From the NCBI GenBank assembly GCA_950295325.1, contig OX485808.1:42120527-42184526 (forward strand): a stretch of DNA of 64,000 nt. The letters are read 5' to 3'. The stretch comes from Polytrichum commune. Taxonomy: Eukaryota; Streptophyta; Polytrichopsida; Polytrichales; Polytrichaceae. The position numbers and the translations under genes are program-made. Shown here piece after piece: positions 1-64,000 of the stretch; the first letter of the stretch is position 1, and every line of letters begins with the position of its first letter. The notes under the pieces are model-generated. The model was not told the DNA's origin. It searched no databases and was given only the letters and a program-made list of their open reading frames with translations.

Positions 1-550
1 TCCCTTGGCCTGATCTCCCCTTCAAATAACTTACCCAAAAAGCCTAGATTACCAATACCACTACATTGTATATGGTATTTAGTGTCACATCCACTATTTG
101 CAAAGGGCTTGAATTAAATGGCCACACGACTCAAACTGTCACGCTCACTAATTGCTGATGTGATTTCATTTGTCAACATATTTATATTATGACATTTAGA
201 GTAGCACATTGCAATATGTTAGATGATAGTCTTGTGTTTGAGTATGCAAGGGGAAGATATTTTTAATCGCACTCATGGCAAGTGTCATGAGTTTACATTT
301 AAGTATGCAAGAGGAAATTGTTTTGAGCATACTAATGGCAAGTGTCATTTGTGTACACTTTAGTCAATTTGTCGACCATTTATGTAACATAGGCATGCAC
401 CTTGCCAAGATAGTAATAAGCTCTATTGAATGCCAAGTGTCATGAGGTGACAATTATGTGGAGTTGTTAATCATCGATGTAACTTAGCATAGCCCTGGGC
501 TAGATCACATCTACCTAGGATAAGGCCCCGCTTCAGACCTGCGTTCTTCA
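1..550. other. AT-rich intergenic sequence
   Basis: No convincing coding sequence. A phrase around 'gtatgcaag..gaa...caagtgtcatgagtttac' recurs at about 240-300, 300-360 and 425-450, so this looks like a diverged short direct repeat. Nothing else is recognised. Confidence 0.4.
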
Positions 551-1945
551 CTGGCCGGATGAAGCCTATCCTCCCTGCCCACTCCGCCCGACTTTGAAAA
601 ATAAAACTATCCTTGCATTCTTGAAGGCCGCTTGTCCACATAACCCATTATGAGTGCACTTCATCTTCAAGGTCCAAACTCCAATATGTATGTTCATTTC
701 CATTGAGTATATAAGCAATTGATTGGGATTTCATTTTTGAAGTAAAACTGCCAATTAAGCATGTAATTAACTCGGAAGTCCAAAATATTACAAAATCCTC
801 ATTAGCATTGAGGTTATAATTTTTGTGACCTACCATTGCAAGAGTCTTTGTCATTCTAAACGAATGCTTGTACTTCATAGCATTTGTTAATTGCAATTTT
901 CTATCGCATATAAGTCCTTCTGGGCCCACTGCAATTTGTGATTTGGAACGCCCCAAAGCTGCTCATTAATTTATTGTTGAAGGTACTACATTCAAGGGCG
1001 CTTCACACTATGGCCAAAGGTCGAGAGGCCGTCAATTTCCACCAATCAAATTGCAAGAAACCAAGAGTTCAACCTCTCGACCCTTCACACTATGGCCAAA
1101 GTCCAAAGGTTGTCGCAATTTTAATTGCTTACTTTTTGAAGAAGGCGACGGACTCTCGAAGGAAGTTTGAGTCGGATGGAAATGGAAACTTGGAAACCCA
1201 AACTATGGTTGAGAGGTTGTCGGTTAATTTTTCATTAAAAAATCAATCATTTACAAAATCTTGGCCGTTAGATTGGAGGGGTTATTTTGAGCAAGGAATA
1301 AAGTGGGATGCTCCTTTGGGTTTGGACTTTGGGCTTGGCCTTTGGAAGCTTCACACTATACCCAGCCGAAGGCTCCACTTACTATATTTTATTGACTATT
1401 TTCAACCCATTTCTTTGGACTCTCAACAAAGATTGGCCACTCAATCCCACGGCCTCTCGACTTGGATGGCCATAGTGTGAAGCGGCCCTCATTGTGTTGG
1501 GTTTCTGTATATAAAGAGATGAGGCTGACAAGCTAAGAAATTTTACCGAAGAACATGGGCATTCGCATTCTGGCCATAAGTCTATGAATATTTTATACTT
1601 CTAATTATGGCCCTCCAAACATGTGCACATAGTTGCAATGACATTTAAGAATGACAAACACCCTTTCACAAAAATGATAACCTAAGTGCTAATGAGTGTT
1701 TTTGTGATGTTTTTTTTACTTCCAGGTTAACTACATGCTTTATTGACGGTTCCACTTCAAAAATGAAATCCCAATCAATTGCTTATTTATTCAATGTAGG
1801 TGAACATATATATTGGATTTTGGACCTTGAAGATGAAGTGCACTCAATATGGGTTATATGGACAAGTGATCTTCAAGAACGTAAGAGCAATTTTATTTTT
1901 TGAAGTCGGGCGGAGTGGTTAGGAAACATGGGCTTCATCCAAGCT
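551..1945. mobile_element. Non-autonomous TIR DNA transposon, about 1.4 kb
   Basis: The left end (about 551-790) and right end (about 1725-1945) are long imperfect inverted repeats of roughly 200 bp. The outer part holds ACTCCGCCCGACTT on the left and its reverse complement on the right. Further in, both share the stretch around 'gagtgcacttcatcttcaaggtcca'. There is no transposase between them, and much of the interior is a second element (994-1490). Long TIRs without coding capacity fit a Mutator-like or other non-autonomous TIR element, but the superfamily cannot be fixed because no clean target-site duplication was found. A related end lies near 12,690-12,800. Confidence 0.6.
994..1490. 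mobile_element. Small TIR element nested in the 551-1945 element
   Basis: The two ends are inverted copies of a motif beginning GGGC(C)GCTTCACACTATGGCC and continuing to GTCGAGAGGCCGT: left at about 996-1032, right at about 1450-1489. The spacing is about 0.5 kb, with no coding capacity beyond a chance open frame. 'CTTCACACTATGGCCAAAG' also recurs internally at about 1084. It is a MITE-like insertion inside an older element. The possible target duplication TCA is too short to be trusted. Confidence 0.5.
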
Positions 1946-4117
1946 ATGTTCGGGGAAAACCAACGGCTAGTTCATTATCAGCCGACGGATTTTCCCTCAT
2001 GGCCGGTCCAAATTTTCAACCATCGGATGGCAATCCGATTGTAACTTCAATCCTCCGGCAATTAGTCGATGGACCAGAAAATGTCCCGGAAATGTAGCCG
2101 ATTCTTCTTGTGTGAGTTACTGGATTTCACGCGGAAGCATCCAAAGCCCTATTTGTCTGGGGCATCTGATGATGCACTCGAGGAAGTACCCTAAACCTTA
2201 AACTTCTTGAATTATGCAACCATTCCATGACCAAATCCAATTGCTTCTATGAAGACTTGGGGGACCCTTGGCCTTCAAGCGGTGAAGGCATTGCTAGGTT
2301 CAATTCCTGCCAAGGATATTAACTCTTCAAATTTAAAGTTTTGAACATGCCTTTCTTTTCACTTATTCAAGATTTTGTACTAAGAAATGATTTCTAATAA
2401 CTTTTCATTCATTTTTTAAACAATTAGTGCCGATATGAATTCCATTTAAGTGGATATTGGCCAATGAAAATATGAAAATATAGGCAATTGGCCGATTGAT
2501 TTTACAAAAGACCGGCTCTTGCCGATGTAAATTGGAAAAAATCCGACCCTTCGTAGCAACTACCGGCAATTAGCCACTAAGGCTTCAAAAACTTCCCGAA
2601 CTCTGCATCCAAGCAGTGAAGGAGGCGTGCCCGAGGCGGGGTCCAGCCTTGGACACATGTGATCTAGCCCGGGGCGCATGCTCCAAGGCTCCATGCTATT
2701 TTAAAGCCAATAGTAAATCCTCGATTTAGTACAAGCCTCTCGATACCTCGCATGGGTGGTTGGCACTTGCCACCTTTTCTTTTAGTATCGTTATTTGAGT
2801 AGCACTTCATGATCCTCCTCCTGCCACCACATGACTCTTTCCCCAAAAAATGCAAAAATTACTGACATTTCTCATGAGGAGCTTGCTCTCACTAATTTTG
2901 ATTTTGAAGGATTTATCCTTGCCATGTGAAATCTATGAGATCCGTCATTCTATTACTTTCATATTAAACAATTAACCATGTCATAAAGAATAAAGCGTTA
3001 ATTGTTTAAAACGATCTTAATTTCATCAAGATTGTAATAAGAGGAGGTTGTCGTTTTAGGTTTATAGATTTGGGGTTTTATATTAACTAGCGCACTTCAA
3101 TTAAGTGATTTTTTCCCCCATAATTATTTATAATTGCAAGGATCTTCCAAATATGTACAACTTGGATCCATGTGGCTAAGGAAGACAGTCCTTATTCACT
3201 AATTGTTTTTCTTAATATGACATAAATATTGAGTGGTATGTGTTCTAGTGTGGCTTCAAGACACTTTCCAAATAAAAAGGAAAGAAATGAAATTGTTTTA
3301 GAGTCTAGGAATCTGAAAGGCTAATGGGACTAAAACCTATAAGGTGGCATCAAATTGGCTAATATCCCTACAGTGGCAAAGTGCAATGGCCTCCATGAGA
3401 TAGAGGCTAATATTAACTTGTTGCTCTAATTGAAAGAAAGACTCGAGATTTCCTAATATTAACTTCTCAAATAGTGATTCAAACTTGTCTTTGATGGGGT
3501 TCTATAGGGGACACTTTAGTATAAAGTGTGCCTCATATTATAAGAGCAAGATTGACATAATTTATTATCTCTAGAGAAAGGGATAGAGGACCACCGTCCA
3601 ATTTTGATGACAAGTTTGTGATTTGAGGCGCAGTAAGCGACAAAGATCTTTTGTTGTGATGATGTCAATGGTTGCCTCAAGTACAATTCACATTTATATT
3701 TTAAAAAATCCTTGAGATGTGGATAATCTACCACTAATATGATATTTAGTTTCATATGGTATATTTATGTCACTATGGAAACTTTTTGGATGACACTTCT
3801 CATGAATAAGTGAAGAGATGTTGTCATGGATGATGGATGAGTTCATCCATTGGCCAAACCCTACCCTCTCTAGTCAACAACTTGTGATGAAACATCATCA
3901 CGGATGATTGAAATTTGGATGAAAAACTACTTGGTAAGCAACGATAATCACAACACTGCAAATCTATACTCCCCAAAAAATATTACTACAGGGAATGACA
4001 AATAATGTTGAGTTAACAGTTAGTGTTGGTCACACTATACTGCGGTTTACTATTAGTATTGAGCACACAATTAGAATTGGTGACACTAAATATCATATTT
4101 AGTGTAGTTTCTTCCCG
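1946..4117. other. Gene-poor sequence, 1.95-4.1 kb
   Basis: No gene is supported. 1.97-2.65 kb has scattered 'ccgg'/'ggccg' motifs and a repeated 'ccggcaattag' phrase (about 2,053 and 2,560), suggesting an old transposon remnant. The rest is AT-rich. A remnant of the ACACTAAATATCATATTTAGTGT family sits near 4,070-4,095. Confidence 0.35.
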
Positions 4118-4330
4118 AGAAATGGAAAGAGTGCCACTTTTTAGCACAAAAAGTCTCACTGATATTATCAAATGTGAATTTTAAAGAATTAAGAAGAGAT
4201 TGAATTTCTTGGTCATTATCCTGGTTTGCAGTGATACAGGAAAAGAATGCCACTTTTTAGCAAGAAAAGTCTCATTGATATTATCAAATGTGAATTTTAA
4301 AGAATTTAGAAGAGATTGGATTTCTTCGTC
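4118..4330. repeat. Tandem direct repeat, about 110-bp unit, two copies
   Basis: Two adjacent copies share 'gtgccactttttagca' or 'atgccactttttagca', then 'gatattatcaaatgtgaatt' and 'aagaagagattg' (about 4,130-4,215 and 4,245-4,325). They differ at scattered bases. Function unknown. Confidence 0.6.
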
Positions 4331-6978
4331 AATCTACCGTATTTATTTTAGAATCAAAAGTCAACAAAACTAGGGAACATGTATGACCATTTAACGAGTA
4401 TGAGACTCTTCACTTTGATAATGAATAGGACATTCCTATAATCTAAAAGAATTGAAAAAAGTGGGTACACCCTCAATTTGAATTTGCTAACTATTTTCTC
4501 CTAATCACGTATTTAATATCCTATGAGAAGTGAGTTAGTTGGACAAAAAATTCACCATTTAAGACCCATCTACCTTATAGCTTCTCAAATTTGGATTTGC
4601 TATATGTTAATGCAAACATGATTAATAGGAATAATGTTAATCCAATAAATCATAAGAATAGTAGAGTGAGTTTAAGTTAAGATATGGATATTTGTGCAAT
4701 AAAGAGTGTGAAACATGAGCATTCAATGTTTATTTATTTAAAAGCAACATTGTACATGTATATTTTTTACCTTACCCAAACTATAATGATTATTATAATA
4801 CCTTGCCAAGACAAACTTGGTACCTTTAGGATTTTCCAAAACCTTGCCCAGATGAACCTTGAACTATACTGGAACTACTAAATTTCAACTACGAGTAAAG
4901 TGTGGCTCAGAGTTTTTAATTTTTTTTTTTGGTTCAAATCGAAAAGATTCAATTGCTAAAGGTAACCAAAACAAACCACTGCGAGAAAAACGCCACCCAT
5001 GGACCCACAGGGCAGCAAGTAATAATACCCATATTGGCTCTAATCTTCCACGTAACGCTCTTAGTGGTAGTAAGGCCTTTGACACACCACGTCTTATCAA
5101 AACCATTCACAACATCAGGTTGTGTGGCTCAAAGTATGTTCAACATAAAGCGAATTACAATATCTAAATGTGAACCAAAGATCTTTAACCTAAGCCTTTT
5201 TTGTGATAAGACCCTTCCCCACTTTAATATAATTTGTGCTTGTTCAATCCCTTCATTTAAGGTTCTCAATAGGAAGAGAATCCCAAGCAGTGTCCGGGAA
5301 GTTTTTGGGCATATTCGGTCAAGATCCTAGTGATTCTAAATCCAGTTGGTTCCATGTTGACATCTTTCGGTTTTGCTTTCATTCATTTGAGGTATATTCA
5401 ATAGATTCCTCTAAAATGTTCAGTGATTCTCCTGAAGTCTCCAACTTCAACCGGTTATTTCTCAAACTCAACCAATTCATATGTAACTAACTGCCGGTTC
5501 TCAATAGTTTGCAATTCTAATATACAAACGGATAATTGGTGGTGATGGCAGTTTATCATCACACCATTCTATGAATTTATGGAAAGGTGGGGCGACCAAT
5601 TAAGAAGATATGTAAAGTGAACAGAGTTGGGACAATGCGTGCCTATATTAGTAGCCTTACAAGCAGACAACTTTCTCACTATTGTTATGAGAGTTATGGC
5701 AACTACATGACACTACATGAATCATGTGGTTTACCATTGTACTATGTATGTGATTTAGTATGGTAGTAAAATACATATGGTAAGTCAACCATGAACTCAT
5801 TCTGCTCAAAACATTTTAAATTTTGCTTCAAACTCAGTAGCTAATTTTTTATTCCTTTCAATGAATAAAACAATGTGAGGGTATTGGTTGGATAACCACA
5901 AAGTTAGGAATATGTAATAACGTATTCAACATTCCAAGTGTTGGCATGTGGAAGACTATAATCTAATAATGCAAGTGATAATAGTGGCCATTATTAAGAC
6001 ACATATTTTTGCAAGACTTTCTTACTATGGATGAATGATGAATTTAGCCAAATTCTCATGACCATATTAGAAAGTTACCCATGATTGGAATTTTAAAAAA
6101 TTAATTTCCTCTCGGTGTAATTTTTTGGGAGGCTATGTAGTGACAAGATATTTGGATGCTTACTTTTATCCTTTCAGTAAACTTCATATCTTCAGCCAAA
6201 TTCGTCATTGATCCCAAGGGTCCATGTATTGCAAGGAGTAAATAGGGAGATTCACACAATTTTAAGGACGTTTAAACATCAAAATAGCCTTTTGATAGCC
6301 TTACATAATGTTAAATTTGCTTCAAGGGAAAATGGAGGTACTAGTACATGGCCTTCAAAAATTTCTCTTGGGCACATCAACTCTTTTCTTCTTCATGTTT
6401 ACATAATTTACAAAAATACAAGACATTTGTGAGTAGGTCAATCAACCAAAAGACTTGGGATTTTTGGACATTGTTGACTTCTTGGGAAGTTCACTATAAT
6501 TTAGAATAGCCTTCATAAATTGTCATGTTGCATCAACAAGAGTGAACATATTGCACTATCATTGCATGGGTTGATAATGAATAATGTGGGCCACACTACA
6601 TCAAGTATACATTGTGGCTATATCTCACTAGATAGCTCTATAATCTACAAATATGGTAGATGGTGAATCCACATTCATAAATTTTATATCATTATTCTTG
6701 AAAAGAATTGGTGATAAGACCGCACAATTCCCATAGTGTGAGACCCTATCCTAAAGCTAGGAAGAACATGACTAAGTCAGACAAACACACTCCCATTCAT
6801 GTCAATTCATAAAACAACATCTATTTATATATATTTTTAATACTATTCCCACATTGTGAGGCTATTTGTATCAAGATTCAAGAACTTTAATAAGCTCTAA
6901 TTGGTAGGATTATCCTATGATGGACATTTTGTTACATGGATTGAAAATTAATTTATCAAATGAAATCCACAAATTATA
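4331..6978. other. AT-rich intergenic sequence, 4.3-7.0 kb
   Basis: Short overlapping open frames occur in several phases around 4.86-5.5 kb, but none has family features, repeat conservation or credible splice context. Nothing is annotated here. Confidence 0.35.
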
Positions 6979-8136
6979 CCGTACGTTAAGGGCAGCTTCG
7001 GCACAAAATAATTCTAAAAATAGACGCCGAATTTTTTTGAAAATTATTGACATTTTTTGCCGAATATAAAATTAATTAATTTTCAAAATTGCCGAAAAGT
7101 AAGAAATTTTAACTTCTCACTAGAATTTTACTTACACTGGAAACATATATGAATTCTGATGGAGAGAAGGTGCTCATTTTGTAATCAAGCTCACTTACAT
7201 TAGTCCACAAAGAATATGGGTTAAGAAGTAGCAAGACTCTAAGTGAGGCTTTTCAAATGTGTTGTACACAATTTTTTGGAGTCCAATTGAGCATAGAAGA
7301 TGAAGTTTTATAGAATTTTGTCCAACTAACAAAAGTTGAGAAATCAAGTAATCTTCCACCCCCAACAAGTTTTGTGTCAAAATAAATCTTTATGCAAAAG
7401 ATATGGACAAAACATTGCAGCCGTGTAAAGATCAAAAAATTAAAATGCGTTCATAACAGTTTTTCGGAGCTCATTTGTGCATAGAAGATCAACTTTTTTG
7501 GAATTTTTTTTCTCTAAGAAAAGTTTAGAAATCAAGTAATCTTCCACCCCCAACAAGTTTTGTGTCAAAATAAATCTTTATGCAAAAGATATGGACAAAA
7601 CATTGCAGCCGTGTAAAGATCAAAAAATTAAAATGCGTTCATAACAGTTTTTCGGAGCTCATTTGTGCATAGAAGATCAACTTTTTTGGAATTTTGTTGC
7701 TCTAAGAAAAGTTTAGAAATCAAGTAATCTTTCACCTCCAACAAATTTTATGTCATTTGAAGACTCTATGCAAAAGTTATGCGTGTTATAAAAATGAAGT
7801 CTAACTAGGTGCTTCACCTCAAACTTTACATATCCCATATGCATTGTTGAACACAACTCCACTCTACTTGTATAAAGCATAGAGCATTCTCAACTCTTCA
7901 CAAAATCGTGAAAGATTTATATCTTTTGTAAAACTCTTCACACAAATTGTGAAATCGTGAATAAACATTCTTGTTTACCGTTAGGTAATAACTTCTTGGA
8001 TGTATGCCGAAATTGCATTATTAAACTATTTAAAATGCCGAAATTTTTAGTAATTTTTTTTTTCCCGCCGAACACTGTTTTTTTACTTTTAATAATTATT
8101 CGGCAAGAGAGCGCCGAAGCTGCCCTTAACGTACGG
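6979..8136. mobile_element. Non-autonomous TIR element with TA target duplication
   Basis: Perfect inverted ends read (TA)CCGTACGTTAAGGGCAGC and onward, at 6,977-7,002 and 8,113-8,138. They match for 26 bp including the flanking TA, which is plausibly the target-site duplication. 'GCCGAA' motifs cluster just inside both ends as subterminal repeats. The interior is AT-rich, has no transposase and contains a 188-bp tandem duplication. A TA duplication and short perfect TIRs fit a Tc1/mariner-like or similar cut-and-paste element (inference). Confidence 0.7.
7331..7745. repeat. 188-bp tandem duplication inside the TIR element
   Basis: The phrase 'atcaagtaatctt(t)ccacc' starts at 7,343, 7,531 and 7,719, exactly 188 bp apart each time. 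The first two units are nearly identical and the third is partial and more diverged. Confidence 0.8.
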
Positions 8137-8885
8137 TAGACAAAGATTTAATCAAAGCATGCACACCCAAGAACCAACACTATGTATTGCAAGTCATATA
8201 ATTCATAGCCCCAAAATGTTTGACTGAGGTGCATAGTGTTGTTTTGAGGTTCAATGTTGGGTTTGAGTAATACCCCATATGGTAACCTTGATTGTTATAT
8301 GTATCCTCAACATGTACGAGGGAGTACATATTCACAACACCTATCATCAAGGAGAGTGAAAACATTAATGCTTGGATAAAACCCCCGGGGTTTAACACCT
8401 AATTAACACCTTAATCAAAGTCAAAGTGTTGAATTACTCAACATGAATCATAGTTAAATTTAGCAAAAATCATAGGTTTACTAATAAATCTAAATATCAA
8501 AGGTTTAACCCTAAAGGTTTCTCTAGATATATTATATACCTATAGGAGTAGATATGTATTGCACCACCAATGATGGGTGTTGGGAAGTGAAATCCTACAT
8601 GAGGCTAGAGATTTGTAATGTCTATGTAAACTCATTCACGGGAAAGGTGAAAACGAAATGACCTATTCTACAACCTAGAAACTACAACAACTATTGTATT
8701 GAGTGTCACATACTATTTGGAGTCACACATGCTATATATTTATTAATGTACATTTATTTATCAAGTAAAGAAGTTTATGTTTTACAATGTCCAAACAACC
8801 ACTTTGACCTTTGTTGGCAAAAAAGAGAGATATATAATACCTAGTTATAGCATTGTGTAATTCCAAATAGTAAGTGACACTCAAT
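8137..8885. other. AT-rich intergenic sequence
   Basis: No gene or structured repeat recognised between the two TIR elements. Confidence 0.4.
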
Positions 8886-9443
8886 ACACTACACTAAATA
8901 TGATATTTAGTGTTAGATACACTAAATACGAACGCATACACTAAACATCACTAACCCTATGAAAGTAAGTAACATTAACCGTGAATTCAAACACTAAATT
9001 TCAACTATAGTAATATGTGGAAGTTACATCCACGAATTTAGTGTTAGATATGAGAAAAAAATAACAATGATAAAAGAAGAAATCCAACATATCTTCTAGC
9101 ATTCCAACCTATCATCTTGATATTTTATGATGACTCATCATGATATTTTATGATGACTCATCTTGATATTTTATGATGACTCATCATGATATTTTATGAT
9201 GACTCATCGTGATATTTTATGATGACTCATCTTGATATTTCTGATGACTCCCCGTGGAGTAGGTAAAAACCTAGAAGCTATTGAAGAGGATTGTTTCGTA
9301 GGAGAGGAGGTGGCAGTAGGGAAGGTGGGGGCGCATTCATGTCTAACATTAAATATCAAAAAATTGAAATTTAGTGTTGAACATGATAGGGTGGTAACAA
9401 CACTAAATACAATCAAACACTAAATATCATATTTAGTGTACTT
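8886..9443. mobile_element. MITE-like element with palindromic TTTAGTGT ends
   Basis: Both ends carry the self-complementary motif ACACTAAATAT(C/G)ATATTTAGTGT (about 8,889-8,911 and 9,417-9,440). 'CACTAAAT' recurs inside. Related sequences appear in opposite orientations at about 48,233-48,440 and 48,432-48,752, with remnants near 4,070 and 27,330-27,368, so this is a multicopy family in this genome. No coding capacity was seen. Confidence 0.55.
9118..9250. repeat. 23-bp minisatellite, about 5.5 copies
   Basis: The unit TGATATTTTATGATGACTCATC plus one variable base is repeated head to tail, with near-perfect copies apart from that base. It interrupts the MITE-like element at 8,886-9,443. Confidence 0.85.
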
Positions 9444-12400
9444 AGTGTACTTTTTTCATAAAAAATTACTTTAGAAATAGCATCCAAGATTCTAACCCTC
9501 AACTTATAGGGGAATTCTTTTTACTATAGCCCTTCGAGTCATCATGGACGAGTTCAAACACATAGATGCATTGAATCCCAAACTACGCACTACTTGAATC
9601 TAGACCTAGAAACAAAAACTAAAATAGACTTAAATTGAGTACTTCCTTGTTGTTAAAAATGACGTACTAGGTGCTTTTGGCACATCTATCTAAACATAAT
9701 CTCCTAAAAGCAAGACTAGATGGGACCCCCATATAGATTTGACCAAGGCCACATTGTCCAAGTCCAACCTCGAGCCACATTCAATGCTTCCCACATGTCT
9801 AAGGTAGAAGCGTCCAACTCCAAGCACTTAGTGATCTACTTTTGGGTCTCAAAGTGGGTGGTCGCGTACTTCAAAACGATTACCAATAATATCATTATAA
9901 GAATAAAAAAAACACAATCCTTGCAATCATTCGCGAAGCCGCTTGATGCGGGTGGGCCGCAGTACTCCGCGTCTTCTCTCACACAACACCGCCTTCTTTG
10001 TCCGCTTGTCGTTTGGTTCACCATGATGTTTTGTGGGTCGATGTAGGGTTTTGGTTGGAGGCGACACCAAATGTCTCTGTGTGCTTCAAAAAACAACACT
10101 TGAAGGAGGTGTGAAGATCTAACGTTTTCACTTGACTGTGGGTATGGAGTCTCTTAGGTTTTCAGTTGAAGTTGAAGATTCAGTAGGAGTCGGTGTCCTC
10201 ATCCAAGTATGTATTGGTCGGATGAAGTGTGTTAGATCGGGATTGCGTGACGCTTTGATGTGTGTGCTCCAACAATATATGTGGCCTTCATGATTTTTAT
10301 TTTATTTTTATTTTTATTTTTATTTTTCCGATCTGATTCTGTGTCTTCGTAGAGTATATGAGTTGACGTGTGAGGTTGTTGTTTTGGTAGACAGTTTCTT
10401 AAGTTTTGGACCGTTGCTCTTGACACTTCGGACATACCTTATGTGCTACATTTGGGCGCATCTGGCACCAAAGGAACTCTATGCTAGCTCAAAATGTGCT
10501 CTTTCGCAAGATTTGTCGCTCTCCCTGTTCAGCCACGAAGCTTTACTTGGGTTATTGATATCTGTAACCATGAGATCAGAGGAGATCTATGGACTCCATA
10601 GTTTAAACTTGTACATCGCCACGAAGTTGTCTTCAATTTAGCACTGCTTTTTAAATTTCCATGTTTTTGTTAATAATGATAAAACCCTTTCCTGTGGTAG
10701 ACTTTGTGAGTCCTATTTTTTCCCTCTTGAGTTGCAAGTGCAAGTGTGGTCATCCCCTGGCACGCTTGTAAGGTTGCGACATGGTTCTGAGGTCTTGCAA
10801 ATCATTGTTAAAGCTTCAACCTTTCGATCATCAAGCTTTGAACCATTGTACTCCTTTCGAGCTATTTATTTTCGGTGTCGTCATTCAACTTACAACCTGG
10901 TCGTGTAGTTCGCCCTGCCATTCTTGTGAACCTTGTAGGTGATGGATTGAAGCAAGAACTTTTGTCAGCTGCTACATTAAATTCGATTCTTGATATGGCG
11001 GTACAATCTTCCTGTAAATTTTTAGACATGCTCCACACTTACAGGACATTATATGTGGTAAGACGAACGGAGCTTGATCAAGCCGTATGTATCTTTAGTC
11101 TTGCGTTTCTCAGGTTTTTGGATACAAGATCATCACAAAATTGCTCCAGAGATGTTTTATAAATATATATGTACATACGTAAATGATTGGCTTGCATTAC
11201 TATATGCTAACTACCTCGGTTTTTGAGTGTAAAATAACAACCAAATCCTTCTCTTGGTTTTCTGCCAAAACTAAATATCACTGAATTTGTTGTTGGTATC
11301 TGTAGAATCACCAACCCTCTCCAAGAGCTTCAATGCTGGTGGATCTTCAAAAACTCAATCACCAAATTCTGGCACTGCATCAAAGTGGAAGTTAGCACAC
11401 TGTGAAAATGATACCCCTTAGGTCTCTTCCAGTGTCAACATTCTTGAAAGTGTTCCATGATTTCGAACTGAGTTTATTTTACTTTACGGTGCTATGCCAT
11501 TGAAATGTTGTCAAACTATCCTCGAGTCCATGCTGATGAGATGATAGGTTGAATTGCCTCACAGTTGGTAAAATAACAGAGGCTCACCAGTATCATATAA
11601 CTGATACGCAGGGTTGAGATATTTTGAGGAGACTATATATTTCCCTTTCAAGTATAAGGTAAGCTTGGTGTTGACCTCTGTACTTTTTGCAGTTCCATGG
11701 TCAACTGGGCACGTCTTCAACTGAAGATGATTGTTAATACAAACCAAATGTTTTTCTGGAAGGCATCAACATTTGTTGACTACTCTTTTTGTCGTAAATT
11801 GTTTCAGCTGCCAGTGATGAAAGCAATTAGGGTGGTGAAGGCTCCAACTGATTAAATCTTTAATCTCATAATGGATTATGGGTCCAAACGCCAACAGTAA
11901 GCACTCACAGCTTTAGTTCCAGTCTATACTGTTAGACCAAGAGTGTTGTATACTCTTTCACCTTGCTCTATCAATGGGTAATATATGCAAGTATAGGAAT
12001 ACTTGCTCCTTGCACTTTGATTCAATGACATGATATTTTTGTGGCCTTCTGTTATGATACGCTTGTCTACTTTAGATAATTCAGCTTCTTCAATAGCAAG
12101 CAAAATCCTGTGCAGATGGGACCACATAGTGGGGAAGCGCATCAATTATTGAAGTTGTTGATGGTCATTAAGATATTTAGTATATATGCCTTCGTCAAAA
12201 TTCAAGGTAAATATGCAATTGTTGTATGGATTGACTACCTGCAATATGTGAATTCATGTTGGCATACTCTATCTGGTACTTTAATATTGACGTTGTTGTG
12301 TTTAGGATGTTGTTATGTAATTTGTCTCGCTTGTAGAGGAATATTTAATCAGCTTGACTGGAAAATCCCTTCTCATGGAGGGTGTATATGTTGCACACAA

Positions 12401-12689
12401 GAGAAGGCCACCGAGGAAATTCTTCTTTTGCTAATTAATATCATCTAAATTATTATGGGAACTTTCTGGAAAATCCATGTACGTCTACATTGTAACTTGC
12501 AATGAATTTATGGGAGTGAATTGTGGTAGTGGCTTCACAATGTGGTGTAACATGAATGATTGAAATGGGATTTACGTTTGCCATCCCTTCAATCAAGGTT
12601 TATGATGTTGTTCAAGAAATTGGTGGTTCTTCCTTGACATGTCTTGGACACTTGTTTTGGTAGACAGTTTCAAGTGAAAGTGAACATAT
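9444..12689 (+). pseudogene. Possible degenerate or captured gene fragments
   Basis: No intact frame is present. Several stretches nevertheless look like exons bordered by splice-like signals. Examples are the open segment 10,875-11,162, an acceptor-like 'ttggtatctgtag' before a Ser-rich segment near 11,307-11,388, and 'cctgtgcag' before 12,115. The base composition is also richer in G+C than the surroundings. The family is not recognised. It could be a decayed moss gene, or host exons captured by a TIR element, because an element end homologous to the 551-1945 TIR follows at about 12,690. A (TTTTTA)n tract lies at about 10,283-10,326. Confidence 0.2.
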
Positions 12690-12800
12690 TTATTATATTG
12701 GAATTCGGACCTTCAAGATGAGATGTGCTCAAAATGAGTTTTGTGATCAAGCGGACTTCAAGAATGCAAGAGCAACATATTTTTGAAGTCGGGCGGGCGG
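12690..12800. mobile_element. Lone copy of the 551-1945 element terminus
   Basis: This matches the right end of the 551-1945 element: 'ggaccttcaagatgaga', then 'cggacttcaagaatgcaagagcaa' and 'tttttgaagtcgggcggg'. Its partner end was not found within the neighbouring few kb, so it is a truncated copy or the end of a strongly decayed element. Confidence 0.5.
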
Positions 12801-15800
12801 GCAACGATCTCGGGTAGAGGGGGTTGGACAGTGGCGCGACCCCCGTGATTACGAGGGGCCATTAGTGCCAGGGCTCTGCGTCTAGCCTTTACCGAGCTAC
12901 AGGGACACGGCCATTGGGGTTTGTGGCAAGGCAAGGGCGAAGACAATCTGCAACAACAACATGTGATTATCTGCATTGATAGTGTGCACATCAAGTGGCG
13001 GATTCTCCATTTACTTTGCGGCTTGACATTCTCGGCAGGCATCTATGAGTTTGCAACGCAGGCGTGTGTTGGGGTTTGAGGTGAGGTTTAAGTTCAAGGA
13101 GGAACTCATTTGTGTGGCTGGTCCTCTAGAACATTTCTTTTTTGTGAATAGAATTGTGGAGCAGGTAGTAGGGATTGTGGGTTCTTAATCTTACTCTTAC
13201 CATATGATGATGGATTGCTCCATTACTCGATTATTTGGTCACCTTCATATAACATTGTTGGGTGTTGGGGATATCCTCAGTATATTGTGGGTGACGAAGG
13301 TTTGAAGCACTAATTAGTAGCATGTCTGCTTTACAGAAGATATTTGGCTAGGACGTGAGAGTCACTGTGGAGGATTTGGTGGGTGGAGGTGTGAAGTGGT
13401 AGGGCTACCGGCCACAATCACTATCTGCTTCAGAAATGAAGGGTTCCACCTTCACAAAGTAAGCATTCAGACAATCCCAAGCCTCTGGTCCTTTGTGTTG
13501 GGTGCTACTTTTGTGTTTGCGGTTAATTGCTCACATGTTGTGTTGGTTAGGGCAATTAGGGGACATCCTCAAGTAAGAGCCTTGAGGAATTTGGAGCAGT
13601 TACGAGCTCCACGTAATGATTCCATGGTACATGTTGTTATTGGACTGCAACAATGGAATCGAATCAGAAGTGGTTGGTGTTCTTAGAACCCCTTTGCACT
13701 AGAGTTGGAGTTGAGATACTACGATTTTCGTGAGTCTAATGGTTTTTTTTGGGCAAGCTTCCATCCCAAGCTCAAAGTAATGAGAGTTCGACCAAACCTG
13801 GAGCTCTCCATGGTTTGAGCAAGTGTAAAGTGGCCATGGCTAAAATGAGATATGAAAGGGGGGAATGGTAGTAATACAACTAAGAGAAACACAACTAATG
13901 AATCGATGAGTTAAAAGGTTCATAAGAGTGGCTTTTCAATGAAACAAGATTGTTGTCAAGTGCTACATTGAAGAAAAAAGTAGGCGGTGAACATCAAGAT
14001 TGTATGATTGAGAATCATGTTCCTCCCGGATGAGTCTTGCATCCATGCATTGTTTGTAAAGCTAAAGCTTGTCTTGCACAATATTGGTCATGGGGGCTCT
14101 ATAAATAGGGAAGTTGTCACAACGCGAACAACATTCCATGCAGTGACCAACATGGCCACATGGTGTGCGTATGCTTTGAAAGGCTCGTCCACAGCTTTTC
14201 AGGTAGTGGGTTGCTCTCAAATTTTCGCCTTGGCTTCACCACTCAATTCCTAAGGCTCCACTAATGCTAAGCGTTTTAGGGCAGCCTCCTTGATCACAAA
14301 ATTACAAGGGTTACTCAATCTTGTTTAGTTGAAAAGCGTGCCTTTTGTTGAGCACAACTTTGATGATGAGAGCAAATATTCTCAAAATACAAATAAGTTG
14401 TTGAGGAATCCCATGTCTTACATCATATTAATTTGTTGATAACACCAATAACAACCACCAATACAAATTTCCAATGTTGGCCTCCCAAAAGTTGGTCTAC
14501 ATCAATGTAGATTGAATCCCATGCCTTAGCTTGGAAACAAAAGGTCTCACCCACTTCACTAAACTCAACAAAAATAAGTTTCCAAATTACAACATGCTTT
14601 ACACTAGAGCTTAAGTTGAGAGCTAGAGGTTGCAACTGTCAGGAGATTGATGCTTTGATTTGACAATGTTTGAGCCCAAGCTCAAAGCATTCGGAGGTTG
14701 CCCTAGTTTGTGCAAATTTAAGCTAGCATTGGTGAAAGTGAGATATAGAAAGGGGAATGGTACTAGGATTACTACGGTTCAAAGATTCAGGGGTTAGATG
14801 GGTTGAGAGGGTTGAACAACATTCTTTCCAAATTAGATTGGGTCATGTCATTATAAAGAATCAACTTCGAAAACCGAAGTGCATAGCATTTTGTGACGCT
14901 GCGTACAGTTGCCTTTAGTAGAAAATACAAAAATTGTTTATTCGTAACGTTGTAGGTGCCCATGTATTCACAAAATAGGGATATCCTATTTACCCATAGT
15001 CCTTGCAATTTAGAATCATTAAATGAAATAAAACTTGAATTGCTTTTTCTCCTTCGATTATGTTCCGTATTGAATATAGGTTGATGTCTACATTTTGAAC
15101 ACATAGCTGCTTGTGATTACAATCCTTGTCATATGTTACAAATGAAGATGGATGTCATTTTTAACAAATAGAAATTGATCTACAAATGATCACATGCGTA
15201 TGATAGAGTCTTATATCATAAAGTGACTAGAACATGTGGTGTGTTTTCATTGGGCTTGTTGATTATATGTGTTTGTCACCTCTTCTAGTCTCTCTTGTAT
15301 TACGTATGTCTCCTAATTTTGGACTCATTGTGGATGTAGCAAGGTTTGAGATTCTAAAGGGTAACTTACTCACTGGTAATCCAAGTGCATTAGCGTAAAG
15401 AAATCATTATGTTGGAGATTCTACTACAAAACCAACATAGTTCATGGTATTTACGCACATTGACAAGGTGGAGCATGGACATTGCTAGAGATCTTTCCTA
15501 CTCACAAGAGCTTTGGAAGTAGGGAGGACATTTTGAAGTGCCTTTCAGCTCAAGATGTCTTGTGAGAATTGAGTTATGCATTAAAAAGTGATCCTAGTAT
15601 ATCGAAATCGTCCTCATGTCTAGGTATGCATTCTCCCATTATGAAGTTGAACATTTTCTTAGGTAGTTGTCACGTTCCTTGGTGATAGGATGCTCCAAAA
15701 CATGGTTAGATTGTTATCCTTGTCGTTGTCATGTAGATGATGACAGAAATTGATTTGATCAAGCAGAAGGAATGGAAATGCTACATATTTTTCTCACTTT

Positions 15801-17151
15801 GAGAATTGCCATTGTCAACACCTAGCTTAGGTTAGTGATGGAATGAGTGTTGGACTTGAATGAACCATGTCAACCTCTATTCATGATCTATGTTTGGACT
15901 TGGTTAACATGAAGTTGCACAAAATATCCGATGTCAACGGAATGAAATGTTCAATGGTTAGTTTGTAGCATTAAGGAATTTTGTCCATCTCCAATGGTAT
16001 GGATGGGAAAATGGTCATCATCTCACATAGTGTATTGCTACATGTAATGGGATTGTACCATCCATCCATAATCACGACACATGAAAATTTAGATAACAAA
16101 ATCTCCAATCCAAAAATCATTAAGCATTTTATTGAGCTTTTCACATCTTTTTTACTAAGGCACATGTTTGTACGTAAGCCTTACTCATCTATGCGATTAG
16201 CAATAACCATCATGAAGTTACATTTATTTTGTTTTCCTTAGGCATAGATATTAGCATAATGGAGGTATTTTGCAAAAGTCCAAAAATGTCAGATCATGTT
16301 AAACTATTTATGTGTTAGTTTATTTTTCATGTGACTAATATTTGCATAATACAAGTTTTGTGAAAAACGATGTTGGTACTTGGTAAATTTGAAAGTTGCC
16401 ATTGTATTATAATAACATTGATCTAGGTGAAGTGAACATTATAATAGTTTTTATATAATGTGCGGTTTTCATTTAATTAACGTTCATACCAAATTGTATT
16501 ATGTAAAAATATACAAGTATGTAAGCAAGTAAGAAATGATCCGAGAGAGAAACAAAGTTGATTTTAAGAAGCAAAGTGAAGGGGAAAATCTAGTGCACAC
16601 AACCATGATATTCTTAAGATTAAAGTCTATTGGAGGTCCTATGGGTTATTGAAATACATGTATCATCAAGAAACTTTTGTTGAAACTAGAGTAAACCATT
16701 ATATCAAACCGGTCGAGCACTTTTGGGTCATACAATTGGATGCTGATGAAGGAAAATCGGTCATGAAAGTAATTCTCATTGATGAAGAACAAACGTTTGA
16801 TGTCAAATGCTTCATGAAAAACTAAACACATGTGATCTACGATGATGTCATGGGGTAAGCAAAAGTTTGTCACGGCTGTAAATTAATAAATTCAGTACTT
16901 CAATAATTTCAGTTCCTATTTATCAAATTTTACATTCTAATAGAGATTAGCATCTACACCTTGTTATGAATTGTCATGTCTTCATTCATCAATTAGTGTC
17001 AATGTTGTAAATTTTGCATTAGAATTTAATGTTTCCTGTGGGATTTATAGGTTTAAATTCTAGTGAGCGTGATCATCAACAATTATAGACGATCTTCAAG
17101 CGAAGAATACCTTGAGTATTGTGATTTAGATTATATATCATACCTCTCAAA
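12801..17151. other. Gene-poor sequence upstream of the kinase-NLR gene
   Basis: No supported gene. A diverged direct repeat of about 120 bp is present at 13,748-13,890 and 14,660-14,780 ('cccaagctcaaag', then 'gtgagatat.gaaaggggaatggtac'). The remaining sequence is AT-rich with chance frames only. A TATA-like run 'ttatatatca' ends about 10 bp before the PNL start codon, too close to be its promoter. Confidence 0.35.
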
Positions 17152-20100
17152 ATGACAAATGTTTTGCGGCTAGCAATGGGTATTGTGGGATTTCCCGATA
17201 TATTATTGAGGGAAGAAGTATTGAATAGAAAGCAATGTGAGAATTTGCTTTCCAACTTTCGAAAGGGTGTGGAAATATTGCACAACATCACCAATGGTCC
17301 AACTCAAGTATTTCATGAAGCTGAACAAGATTTATTTAGAATTGTGAACAAAGGAAGGGTACTAATTGAAGAATGTTGCAATGAAAAATGGGTTGATGCT
17401 ATAGTGATGCAATTGAACAATAAAGAGTGGTTCAGAGAATTACTTTCAGACTTCAAATCTTGTTTCCACACATTGTGTGATATATCTTGCCATTATAATG
17501 CCCATGAAAAGGAAAGAATTCTTGCTATTAAGGATAATACGACATTCTACCCCACATCCACAAATGCAGTTGAAGAGGACCAGACTTTGATATGTGGAAG
17601 ACTTTCCAAGCATTTGGACACGTGCAACACTAAGGATTGCAAAGATTGCAAACTTGTGCGATACCTTGAAGAATATCTAAGTAGTCTACAACAAGTTGAA
17701 GGTCGTGAATTGGATGATATTGTTTTTCCTTCTAATTATCCTCGCCCGGAATATGGAGATCCCCCGAAGATTTTGGGACCATGTAATGGAGGAGCTGTAT
17801 GCTTGACACATTGGTGTGGTGTGAGGTGTGCAACAAAGGTGATCAACATTCTTAGTCCTGAGGATAAAGATCAATTTTGGAAAGAAGCAAGTATTTTGGG
17901 AGGTTTGAATCATCCAAATATCATCAAGTTTTTGTGTTGTGGTTTTCATGAGGGCAACAACCAATTTGAGCTTGTAATGGAATTCGGAGAGACGACCCTA
18001 GCACAACATTTAAGTGCACAAGGTCCTTTGAAAGAGATGGATGCCATGGACATTATGTTACAAATTGCAAATGGAATGTGCTACCTTCACGATATGAAGG
18101 TAGCACATCGTGACCTAAAGCCCAAAAATGTTGTTGTGACTCCTCGAAATGACTCACAACTGGTTGATCTCGAGCGCATTGATGTGAAATTATTGGATTT
18201 TGGTATTTCAAAGGTGGAAGTGAAGCATTCTCCAGAAGTGCCCACGGGGCGAAACATAGGGACTTTCGGGTACATGGCGCCTGAGGCCATGGCGAATGAA
18301 TTGTCGAAGGTGGCTGCTTTGAAAGCTGATGTGTTTAGTTTCGGCATGTTGTGTTCCGATATTCTTTCAGGAGAGAAACCTTGTTTTAAAAGGCTTCGTG
18401 ATTATCGTGAGTATATACTTAAATCCGAGAGGCCAAAGATCCCTGCAACGTATTCAGAGGTATTGAGATCATTAGTGCATGAATGTTGGTCTCTAGATCC
18501 ATCCAAAAGGCCCACGTTTCTTGATATTCATAAAAGGCTTGCAAGATTGAAAACTGAAATGCTCAAAGGTTCGCTTGAGATCCCAAGAGTTACAAATTAT
18601 GACAAAACAAGATCCTTTTGGCAATTGTTTCTATTATACAAAATATTTCTCAAGTGCATGCAATGGTTGTGGTGTGTGCTCCGACTTCACCACTTTGACA
18701 ATTCAACATCAATTTCAAGCCTCCAAGAGAATTGTCCAACTCCATCACATCCGTTAATCATGGAGGTAAGAAGGTTGTTGAAATTGTGAATCAAGCCAAA
18801 ATATATTGAATTAAATTGGGAGGTGTTAGTAGACCTCCTAAGATATATCATTTGATGATCACTCACTTTGGAAATGTTGATATTCTTGTAGGTCAACGCC
18901 AATAGCACGAGGGTATCGTCGAACTTGATTGGAGTCCAAGAAAAAATGTCCCAATTTGAAAAGCAACTACAAACGGTTGGCAGTCTAGGAATTGTGGGTA
19001 TGGGAGGAATTGGTAAGTCAACATTGGCTAAAGCTTTGAGTGACCACATCTCCGACCACTTTGATGCAATATGTTTTGTAATTGATTTGAAGGATGAAAC
19101 ATGTACATTTGCACTCAAGCACAAGTCAAGAGACATGCAAGACTCACCTCCTCAATCAAGAACATTCAGAGAAACACGTGATAAATTGGAACATGTTCGA
19201 AAAACAAAGAAAATACTACTCGTGGTGGACAATGTGAGCAACCAAAGTCAACTATGTCGACTATTGGGAGATAGGATGTTCAAAGATGTTTGCATGAGAT
19301 TGATTGTAAGTTCTCGTGATTGGGAGTCTTTGAAGCAACATGTACCCATGGCTGGCAAAGTAGACGTGCAAACCCTCGAAGGGAACCAACCAATGAGGCT
19401 ATTTTCAAGGCATGCCTTTGGGACGAACCAATCATGTTTACCATATTTGGAACATGTAGTTGAAAAGATTGTGAATGCATGTTGCGGACTTCCTTTGAGT
19501 TTGGAGGTGATGGGCACATGCATGCAAGGGGAGACACGATTGAGAATATGGGAGCGAACGTTGCATAGATTGTTGAGGGCAAGACACGATGGAAGTCCAA
19601 AGGAGAAACTTTGGATGACATTGAGAATAAGCTTTGACGAGCTAAGTATTGAAGAAAAAAACATGTTTCTAGACATAAGTTGTTTCTTTTGCAAAGATGT
19701 GTCTATATCAAAAGAAACATTTCTTAGAATGTTCGATGGGAATGGCCGAGAAATCTTGGAAAGACTTCACAACAAATCATTGGTAAAAGTTGACGAGTGG
19801 GACTGTCTTGACATGCACGATCAATTGCGTGATATGGGTCGTATGATCACAGAAACAGAATTTGAGGGAACTCAACTTTGGGATTTAAATTACACCGCTT
19901 TTGCCAATCATTGTAAACAAAAGGTATGCAATTCAAGTTTGAATGTGCTTTAGAAATATTAACTTCCTTGAGAAATATATTTATTAGGTAGGATAAGTTG
20001 TATCTTGATTTTGTATATTGTGGTTGGTTATTCATTTTGTCATTTGAAATGGAAAACATATCAAACTTATCCACCTTTGTTAATGCATGTAGGGCATAAA

Positions 20101-23035
20101 ACTTGTCCAAGGCCTATCATTCAATGAGTTGCAACGCAAATCTAAATATGAAGCAGATGTTGACTTCAAACCCATGGAAGAGCTACGTATATTAAATATC
20201 CAATGTTGTAACAATATTGACCTACTTTCATCTCTTGTCAAGGCATCACCTAATGTAAAATCGTTGAGGATGCATTTTTCATCCCCAAACACTATCTCTT
20301 TAATGAAAGAAAATGATTTCATAGAGAAGTTTTGGAATCATTCCCAACATTATCTCCGAAACTTGCGCGTATTAGAAGTGTTCAATTGCAACTTATCGGG
20401 ATCATTGATACATGAAAATTTGGAGGGGTTGTCCTTGAAGGCAATAAGAGTTTTGGATTGTGTAAACATAGAAACCATCCTCAATGAGGTTGTTAGATTC
20501 TCCACCTTGGAGACATTGGCAATCTCAGGATGCAAAAATTTGGAAAACATACCTGACGGATTGACCACTCTTGCTACTTTGGAAGAATTAATTTTCTCGA
20601 AATGTAGATCTTTGAGGAAGATACCGCAAAAACTTGGTGGTTTGACGAGTCTCAAGAAACTTTACATGTGGGAATGTGAGGCTTTGGAGGAGTTCCCTCC
20701 CGGATTGAGGAATTTGTGTGCATTGGAGGAGTTGAATTTCTCGTTATGTCGGTCTTTGAAGAAGATACCGGAAGGATTTCGTGGGTTGACGAGTCTCAAG
20801 AAACTTGACATGTGGGAATGTGAGGTTGTGGAGGAGTTCCCTCCCGGATTGAGCAATTTGTGTGCATTAGACGAGTTGAATTTCTTGCTATGCCGGTCTT
20901 TGAAGAAGATACCGGAAGGATTTGGTGGGTTGATGAGTCTCAAGAAACTTGACATGTCAAGATGTGAGGCTTTGGAGGAATTCCCTCCCGGATTGAGCAA
21001 TGTGTGTGCATTGGAAGAGTTGAATTTCTCGCTATGTCGGTCTTTGAAGAATTTACCGGAAGGATTTGGTGGGTTGACGAGTCTCAAGACACTTGACATG
21101 TGGGGATGTGAGGCTTTGGAGGAGTTCCCTCCTGGATTGACAAACTTGAGTGCATTGGAGGAGTTGGATTTATCGAAATGCCGGTCTTTGAAGAAGATAC
21201 CAGAAGGATTTGGTGGGTTGACGAGTCTCAAAAAACTGACCATGCAAGAATGTGAGGCTTTGGAGGAGTTCCCTTCCAGATTGAGCAATTTGTGTGCATT
21301 AGACGAGTTGAATTTCTTGCTATGCCGGTCTTTGAAGAAGATACCGGAAGGATTTGGTGGGTTGATGAGTCTCAAGAAACTTGACATGTCAGGATGTGAG
21401 GGTTTGGAGGAATTCCCTCCCGGATTGAGCAATGTGTGTGCATTGGAAGAGTTGAATTTCTCGCTATGTCGGTCTTTGAAGAATTTACCGGAAGGATTCG
21501 GTGGGTTGACGAGTCTCAAGACACTTGACATGTGGGGATGTGAGGCTTTGGAGGAGTTCCCTCCTGGATTGACAAACTTGAGTGCATTGGAGGAGTTGGA
21601 TTTATCGAAATGCCGGTCTTTGAAGAAGATACCAGAAGGATTTGGTGGGTTGACGAGTCTCAAAAAACTGACCATGCAAGAATGTGAGGCTTTGGAGGAG
21701 TTCCCTTCCAGATTGAGCAATTTGTGTGCATTGGAGGAGTTGAATTTCTCGCTATGTCGGTCTTTGAAGAACATACATGAAGGATTTTGTGGGTTGACGA
21801 GTCTCAAGAAACTTGACATGTGGGGATGTGAGGCTTTGGAGGAGTTCCCTCCCGGATTGACAAACTTGGGTGCATTGGAGGAGTTGGATTTATCGAAATG
21901 CCGGTCTTTGAGGAAGATACCAGAAGGATTAGGTGGATTGACGAGTCTCAAGACACTGGACATGTGGGGATGTGAGGCTTTGGAGGAGTTCCCTCCCGGA
22001 TTGACAAATTTGGGTGCATTGGAGGAGTTGGATATATCGAAATGTTGGTATTTGAAGAAGAGACCAGAAGGATTAGGTGGACTGACGAGTCTCAAGAAAC
22101 TGACCATGCAAGAATGTGAGGCCTTGGAGGAGTTCCCTCCCGGATTAACAAACTTGGGTGCATTGGAGGAGTTGAATTTCTCGCTATGTCGGTCTTTGAA
22201 GAAGATACCGGAAGGATTTGGTGGGTTGACGAGTCTCAAGAAACTTGACATGTGGGAATGTGAGGCTTTGGAGGAGTTCCCTCCCGGATTGATTAAGTTG
22301 TGTGCATTGGAGGAGTTGGATTTCTCGAAATGCGGGTCTTTGAAGAAGATACAGGAAGGATTTGGTGGGTTGACGAGTCTCAAGAAACTGACAATGCAAG
22401 TATGTGAGGCTTTGGAGGATTTCCCTCCCGGATTGATTAACTTGTGTGTATTGGAGGAGTTGGATTTCTCGAAATGCAAGTCTTTGAAGAAGATACAGGA
22501 AGGATTTGGTGGGTTGACGAGTCTCAAGAAACTTGACATGTGGGAATGTGAGGCTTTGGAGGAGTTCCCTCCCGGATTGATAAACTTGGGTGCATTGGAG
22601 AAGATGGATTTCTCGAAATGCCGGTCTTTGAAGAAAATACAGGATGGATTTGGTGGGTTGACAAGTCTCAAGAAACTTGACATGTGGGAATGTGAGGCCT
22701 TGGAGGAGTTCCCTCCCGGATTAACAAACTTGTGTGCATTGGAGGAGTTGAAATTCTCGCTATGTCGGTCTTTGAAAAAGATACCGGAAGGATTTGGTGG
22801 GTTGACGAGTCTCAAGGAACTTACCTTGCAAAAATGTGAGGCTTTGGAGGAGTTCCCTCCCGGATTGATGAACTTGTGTGCATTGGAGGAGTTGGATTTC
22901 TCGAAATGCCAATCTTTGAGGAAGATACCGGAAGAATTAGATGGGTTGACGAGTCTCAAAAAACTTATCATGAAAGAATGTGAGGCTTTGGAGGAGATTC
23001 CGCATGGATTGAGCAACATGTGTGCATTGGAGTAG
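17152..23035 (+). CDS. Kinase-NB-ARC-LRR resistance protein (moss PNL class)
   Basis: Intracellular immune receptor. Three exons, all phase 0: 17152-18765, 18892-19923 and 20093-23035 (GTAAG/TTGTAG and GTATGC/TGTAG boundaries), giving about 1,862 residues. Residues 1-135 resemble the helical N-terminal region of plant MLKL-type or DUF1221 kinases (inference), followed by a Cys cluster (158-166). The kinase spans about 205-465 with K229, HRD at 319-321 and N326, DFG at 349-351 and APE at 376-378, so it looks catalytically competent. A hydrophobic aromatic stretch lies at 491-511. NB-ARC: P-loop 574-582 (GMGGIGKST), kinase-2 LLVVD at 647-651, GLPL 737-740, FLDISCFF near 797, MHD 846-848. Exon 3 encodes about 17 double LRR units of 48 residues. 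The stop at 23,033 is a GAG-to-TAG type change in mid-repeat, because LRR sequence continues beyond it. PNL architecture is reported from mosses. Confidence 0.85.
20594..23033 (+). repeat. 144-bp LRR-coding tandem array
   Basis: About 17 copies of a 144-bp unit encode two 24-residue LRRs each, alternating a 'LTSLKKLDMWECEALEEFPP' type with a 'LCALEELNFSLCRSLKKIPE' type. A block of three units (432 bp, from about 20,871) is repeated almost unchanged from about 21,303, showing a very recent unequal exchange. The complementary strand stays open for 813 codons across the array only because of this periodicity. Confidence 0.9.
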
Positions 23036-23430
23036 TTGAACTTGTGTGGATGTAGTTCTCTAAGGATTATACGGGAAATAATTTGTGGGTTGATAAATAT
23101 CATGACACTTTACATTCAAGATAGTATTGATTTGGAGGAGTTTCTTCTCAGATTGAGCAACCTATGTGCCTTGGAGGATTTGTTTATGTCAAAATGTCAG
23201 TCTTTGAGGAAGAAAGTGGAAGGATATGGAGGGGTGATGAGTTTGAAGAACTTGACATGTAAGAATGTGAGGCTTTGGAGGAGTTTCCTCCCTGATTGAG
23301 CAGCCTACGTGCGTCGGAAGAGTTGGATTTGTTGCAACATCAATCTTTCAGGAATATACCTCAAGGATTTGGTGGGTTGAGGAGTTTCAAAAAACTTGAC
23401 ATGCAAGAATGTGAGGCATTTATCGTCTTT
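23036..23430 (+). pseudogene. Decayed LRR tail of the PNL gene
   Basis: Behind the stop codon the LRR pattern continues in the same frame to about 23,245 ('LSNLCALEDLFMSKCQSLRK'). It then changes frame, one base being missing in the equivalent of 'SLKKLDM'. Recognisable LRR codons in other frames continue to about 23,425. The present C terminus is therefore a truncation of a once longer LRR domain by at least five repeats. Confidence 0.75.
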
Positions 23431-24263
23431 TATTTAAATTCACCTCAGTTTGGGTATATGTCTCCCCCTTAGGTCATTCTCGATGTATGTTTACACACAA
23501 CTATTGTTTCAAAAGTTGATGGTTTTATTTCTTTGGTTTTATTTAAGAGGCACAAGGAGAAGAAAAAAAAAATGTATTGATCACAACCACGACCACACCA
23601 CCAATCTTACTTGCCCAACTATGATACAAGATGTAAGTACTTGGGAGTAATTTTGATGGTTGTACGTCACTTTCATTGGTTTTTTTTTGTTGGGATAACA
23701 CTACATGTTAACCCAACATTATTTGTCATTCCTTATAAATTTTTGTGGGGATTATCGATTTATAGTGTTGCATTTACTGTCATTTTTGAAGTATTTTCTA
23801 ATCTTCATTTCTACCATCCATGACAATAGTTTAGACATGGACGACTGCCAAAATAACTATAGTTAACTAGATTTTTTTCAATACATTTTAGGGAACATCT
23901 AGAAAATTTTCAAACCAATTTGGAGAACAACTATAGTTAACTAGAAAGAATTTAAACAACTATAATCATGTAACTAACTATAGTTAACTGGAAGAAATGA
24001 AGTTTCAAGAAAAAATATAGTCAATTATAAGTATTAAATATGAATTTTAAGCCTCATATTCATCATTTGCCTCAATGTCGTCATTGTTTTCATGATAAGT
24101 GTTGTATTCCGGCACATAGTAGCTGGTCACTTGTCTCGGGGAGGTGACTATTGGAATTTTAGAAACCACGTTGTCGTAATGTAAATACGTACACTATATA
24201 GATGTGTACGTATTTAATATTGCATTGTGATTCTTGGTATTGGAGAAAAATAATAAAGAATAG
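23431..24263. other. AT-rich sequence with a repeated ACTATAGTTAACTA motif
   Basis: No gene. 'AACTATAGTTAACTAG' and close variants occur four times between about 23,858 and 23,990, and again near 26,325-26,420. The core TAGTTAACTA is palindromic, suggesting an old MITE or minisatellite. Confidence 0.4.
24182..24216. repeat. Perfect 13-bp hairpin with 9-base loop
   Basis: Arms TAAATACGTACAC (24,182-24,194) and its exact reverse complement (24,204-24,216) flank TATATAGAT. No gene end is nearby that would make it a terminator. It could be the end of a small element or chance in AT-rich DNA. Confidence 0.6.
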
Positions 24264-25330
24264 AAGTAGATTACCTTTTTATTTACTCATAGTTTATTTT
24301 AGTTATCATTACCTAAGGATAGAAGTGGATAGAAGTGGATAGTTACCTTTATCCTTTTGTTTACTCATAATTTACTCTTAGTGTTGCCTTTACTTTACCT
24401 TTTTTAGTCTTACTTAGTTTATCTTGAGTTACTTTTTGGACCAATGGGTGATTAGAAGCCATGTGATGAGGATAAGAGAGAACTTTGTCTCTCGCAAGGA
24501 TAGGGAGAGGTGGTGAAGGAAAGAGGTTATGTGATTATTGTGGGAGAGAAGTTGTTGAGAGAGAGAAGTGGATTCGAAGCTCACGGTGTGAGTTGTTTTT
24601 TAGAAGAATATGAAATAAAATACGAGGGATTTGTGATTCATGAGAGATCTCACTTGTTGTTTTGGAAGTTAGCAATCAAGATTTGTGCTTGTTTGAGTGG
24701 AGGGAAGTCTGTTGGTTCTTAAAAGAAGAGCTGAGACTTCGACTGACCATAGAAGACGGACAGATTGAAGAATTGAAGGCTTCAAGACTCGAATGTGTGA
24801 TTGCTTGTGGCACGTTGTCTTTTTCTTGTGTGTGTGATTCCAAACCGGTTTTGGAGGCTAGTTGCATTTCATTTCTGCATCGTAATTTGTTTCCTGTGTG
24901 ACAACGAAGTGGGATTAATGACCCACAAGGTTGTTTGTGACAACGAAGTGGGATTGATCACCCACAAGGTTGTTTTCTGTCGTTCCCACTGGTGAGGCGC
25001 GATTGCTGGTCACCGTGGGTTTGAAAGTTTAGGAGCCAATCTTTCGGACGTCAGCTCGTGTTCTGACGTCCCGTTTTACCCGTCCGAAGCCCGTGGTTTC
25101 TTATCACACTACCCTTACCCTTTATCCATATAGAGCCGCAACAGGATAGGTCGACGGGAAAGAGGTTGAAGATTAGAAGAAATTGAAGAAATTGAAGACT
25201 AGAAGACCAGAAGACTCGATTGAAGACCAGAAGATTCGACGAGTCCGATAAAATCTAGTTGCAGCCAGAAGCCCAGTGCTTTCCCAAGGCGGAACCCTCT
25301 CTACCCGACAACGTGAGATAAAAAATAGGA
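24264..25330. other. Unassigned segment, possibly a solo LTR or TE remnant
   Basis: This segment is richer in G+C and in purines than its flanks and has no good frame. It contains a 'tagaagtggatagaagtgga' duplication (about 24,324), the duplicated 41-bp unit at 24,899-24,977, and a run of 'agaagaccagaagactcga' repeats (about 25,165-25,240). The composition resembles an LTR, but no matching second LTR, TG...CA ends or target duplication could be demonstrated. Confidence 0.2.
24899..24977. repeat. 41-bp tandem duplication
   Basis: 'TGACAACGAAGTGGGATT' followed by 'ga(c/t)..acccacaaggttgttt' occurs twice in direct succession, with two or three differences. Confidence 0.85.
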
Positions 25331-26540
25331 TCAATTCGATTCGTTGAGGGTAAAAGTTATAATTTTGTTAGATCTACCATAGTATTGGAAATATGTCGCC
25401 TACATGATTATATGTAAAATAGGGTGTTGAATAATTTCTCCATTTTAGTAAGAAATAGAAAAAAATAGGGTTTTAGATATTGGATCCCCCTAAAAGTTGA
25501 TAGTAGGATCAATAAGATAATTATGGCTTTTTTTATTTATCTTTCTTGTATTTGATTTATTTATTTATTTATTTTGGCAATACGTAATGTTGCAAAATTC
25601 TATGTCTCGTCAAATTGATTGTAATTCTTGTTTTGTTCAATCCATGTTTACAACTTGTCCATGTTAGGTTGTATATTCAAGGAGGAGGCTTATTGTCCTT
25701 TCAGGAAATGCTGCCCTCTAAGGCGGCCACGTCACCTCCTAGGGTTGAAATTATAATCTCCATTTTTATTAGTAACCCTTTAACTAGTACCCAAATGCTA
25801 TTAGTTGTGTTTTGAGTGGTTTAGGATTGGTATAACTAATTAAAACCGATTGAATGACAAGATGATGGTATGGAATGTTTGTTGCTCACATAGTCGATTT
25901 TGCAATGTTATAATATTCCACCCACTATTTGGTACTTGTACGATTTATTCAAAGAAATATGGTGCCAAAAATTAGCCTCTCTTAATAATTATAAATAAAT
26001 ATTGGATGCTAAAAAATACGTCAAATTAGCTTTATATCTACAAATAGGGGGAAAAGTATTGAGAGGTGCATAAATATCCCCCCATTAAACACTCCAAAAT
26101 TGCACGTGGTTACAAAACGTAAGGGGGTGTGATCGCCCCGAGTTGCTTGGGAACAAAAAAAACTCTCATTGCAAGTTAAATTTGACTACCTCCTATACAA
26201 CATAATTGAGTAAGTGCTTGTTTGTCTTCATGAAACATTCTGACCTCAATAACATACAAGTGACATTACAACACTATAATGGAGATCCGTGAATAGGTTG
26301 CACTCAACTTTAGTGAACAAGATATAACTATAGTTAACTACATTTTTAGGGAGACTGAATTTAGAACAACTACAGTTAACTACAATATTTGACAAGTCAA
26401 ATCACAAACAACTATAGTCACGAAAGGCGACTAGTTAACTAATAATTGAATTAGATGGTTAGGTGATTAAGGTCAGCAATAGTTCATCACATATGTTTGT
26501 TTGGATGCAAATTATACCAAACATTAGAAAATCTACCAAC
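25331..26540. other. AT-rich intergenic sequence
   Basis: No gene recognised. A short (TTTA)n tract is present near 25,556-25,574. Confidence 0.4.
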
Positions 26541-26543
26541 AAT

Positions 26544-26544
<1 letters not shown>

Positions 26545-26577
<33 letters not shown>
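26545..26577. repeat. (CT)n microsatellite
   Basis: About 16 uninterrupted CT dinucleotides. Confidence 0.95.
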
Positions 26578-26578
<1 letters not shown>

Positions 26579-26639
26579 ATTCAAAGTGCTTTAGACATTG
26601 GGAATCAAAGATTGAAGGCAACGAGAGTTTTTTGTAGCA

Positions 26640-27120
26640 TCAGGTTCTCAAAGTTCTTGCCTCCATAGTGTGAAGTCCAAACACCTTGAGCTCCTCCATG
26701 GTGAATTCCATTATAATGCATCATCTCCACAAAATCCCCAACAATTCTCAAAATCCTTACACCCTAAACCTTAACCTCTGAACAAGGAGTTCAGCAACAA
26801 AGCATCAGCTCCACAAAAAATCAACAACCCTCAAAATCCCTCTGCCCCAAACCCTACACCCTCAATAATAGATTTGATATTCATGCATCAACTCCACAAG
26901 ATTCTTGCCTCCCACAACAGAGTTTGAAGCCCAACAGATCCTCCGAGGCCTTAAGCATCAGCTCCACACAAATCCCACAATCCTCAAAATCCTTTTGCCC
27001 AAAACTACAACCTCTCAATGATGAAATCAACTACAGTGCACCAATTCCTAAGAATTCTCACACAAAAGTACTTCTGCCAATTCTCACTCCTCAAGAGTTC
27101 GAAATATTCTCAGACACTGT
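26640..27120. repeat. Degenerate minisatellite, about 115-bp period
   Basis: The phrase 'catca(g/t)ctccacaaaat' followed by 'caa..ctcaaaatcc' recurs about four times (near 26,722, 26,802, 26,887 and 26,955) with heavy divergence. No protein is supported despite short open frames. Confidence 0.5.
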
Positions 27121-28850
27121 GAGCCCAAGAACCTAGACTCAGCAATTTATTGAGCCCTTCAACTCGGACTCTTTAGCTCCACAATTTGGTTCTCCAAGAA
27201 TTAACAGTGACCTAAATTCCTTAAACCCTTAACGTTTCATCCATCATCCATCATCCATGACACTATTTGTACACTTCTTGATAAAAAGTGTCATGAAAAA
27301 AGTTACCATAATGACATTTTATACTTTAATACGATATGACACAAAGTATCATATTTAGTGTAGTTACTCTGTGACATGCGTAGAGAGTTTCAAGGCCAAA
27401 GCATGCGAGAGACAATTATTCTTCATTAAAATTTCCACTAGAACCCACGGATTGTTTGTCTCCGCTCCACGTTTTGCACCAATAGGAGGGAAGATTGTTC
27501 ATGCCAAATCGACTGTACAACTACAACTTACAGAAGTGCACTAAATATTGTAGCGAGTGTCACCGATTCTACTTGTCTTGATCAAAAAGTAAGTTAGTGT
27601 GTTTGGAGGAGCATTGGCCGTATAAATTGCAAATTGCCCCTGTAGTGTCACTAGCACTATTTGTAAACCTAACATTATTTATCATTCCTTGTAGTTTTTC
27701 AGGGCATTATGGATTTACAAATTGTTGCACTTTTTGGTCACTTGCTTATGAATGTTCATCCCAATTTCACTCATCCATGACAAAATTTGACTCCGAAAGT
27801 GTTAGGATGCAGAATCTACCAAACTGAAAATAAGTTGGGATGGCAAAACTTGTAATCTCATTCACAAGAAGTGTCATTAGAAAAATTACCACATAAAACA
27901 TTAAATACCATATGACAATAAATACAAATATTTAGGGCTAGTTCACACGGGGTCCCAAGTCCCAACATGGAGGCAAAGTCCGAACTTTTCAACCTCAAGA
28001 AACTATTAAATATGGTTAACTATCATTGAAGTCAAATTATGAGCCCAAAATGGTCGCTCATATTTGTTTTATGCTGAGAATTTACTTGAAGTTGCATTTG
28101 ACGTCGTTATTGAAACAACAAAAAGTATTAAAAAGAGTGAGGTTTGGTGTGGAGTTATGTTTTAGGCCTTAGGCTTATTTAGTGTGGTTAATTAGAGGGT
28201 TAGTGGCATTGAGGGTTGGTTTTGGCTAAGTGAGTTGGTGTTTGCTTAAGCAAGGGGAAACTGAAGTATGTGAGCATAGCTCAGAGAGCGGAGAGCGGAG
28301 AGTGGAGATTGGAGAGCGGAGATTTTCAAATTTGTTGGGTAATTATAGGAGAAGTCGTGCCTATTTCCGTGGATTTTAGTGATAGTTTGTCTTCAATTTG
28401 TCGGAAAGGCACCCCATTCCCGTGTAAATAAGAACCGAACTTTGTTCGGTGAACCAACCGAACCTATAGGCGTGGAAGATAGTGTTTGTTATCAAACATC
28501 TTATAGTCTAGGTTTCGAATACGTTTATATTAAATTAGGGCTTACGTCATCAATTGAAGCTTAACACAAACATTAAAGCGGTATGGAATGTGGCCAAGAG
28601 TTAAAGTTGAACACAAACATTCAAACCATTCAAAGTCACTCACAACCTTACCATCTCTCAAGTACAACTAAAGAAGACAACCTTCAAAGTATACTCAACC
28701 TGTCCACCCGAACCTATCTAGAGAATTGAAATCAAACACTAACGAACTTCAATGAGGGATTGAATAAGGTTTGCAAAAGCCACATAAAAATTCAAGAAAT
28801 AAACTTATAAAGTAAAATCAATACAAACAAAATGGAGGTCCGAGGCGTAG
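27121..28850. other. Gene-poor sequence downstream of gene B
   Basis: It holds a remnant of the TTTAGTGT MITE family (27,328-27,368) and a 'gagagcgga' short tandem run (28,288-28,325). No supported gene. Since gene B ends at 28,851 on the minus strand, the part near 28.6-28.85 kb is presumably its 3' untranslated or flanking region. No clear element terminus was found here. Confidence 0.35.
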
Positions 28851-31148
28851 TCAAGAACTAGGACTACCATGTCTATCACTATCCTCGTCCTCCTCCGCCT
28901 CTACGTCTAAATACTCCTCTACTAGTTTGTTGAAAGGTCGGATGCGACTGGGAGGTGGAGACGGAGCTTCCGCCAAAAGATTGGCAAGCCCGGCCGCATA
29001 GCAAGGGAGCTCAAATGTCTTGGAAGGACTCGAACTCATACATGCGTTCTCCCTTGGCGCTCTGAACCAAAAAGCAATAAGATTAGAAACAAGATGACAC
29101 ACGAAGATGGGAAAATCACTAGAAGGCAAACATGACAAAACATAGAAAGAAAACTTACGCACAAAGAAAACCGAATGCTCGTTTGGTCATCTTCTTAGGC
29201 GGATCAAACATAGAGGTGGACGGTGGGGCATTTGAGCGGGAGGGTTGCGAAGGTTGGTTTTCACGCATGGGGAGTAGGATTGCATTGAAAATCACTGGGT
29301 CACTCTCAAGGGCCACAATATGCCGCTCAATGGAGCGGCACGCTGTAATTGAACCACCTACACCACAATGCTAGTCCATAACAATATCATTCTTATCTGT
29401 GAGAGTAGCAAAAAGGATAGAGAAGAAAACTTGATGCTTCTCGCGAGCACCTCTCAAGGGTATCCCATCACTGCGCATCGTCTGGCTCTTCTCATCGGTG
29501 AAAACATTCAACCATCCATCTCACTGGAGGTAGTAACCATACTCCTTGGCGGCCTCCGGTCACACTTTCAGAACGGAGTTAACACGAACAAGAACCTTGA
29601 TACTGAATTTACGAGTCTGAAAAAATGAAAACGATTCCATAAGAATCGGAAGAAGTGAAATAAAAATAAATAAATAAAAAAGGACTAGGAGAGGGATAGT
29701 TGCATACCACTCCAGAGGGGTCCACCGGAGATTGGAGGTCCAAATCAGCCATACCGAACCAATCTTCGGCGACGTAGAAGTCGTAAGTGTGAGCCCAATC
29801 GAAAATAAGCCTAGAAACACTTGCACTCGCACAATGGACAATAACAAGGACGCCATGATCATAGAGGTTAGATTTTGCAAAAGCAAAAAGACAGTCATAG
29901 TAAGAGTTATGAAGCTTGTTCCAATCAAGAACATCCGTGAAGATGTTGGGCACCGGCAAATTTTCGGGAATGTCCGCGAAGAGTAAATCCAGTCCCTTGT
30001 GATGTGTAGAGGAGGTGTTCACACGGGAACGACCTTCCCCGGCCTGCAATGAAAAATCCATGAGAAAAAATGAAGAAGGAAAAAAAAAACGCAAACCAAA
30101 TGGAAAGGAGTTTGATGAATGCCAATAAAAAAATATACAAACCTTGGCAATGAACTCTTGGATGCGCGTATATGCCGGGAGGGGACCTCCTGCAAGGTCG
30201 CAATCGAGCATGAGTTGTACCATGTCCACATTTTCGATGAGGGAAAGAGTGGTAGGTGAATCCGAAGAGGTGGCACTCGTATCCAAGAGGGCGGCCTTCC
30301 TCTTGCGAGGCAAGGAGAGAAGAGAAGTGCCACTGTGAGAAGGAGTAGCAACAGTTGGTGGCCGACATGCGGAGGGAGTGATAGAGGGGGCAGCTGATGG
30401 AGCAACGGAGGGAGTGCTAGGTGGACTCTGTATTAAGGTGGGTGGCTGAACGGGGGTCTTTGAGGTGGACCGAGTTAATTGAGTGCCGGTATTCTTACCT
30501 CTGCCCTTTGCCTTGGGTGCCTTGGGCGGTGGAGGAGGAAGCTCAACGATGTCGGGCTCCTCATCCGGGACAATGTTCACCTCAGGAGCACTACGCACAA
30601 GGCTAGTAAGAAGAGGTTTTTCTTCCGCAAGCACAAATCCTCCAGAACAATCCAAGTACCATCCCCCAGCTTGCAAGTGAGACTGCGGAAACTTGGCAAC
30701 TTGATTGGGCATAAAAACACAAAGATCGGAGTTGACATCGACCCAATGTAAAAAGAAAGTTGGCAAGCACGAAGAAGGCAATGCATTCTTCACAACGAGC
30801 TCACGGTGAATGAACCTGAAAAATGAAGAACATGAGAAACAAAGACGGTGGGGAAAAGGAAATGAAACAAAAACAACATGTACTCAAAGAAAACTCAGAA
30901 TATTACCGGTAAGCGACGCGTTTGATTGATATGGGGCCGTCCCTAAAATCCATGAGATCAAGGCCTTTGACAAATTTTAGATCTCCCTTATCGTCAAAAT
31001 AAACCAAAAATGCCTTGTCCCAAAGAATCAGCCTCCAATGCTCAATATAATCTCCCGGTTGAAAAATATCTTCCGTCGAACTCCAATCGATTTCCACGGA
31101 ACACACATTCTCAAATGAAGCAATCTCAGCCTCAACCCCCTTCTCCAA
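28851..31148 (-). pseudogene. Gene B exons with beta-class DNA methyltransferase-like region
   Basis: Five exons. The first two carry 'YIEHWRLILWDKAFLVYF' and a Pro/Ser/Thr-rich linker with a basic patch (PRKRKAA). Exon 30043-29708 has 'GLDLLFADIPENLPV' where beta-class amino-methyltransferases have DLxxxDPPY, then 'LYDHGVLVIVHC' like the following strand. Exon 29616-29159 has 'REKHQVFFSILFATLTDKND', then 'IVMD*HCGVGGSITACRSIE' and 'IVALESD', matching motif I (DxFxGxGS...) and the acidic cofactor residue, in the permuted IV-to-I order of the beta class. In-frame stops fall after 'NSVLKV' and 'YGYYLQ' (both TGA) and at 29,371-29,373 (TAG) inside motif I. The tail is acidic. The motif IV change (DPPY to DIPE) suggests loss of catalysis even before the stops. 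Confidence 0.6.
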
Positions 31149-31253
31149 CTATGACAGAAAAGGAAAATAGTAAGAAAAGAACAACTCAATAACCTACAAA
31201 CATGAACTTAGACTCTAGACACACAAAAAAAAACCTTAGACATGACAAATAGA

Positions 31254-33395
31254 CCGAGAGGGTGTCCCACTCATACCGAGAGGGTGTCCCAGTCAAACAT
31301 TCTATATTTCCAAACAAGAAATAAACATATTAGCTGAATAACCTGATATCAGATTCTAGTGACGAGCCAAATAAATCCACATATGAGCACCACATATTAG
31401 CACCACATATTAGCATCACTTATGCACATTAGAAAACTGGACCGGGAAATCAGACCATATTTTCAAGTTCTCACCCAAAATGACCACAGTGACAAATTCT
31501 CAAAATCTGAAATTCCCTTATTAGCTAAATAAGCACAAATCAGATTCTAGTCTTGAGCCTCAAAACATACATTTCTCCACCCTCTCGGAACCGAGAGGGT
31601 GTCCCGGTCCTACTATAATGACCATTTTCTCAAATTTTGAAAATCAGAATTACCTATATGGGCTAAATAAGCACAAACAGATTGTAGTCATGAGCCATTA
31701 ATTTCCACATCTCTCCACCCTCTCGGAACCGAGAGGGTGTCCCAGTCTAACTACCTAACCATATTTTGAACTTTTCAAAATGAACACTACCTAAATGGGC
31801 CCATTATCTATATGACCATAACTTTTGAAAATCAGAATTACCTATATGAACTCAATATCCACGTATCAGATTCTAGTCTTGAGAACCCAAATTCCACATC
31901 TAGGCACCCACTAATACCAAAATGACCTTAGTATCAAAACTTGAAATTCCCTTATTGGCTCAAGAAGCACAAATCAGATTCTAGTATTGAGCCTCAAATA
32001 TATACATTTATCCACCCGGTCGGAACCGAGAGGGTGTCCCGTCCTACTAGACTGACCATATTTTAAAGTTTTGAAAACCAAAAATACCTATATTGGCTTC
32101 ATAACCACATATCAGATTCCAGTCATGAGAACCCCAAATCCAAATTTCGGAAAACACTAAAATAAAAAATAACCATATTTTCGAGTTCTGAAAATAAGAA
32201 TTACCTATATTGGCTCAATATGCACAAGTCAGATTCTACTCTCGAGCCTAAGATTTCCACATTTCTCAACCCTCTCGGAACCGAGAGGGTGTCCCTGTCC
32301 TACTATTTTCACCATATTTTGAACTTTTGAAAATCAGAATTACATATATTGGCTAAATAATCACCAACCAGATTCTAATCATGAGCCATTAATTTCCACA
32401 CCTCTCCACCCTCTCGGAACCGAGAGGGTGTCCCTGTCTAACTATCCTAACCACAATTTCAACTTTGGAAAATCAAAACTACCTATATGGGCCCATTTTC
32501 CACAAATCAGATTTTAGTCATGAGCACAAAATTTCCACATTTGTCCACCCTCTCGAAACCGAGAGGGTGTCCCTGTCCTACTATAATGACCATATTTTAA
32601 ACATTTAAAAATCAAAACTACCTATATGGGCCAATTATCCACAAATCAGATTCTAGTGAATGGCCTCAAATTTCCACATTTCTCCACCCTCTCGGAAACG
32701 AGAGGGTGTCCCAGTCTAACTATCCGAACCATATTTTCAACTTTTGAAAATCTAAACTACCTATATGGTCCCATTATCCACAAATCAGATTCTAGTCATG
32801 AGCCTAAAATTTCCACATTTGTCCACCCTCTCGGAACCGAGAGGGTGTCCCTGTCCTACAATTTTCACCATATTTTCATCTTTTAAAAACCAGAATTACC
32901 TATATTGGCTAAATAAGCACAAACCAGATTTTAGTCATGAGCCATTAATTTCCGAGAGGGTGTCCCAGTCTAACTAACCTAACCATATTTTGAACTTGTA
33001 AAAATTAGAACTACCTATATGGGCCCATTATCCAAAAATCAGATTCTAGACATGAGCCTAATATGTCCATATTTCTCCACCCTCTCGGAACCGAGAGGGT
33101 GTCCCAGAATAACTAACCTAACCATATTTTGAACTTTTGAAAATCAAAACTACCTATATGGGCCCATTATCCACAAGTCAGAATCTATTCTTGAGCTTGA
33201 TATTTCCACATTTCTCTACCCTCTCGGAACCGAGAGGGTGTCCTAGTCCTTCTACAATGACCATGTTTTCAACTTTTGAAAATCTAAAGTACCTATATTG
33301 GCTCAATATCCACATTTCAGATTATAGTCTTGAGCCTAAGATATCCACATTTCTCCACCCTCTCGGAACCGAGAGGGTGTCCTAGTCCTTGGTAT
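31254..33395. repeat. Palindrome array 1 (outer family), inside a gene B intron
   Basis: About 13 tandem units of roughly 139 bp fill most of the 2.3-kb intron 31,149-33,439. Each unit has the 24-bp palindrome CACCCTCTCGG-AA-reverse complement followed by 'tccc', then an AT-rich arm with 'cagattctag' and 'gaaaatca.aactacctatat'. Good copies start near 31,578, 31,718, 32,270, 32,409, 32,823, 33,080 and 33,357. Some have arm mutations (32,011, 32,547, 32,686) and some are half copies (31,254, 32,952). Confidence 0.9.
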
Positions 33396-33439
33396 GAAGA
33401 TTTCAAATAATAGAAAGAGGAAAAAAACAAGAGTTGCAC

Positions 33440-35113
33440 CTGCGCCCAGAAAGAAGCTTTGTTGAGCCAGTTTTCGAGGACTTTCTCCCTTAGAGGGAGA
33501 GACGACGGAAATCTATTATTTTCCTTGACATCGGCAGGAGAGTTCCACCAACGAAGCCACTTGGCCTTGAAATGGGCATCCACATGTGCGGTAGCCACCT
33601 TTTGAAGTTTTTCGATTGTCATATCAGGGACGAGGAAGGTGGAGAAATGACGGTCAATCTGCAACATAGATATGAAGTAAGAATAGAGATAAGTAAGAAA
33701 GAGATATCAAGCACGACATGATGTAAATGAGAATGAAAGAATAAATGAAAACACAAGGATAAGAGAGACACCTCGTTGAAGAAATCATCCCCGTTGTCCT
33801 TGTGGGCAACGGAAATGAACTTCTCAAAGTTTCGAGAACGAATGCTTTTGATCAACCTATCCTGGGCTTTTGACATAATATCCCAAATTTCTGTCGAAGA
33901 TCGGAGAGCCTCGGGAGTGGCCTCACGGTATAACCTCGCAGCCGTATCAGCCGCGTTGGATATCTCTCTCTGAAACAAACACAAAGAAGGATAAGGAACG
34001 CACATAAACATGGGAGAAGGAAAGTCAAGGAAAATTTAAACAAACTTTACCTTGTATAAGAATTTGACGAAGACATCTAATGTCAGGGGATACCAAGTAG
34101 GAGTCTTCTCCATCTTGGACTCACACATCTTGTAGTCCGAAACGGAAAGGAGGTCTTTGAACTCCTCTAGCCTCATCTTTCCAAACGTGCGAATGCGAAG
34201 TAACTTGGCGGAGAGGTTATCCTTAACATGGTCATGCTCCGTGGACCTATAACAAACAAAATGTTAGAGGGAAAAATGAGAACAAACAAAAGAGAATATC
34301 AGCAACATTAAATGTTGAACTCACCAGTTGATGTCATTCATAGCATTAAGGAAGAGGGCGGTGCAATTTCTTGGATCCACCAAAATACAATCAGCCCATA
34401 TATGCCAATCTTTGTCCAAAGGGTGATGCTTGTTGATGTGCCTCCACCAAGCTGTCAACCAATGGTTCCCCTCCCACACGTAGAACATTTTGCCAACAAA
34501 GTTAGCAAGGTCGGGGTCTCTTTCGAGAATGGCATCAAACTCTGCATTGGCCTCTTGCCATAATGGACTCCAGGAGGACTTGACGTCATCGGAGACATGA
34601 AGGACCTCATCGAGGTTGTTATATAGAGAGACGTACAAAGCGCGGTCACCATCACGGTATCCCATGACGAACTCATTCTCCAAACGAGAAACATCAACGT
34701 CGTTGATTGGCCGAACAAGAGGAAGACTCCGCAAGCGACACAATGGAATAGAGAAACGAGACTTCCCAAGAGGCTTGAATCGCACCCGCTGAATCACGGT
34801 GTTAGAGTCTTGCTTCTGCGATCTCCGAACCTTGAGCTTGGCTTCATCTGGATTCTCCTCATCAAGAGGTCGAATGCAGTCGGAAACAAGTGGAACATCA
34901 ATCTACAAGAGAAGAGGAGGGAAGCATCAGAAAAAAACTATAAGACGAAACAAACAAGAAGCAGAGGCAAACAAAAATACAACAGAATTTCAACGAATCA
35001 AACACCTCTCCCTGTGAGATGTCATCCAGTGCCCTATGGCAATCTTCACGAGGCGACAATAGAATATGCCCATCCGCCATGTATTGGACACGCGCCACAG
35101 TAAGGGCCAAAGC
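33440..35113 (-). pseudogene. Gene B exons with ParB-like region
   Basis: Five exons (35113-35006, 34902-34325, 34246-34051, 33969-33772, 33658-33440) encode about 433 residues. After an N-terminal segment (ALALTVARVQYMADGH) comes 'SIPLCRLRSLPLVRPIND', matching the usual start of ParB-like domains. About 90 residues later comes 'FYVWEGNHWLTAWW', which resembles the (D/E)GNHR..A signature of ParB/sulfiredoxin-fold proteins, with the Arg replaced by Trp. The remainder is helical and unassigned (Trp-rich near KAKWLRWWNSPAD). No stop interrupts this part. It is an assignment by motif only; a profile search against ParB/Srx families would decide it. Confidence 0.5.
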
Positions 35114-35289
35114 CTGCGATGCATGTATGCACAAAATACATCGAGATGATGCCCCAGTCCTTTTAGAAATGCACCCTTTAACCTTATACAACGCACTCCA
35201 TACACATACAAATAATCCATACACTCCAAACTTAGCCTATTGAATCCGAAAATCTGAAATAAGAATAGAGTGAAGAGCCCATATAAACA

Positions 35290-36839
35290 CCATTTCTCCA
35301 CCATCTCGGAACCGATAGGGTGTCCTGTCCTACTAAAGTAACCTTAAACCACATATATGATTCTTGTGATGAGCCTAGAAATCCACAATTCTCCAGCCTC
35401 TCGGAACCGAGAGGGTGACCTAGTCTAACAAACCAGACCATATTTTCAACTTTCGGAAATCAAAAATACCTTTAAAGGCTATATAACCACATATAAGATT
35501 CTAGTGTTGGGCCTCAAATTTCCACATTTCTCCCCCTCTAGGAACCGAGAGGGTGACCATGTCCTACTATAATGACAATAGTCTGAACTAATGAAAATCA
35601 AAACTACCTATATTGGCGCATTATCCACATTTCAGATTCTAGCCATGAGCCTAAAAAGTCCACATTTCTCCACCCTCTCGGAACCGAGAGGGTGTCTCCT
35701 TCCTACTATAATGACCATATTTTGACCATATAAAAATCAATACATCCTATATTGGCCCATTATCCAAAAATCAGATTCTATTCATGAGCCTAAAATTTCC
35801 ACATTTCACCACCCTCTCGGAACCGAGAGGGTGTCCCAGTCTAACTACCCTTACCATATATTCAACTTTTGAAAATCAAAACTACCTATATGGGCCCATT
35901 ATCCACAAATCAGATTCTAGCCATGAGCCTAAAAAGTCCACATTTCTCCACCCTCTCGGAACCGAGAGGTGTCCCCTTCCTACTATAATGACCATATATT
36001 GACCATATGAAAATAAATACATCCTATATTGGCCCAATATCCACAAATCACATTCTAGTCATGAGCCTAAAAATTCCACATTTCACCACCCTCTCGGAAC
36101 GGAGAGGGTGTCCCAGTCTAACTAACCTTACCATATATTGACCATATGAAAATCAAAACTACCTATATGGGCCCTTAATCCACATTTCAGATTCTAGTCA
36201 TGAGCCTCCAAAATCCACATTTCTCCACCCTCTTGGTACCGAGAGGGTGTCCCTGTCCTATTATAATGACCATGTTTTAAACATTTAAAATTCAAAACTA
36301 CCTATATGGGCCCATTATCCACAAATCAGATTCTAGTGAAGGGCCTCAAATTTCCACATTTCTCCACCCTCTTGGAACCGAGAGGTGTCCCCTTCCTACT
36401 ATAATGACCATATATTGACAATATGAAAATAAATACATCCTATATTGGCCCAATATCCACAAATCAGATTCTAGTCATGAGCCTAAAATTTCCACATTTC
36501 TCCACCCTCTCGGAACCGAGAGGGTGTCCCAGTCTAACTATCCTAACCATATTTTCAACTTTTGAAAATCAAAACTACCTATATAGGCCCGTTATCCACA
36601 AATCAGATTCTAGTGAAGGGCCTCAAATTTCCACATTTCTCCACCCTCTCGGAACCGAGAGGGTGTCTCTGTCCTCCTATACTGACCATATTTTGACATT
36701 ATGAAAATCAAAACTACCTATATGGGCCCGTTATCCACATTTCAGATTCTAGTCATGAGCCTCCAAAGTCCACATTTCTCCACCCTCTCGGAACCGAGAG
36801 GGTGTCCCAGTCTAACTATCCTAACCATATTTTCAACTT
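35290..36839. repeat. Palindrome array 2 (outer family), left of the inserted element
   Basis: About 11 units of the same 139-bp repeat. It is cut off abruptly at 36,839 in the middle of a unit ('attttcaactt'), where the TIR of the 17.2-kb element begins. The interrupted unit resumes at 54,034. Confidence 0.9.
36836..36839. repeat. Left target-site duplication ACTT
   Basis: The four bases before the left TIR equal the four bases after the right TIR (54,034-54,037). Removing one copy and the element restores the consensus 'ttttcaacttttgaaa' of the 139-bp repeat exactly. Confidence 0.75.
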
Positions 36840-36862
36840 AACACTATATTCGTTAAATTGAG
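36840..36862. repeat. Left terminal inverted repeat of the 17.2-kb element
   Basis: Begins AACACTATATTCG and continues TTAAATTGAG. It is the inverted counterpart of 54,011-54,033. Confidence 0.8.
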
Positions 36863-37019
36863 GCTTTTTGGGCATTTTGAGACATTCATAGAAATAAGAA
36901 CAAGGATAAATGGAACACATATTGGTGAAAGTTGTAAGATGCGAACACTTTGAAGCGGGTGTTTAGACCAAGAACCCCATTAATAACTCATATTTGTGAT
37001 GGTATAGGGTGGGCAATCG

Positions 37020-37390
37020 AAACCTTAGACCAAATTGAAGGGGACATCTTAAAACATTCATATTAATGCACACAAAATATGAGAGCTTGTATGAATATGG
37101 TTTAGGTAGGGCAATCCAAACCATAGATCTTATTGAAGGGAAAATCTTGAAACATTCATATTAATGCACACAAAATATGAGAGCTTGTATGAATATGGTT
37201 TAGGTAGGGCAATCCAAACCATAGATCTTATTGAAGGGAAAATCTTGAAACATTCATATTAATGCACACAAAATATGAGAGCTTGTAATGTATGGTTTAG
37301 GTAGGGCACTCCAAACCATAGATCTTATTGAAGGGGAAATCTTAAAACATTCATATTAATGCACACAATAAGGCACTCCAAACCTTAGAC
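37020..37390. repeat. 98-bp tandem repeat near the left end of the element
   Basis: About 3.5 copies. 'GAGAGCTTGTA' starts at 37,081, 37,179 and 37,277, and each copy contains 'taatgcacaca' and 'ggtttaggtagggca'. Subterminal tandem repeats are common transposase-binding regions in TIR elements (inference). There is no equivalent at the right end. Confidence 0.8.
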
Positions 37391-37547
37391 CATATTGAAG
37401 GCAAAATCATGTGACACTTATATTATTAAAAAAAAAACATACAAAGTATGGCACGTAAAATTCATAGCATGCTAACACCACACATCCATTGGATAGTGCG
37501 ACCCAAAATCATATTGCTATGGTCCAAAACCCTACGCCTACTATGGC

Positions 37548-38352
37548 CTATCTAGCCTCGGAGACTGCCTCTATCTCTTTTGCCTTTTTTTCTTTTGCCT
37601 CTTTTGTTTTTGCTTCTTTTTCTTTTGCTGCGGCTTCTTTTGCTCGCATTGCTTCAACATTCCTGAAAATCTCCGCCCCGCGACTATAGCCATTTTTGGG
37701 TTGACCGCCCTCTATAACACATTTTGGATTCCGTCGGCCGCCCGAATTATACGACGAAGAATTCGAATACGATGAAGTGGACTGTCTTGCATTTCTGGTC
37801 ATGGAGTAGAAACGCTCCAACTCGACGGACACACTAGACCGCATAGGTTTACGGGTGGGAGCAACCTGCAACGCGTGAATGTAAGAACACATGTGTTAGT
37901 TTAGGGAGGAAGACCCAAACGTGTCACACGTTCATTTTTTAAGTGCTGGATGATTGTAATGCGCGGATAACCATGTTTAGGGGGGGGGGGGGGTTCACCT
38001 TGTCACCGGGGGCGTTCCCGTCGGAGTCGGCGAGGAGGGGCAATGCGTCCCGCAAAGGAATAGGAAGGGTTCCACTCTTCGTTGGCCGAGCGTCCATCCG
38101 CAGCCGCCGTTGAGGTGTACTATTGCCGCCGGGCGGAGAGGGGGATGTCCGGACGCATTTGCGATTTATGCCCTTGAGCGGCGACGGGGACGGAGAATGC
38201 CGGAAGATTTGCTTGGGTGGGGGGCTATCGACGACGCCGGCGTCAAGAGGCTCCTTGGAGTAGTCAATGGTCGACACGGCGTCGTAGACGGTCTCGTAGA
38301 AGAAGCTCCCCAAGTCTGACTCACTGACGATGTCAATCGAGGGCTCCAAACG
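37548..38352 (-). CDS. Exons D: probable 3' part of the FCP1-like gene
   Basis: Two exons, 38352-37999 and 37865-37548, joined in phase 0 through a GTGAAC donor and a TTGCAG acceptor. They end in a stop at 37,548-37,550 after a Lys/Glu/Ala-rich helix (AKEKEAKTKEAKEKKAKE). The first exon has a strong polypyrimidine tract and CAG acceptor but no start codon nearby. It needs an upstream exon, and the only candidate within 160 bp is the FCP1-like exon ending at 38,514. The text is acidic, then Ser/Pro-rich. No domain is recognised. It could also be an independent gene whose first exon is missed. The intron donor side contains a poly-G run (37,980-37,993). Confidence 0.45.
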
Positions 38353-38513
38353 CTGGCGCAAAAAAGGAAACGAAACAAAACCCAAGGGAGGAGGGTTTGA
38401 TAGAGCGCGTGAAAATCAAGATACATATGAAGCATATATTACACAAAATGAAAGGGCGCGCGCGCACCCACACACATACATACATACATACACATACAAA
38501 CACACGTAGTGTG

Positions 38514-40847
38514 TCAAATGAGCTTGTTAAATTTCGCGTGAGATAACAACTCTCTGTACAAATGGTCTCGTGGATCCAAGTATCTCTCGCCTATCGGATT
38601 GTTCCTAACAAAATTGTTTACGGGCAGTCCGCTTCCGCAGAGCGCCTGGAGGTATTTACCAAGGTCTAACAAAAATCGGTCCCGGACCTTCTCGACCGTC
38701 CAGGTAGGGCAAACTATGAGGTTGGCCGTCGGGTTCAACATGTTCTTTGCGGCGCTGTCGTCCACCATGAGCGTGTTCTCGCGGGTGGGACGGACGTCGT
38801 AGGGGACGCCTATCAAGGACGGCCGCTGGTCCCAAAAAATGGGCTTCAAGACCTTGAGGTATTGGGGGGAAGCGGGGTTGTTTGGTTTTTTGACGACTTT
38901 GCCGTCCGGTGTGTACAATATTCTACAGGCTTCCTGTGCTAGGACCATGCACGGGGGCTCGATGCCCTTGAAGATGAACTCCACGACGGCATTGGTGTTC
39001 TCGGCCGTCATGGAGCTCCAAACGACCACCCACCATCGTTGTTGGGCCATCTGGAGGAAGGTCCGAAGCCACGGGCGGAGGTGAACTAGCTTGCTCTTTA
39101 TGAACGTGGGCGGGCCGTCGTAATTCGCGTCCTCGGGCTTGCAAAAGGTCACCGGGGGGGTCCTCGGGCAATGAACACATTGGACGAGGACCCCGTTCAG
39201 GTCTAACACCAGGAATCGTTTCTTCGGCCGCGGGGGCGGGGCGGGTAAAATCGGGGGCGCCGCCGCGCTGCCCTCTCTGCTCCTTGGAGAAGAGCGTCGG
39301 GGAGCCGCTACGCTATGCTCCGAGCCCTGCGGATACGATCGAGAGAAAACGGTGGGCGACTTATGTCATGCTATGTCCAAACGAAGCATTAAAGAAACGA
39401 GTGTTCTCGGTGCAAACACAAAACCATTTGATTCATTTTGGAGGGGGTGCAACAAGGGACACAAGAGAGGCAAGAGCATACAACATACATTCAAACACAG
39501 GATACAAGTATATAGGAGTAAAAAATGGCGATTATATTGTATACAATGCTCTATGTACATCTTGATTGGGGGGAGCCGCGTTGAACGATGCGTTCAAACT
39601 AGCCTACTTCTACATCTAGCAAAAATTGAAGAGACGGGCCGCCGTGATGAAGACTTCGTCGCAAGCCGGGGGGTATGTGGACGAACGAATGGTCGGGGGG
39701 AAGTGGCGAAGGGCGCGAGTGCCAGGGGGGCGACGTGTGCGTGAGTTTAGGGTAGGTAGGGGACACGACCAAGGCAAGAAGTCAAAGACCCAGGGAGTTT
39801 GGGTCGACCGACCCAAACTGAGTGGGGTCAGTGCATTACCTCGCCTTGGTCGTGCCTCGACGATGTTGATGCCGGCATCGCGTGCGTTGCCCCACCTCTG
39901 TCACCGCCGCCTCCGACGACGACGTCGGCCCCAACCTGCTCCTGCAAAGGCTGACTGTCAGGCCTTTGTCCCAACCCAACCTCCGCATGCGCATCATGCA
40001 TTGGTTCATCGACTGGGTTAGGAGTAGAGGTATCACCAGGCCCTTGCGGGCCTTCAACATCTAACATGGGCTCGTCCACCGGGGTCTGATCGGGGATGGG
40101 GTTTGGGTCGGCCGACCCAAACCCTGCTGCTTGGCGAGCGTCGCTCTGGGACGCTGCAACGTCGGCACTGTTTGGGTCGGACGACCCAAACATGTGGGGG
40201 TCGTCCCGCTGGTGTTGTGGGGGCGAGAGGATGGGAGGCCGGAGCGGCGGGGGTGCCAACGAGCTGGAAGCTCCGGGGACGCGCCAAAGGTTGGGGTCGT
40301 CCACCTGCTGGACGGGCGCGTAAGGGCGGGCGTGCGGCTGCAGCAAGTGCGCGAAGCTGAAGGACTGTTGCGGCGCCGGCCGCGGGCGGATATCCTGTGG
40401 AGGGAAGCCTGCGGGCAAGTGAGGGAATGAACTCGGGGGAGCCATCACCAATCCCTGCGCCAGCATGCCCTAGATCACTTGCGTGATCAGGTCCGCTTGG
40501 GACGGAGGTGGGGCCATCGCCCTTTGCCGCTCCTGCTCCAACAGGAGAGCCCTCAACTCCGCGACTTCGTTGCGGACCGAGGGCTCCTCGGCGGCGGCCT
40601 TTTGCAATCGGACGCGTTGCTCCTCGTCCCGGAGCATCTTCGCGTTGGCCTCCTCCTCGGTGAGGACCTCGGGTTTCACCCTCACCATCCCGGCGAACGC
40701 TGTGGGGGAGGCAGGATCCGACCTCAGCCTCTTCGCGAGCTCCATGTCGTCCTCGTCCTCGGAGCTTATGGCGATCATCTCCTCCACCGCATAGTCTATC
40801 GCAACCCTTGCTAGTTTTCCTTCACCTAGCTTGACCGCCTTTCCAAC
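38514..40847 (-). pseudogene. Gene C: FCP1/SCP-like HAD phosphatase with Pro-rich N terminus
   Basis: Exons 40847-39840 and 39326-38514 join in phase 0, about 606 codons. The first exon opens at an acceptor (GCTAG|GTTGG), so a 5' exon is missing. It encodes an acidic patch, a Glu-rich helix and a long Pro/Gln/Asp-rich region. A TAG at 40,470-40,472 interrupts it in frame (VI*GMLAQG), consistent with CAG to TAG. The second exon is the HAD domain: 'FLVLDLNGVLVQ' (motif I, normally DLDxT, here with Asn at the second Asp), 'VVVWSSMTAEN' (motif II), 'TLMVDDSAAKNM' (motif III with both Asp). This is the FCP1/NLI-interacting-factor class that dephosphorylates Ser in proteins such as the RNA polymerase II tail. 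The Asn substitution would impair phosphotransfer. The stop at 38,514 may be a lost splice donor, given exons D. Confidence 0.65.
39796..40191. repeat. Inner palindromes in gene C (three copies)
   Basis: Copies at 39,796-39,819 (core AC, in the intron just after the donor), 40,100-40,123 (core GC) and 40,170-40,191 (core GA). The last two lie in the coding exon and are read in frame, each adding FGS(S/A)DPN to the protein. Because the sequence is palindromic the same heptapeptide would be read from either strand. Confidence 0.85.
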
Positions 40848-41669
40848 CTAGCAAGTGCCACGAGCGCTAACCTGCACATCCCACGCACATGCATGGTTAG
40901 CTCCCAAAACCGCGGACCTTCAAGCTCATGGCTAGGTCACCAAACCCTCCTACACATGCATTCGGGACTCTCCCCTTCGTAGGAAGCCAATGGCTAAGGT
41001 GGACTTCCATCCATGGAAGTCCACTCTTGAGTTGATCATCGTGTTGCCAAAACAACACTACAACTACCCGGAGCACATTGCCAAGTATGCTCCGGGGGGG
41101 TCGGTCGGCTAAGCCGCCTCACCCATATAAGCCTCTAGGACTTTGGGCGGGGCCCCTACCCCACCATCAAGTATCCTTTTGTCTCTCTACAAGGGTTGGG
41201 GCCAAGTGGACATTTTCCCTTAGCCGCTGGGGCTAGAACCTCCCAGCAGCTTCGGACCACCATAACTTCTACATATGATGTCTGATGCTCTCAAGCGACC
41301 ACTCTATCGTCATCTACTCTTTGCGTAGATGCCGATGGACTCCTCACCTGCCCCATTCGGGCAAGTATTGAGGAAGTTATGGCTCCTCAAACCTTGGCAG
41401 TCCCGGGCACCACTCCCAGGTCACTGCTGTCCCAGGGTGCTGTCCCGGGACAGCGCCCCACTCAAATGGCCATATCTCCTAGCTAGCACCTCCGATTGAG
41501 GTGTTCCTTAGCATTCTAGAATTCCACGGCCATAAGCTACTCGTAACTTATGGCCTTACCCTCATGACTCTTAGTCCTCGTGGGTGAGAGGCGTTCTTAA
41601 CGCCCGGGGCCCTCACCCACACTAAGAGTACTTGGGCCCTCTCACCAATGGCGCCACAAGTCCCGGGTG
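40848..41669. other. Stretch between genes C and A, possibly an inserted LTR-like sequence
   Basis: G+C-rich, with no frame and no palindromes. Phrases such as 'ccataacttctacatatgatg' and several inverted GGGAC/GTCCC motifs (about 41,400-41,460) resemble LTR sequence, and a 'catataagcc' box lies near 41,130. No paired repeat or target duplication was established. It may simply be the 3' end of gene A plus the missing 5' part of gene C. Confidence 0.3.
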
Positions 41670-44600
41670 TCACTCCGGGGTCCCCCTTGTGCCCATGGTG
41701 TTGCGGGCACTCCTCATGGAGAGGTGCGCGACATAGTCGCTGTATAATTTCTTCCCCTTCAGCATTCGCCGCTCCCTGAAGGTGGCCGTCGCGTCCCTCG
41801 AATACATGTCCTTCGCGTCGGCCACCGTGAGGACGGGCACTAGCTTGCTCTGCGGCGTGGCAGCTCGCATGGCCTTCTTCCGCTGAGGGGCCTCGGATTC
41901 TTGAGTGAATCCTGTTGCCCCTTCCTCGACCTCCCCCTCCACTTTCTCTGCTTCCTCCTCATCCTCCTCTTCCTCCCCCTCCTCCGCAACCTTGCCACCT
42001 GCTCCCATAGACGGATTGCCCGGATGCAACCCGATGAGCGGCTCTGGCAATTGAACGGGGGCGCGCATGGCGAATTCACCCGGGTTTATTCGCCTTGCCA
42101 TATCCAAAGGATTCTCGCCCCCCTCGACGATCTTTTCGACGTAGGATCCGGGTATCCAGTCGAGGATGTCCATTCTCTTCGCCAGCGCCTTCTGGGTCCT
42201 GTAGAATTGAACATCGGTATCCTCCACATAGGAGTAGATGTTCAACCCAGATATCTGTACAATCCAAATCAATAGTATTAGTATCACAAATGAAGAATAA
42301 GCAAAAATGACACCCAAAAAACAATAATAGTTAGTTTGGGTCGCTCGACCCAAACTGTGCATGCCCATAGTTTGGGTTGCTCGACCCAAACCAGGCATAT
42401 ACATCCACTAGGTTAGTTTCTTACCATTGTTGCAAAAACCGGTTTGGAGCCCCCGAAGACGTTGAAGATGAAGTCCCCCCTCTTCGTGAGGGTCCTCATC
42501 ATCCGCAGGTAAAAATCCATCCGCAGCTCATCCGCGGGGTAGTTGGCGTACTTTGCCTCGTCGTACAAGCTTCTGCTGGTACCCAACCCTTCTGGGACTT
42601 GGAAAAGCTTTTCCATCCGGGCTATAGGATGGTTTGGCACCTTCAGCAGCTCAGCTTTGTACACGAAGTACAAGCACAGCACACAGACTATCTTCGTCTT
42701 CTTGTCTTTCAATGAGCTGTACGCCCCCTCCGCCGGTGCAGCAACGTAATGAGATTTTGAGACGGCGTACTCTGGTTGCAATTTACGCACGATCTCGTAC
42801 ACCTGCTCCGCCCTCCTGTCCTCGACAATCCACAACCAGACGTCGACCTCCCTGAATTTTGGGCTGGCGTAGTCCACGAACTTGGTGAAGAACGGCTCGT
42901 AAAACGGGGTGCTCATTGTCCCCTCGAATGACGCTCCAGGAATGTTCCTGAAGTCTATCATTCCGAAGGGGAAGCGGTCCCCGGCTGCAGTCCTGATCGC
43001 CTTCCTAGCATCAGAGCCCGGCCAACCTTGGATCTTTAGAGGCTCGAGGGAGACCAAGTTGAAGTGAGCTTCGCCCTCGAAGCTGACGATCTTCTTCTCC
43101 TTTATAAAGTTGGAGAAGGCACGCGCGGAGTGTTCGGGAAGCGCCCGGTTCCTCCCACCCTTCACGAACTTGGACCTGAGGAAGTCGTCTCCCGCCTCCC
43201 TCATGAGTGCCGCCATGGACGCACTGGTGAACTTGTACTCGGCTTTGAATGCCCTCCAGTGCGCCTCGTCAACCTCTCCGTCCACGATGAGCTTCTTCTC
43301 GGGCACCAGCTTGTGCAGCTCTTGGACGATGGTCGTCTTCTTCTTCCTGTTCTCCGTCCATTCCTTCAAGGTGTAGCATGAAGGGACGAAGATCTTAGGC
43401 TTCGTGAAGACGATCTTCGGGTGAACCCAACATCTCTTCGCCGTCGGCTGCATGTGGAGGATGTGGGACGCCGCCTTTCCCACCTCTGTCTCCGAGAGAC
43501 CTTGAAGAGCTCTGAAGAACTCCCTCACCAGTGGCTTCATTTGCTTGAAGCGCGTAGTCTGGTTGTACAGAATGCCGGTGTCGGGATCGATGAGGTCTCC
43601 CGTCTCGTGTTTTTCGAAGACAGTCTTCCATTTTGTCCACACGGAGTCGGACGCTGTGATCAAGTAGATTTCTCCTCTTAGCTCGTTATATTTTTTTTGC
43701 TTGTGGCTAGCGTTGTCAATAGAGGAGAATTTATTGATCATCTGGTATTTGAAGTCCTGTACATGAAGTCAAGAACATATGTTAGAGAACACATCATGAA
43801 AAAAATGGAACAGCAGTTTGGGTCGATCGATCCAAACTTGCGAAGAAAATAAAACAATACAAGAGTTTGGGTCGATCGACCCAAACTTACTCACCTCCCA
43901 TTTTGGGTTCTTGTCTTTTGCATTCTCCCTTTCCTTGGGAGGCCTGCCATAGAACTCCCACACATCCCTCGAGGCCATTATATTCCTAATCCAGGATGCC
44001 TGATACGCCCTCTTTTTATTCCCCATGTTGAAAAACCTGGAGATGTCACTGAGGACGGTCTCGTTGTCCGACCAAACCACCAGTGCCTTCCATACCTTCA
44101 GCTTCTCCTTCTGGTTGTTGGGGTCGTCCCATTCAGTCATCAGCTGGATTTTTTTGGAGGCCTCGACACTGTGCTGGCCATCAATCAGCCAGAAATCTCC
44201 TTTAGAAATCACCGGCCACATATCAGCCGTAGGCATTCTTTTTAGCCCCTGGGGCATCACGACAATTATCTGCCTGTCATCCTTGAACTGCCTGCCCAAG
44301 ATTTGAGCGACCATCCAGTCGACATAGGCATCCTCCTTGGCTCGGACACACTTTTCAGGTGGCGCAAGGTGGCATTGTGCAATGTTCACCTCGAACTTGA
44401 AGTCCCTGCCCATGAAGAAGCAATGGAGGCATTTCGTCTCAAAATTGTCGTTGATTTTCTGAATTTCCCTAGCATCAACCTCTTGGCCAGGCTTGGGCAT
44501 CCGCAACTCTGGCGAAACTGGCTCGGTAGTCATGACTGATGACTCCCTTGCCCTTTTCGACGGGGTCGTCTGCCGGCTTCCTGAAGGAGTTGGCGTCTCG

Positions 44601-45203
44601 CTGTCAGCCGGAGTCGAGGTAGTGCTCAGTCTTCTAGAATCTGTTGGAACCGCCAGCGGAATCCTCACAGATTGGGGTCTGGAGGAACCTGCTCCTTCTT
44701 CTGTCTTGGCCTTCCTCCTTTGGTTTGCTTTGCAACGCTTTATTCAAAACCGTGATCGCTTGTTTCAGTTTTGTGAACCTGCTAGCGACCTTGGTGTTCG
44801 ATACAGTGCCATCTATGAAGATGGTCTCCGGTTTTATTATCTCCGGGTCAACACACGTCTCCTTGGTGTATAGGGGGTCGAAAGCCTCGGAGAATTGGTG
44901 CATGAACATATGCACGTTCTGCACTGCAGAGTTCTCTAGAATAACGTCAACGTGCTCCCCGAGAGCTTGGACGGAAGCAACCTCCCATCCCGTCAGCGTT
45001 GCCCAGGTGTGTTGCTCGTGGGTCCCCACTTTCACCACGAACAAGAGCTTGTACTGGGAGGCTTTCACAACCTGAACGGACCACGCAAGAACGATCCCGT
45101 CCTTTGGGACGTATGAGTCATCCTGTGGAGTTTCGTACTCCTCCCAAAGGTGGTCTGGGGCGAGCATGAACCACCTCTCTCCAGGTCTCTTTTTAGTGGC
45201 CAT
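41670..45203 (-). CDS. Gene A: ParB-like + beta-class DNA methyltransferase-like protein, inner element
   Basis: Exons 45203-43895, 43756-42425 and 42254-41670, about 1,075 residues. The ATG lies directly behind a TTACAG acceptor, so a 5' UTR intron precedes it. A one-base frameshift lies between about 44,634 and 44,746. After an unassigned N-terminal part (WFMLAPDHLWEEYETP), the ParB-like region reads 'IAQCHLAPPEKCVRAKED' and, 55 residues on, 'GDFWLIDGQHSVEASKKI', the DGQHR type of ParB signature with Arg replaced by Ser. The second exon has 'FPFGMIDFRNIPG' at the place of motif IV (DPPY lost). It ends in 'GDFIFNVFGGSKPVFATM', continued after the intron by 'GLNIYSYVEDTDVQFYRTQK', the motif I strand, loop and acidic cofactor residue of beta-class methyltransferases. 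The tail is acidic, then basic. Motif I survives better than motif IV, so binding of DNA or cofactor without methylation is plausible (inference). Confidence 0.6.
42333..42391. repeat. Inner palindromes in gene A intron 2 (two copies)
   Basis: 42,333-42,356 (core CT, perfect arms) and 42,370-42,391 (core CT, one arm base changed to TTG). Both are inside the 170-bp intron 42,255-42,424. Confidence 0.85.
43815..43887. repeat. Inner palindromes in gene A intron 1 (two copies)
   Basis: 43,815-43,838 (core AT, one arm mismatch) and 43,864-43,887 (core AT, perfect) take up a third of the 138-bp intron 43,757-43,894. The second starts a few bases behind the splice donor. Confidence 0.85.
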
Positions 45204-45228
45204 CTGTAAGTCCAGAAACAAAATTGTT

Positions 45229-45681
45229 AGTTTAGGTCAATCGACCCAAATTTTTTCAACTTGGATTGAACATCAATGCGAATTGAAGGGTGCTCTACTG
45301 GCCATCATGAATAGGTTTGGGTCGACCGACCCAAACCCAAGCCTCGAATAGCCTAATCGTATAAGAATTATTGGTAGAGTTCGGGTCTTAAGAATATGAA
45401 TATATTGAATATTGTGTAGTGGTCAAATTATCCAACAGGAGAGCAATTTTTGGTGACCTTCTAGGGCCGCGCTGGACGTATGTGGACATGCCAACAAATA
45501 TCAGACGATTTCAAATTATAGCCATTTGAATATAATTTCTTGTTGATGGTGGGAAGGATGTTTATTTTGGGATATTGGATTTGTAGGTTGCAGAGTTTGG
45601 GTCGTTCGACCCAAACCACGTGCAGAGTTTGGGTCGAGCGACCCAAACCAGCTGCAGAGTTTGGGTCGCTCGACCCAAACT
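45229..45681. repeat. Inner palindromes upstream of gene A (five copies)
   Basis: 45,229-45,252 (decayed arms), 45,314-45,337 (core AC), 45,594-45,617 (core TT), 45,626-45,649 (core AG), 45,658-45,681 (core CT). The last three are spaced exactly 32 bp apart. They lie in the presumed 5' UTR intron. Arms are kept while the two central bases differ at each site. Confidence 0.85.
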
Positions 45682-46583
45682 AGCTGCCCAGTTAATTCTT
45701 TATGGGTTTGGGGTTTAATATAGAGGTTTCGGGCGTCTACCGAAACCGTAGTGTTTCAATATTCATACATAATGTCTTACGCTGCATATACAATGCTTAT
45801 GCATTGTATATGCATGAAGACCCTAAAGGATATGAAGCATGTTATGTTGAGTGAAATTAGTTACCTTGATGCAAGCTCTGCCAATCTGATGTTGTTTTGC
45901 CAATAGGTTTTGCCAATCTGATTCTTAGAATCAGATTACACCTGAACACTCAGATATCACTGACACTCACTAAAATTCCTCTCACTGGATTTCATAAACA
46001 ACTCACACACACTCTTAATCTCAGATGCACTCAATAGTTTGTTTTTGCAACAACCTGATCCTTCCAACAAAACCCTAAGCAGTCTGAAATCACTCAAATA
46101 ACTTAAGAACAAAAACACACTTCAAAACAACAAAAACACTCTGAAATCACTACAAGCGCGCACTTTAATACAAAAACACACTCCTAACCAACAAACACAC
46201 TCTGAAATCACTCAATGGTCGTATTTTTAAACAAACAACACTCCTAAACAACAAACACACTCAATGCGGATACTTTTACACACAAACACACTCAATCACT
46301 CAATGCGGATACTTTTACACAAAAACACTACCCTGAACAATAAACACACACTACAATCACTCCTAAACCCTCACAAGAAGAAGAGAGAATGAGAGAATGA
46401 AGGTGAGACAATGCAAGAAGGAGAATGAAGGTGAGACAATGCAAGAAGGAGAGAATGGGAAAGGAAGGTGAGACGGAGCTGAAAGGTTGGGGCTAGGCGG
46501 AGGCGCCGCTTCAAGGGAGGCGACGCTTCACGACAAGGAGTCAGAAACGAGGGAGAGAAAGGAGGGAGCTTGGCGCGGAGGGA

Positions 46584-46591
46584 TATTTATA
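46584..46591 (-). promoter_or_regulatory. Putative TATA box of gene A
   Basis: TATAAATA on the minus strand, followed by a CT-rich stretch suited to a 5' UTR, about 1.35 kb before the gene A start codon. This implies a leader with at least one intron. No experimental support. Confidence 0.35.
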
Positions 46592-46829
46592 GAGTTAGAG
46601 GGGTCGCCATGGGACCCAATCTGGGCCATGGGAGCGCCCCGAGCCCATCTACGGCTCACAAGCCTCGCGGGCAGCCACCCTGCCAGGTGTCAACACCTTA
46701 TTGGTGATGGTGGCTACCCGAGGCTTCTGGGGTGCACACCTGGCGCCTAGCGGCCACCCGGCCTCCTGCCCGCCGAAGCCCGGCCCCGGCCTTCTAAGCC
46801 GCTATCTATATAGGCTTAGCCCAAAAATC

Positions 46830-49390
46830 GAAAAGCAACATAGCCTAAGGTATTGCACAAAATTAACACCATCACCAACTCTGATTTTAATGGTGTTCAA
46901 TTCAATGGTCCTGCGTTGGAATTGCTTACATCATAGAATGAATCCATTATTTGTTTTAGTATTTGAATATTGTAGTCATATGGAGTAAGATGAGAGCGAT
47001 ACAAAGTCTAAGAGGAGTGTTTCATAAGTATATTGCAATCCTCAAATGCAATTGCACGGTGCAACAATTAAAATATGGTGACAATTTACATGGTCAAGGG
47101 TTTAGTGCTCTCTATTGTAATTTCTATAACCCAAGTTCGTAGAAGATAAGGCTCTAGCCTACAATGGATATTACCCACCCAAGTAGCATTAAATTCAACA
47201 TTTATATCAGTACATAGAAGTTGACATTTGAAGTACATGGGAGATACACAAAGATTACAAATTTATCTACTGCAACCCCATGGAGTTCAACATCATATGA
47301 AGCCATGTAAGCATTAAGCTTGATGTTCGATGATCCCTCCAACCTAAACCCTAAACCCTAAACCCTAAACACCGCAAGCCTTAAATGAATGGCACATAAG
47401 GTTAAATGACAGGGCCTTAGTGCTTGTAGTTTCCAATACAAATGTATATTGTCTTGACAACATCCTAATCATATGTGCTCACGATCATGTCAACCAATAT
47501 TAAGTTATAACAATGTCTGTCTAAAAAGAAGAGTATAATAACTTGATTATAGTATATATGATCTTCATACTAGATTTCAAATGGACTTCATGATAGTTTC
47601 AAACATCCTTGAAAGAGTGAACTAAAAAGTCCTATTCGTGATGGAATTCCCATTAATGCCTTTCACATAGGTTATCCATTGCCACACTTGTATGTTGGAC
47701 AATGGATCAACGTTGTGTGCACACATTACAAACGTCACATGTTCTTTTAAAGCTTATCTCATTTTATTGTTGCAAATTGAAAGTTGGCCAATTTATTCAA
47801 ATTTGTCATGAGATCAATTCCTTGTTTTCAATGTATAAGTCCTCATGTGAAAGTCTTCATAACGACATAAACTGTAATTGTATTTGGTGGCTTCAGCTAT
47901 ATGAAGTTTCATAATGTTGCCACATATATTGTCAAGATATTATTTGAAATAAACCATAATATTTGAGTCCAAGTAGAGTAATATCCTGGAAGTACATAAT
48001 TTAATTTGTATGCAATGCATCAATGTGAAGTTGTGGAGGATGGGTTCTCAAAATCAGTTATCAAATATCATTTTCTTCCCAATGGTGCATGTCATAGGCA
48101 CATAAAATGAGACAGTCTACCCCCATCAACAATAATTTTAATTTTTTTGACAAATATTGTTATAGGATATTGGAAGATATATTGGAGATCTTTCTTTATC
48201 ATTTTTTTTCCATATCCTTACTAACACTATATTCAAACATGTAACTTCAACATATTACCATAGATAATATTGAGTGTTTGAGTTTACAATGTTTGATGTT
48301 ACTTACTTTCATAGTGGTATTAGTATTGAGTAGATGCGTTCGTATTTAGTGTATCAAACTCTAAATATGTTATTTATTGTAGGGACATTTTTTTGACAGG
48401 TCAAATCACAAATAACTTAAGTTACAAAACCCAACTACACAAAATATGATATCTAGTGTTTGATACCCTATATACAAGCGCATGCACTAAATATCAATAA
48501 CCATATGAAAGTCAGTGACATAAAATGTAAACTCTCACAATAAGTATCATCTATGGTAATATGTGGAATTTACATGTTTGCAATTAGTGTTAGGAAGGAT
48601 GTGAAAAGAAAAAATATACGTGAAAGTAGAAGGTAAGCGACACATTTATGTGTAACAGTAATTGTCAAAGATTTAAAAATTAATGTTGAGCATAGTAGGG
48701 TGGTAACAACACTAAATATAATGAAACACACACCCCATATTTTGTGTAGTTATTTCATCACGGAATTAGCAATGTCATTTGATGGTTGGCGCCACGAAGA
48801 GCCACGAAGGCCACACATTAGTAAACTTGAAGTGAACTTCAAGATGGATTCAAATATCATTAACAAATTGAACTAAAAAGCGACATTGGTAGTTAGTATC
48901 CCTTTAACAACGTCCACATACGTTCCTCATTGGCACACTTGCATGCGAGATAATAGAGCAATGTTCTAGGGTTTAGGGTTTAGGGGAGACAAATAAATAA
49001 TTTTATTCATCACGACAATGGCCTCAAGCCTTGGAAACCCTTTCATAATTGCAGCCTCCAAATGGCCCAAACCCCACCTAAATAGGTTTACACTTGAAAG
49101 CATTGAATGGAGTTAAAATATTTGTTAAAATATACCGTCATGACACTTGAAAAAATTAATGTGGCCGCCACCCTTCCTCCCAACGGCGTATGTCATATCC
49201 ACACAAGACCAAAAAAAATAAAATAAAATATCATAGACTAAGTCATATGACGGCTGGGGTATCAGAGGGGCATTGAAAGATGCGCATTTTCTACTATAAA
49301 AAAAAAATGGGGAATTATGTCAGGAGGTTTGAAATAACCTCTGTAGGAGAACAAGGCGGGAAAGGCATCCAATGAGGAAGTCCGAGAAAC
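46830..49390. other. AT-rich insertion between the gene A and gene E promoters
   Basis: No coding sequence. It contains two opposite copies of the TTTAGTGT MITE family (about 48,233-48,440 and 48,432-48,752). A diverged direct duplication (about 47,577-48,110 and 48,820-49,210) shares 'gaactaaaaag' and 'cacacttg.atg'. Short telomere-like tracts lie at both sides. It has no palindromes of either family, unlike its flanks, so it probably inserted later into the element. Confidence 0.45.
47342..47370. repeat. Interstitial telomere-type repeat (CCCTAAA)
   Basis: Just over three units of CCCTAAA. A shorter inverted tract of TTTAGGG occurs at about 48,966-48,986. Both match the plant telomere repeat. 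Confidence 0.85.
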
Positions 49391-49402
49391 GGAGGTGGAT
49401 AG

Positions 49403-49409
49403 TATAAAG
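49403..49409 (+). promoter_or_regulatory. Putative TATA box of gene E
   Basis: TATAAAG followed about 30 bp later by a pyrimidine-rich stretch (TCCTTTTTTGCTCTTCTCC) fitting a transcription start. It lies 1 kb before the first coding ATG, with the palindrome cluster and an acceptor (TGTGTGTAG at 50,436) in between, suggesting a 5' UTR intron. Confidence 0.4.
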
Positions 49410-49671
49410 GGACGCACCCCCCAAAAGTCTGTCCTTTTTTGCTCTTCTCCCACTCTTGAATTCGTAGAGAGAACTCTTAGTCGGAGCTATACTTCAAGGT
49501 TCGTGCATGCTGCCGTTCATTAGCACTTATCCACAGCATGCAAGTTCATGAGCACCTACCCACAGCATGGAAGCCCACCGTGAACTTTGCAATGAGCTCA
49601 AAAACAACACATTTCGGATTATCCGCCGCATTATCCGCCGGATTTTGAGGGTTTTAGCGTGACTCTTATCA

Positions 49672-50290
49672 GGTTTGGGTCGGTCGACCCAAACCCCTCC
49701 GCTACTGTGGGCGGGTTTCAGCCTGACCCTGATCAGGTTTGGGTCGGTCGACCCAAACCCCTCCACTAGTGTGGGCGGGTTTCAGCCTGATCCAAACCTA
49801 TCCCCTCGTGAGGCAAGTACTAGAGTGGACAAGGAGCCCATCCTGGCCCTCAAGGTTTGGGTCGGTCGACCCAAACCCACCCCCACGTGAGGCAGGTACT
49901 AGGGTGGACTTTGAGCCCTTCCTGCCCTATAAGGTTTGGGTCGGTCGACCCAAACCTTATCCCACAGTGGGCATGTACTAGGTTTGACACATCCCATTGC
50001 CCTTACATAATTTGGGACGGTCTACCCAATCCATCCCCACTGTGTGGGTGCTCTCTGTTATGAGCCTGAACCCATCTTGCGAAAAGGTTTGGGTCGGTCG
50101 ACCCAATTTATCCCCACTGTTTGGATGGAGTCTGGATGACCATGATCCCATCGTGCCACAAGGTTTGGGTAGGTCGACCCAAACCCAAACCCACCGTGCC
50201 ACAAGGTTTGGGTAGGTCGACCCAAACCCAAACCCACCGTGTGGATGGGCTCTAAATGATAGTGTGTCCACTGGCCAACCCAAACCTTTA
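49672..50290. repeat. Inner palindrome cluster upstream of gene E (eight copies)
   Basis: Copies start at 49,672, 49,736, 49,854, 49,933, 50,009 (decayed), 50,086 (right arm decayed), 50,162 and 50,205. The core is GT in all good copies. They sit in a semi-regular repeat of 45-119 bp (mostly 61-79) whose spacers share 'gtgggcgggtttcagcctga' or 'ccacaag'. A half-site follows near 50,277. The cluster lies in the presumed leader intron of gene E. Confidence 0.9.
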
Positions 50291-50441
50291 CAAAGCCAAT
50301 GGCATAGCATTCATATGAACATGTATGAACACTGTGTATTTGCAATATTGTATATATAAAAAATGGTTTTTGTATTATTCGATTGGAACCTACAATTTTG
50401 TGGTTTCTTGATAAGGTTCAATGTTCATGTGTGTAGGCAGA

Positions 50442-53400
50442 ATGAATGGGTTTAGTGAAAGAGGGGATTGGTCATCTGAAGATATGGCCACTTGGCCATC
50501 TGCATCTGAGGATGAGATAGACATTGTCGGGGAGGATACTTTGGCTGACAGTGCAGATGAAGATCATTTGGATTTACCTTCGCCTTCCGTACCGCAATGT
50601 CCCATTGCTGAATGTACGGGACTCTCAAGGGCTTCATGGGTGAATTTGGAGGTGGTACTTCTTAATGACAGTGGAGTTGTTGTGGCGGAGGGGATTTGTC
50701 GCAACACCCATCCACAAGATTGCATTGATGAAAACCCGCTTGGCACCGAGGACGTTGGGGTTGTCATATTGGAGTCGCTCGTTCATTCCGAGGTGGATCC
50801 CACTCATAGGTTCTCCCTCCGGAGGTGGCCATTAAGGAATGTCACGATTGATGGTGTTTCCTTGTGTGAACATGAGCAACGACACTTGCAAATCCAAAAA
50901 GAGCAGCAATCAAACATGCGGCCACGCAAGGGTCAAAGAAAGTACGATACATTGGCACGTCCTGCTCCGTCTGCAACTGATTGTAAACGTCAAAGGTTGC
51001 TCGGGGAGGAGTCCATTAGAGAAGTTGCCACAAAGGATTGTTGTGTGCATCGTTGTTGCCAATTGTTTCCCCGGGATAAATTGTTGGCCATCCGCGAAGA
51101 AATGTGGCTTGGTGATTTCCGTCTAAGATCCACCAAAAAACTTGATGTGCATAGGGCGATACATGTGAATGGGGCGGGTCGCAAGGTCATCACCATTGAG
51201 AGCATAGACGTGTGTTGCAAGGCATGGTACACCATTCATGGTGTGTCGAAAGCGGACTTTTATAGACAAGCTGCTTATGCCAAGGAAGGCCGCCGGTCCC
51301 GTCACCATGGGAACGTGGGTTTAAAGAAACCTAGGGAAGCAACAAGGCAAGCAACGGCCACTCTAGCAACCATAATTGTCCCACTTGCCGATGCAATGCC
51401 GCACAAAACACGCACACTCACAACTGGTGAAAAGGTTGTGGAGAAAGTTCTTCCCACAGGCACAAAATGGAAAGACATATTGTTGGATGTAAATGCAGTT
51501 GGGGAGAAGATTGGATTGGAGCCAATTTCATCGTCAAAATTGAGTGCAATCAAGAAAGCAAACTTCAGCGAATACATTACAAAAGACGAGGGGACAAATT
51601 TGCAAGGTGCTCTAATTGCGAGAAGTTGAAGCGCCTTCGGGATGCACACACGATGGGTACCGAGTCGTTTGCGGTGCATCAATTGAACTATTTCAAGCAC
51701 GTAAACATGCAAGAGGCACACCGTAATGATTACTACACAAATAGAGCGTTGTCCATCTCCAGGCCCTTAGAAGTTCTTACGGTCATCCATGACAAAATGG
51801 ACCATGCCAAGACAGCCTCCCCATGTTTTGCAAAACGAATCAAGGCCACGGATGGGTTTTTTAAGTTGCCTGTATCGGTTACATGTGATCTTCGAAACAA
51901 TGTTGACATACCCTAAATATTGTTGTATTTTATTATGTGATGTACTTGAGAACATTGATTCACTCAAAACGATTTAGACATACATAGATACTAATCACTT
52001 TGGGTTGGCATTGTAGGAATGATTGCACATGGACACGGTGATGTCAAGTTTGCCCATTATGCTCTTGATTTGTATCCAGCAGATTCAAACCACACGATAG
52101 GGTCATTTGCAAGGCTTTTGCGTGATTTAGAGAAACCGCCAGCCTATTCTTCAGGATTGTTATTTGAAAATACGGGTTCAACACCTTTATATGAAGCAGT
52201 GATGGATGGAAAAGATGTATGCTTGCATTCGTTGCCCGAACCACCCAGTGAACCCGTGATAGCCAAGAAGTTGCCCCCCACTTTGCGTGTCCAATTGGAC
52301 AATTGTGCCAAGGACAATAAAAGTAGATATGTATTTGCATATTGGTTGTTGTTGGTTGCGAAAGGCATTTTCAAGGAGGTTTTTGTGTCCTTCCTATTGG
52401 TAGGCCACACGCACGACGATATTGATGCATCTTTTGGACGGTGGAGCATGAAGTTGCGGGAGGAGGATTTTCCTACAATCCCGTTATTGATGAAGTCGTA
52501 CATGGATTTGGAGAACGTTCCCGTCATCCCCCATATGATTGAGGAGGTGCCAGACTTCAAGGCATTTATAGAACCTTATATTCGAAGTGGAGCTCATCGA
52601 TTGATTGGCCATATGAAGGCACAACAATTCCGGTTCTACATGCGTGACGATGGTGTCCCGGCCATGCAATACAAGTTGTTGTGCACGACACAAGACTGGA
52701 GCCCGCCGAAGGTCTCCTTGTGTGGTGCGTGGATGCGGATGGGAAGACCATGTTACCGGATGGAGAGCCTAGGCCTTGCAAGCCAATAGCCATGAAGAAT
52801 TTGGAGGATATTTTGAAAGGTATATCAGGCTTCATTCAATATTGGGAGAGTTTGAAGATAGCGGATGTTGGCGGATCATGTTGGCATCGTTATGGGAGTT
52901 GGATACATTATTGGACACGTGTTTGTGCAGCCTTGGCAGACCTCCACCAAGATAGCCCTCATACTTTGAGGCACGGATTTTGGCCACAAACTCGTATCGA
53001 TGTACAAGCTTCGGAGGCTAGTCTTTTGAGTAATGGAGAGGTTCGTGAGGAGTTTGATATGGACGACCATTACATTGGGCCTGCTAGTCAACGTCCCCCA
53101 CCATCTTTCTGCATTGCAGTGGATTGTCATGAAGGTTATATGCTCATTTTGCGTCCTGGAGATGAGACATATGCAAAGCCAGTGTGGGTGGCAAGAGCTT
53201 TGTCCAATCCAAATTTTGTATCTTCCAACCCTCATTTTCGACAAATACAAGTAGAGTACTACCGAACGACAGCACGGAATGAAGATGTTGTTCGGCATTA
53301 TACAGGCTGGGATACAAACCCTAACTTTCGGTGGAAGGTGGATTCTGAGCACGGTCCATCTTGGGTAGATACAGATTCCATATTCATAGCATGGAAACCA

Positions 53401-53502
53401 CGGAAAAATCATAGTGGATCAGTGTCCATCCCTCAAAAGTACATAACTTTTGCAAAAGACAACCTTGCTCGGATCGTAGAAGAAGCAACCCACGTTGAAT
53501 GA
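50442..53502 (+). pseudogene. Gene E: DUF7869-type transposase-like protein, frameshifted
   Basis: Three frames must be joined. 50442-51584 runs from the ATG after a 5' UTR acceptor. A one-base loss in the A-run at 51,581-51,584 shifts to the frame ending near 51,900. A probable intron follows (acceptor GTAG at 52,016), then 52019 to about 52,705, then a second frameshift to the frame ending 53,502. The N-terminal half has an acidic region, 'KDCCVHRCCQLFPRDKLLAI', 'HGNVGLKKPREATRQ' and a 'CSNCEK' zinc-ribbon-like knuckle. The C-terminal half has 'RVQLDNCAKDNKSRYVFAYW' and 'SFLLVGHTHDDIDASFGRWS', hallmarks of DUF7869 proteins, which occur in many copies in plant and animal genomes and are thought to be mobile-element derived. 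As the only transposase candidate between the TIRs it may have mobilised the element (inference). Confidence 0.6.
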
Positions 53503-54010
53503 GAAGTTGGTAGGATTGTGTTAGCATGATTATAGTGTAAACAGTAATTCGACGAATATATATTACTCATATGTGTGCTCCTCAAACTTGGGGCAAAGTT
53601 TGGGTAGAACTTGCGAATGCTATATTGTTTGGGGTTGGATGAATATCCATTTACTATATTTCAATACAATTGTAAAGCTCATTTTTTTATTAAATTTGGG
53701 ACTAAATTTTCCATTGAAGAAATATGCATTTATTGCATGCACTTTGTATGTTGCAATGTCTATATTTTATTGACCATGCTAATAATAGAAATCATTTTAT
53801 ATGTTTCTTGGGTGAAACTAGTTTGGAGTGCTCTACCCAAAGTGTTTTTGTTGATGAAGTTGGTGTTGAGTGCTCTACCATATGTGATTATGTCCACACA
53901 TAATAGATTTGGGATATTAGAACATATAATATATTTGAGATTGTTCGCAATATAGTTTCGGAACACGGAATGTTGTTTGATCCATATATTAATTTGAGAC
54001 TAGAGAAAGT
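53503..54010. other. Right subterminal region of the element
   Basis: AT-rich, with no gene, palindrome or tandem repeat. It probably contains the 3' end of gene E. Confidence 0.4.
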
Positions 54011-54033
54011 CTCAATTTAACGAATAAAGTGTT
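54011..54033. repeat. Right terminal inverted repeat of the 17.2-kb element
   Basis: CTCAATTTAACGAATA followed by AAGTGTT, the reverse complement of 36,840-36,862 with one mismatch. The ACTT duplication follows at 54,034-54,037. Confidence 0.8.
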
Positions 54034-57000
54034 ACTTTTGAAATTCAAATCTACCTATATGGGTCCATTATCCACAAATCAGATTCTAGAGAAGGGCCTC
54101 AAAAGTCCACAATTCTCCACCCTCTCGGAACCGAGAGGGTGTCTCTGTCCTACTATACTGACCATGTTTTAAACATTTAAAATTCAAATCTACCTATATG
54201 GGCCCATTATCCACAAATCAGATTCTAGTGAAGGGCCTCAAATTTCCACATTTCTCCACCCTCTCGGAACCGAGAGGGTGTCTCTGTCCTCCTATACTGA
54301 CCATATTTTGACATTATGAAAATCAAAACTACCTATATGGGCCCGTTATCCACATTTCAGATTCTAGTCATGAGCCTCCAAGGTCCACATTTCTCCACCC
54401 TCTCGGAACCGAGAGCGTGTCCCAGTCTAACTATCCTAACCATATTTTCAACTTTTGAAAATCAAAACTACCTATATGGGCCCATTATACACAAATCAGA
54501 TTCAAGTCATGAGCCTATAATTTCCACATTTCTCCACCCTCTCCGAACCGAGAGGGTGTCTCTGTCCTACTATAATGACCATATTTTGACCATATGAAAA
54601 TCAAAATACCTATATGGGCCCTCAATCCACATTTCAGATTCTAGTCATGAGCCTCCAAAATCCACAAATCTCCACTCTCTCGGAACCGAGAGGGTGTCCC
54701 TGTCCTACTATAATGACCATGATTTAAACATTTAAAATTCAAAACTACCTATATGGGCCCATTATCTACAAATCAAATTCTAGTGAAGGGCCTCAAATTT
54801 CCACATTTTTCCACCCTCTCGGAACCGAGAGGGTGTCTCTGTCCTACTATACTGACCATATTTTGACATTATGAAAATCAAAACTACCTATATGGGCCCT
54901 TAATCCACATTTCAGATTCTAGTCATGAGCCTCCAAAGTCCACATTTCTCCACCCTCTCGGAACCGAGAGGGTGTCCCAGTCTAACTATCCTAACCATAT
55001 TTTCAACTTTTGAAAATCAAAACTACCTATATGGGCCCATTATACACAAATCAGATTCAAGTCATGAGCCTATAATCTCCACATTTCTCCACCCTTTCGG
55101 AACCGAAAGGGTGTCTCTGTCCTACTATACTGACCATATTTTGACATTATGAAAATCAAAACTACCTAGATGGGCCCATTATCCACATTTCATATTCTAG
55201 TCATGAGCCTCCAAAGTCCACATTTCTCCACCCTCTCGGAACCGAGAGGGTGTCTTTGTCCTACTATACTGACCATATTTTGACATTATGAAAATCAAAA
55301 CTACCTATATAGGCCCATTATCCACATTTCATATTCTAGTCATGAGCCTCCAAAGTCCACATTTCTCCACCCTCTCGGAACCGAGAGGGTGTCCCAGTCT
55401 CACTAGCCTAACCATATTTTCAACTTTTGAAAATCAAAACTACCTATATGGTCCCATTATCCACAAATCAGATTCTAGTCATAACCCTCAAATTTCCACA
55501 TTTCTCCACCCTCTCGGAACCGAGAGGGTGTCTCTGTCCAACTATAATGACCATATTTTGACATTATGAAAATCAAAACTACCTATATAGGCCCGTTATC
55601 CACAAATCAGATTCTAGTGAAGGGCCTCAAATTTCCACATTTTTCCACCCTCTCGGAACCGAGAGGGTGTCTCTGTCCTACTATACTGACCATATTTTGA
55701 CATTATGAAAATCATAACTACCTATATGGGCCCTTAATCCACATTTCAGATTCTAGTCATGAGCCTCCAAAGTCCACATTTCTCCACCCTCTCGGAACCG
55801 AGAGGGTGTCTCTGTCCTCCTATACTGACCATATTTTGACATTATGAAAATCAAAACTACCTATATGGGCCCGTTATCCACATTTCAGATTCTAGTCATG
55901 AGCCTCCAAGGTCCACATTTCTCCACCCTCTCGGAACCGAGAGCGTGTCCCAGTCTAACTATCCTAACCATATTTTCAACTTTTGAAAATCAAAACTACC
56001 TATATGGGTCCATTATACACAAATCAGATTCAAGTCATGAGCCTATAATTTCCACATTTCTCCACCCTCTCCGAACCGAGAGGGTGTCTCTGTCCTACTA
56101 TAATGACCATATTTTGACCATATGAAAATCAAAATACCTATATGGGCCCTCAATCCACATTTCAAATTCTAGTCATTAGCCTCCAAAATCCACAAATCTC
56201 CACTCTCTCGGAACCGAGAGGGTGTCCCTGTCCTACTATAATGACCATGTCTTCAACATTCAAAAATTCAAATCTACCTATATGGGCCCATTATCTACAA
56301 ATCAAATTCTAGTGAAGGGCCTCAAATTTCCACATTTCTCCACCGTCTCGGAACCGAGAGGGTGTCTCTATCCTACTATACTGACCATATTTTGACATTA
56401 TGAAAATCAAAACTACCTATATGGGCCCTTAATCCACATTTCAGATTCTAGTCATGAGCCTCCAAAGTCCACATTCTCCACCCTCTCGGAACCGAGATGG
56501 TGTCCCAGTCTAACTATCCTAACCATATTTTCAACTTTTGAAAATCAAAACTACCTATATGGGCCCATTATACACAAATCAGATTCAAGTCATGAGCCTA
56601 TAATCTCCACATTTCTCCACCCTTTCGGAACCGAGAGGGTATCTCTGTCCTACTATACTGACCATATTTTGACATTATGAAAATCAAAACTACCTATATG
56701 GGCCCATTATCCACATTTCATATTCTAGTCATGAGCCTCCAAAGTCCACATTTCTCCACCCTCTCGGAACCGAGAGGGTGTCTCTGTCCTACTATAATGA
56801 CCATATTTTGACATTATGAAAATCAAAACTACCTATATAGGCCCATTATCCACATTTCATATTCTAGTCATGAGCCTCCAAAGTCCACATTTCTCGACCC
56901 TCTCGGAACCGAGATGGTGTCCCAGTCTAACTAGCCTAACCATATTTTCAACTTTTGAAAATCAAAACTACCTATATGGTCCCATTATCCACAAATCAGA

Positions 57001-60000
57001 TTCAAGTCATAACCCTCAAATTTCCACATTTCTCCACCCTCTCGGAACTGAGAGGGTGTCTCTGTCCTACTATAATGACCATATTTTGACATTATGAAAA
57101 TCAAAACTACCTATATAGGCCCGTTATCCACAAATCAGATTCTAGTGAAGGGCCTCAAATTTTCACATTTCTCCACCCTCTCGGAACCGAGAGGGTGTCT
57201 CTGCCCTACTATACTGACCATGTTTTAAACATTTAAAATTCAAATCTACCTATATGGGCCCATTATCCACAAATCAGATTCTAGTGAAGGCCCTCAAATT
57301 TCCACATTTTTCCACCCTCTCCGAACCGAGAGGGTGTCTCTGTCCTACTATACTGACCATATTTTGACATTATGAAAATCAAAACTACTTATATGGGCCC
57401 TTAATCCACATTTCAGATTCTAGTCATGAGCCTCCAAAGTCCACATTTCTCCACCCTCTCGGAACCGAGAGGTGTCCCCTTCCTACTATAATGACCATAT
57501 ATTGACAATATGAAAATAAATACATCCTATATTGGCCCAATATCCACAAATCAGATTCTAGTCATGAGCCTAAAATTTCCACATTTCTCCACCCTCTCGG
57601 AACCGAGAGGGTGTCCCAGTCTAACTATCCTAACCATATTTTCAGCTTTTGAAAATCAAAACTACCTTTATGGGCCCTTTATACACAAATCAGATTCAAG
57701 TCATGAGCCTATAATTTCCAGATTTCTCCACCCTCTCGAAACCGAGAGGGTTCTCTGTCCTACTATACTGATCATATTTTGACATTATGAAAATCAAAAC
57801 TACCTATATGGGCCCTTAATCCACATTTCAAATTCTAGTCATGAGCCTCCAAAGTCCACATTTCTCCACTCTCTCGGAACCGAGAGGGTGTCCCTGTCCT
57901 ACTATAATGACCATGTTTAAAACATTTAAAATTCAAATCTACCTATAAGGGCCCATTATCCACAAATCAGATTCTAGTGAACGGCCTCAAATTTCCACAT
58001 TTCTCCACCCTCTCGGAACCGAGAGGGTGTCCCAGTCTAACTATCCTAACCATATTTTCAACTTTTGAAAATCAAAACTACATATATGGGCCCATTATAC
58101 ACAAATCAGATTCAAGTCATGAGCCTCAAATTTCCACATTTCTCCACCCTCTCGGAACCGAGAGGGTGTCTCTGTCCTACTATACTAACCATATTTTGAC
58201 TTTATGAAAATCAAAACTACCTATATGGGCCCTTAATCCACATTTCAGATTCTAGTCATGAGCCTCCAAAGTCCACATTTCTCCACCCTCTTAGAACCGA
58301 GAGGGTGTCCCAGTCTAACTATCCTAACCATATTTTCAACTTTTGAAAATCAAAACTACCTATATGGGCCCTTTATACACAAATCAGATTCAAGTCATGA
58401 GCCTATAATTTCCACATTTCTCCACGCTCTCGGAACCGAGAGGGTGTCCCTGTCCTACTATAATGACCATATTTTGACCATATGAAAATCAAAATACCTA
58501 TATGGGCCCTCAATCCACATTTCAGATTCTAGTCATGAGCCTCCAAAATCCACAAATCTCCACTCTCTCGGAACCGAGAGGGTGTCCCTGTCCTACTATA
58601 ATGACCATGATTTAAACATTTAAAATTCAAAACTACCTATATGGGCCCATTATCCACAAATCAGATTCTAGTGCAGGGCCTCAAATTTCCACATTTCTCC
58701 ACCCTCTCGGAACCGAGAGGTGTCCCCTTCCTACTATAATGACCATATATTGACAATATGAAATAAATACATCCTATATTGGCCCAATATCCACAAATCA
58801 TATTCTAGTCATGAGCCTAAAATTTCCACATTTCTCCACCGTCTCGGAACCGAGAGGGTGTCCCAGTCTAACTATCCTAACCATATTTTCAACTTTTGAA
58901 AATCAAAACTACCTATATGGGCCCGTTATCCACAAATCAGATTCTAGTCATAAGCCTCAAATTTCCACATTTCTCCACCCTCTCGGAACCGAGAGGGTGT
59001 CTCTGTCCTACTATACTGACCATATTTTGACATTATGAAAATCAAAACTACCTATATGGGCCCTTAATCCACATTTCAGATTCTAGTCATGAGCCTCCAA
59101 AGTCCACATTTCTCCACCCTCTCGGAACGGAGAGGGTGTCCCAGTCTAACTATCCTAACCATATTTTCAACTTTTGAAAATCAAAACTACCTATATGGGC
59201 CCTTTATACACAAATCAGATTCAAGTCATGAGCCTATAATTTCCACATTTCTCCACGCTCTCGGAACCGAGAGGGTGTCCCTGTCCTACTATAATGACCA
59301 TATTTTGACCATATGAAAATCAAAATACCTATATGGGCCCTCAATCCACATTTCAGATTCTAGTCATGAGCCTCCAAAATCCACAAATCTCCACTCTCTC
59401 GGAACCGAGAGGGTGTCCCTGTCCTACTATATTGACCATGTTTTAAACATTTAAAATTCAAATCTACCTATATGGGCCCATTATCCACAAATCAGATTCT
59501 AGTGAAGGGCCTCAAATTTCCACATTTCTCCACCCTCTCGGAACCGAGAGGGTGTCTCTGTCCTACTATACAGACCATATTTTGACATTATGAAAATCAT
59601 AACTACCTATATGGGCCCTTAATCCACATTTCAGATTCTAGTCATGAGCCTCCAAAGTCCACATTTCTCCACCCTCTCGGAACCGAGAGGGTCTCCCAGT
59701 CTAACTATCCTAACCATATTTTCAACTTTTGAAAATCAAAACTACCTATATGGTCCCATTATCCACAAATCAGATTCTAGTCATAAGCCTGAAATTTCCA
59801 CATTTCTCCACCCTCTCGGAACCGAGAGGGTGTCTCTGTCCTACTATAATGACCATATTTTGACATTATGAAAATCAAAACTACCTATATGGGCCCGTTA
59901 TCCACAAATCACATTCTAGTGAAGGGCCTCACATTTCCACATTTCTCCACCCTCTCGGAACCGAGAGGGTGTCCCAGTGTAACTATCCTAACCATATTTT

Positions 60001-60180
60001 CAACTTATGAAAATCAAAACTACCTATATGGTCCCATTATCCACAAATCAGATTCTAGTCATAAGCCTAAAAAATCCACATTTCTCCACCCTCTCGGAAC
60101 CGAGAGGGTGTCCCTGTCCTACCATATTGACCATATTATCAACTTTTCAAATTCAAAACTACCTATATGGACTCCATATC
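54034..60180. repeat. Palindrome array 3 (outer family), about 44 units
   Basis: About 44 head-to-tail units of roughly 139 bp, each with the CACCCTCTCGG-AA palindrome. Larger blocks were copied inside the array. The variant 'ccgagagcgtgtccc' at 54,411 recurs at 55,939 (1,528 bp, 11 units), and 'tccacgctctcgg' at 58,421 recurs at 59,252 (831 bp, 6 units). The short open frames along it are products of the repeat and are not genes. It lies in the longest intron of gene B. Confidence 0.95.
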
Positions 60181-60240
60181 CACATTTCAGATTCCAGTGT
60201 TGAGAAATCAACATTCAGAATATCACAAGTAGACATGCAC

Positions 60241-60321
60241 CTGAGAATCCCGAACTTCCAACCTTTCACGAATGCGCTCCTCCTTGCTTCGGCCGGCATA
60301 TAGTGGAGGCGCCTCCGAAGA
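60241..60321 (-). pseudogene. Gene B second exon (between array 3 and intron 1)
   Basis: 81 bp between ATTAG and a CAG|GTGCATG donor encode 27 residues (SSEAPPLYAG, then RSKEERIRERLEVRDSQ), a charged helix. Phase 0 on both sides fits the exons at 62,882 and 35,113. Evidence is limited to splice signals, phase and coding-like composition. Confidence 0.4.
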
Positions 60322-61721
60322 CTAATCTAGGTTAGACTCAAGGGTTCCTTGGTGTGGTGGATGGTTCCTAGGAACTAGAGGAATCGGGATACTTTGGCCT
60401 ATGTACCTCACCCCAAAATGGTATTGGCCGAAAGCCTATGTCCTATGTGCCGTGTTTGGGAGGTGGCGGCCCCGCACAACTTCGTGCTTAGCTTATTGTG
60501 AGCCCAAAAGGGTGCCCACATTTAGTCTTAGACCCTTGAAACGTTAGTTGATGCACTTTGAAGTAGCATGTTACTTCACAAAAATATAAAAAGAGTGAAA
60601 TGTTAGTCTTAGAAGTACCATGTTGTAAGAGGCTAGGATGTGAGTTGTTATTATGTTTTTACCTTCGGAAGAATTTGAGTGAATGAGGATAGGTAAGGAG
60701 AACTTGGATTGAGTAGTTAGTGAGTAGGCTAGTACAAATGGATGGAGACAACCAAAGTGACTCAAGAGGCAAGTGCATTCGAATTGGGATGAATGGAGGA
60801 TCACATGGAGCGCACAAGTGGACCACCTCATCATGGCCACTTAATGGGGAAGGCCCAAGGAAGAATGCAAGGTGGAGGATAAGCAAATTCTCAAAGCACC
60901 AATCAAATCACGAGTTAAGCATCGTGGTTTGAATTAAGTGGTGAGCGACGATTTGGGAAAGTAAGGGGAGAAAGTTATGGCGGCGGAAAGCGAAGGAGGC
61001 TAAGTTTGGGTTGAAGCATCCCAAGTTTGGTAAAGTGTGGTAGGTAGAAAGCCAAGGCTAGTTAAATGTTCGAATTAGGATCCTTGTTGATCATTTGAGG
61101 GAGGCAGGCTTAGAAGATAGGATTGGCGCCTACTAAGTAGGAGGAAATCTCAAGGGCTTATCGTGAGCCTTGAGGGTGCTCACCCCCTCAAGCTTACTAT
61201 ATAATCCCTCATTCTTCCCTCACTCATCCTCTCTTTCCTTTGTGCTCCAAGGCACCCCACGAGTTATAAGTGTGGGTGTGGGAAGCCATATTGGAGCACA
61301 TGTGTGTGCTTAGTTTTTAGTTTGAGAGCCAAGGCTTGTTAGCCTTGAAGAGGGCTTGACCTCTTGGTAGAATTAGTGTTGACGTGAAGGATTTTAAAGT
61401 TAATTCATGATTCCAATTTGTGGTACTTAAAGTTCATGTTTTTGAATACACGTGGTTGCAAGTTCCATGTTTAAGAGTTGAGCACTTGATGTTGTGATGA
61501 GTGCAAAAATATACTTGTGTGGATTAGTTAGTCTTAGTGAAGTTAGGAAATTCTCTCTCCCCCTCTCCTCTCTAGGATTTTAGGATTTTAGGATTAGAGA
61601 AGAATTGTGTGATTAGAAAGGGGTTGTTAGTAGAATTAGGGAAATTAGGTAGGAAGATTAGTTAAGGGCTTGAATAATTAGTGAGGTAGTTGGGGATTAC
61701 AACTACAAAGTTGTGGGTTCA

Positions 61722-61968
61722 TGAAGGAGCTGGGTTTATGAAGGAGCTGGGTTTGTTTAGTTAGAAAGTAAAGAGCTGGGTTTATGAAGGACCTGGGTTT
61801 GTTTAGTTAGAAGCTAAGGAGCTGGGTTCATGAAGGAGCTGGGTTTATGAAGGAGCTGGGTTTGTTTAGTTAGAAGCTAAGAAGCTGGGTTTATGAAGGA
61901 GCTGGGTGTATGAAGGAGCTAGGTTTATGTAATTAGAAAGTAAAGAGATGGGTTCATGAAGGAGCTTA
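61722..61968. repeat. Complex minisatellite (GGAGCTGGGTTTATGAA)
   Basis: 'aaggagctgggttta(/c)atg' alternates with 'tttgtttagttagaa(g/a)' in units of 18 and about 57 bp, repeated irregularly about ten times. Confidence 0.85.
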
Positions 61969-62693
61969 GTAGATAGCCTACCTAATTAGCTCATAGACAA
62001 GTAGTTAGTTACATTATGCTAGTTAGTGTTATGTGTGGCTTTCACAAGTAAATGTATTTGAGATTGACTATAGAGAATAGTGTTTTTTTAACACTTGCAT
62101 CCTCTCTTTAAAAATAAACCACGTGCACAAATTAATGGAGAATGTGGAGCACTCTCGCGATGGCAAGACAAAGGAAGCAAAGACCAAAGGTGCGAGGGAG
62201 AGATTGACATAAGTCACATAAGTATTTCTTAATACTTAAAGGCTTATGTACGGTATGGAGACACCAAGTGAGACCTCTTATAGTAGCGATACGGAATACA
62301 CAAGTGATAGTTCAAGTGGTAGTATAGAGTCAACGGCACGGACTCCATTTAGGAGAGGGATATCCTTAAGGGCTTGTGTAGCTAAAGCAGCCGGATGGAC
62401 GTTAGAAGCAAACAAAGACAAAATAGCACCCGAGCATAAGGAGGTTAAAATAACATAGTTAACTTGTGCATTCTCCACATACGTATTGAAATCGTACATT
62501 GAGTTGTTAAAAGTGAAATTCCAGTTAAATCCAAGACCACTTGAAGGGTGAACCTTGCACTATGGACTCATCCAAGTCCAAATCCAATACCGCGGAGGAA
62601 TGTGAGCCCAAACCCACTACTCGGACTACGGACGCTTAAGGGTGGGGGGTTTGGCCTCACACTTATAGCCTATTCGTGGTGCATAATTTTTGA

Positions 62694-62717
62694 CCCTCTC
62701 GGTTCCGAGAGGGTTTG
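62694..62717. repeat. Single outer-family palindrome, inverted orientation
   Basis: ACCCTCTCGG-TT-CCGAGAGGGT lies alone, 2.5 kb from the array and without the rest of the 139-bp unit. This shows that the palindrome itself, not only the satellite, can occur alone. Confidence 0.85.
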
Positions 62718-62881
62718 GTTCTATATTCCCCTCTAACCAACTTAAACAAAATAAGAACTTCCAATATTTCACATGTTGGTCGTTAAGAATCACATTAGAT
62801 AACTCAATATCAAATTCCATCTTTTAAATATCCTAAATGTATATATGAGCCTAGTGCGTAATACGCTAAACCCAAACTTAC

Positions 62882-63226
62882 TGTGCCAATTGAGTCCTCT
62901 TTTATCTCCTCCTCAGATTCGCTTGAATCCGAATCGCTTCGATGCTCGCTCTCTCCCATCGATGGTTCGCGCGATCCACTCTGCTCCCGTTCTTCCTCTA
63001 TCCGTTCCAATTCCTCGTTCTTGCTAGACGTCCTTGTCTCTGCCTCTCCCCCCGTCTTGCTCAAATCTGTTGGTGGTTCACTTCCCTGTGTACAAGATTG
63101 CTCCTTCTTCCTAAGTTCTCTCCGTCGCCTCTGCTTTGAATTGCTAAAACTCGTCCCTCCCTTTCTTTTCTTCCTCTTCCTTCCAGGATCGGCTGTGGAG
63201 ACTTGACTATTTCCTGGTTCCTTCAT
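62882..63226 (-). pseudogene. Gene B first coding exon (basic/acidic linker region)
   Basis: 115 codons from an ATG at 63,226 to a canonical donor (GGCACA|GTAAGT). A Lys/Arg-rich segment, likely a nuclear localisation signal (GRKRKKRKGG, then QRRRRELRKK), is followed by a Ser/Glu/Asp-rich acidic stretch (SDSDSSESEEEIKED). No domain is recognised. The exon ends in phase 0 and joins 60,321 in frame. In the other direction it is divergent from gene F, with 324 bp between the two start codons. Confidence 0.5.
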
Positions 63227-63414
63227 GTGTGCGTCCCGGCGTCCCAATAATCGTCTCTCTCCTATACTCTTCTATTAGGGCATCGCACTCACATAATAAC
63301 TCGTTCCTTTGCTTGTATTGTTCTTTATATTGCCAGTGCTTCAGGGTTAGGGTTTCCCTCTTTTTGGCAGCCGTCCCTTGTTTTCCCTTTTTGGCATCCT
63401 CCCCCTACTCCTTT

Positions 63415-63422
63415 TTTATATA
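63415..63422 (-). promoter_or_regulatory. Putative TATA box of gene B
   Basis: TATATAAA on the minus strand, 190 bp before the gene B ATG. With the plus-strand TATA box at 63,501 it would form a bidirectional promoter region. Confidence 0.35.
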
Positions 63423-63500
63423 CATTAGTTCCTCAACATCTGTTCCTTCGGTGATGCACATGGTGACATCACAACGTTTGTCTTCACCATTCTTCTTCCT

Positions 63501-63506
63501 TATAAA
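63501..63506 (+). promoter_or_regulatory. Putative TATA box of gene F
   Basis: TATAAA 49 bp before the gene F ATG, leaving a leader of about 15-20 bases if transcription starts about 30 bp downstream. Confidence 0.5.
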
Positions 63507-63549
63507 TCTTTGCATCTTTGTTCATTTACGTTTCTGTTTTTTTGCCTTC

Positions 63550-64000
63550 ATGGCTTCCAGCTCAATGGCCGAACTTCGTTCCAATGCCAACGATGTCCCT
63601 ATTCTCTTCCCCATTGGTGCACAGGGTATTGCTGTTGTCTCGGAGCTTCATCTTAGCATTAGGTTCTCTCTTCAACTTAATACAATATGGGTAGATCGTG
63701 AGATCTTCAATCCTGATACTGGATTGCTCGTTCATTGCTTCCATGAATCCTCCAAGGTAACTGACAATGGCAATGTAGTGTGGGAGCTTGGCCCTGGAAA
63801 GTATAGGGTTGTTGGCTGGCCAGCTTCTCAGATGGGAGTGTCAACAGAACTCCATGCTCCTCTTCGATCTTCCACTGGTGACTTTAGCACACCTCCGGTA
63901 GTAAGTGTCAAGACCGAGCCTGACATAGACAATGTTGTAGACTTGTCTGATTCTTCGACTGAAGATGTATCTATGAGGAAGGCTGATGTTCATGATTCCC
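63550..64000 (+). CDS. Gene F: unknown protein, 5' part only
   Basis: The open frame runs from an ATG at 63,550 to the window edge (150 codons, no stop). It starts MASSSMAELRSNANDVPILF. The first 110 residues look like a folded beta-rich domain of no recognised family (LNTIWVDREIFNPDTG, WELGPGKYRVVGWP). Then comes 'VSVKTEPDIDNVVDLSDSST', in which VKTE fits a sumoylation consensus and VVDL followed by acidic and Ser residues fits a SUMO-interacting motif (inference). It is divergent from gene B and shares its upstream region, as gene E is divergent from gene A. It may be part of the same outer element. Confidence 0.6.
   Translation, partial: MASSSMAELRSNANDVPILFPIGAQGIAVVSELHLSIRFSLQLNTIWVDREIFNPDTGLLVHCFHESSKVTDNGNVVWELGPGKYRVVGWPASQMGVSTELHAPLRSSTGDFSTPPVVSVKTEPDIDNVVDLSDSSTEDVSMRKADVHDS

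What the first reader, a model, noticed from the sequence alone, without database searches (positions are those of the whole stretch)
28851..63226. Two nested loci, each pairing a ParB-like/methyltransferase-like gene with its own multiplied palindrome
Seen: gene A (inner) and gene B (outer) both have a ParB-like motif (DGQHS; WEGNHW) followed by a permuted motif IV-to-I methyltransferase-like region. Gene A is surrounded by GTTTGGGTCG-NN-reverse-complement sites, gene B by CACCCTCTCGG-AA-reverse-complement sites. The two palindromes share no sequence but have the same design: 10-12-bp arms and a two-base core. Each stays on its own side of the TIR boundary. Known: ParB proteins bind palindromic parS-like sites, and bacteria and phages carry ParB-methylase fusions. 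Inference: each protein recognises its own palindrome, for silencing escape, partition, self-recognition or copy spreading, and sites and protein co-diverge between elements.
Basis: partly seen in the sequence, partly recalled or inferred. Interest (0 to 1): 0.92.

Follow-up and report, generated by a model that had tools for sequence, protein, structure and literature searches.

The report
Transposons carrying private protein-palindrome pairs
Two nested plant transposons each carry a methyltransferase-like gene surrounded by many copies of its own 22-letter palindrome, and across related transposons in the same genome the palindrome changes in step with the protein, which suggests that each protein reads its own element's tag.

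Summary
In the window palindrome A (19 sites) lies only in the inner 17.2-kb transposon. Palindrome B lies only in the outer one, mostly inside a 139-bp satellite. Genome-wide there are 9,231 A, 1,998 B1, 1,917 B2 and 85 B3 places, with 0 for each reversed control.

In 38 gene-B loci that I chose for diversity, four protein clades carry four different 22-bp palindromes. A fifth is tentative. On the protein tree the classes need the minimum number of changes, and protein and site distances correlate (r=0.84, 0 of 20,000 permutations). Both genes are under purifying selection.

Gene B's methyltransferase domain is confirmed by profiles, but its DPPY motif reads D-[IV]-P-[ED] in 4 of 4 clades. 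ParB homology was tested and not found. Gene A's methyltransferase relation rests on motifs only.

Best reading: element-encoded, site-specific DNA-binding proteins that mark and probably de-silence their own transposon, as VANC does for Arabidopsis VANDALs. No binding or methylation data exist.

The parts
28254..64000 (.). Outer transposon (gene B element). Left end at about 28252-28256. It continues beyond the window's right end, where the next 8.5 kb (L090) hold a + strand transposase-like frame. Interrupted by the inner element (36840-54033) and by a solo LTR (60497-62661).
   Evidence: Left: 22 other matches begin within these 5 bases, others begin later. Right: 62664-63990 is repeated, and at least 19 of the 39 other scored places lie within 8 kb of a gene-B place. 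Solo LTR. L090.
36840..54033 (.). Inner transposon (gene A element), 17.2 kb, inserted in a 139-bp unit of the outer array
   Evidence: Imperfect 28-bp terminal inverted repeats and an ACTT duplication on both sides
36840..36867 (+). Left terminal inverted repeat of the inner element
54006..54033 (-). Right terminal inverted repeat of the inner element
43895..45203 (-). Gene A exon 1: N-terminal part and DGQHS domain (DGQHS at 44168-44182), ending before a GTGAGT donor. The frame is broken near 44.7 kb in this copy; L004, L008 and L015 have one frame of 494-651 codons.
   Evidence: at least 150 copies genome-wide
42416..43756 (-). Gene A exon 2: methyltransferase-like part (MIDFRNIPG, then FNVFGGSKP)
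42165..42248 (-). Gene A exon 3 start (NIYSYVEDTDVQF)
   Evidence: motif reading only; exon limits inferred
43816..43886 (+). Palindrome A sites in gene A intron 1 (2). In other copies a 57-bp or 46-bp tandem array.
42334..42391 (+). Palindrome A sites in the presumed gene A intron 2 (2)
45230..45680 (+). Palindrome A sites upstream of gene A (5)
49673..50227 (+). Palindrome A sites upstream of the DUF7869 gene (7)
39797..40191 (+). Palindrome A sites (3) between the phosphatase gene and gene A, inside open frames of unknown coding status
50415..53502 (+). Inner element DUF7869 gene, candidate transposase (role inferred)
   Evidence: PF25273 E 3.1e-43
38514..39365 (-). NIF-like (CTD) phosphatase gene of the inner element
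   Evidence: PF03031 E 7.4e-15
34324..34902 (-). Gene B N-terminal conserved exon (WEGNHW in this copy; family mostly WEGNHR)
29287..30043 (-). Gene B methyltransferase exons: motif IV DIPEN (29948-30043), then motif I (29287-29397, with a stop in this copy)
31578..33379 (+). Palindrome B array in the presumed gene B introns (139-bp units)
35299..36804 (+). Palindrome B array upstream of the gene B conserved exon, left of the inner element
54118..60110 (+). Palindrome B array right of the inner element (44 units of 139 bp)
62692..62715 (+). Single palindrome B beyond the solo LTR

Best explanation
Genes A and B encode transposon-borne, sequence-specific DNA-binding proteins. Each binds, probably as a dimer, the 22-bp palindrome multiplied in the mostly non-coding parts (introns, upstream regions) of its own element. 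Binding at dense arrays marks the element as self and most likely keeps its chromatin open (anti-silencing), as VANC proteins do for VANDAL elements. Shown: two elements, each with a private site; clade-by-clade co-divergence of protein and site; purifying selection on the proteins; a methyltransferase domain in gene B. Inferred: that the protein binds the site, that it is a dimer, that the altered methyltransferase fold helps to read DNA rather than to methylate it, and that the outcome is anti-silencing.
For: Co-divergence: 34 of 38 gene-B loci (3.1-4.5 kb each) hold a site of one of four classes, and 0 of 34 hold two of these four (some loci have a single site). The tree needs the minimum of 3 changes (shuffled mean 16.9, 0 of 200). 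Mantel r=0.84 over 12 representatives under 90% identity (0 of 20,000). A fifth clade proved to have a palindrome of its own. Privacy: 41 of the 50 listed B3 places (85 in all) lie within 9 kb of one of only 10 B3 genes in 408 Mb. Site, not spacer: information falls from about 1.9 bits in the arms to about 0.2 in the flanks of the A sites (the arms were selected by pattern). Array periods differ (46, 57, 32, 64, 79 bp for A; 139, 85, 105-108, 127, 64 bp for B) while the 22-mer stays. A copies with dS 1.5-2.0 share the identical site. All 34 of 34 fetched gene-A loci carry A sites. Of 19 window sites 0 lie in the exons as I set them, 16 in introns or upstream regions, 3 in open frames of unknown status. 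dN/dS 0.04-0.05 between A subclades, 0.06-0.20 in the 6 of 8 B pairs with a value. In the outer array CpG O/E is 0.06 outside the sites, while about 92 of 100 CpGs lie in them. VANC precedent: PMC5735166 passages.
Against: No binding, methylation or expression data. The site co-segregates with the whole element, so it co-diverges with the transposase too and the binder is not proven to be gene A or B. ParB homology was not detected, and the one structure model failed (pLDDT 37.6). L043 and L056 show no site within 1.5 kb, though they nest among B1 loci. Site clusters without a listed gene exist (C4:55128443; C1:24591147). Four of 12 B2 loci hold a second, unexplained 10-2-10 palindrome. The CpG depletion is clear in B1 arrays only: B2 and B4 spacers (O/E 0.22-0.74) are around the host level (0.50-0.55), and B5 sites have no CpG. 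B5 rests on two loci and has longer arms in L091. The four class patterns were taken from the same loci on which they were tested, and the loci were chosen by me.
Confidence: 0.55

Rival explanations
1. The palindromes are binding sites of each element's transposase (internal repeats used in transposition), and the methyltransferase-like gene is a bystander that co-diverges by linkage.
For: Both elements carry a second large gene: DUF7869 in the inner one and a long frame with a C-x-C-x18-C-x-H end in the outer one. Linkage makes all genes of an element co-diverge with the sites.
Against: Inner sites lie 3.0 kb and 3.8 kb from the ends, not subterminally. They cluster in introns and upstream of gene A and upstream of DUF7869. 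Outer sites lie around and between gene-B exons.
Confidence: 0.2
2. The proteins are active DNA methyltransferases that methylate their own palindrome as a self mark (N6-adenine or N4-cytosine), with ParB-like loading.
For: Gene B matches N6_N4_Mtase in 4 of 4 clade members (best 2.5e-9) and DpnA/CcrM. Bacterial ParB-methylase fusions have the same order of domains. Two of 10 phage/bacterial fusions also depart from DPPY at the second residue (DIPF in L085, DFPY in L087).
Against: Motif IV lacks the aromatic fourth residue that all 10 phage/bacterial fusions keep (D-[IV]-P-[ED]-N in 4 of 4 gene-B clades). In gene A motifs IV and I are both degenerate.
Confidence: 0.15
3. The palindromes are passive parts of satellites amplified by slippage, with no binding protein.
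For: B1 sites lie in a 139-bp satellite, and tandem amplification explains their number.
Against: The same 22-mer sits in arrays with unrelated spacers and periods and as single copies; it survives dS of about 2, keeps palindromic symmetry through class changes and tracks the protein tree.
Confidence: 0.05
4. The proteins are autoregulatory transcription activators or repressors of the element's genes, without a wider effect on chromatin.
For: Sites lie upstream of and inside element genes.
Against: 19 sites (inner) and about 60 (outer) per element and thousands genome-wide seem more than simple promoters need; in the VANC case motif density goes with chromatin effects.
Confidence: 0.2

Closest known systems
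VANDAL transposons and VANC anti-silencing proteins of Arabidopsis (PMC5735166 passages; PMC10398659 abstract and outline)
   Same: An element-encoded protein with a short motif multiplied as tandem repeats in introns and upstream non-coding regions of its own element; protein and motif co-diverge between subfamilies; dense arrays are private to the family.
   Different: Here the site is a 22-bp palindrome with a mostly free 2-bp core (VANC21: a 9-base motif arrayed in one orientation). The gene B protein has a methyltransferase-type domain. Demethylation has not been shown here.
Bacterial and phage ParB-methylase fusions (L076, L077, L079, L080, L082-L087, L089; passage on Bacillus cereus ParB-methylase in PMC5512222)
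   Same: Gene B has a C-terminal permuted beta-class methyltransferase with the same order of motifs (hhalign probability 95%), after an N-terminal domain with an EGNHR box.
   Different: The N-terminal domain is not detectably ParB (probability 2%). The aromatic residue of DPPY is replaced. Eukaryotic gene with introns in a transposon.
ParB/parS
   Same: Palindromic sites in clusters beside the gene of the presumed binder.
   Different: No ParB_N match; 22-bp sites with a variable core; thousands of places for A, B1 and B2; integrated element.

Membership tests
VANC/VANDAL anti-silencing | Motif multiplied in non-coding regions of the element that encodes the protein | tested here: met
   (3 of 19 window A sites lie in open frames of unknown status)
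VANC/VANDAL anti-silencing | Protein and motif co-diverge between related elements | tested here: met
VANC/VANDAL anti-silencing | Homology to VANC proteins / VANDAL MULE transposase | not tested
   No VANC sequence was compared. Pfam gives no family for gene A or for the two long L090 frames, and one chance hit (E 0.059, 1 of 8 members) for the gene B N-terminal exon.
VANC/VANDAL anti-silencing | Causes loss of DNA methylation at targets | not testable with these tools
   No methylation data held
ParB (PF02195) | ParB_N domain | tested here: not met
   (hhalign score 23.1; one of 60 shuffles scored higher, 29.5)
ParB (PF02195) | Palindromic sites beside the gene | tested here: met
   that the protein binds them is not shown
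Beta-class N6/N4 DNA methyltransferase (gene B) | Motif IV then motif I order, SAM-binding domain | tested here: met
   PF01555 in 4 of 4 members, the window row at E 0.023; DpnA 2.3e-6; hhalign 95%, at most 7.4% in 60 shuffles
Beta-class N6/N4 DNA methyltransferase (gene B) | Catalytic [DNS]PP[YFW] | tested here: not met
   D[IV]P[ED]N in 4 of 4
Beta-class N6/N4 DNA methyltransferase (gene A) | Profile match to the family | tested here: inconclusive
   hhalign 1.6-3.0%, aligned at motif I; Pfam none

The most novel reading that the evidence does not exclude
A family of plant transposons has turned a bacterial-type DNA methyltransferase, with its catalytic motif changed, into a programmable-looking reader of 22-bp palindromes, each clade with its own address. 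It is an independent analogue of VANC anti-silencing, and a natural set of protein-site pairs (A, B1-B4, perhaps B5) already exists in one genome.
Probability: 0.45. Interest if true: 0.9.

Novelty: new variant of a known kind. Interest (0 to 1): 0.82.

Why it matters
Sequence-specific anti-silencing by transposons is, in the papers seen here, described for Arabidopsis VANDALs. A different type of protein doing the same would show convergence, and would offer five or six ready protein-site pairs from which a recognition code could be read. It also makes the question directly testable whether a methyltransferase fold can lose catalysis and become an address reader.

Tried and rejected
ParB identity: Pfam at E up to 10, PHROGs, NCBIfam, a genome scan with PF02195 (53; 4 hits, all on small contigs C10, C12, C23) and hhalign against 10 phage/bacterial fusions (74; rows L077, L081 and L088 were left out) did not support it. 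AlphaFold of the window's gene-B exon alone gave pLDDT 37.6; no fold search was run on so poor a model. Relatives in viral contigs (25 and 38 stretches, none confirmed) and of gene A in phages were not found. PDB search with the N-terminal profile: one chance hit at E 4.4.

Rejected: partition of an episome (the inner element is integrated, with target duplication); exact satellite by-product (see rivals); subterminal transposase repeats as first choice. The idea that CpGs explain all sites was dropped because B5 has none and B2/B4 spacers are not clearly depleted. A search for the outer element's inverted repeats against L090 gave only 12-14-bp matches, so its right end is not set. No paper on DUF7869 was found, and four searches combining ParB, methyltransferase or anti-silencing with transposon, phage or bryophyte words listed no description of this system (listings only, except the passages named); the library holds only part of the literature.
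Full report
What is there. The window is G000:C6:42120527-42184526 of a 408-Mb genome in 64 contigs. Two transposons are nested. The inner one, 36840-54033, has 28-bp imperfect inverted repeats and an ACTT duplication, and splits a unit of a 139-bp satellite. It carries a NIF-type phosphatase, gene A, and a DUF7869 gene. The outer one begins at about 28254, where 22 other matches also begin within 5 bases while some begin later. It holds gene B on the minus strand and runs past the window: 62664-63990 is repeated, and at least 19 of 39 other scored places lie within 8 kb of a gene-B place. The next 8.5 kb, L090, contain a long plus-strand frame ending in C-x-C-x18-C-x-H, without Pfam match; I read it as transposase-like, from memory of SWIM fingers. 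A 2,165-bp solo LTR sits at 60497-62661.

Sites. A sites: 19 in the window (0.01 expected). Their arms carry about 1.9 bits per position, the core 0.3-0.8 and the flanks about 0.2 (arms are partly conserved by construction, because sites were found by pattern). B sites are units of the 139-bp array; across 67 sites the arms agree at 0.963 against 0.80-0.85 for the spacer (same caveat). Perfect 10-2-10 palindromes: 49 in the window, none in the first 28,250 bases, 0.1 expected in block shuffles. Genome-wide: A 9,231, B1 1,998, B2 1,917, B3 85 places, reversed controls 0 each. In gene A intron 1 one site begins 8 bases after the start of the donor GTGAGT. Of the 19 window A sites, 16 are in introns or upstream regions as I set them, and 3 (39797-40191) lie in open frames whose coding status I could not settle.

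Gene families. Gene A's conserved exon has 945 candidate places, of which 150 were scored, all 88-100% identical. Of 34 loci fetched (the 30 best-scoring and 4 low-scoring), 34 carry A sites. Their intron arrays have 57-bp units in the main group and about 46-bp units in the divergent group; between the groups dS is 1.5-2.0, yet the site is the same. Gene B has 1,275-1,290 candidates, and 150 were scored in each of three searches. I fetched 38 loci, the 6 best and 32 chosen for diversity.

Co-divergence. Classes: B1 ACCCTCTCGG-NN-CCGAGAGGGT, with subclade variants such as ACCCTCTCGA-TT (L037) and CCGAGAGCCT on one side (L041, L044); B2 GAGGCCTCGG-AT-CCGAGGCCTC, with an asymmetric variant in L046, L053, L054; B3 AATCCCACGG-AT-CCGTGGGATT; B4 GGGGTGCCGT-AA-ACG(G/A)CACCC, an imperfect palindrome in most copies. 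With these, 34 of 38 loci have sites and none has two of these classes. On an IQ-TREE tree of the conserved exon each class is one side of a branch; together they need 3 changes, the minimum, against a shuffled mean of 16.9 (0 of 200 as low). Near-copies help such shuffles, so I repeated the test with 12 representatives under 90% identity: protein and site distance correlate at r=0.84, 0 of 20,000 permutations. The loci without these classes were L043, L056, L063, L064. The last two form a separate clade. L064's first stretch already held one unclassed palindrome, CAAAATTCTGCA-AG-TGCAGAATTTTG. When 3.2-3.6 kb further upstream were fetched for both, L091 showed three perfect palindromes GAATTCTGCA-NN-TGCAGAATTC with cores AG, CT, AT, and L092 a 9-of-10 relative. 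Adding them as B5 gives 4 changes of a minimum 4 and r=0.87 for 13 representatives. B5 arms are longer than 10 bp in L091 and L064, and B5 rests on two loci, so it is tentative. L043 and L056 remain negative within 1.5 kb. Privacy: of the 85 B3 places, 50 are listed; 41 of 50 lie within 9 kb of 6 of the 10 B3 genes, and 9 form one cluster with no listed gene. A B1 cluster at C1:24591147-24595687 also has no gene among the scored 150. These may be gene-less derivatives.

Against simple exclusivity: 4 of 12 B2 loci (L047, L048, L049, L066) contain another palindrome, CTCACGGGTG-NN-CACCCGTGAG, also 10-2-10, of unknown partner.

The proteins. Between A subclades dN/dS is 0.04 (exon 1) and 0.05 (exon 2); the median over all pairs with dS above 0.02 is 0.09 and 0.22. 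For gene B, 6 of 8 pairs gave values of 0.06-0.20 and 2 gave none because dS was saturated. So the proteins are under constraint. Gene B's C-terminal region, aligned over four clades (A1), matches DpnA (2.3e-6) and CcrM (5e-4) in the PDB, N6_N4_Mtase in 4 of 4 members (best 2.5e-9; the window row alone only 0.023, below the curated cut-off), and a profile of 10 phage/bacterial ParB-methylase fusions at hhalign probability 95.4, score 63, where the best of 60 column shuffles scored 28. Motif IV is D-[IV]-P-[ED]-N in all four; all 10 fusions keep an aromatic fourth residue, though two have DIPF and DFPY. Motif I keeps its two glycines. Whether gene B still methylates is open; I think it more likely altered or lost. 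The N-terminal domain of gene B and gene A have no significant profile match (for gene B's N-terminal profile the real score, 23.1, is exceeded by one of 60 shuffles). hhalign aligned DGQHS to EGNHR, and gene A's TLTKRGDFIFNVFGGS to motif I, but at probabilities under 4%. I therefore file neither as ParB, and call gene A methyltransferase-like by motif only. DndB is described as formerly classified in the ParB superfamily (PMC10853773 passages); that DGQHR proteins belong nearby is recalled.

CpG. In the outer array 54037-60198 about 92 of 100 CpGs lie in the sites; outside them O/E is 0.06 (8 CpG in 5,194 bp). Spacers in the 12 of 13 B1 loci with a value (the window among them) give O/E 0.09-0.27, B2 0.22-0.59, B4 0.45-0.74, against 0.50-0.55 in the host part. 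So only B1 arrays are clearly depleted. In 344 A sites the CpG positions are changed no more often than the others. This fits sites kept free of methylation or under selection. Since array units share ancestry, it is suggestive only, and B5 sites contain no CpG.

Mechanism. The anatomy matches the published VANC/VANDAL case: motif arrays in introns and upstream regions of the element's genes, co-diverging with the protein (PMC5735166 passages; PMC10398659 abstract and outline). I infer a site-specific binder that prevents silencing of its own element (my odds: about 0.85 for a functional protein-site pair, about 0.5 for anti-silencing as the role). The transposase as binder is the main rival, because linkage cannot separate the genes of one element.

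Window copies. Both genes are damaged here: gene A by a frame break between 44.6 and 44.8 kb, gene B by a stop in motif I. Copies with open frames exist elsewhere.

Novelty. Searches in the held library listed no description. It works like a known kind of system with what looks like a different type of protein (no VANC sequence was compared), hence a new variant.

Noticed in passing
G000 contigs C10, C12, C23 (L077, L076, L078): Small contigs with bacterial ParB-type genes, two of them ParB-methylase fusions (711 and 443 codons): the plant assembly holds bacterial sequence.
   Followed up: partly
window 60497-62661: A 2,165-bp repeat present as pairs about 9.4 kb apart elsewhere: a solo LTR inside the outer element.
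   Followed up: partly
L047, L048, L049, L066: A second 10-2-10 palindrome CTCACGGGTG-NN-CACCCGTGAG (and CCCACGGGTG-NN-CACCCGTGGG in L066) in B2 loci, partner unknown.
   Followed up: no
G000:C4:55128443-55129358 and C1:24591147-24595687: Arrays of B3 and B1 sites with no gene B among the scored copies: possible gene-less elements using the same tag.
   Followed up: no
L001-L030, upstream of gene A: Two further conserved palindromes, TGCATATACAATGC-(4)-GCATTGTATATGCA in 17 of 30 and AATCTGATTC-(3)-GAATCAGATT in 10 of 30 fetched stretches.
   Followed up: no
window 36999-37368: 98-bp tandem repeat next to the inner element's left end.
   Followed up: no
window 38001-46000: G+C of 47-60% in part of the inner element against 32-43% in the host part, and CpG O/E about 0.9-1.1 in two stretches.
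   Followed up: no
window 17125-23420: Kinase, NB-ARC and an LRR region built of repeated 144-bp units, its shifted copies about 76-87% alike.
   Followed up: no
L020, L025, L038, L041, L051: One or more of the palindromes GGGCGCTGTCCCGGGACAGCGCCC, TGGACTTCCAT-NN-ATGGAAGTCCA and GCCATGAGCTA-(4)-TAGCTCATGGC in each, seemingly another mobile element.
   Followed up: no
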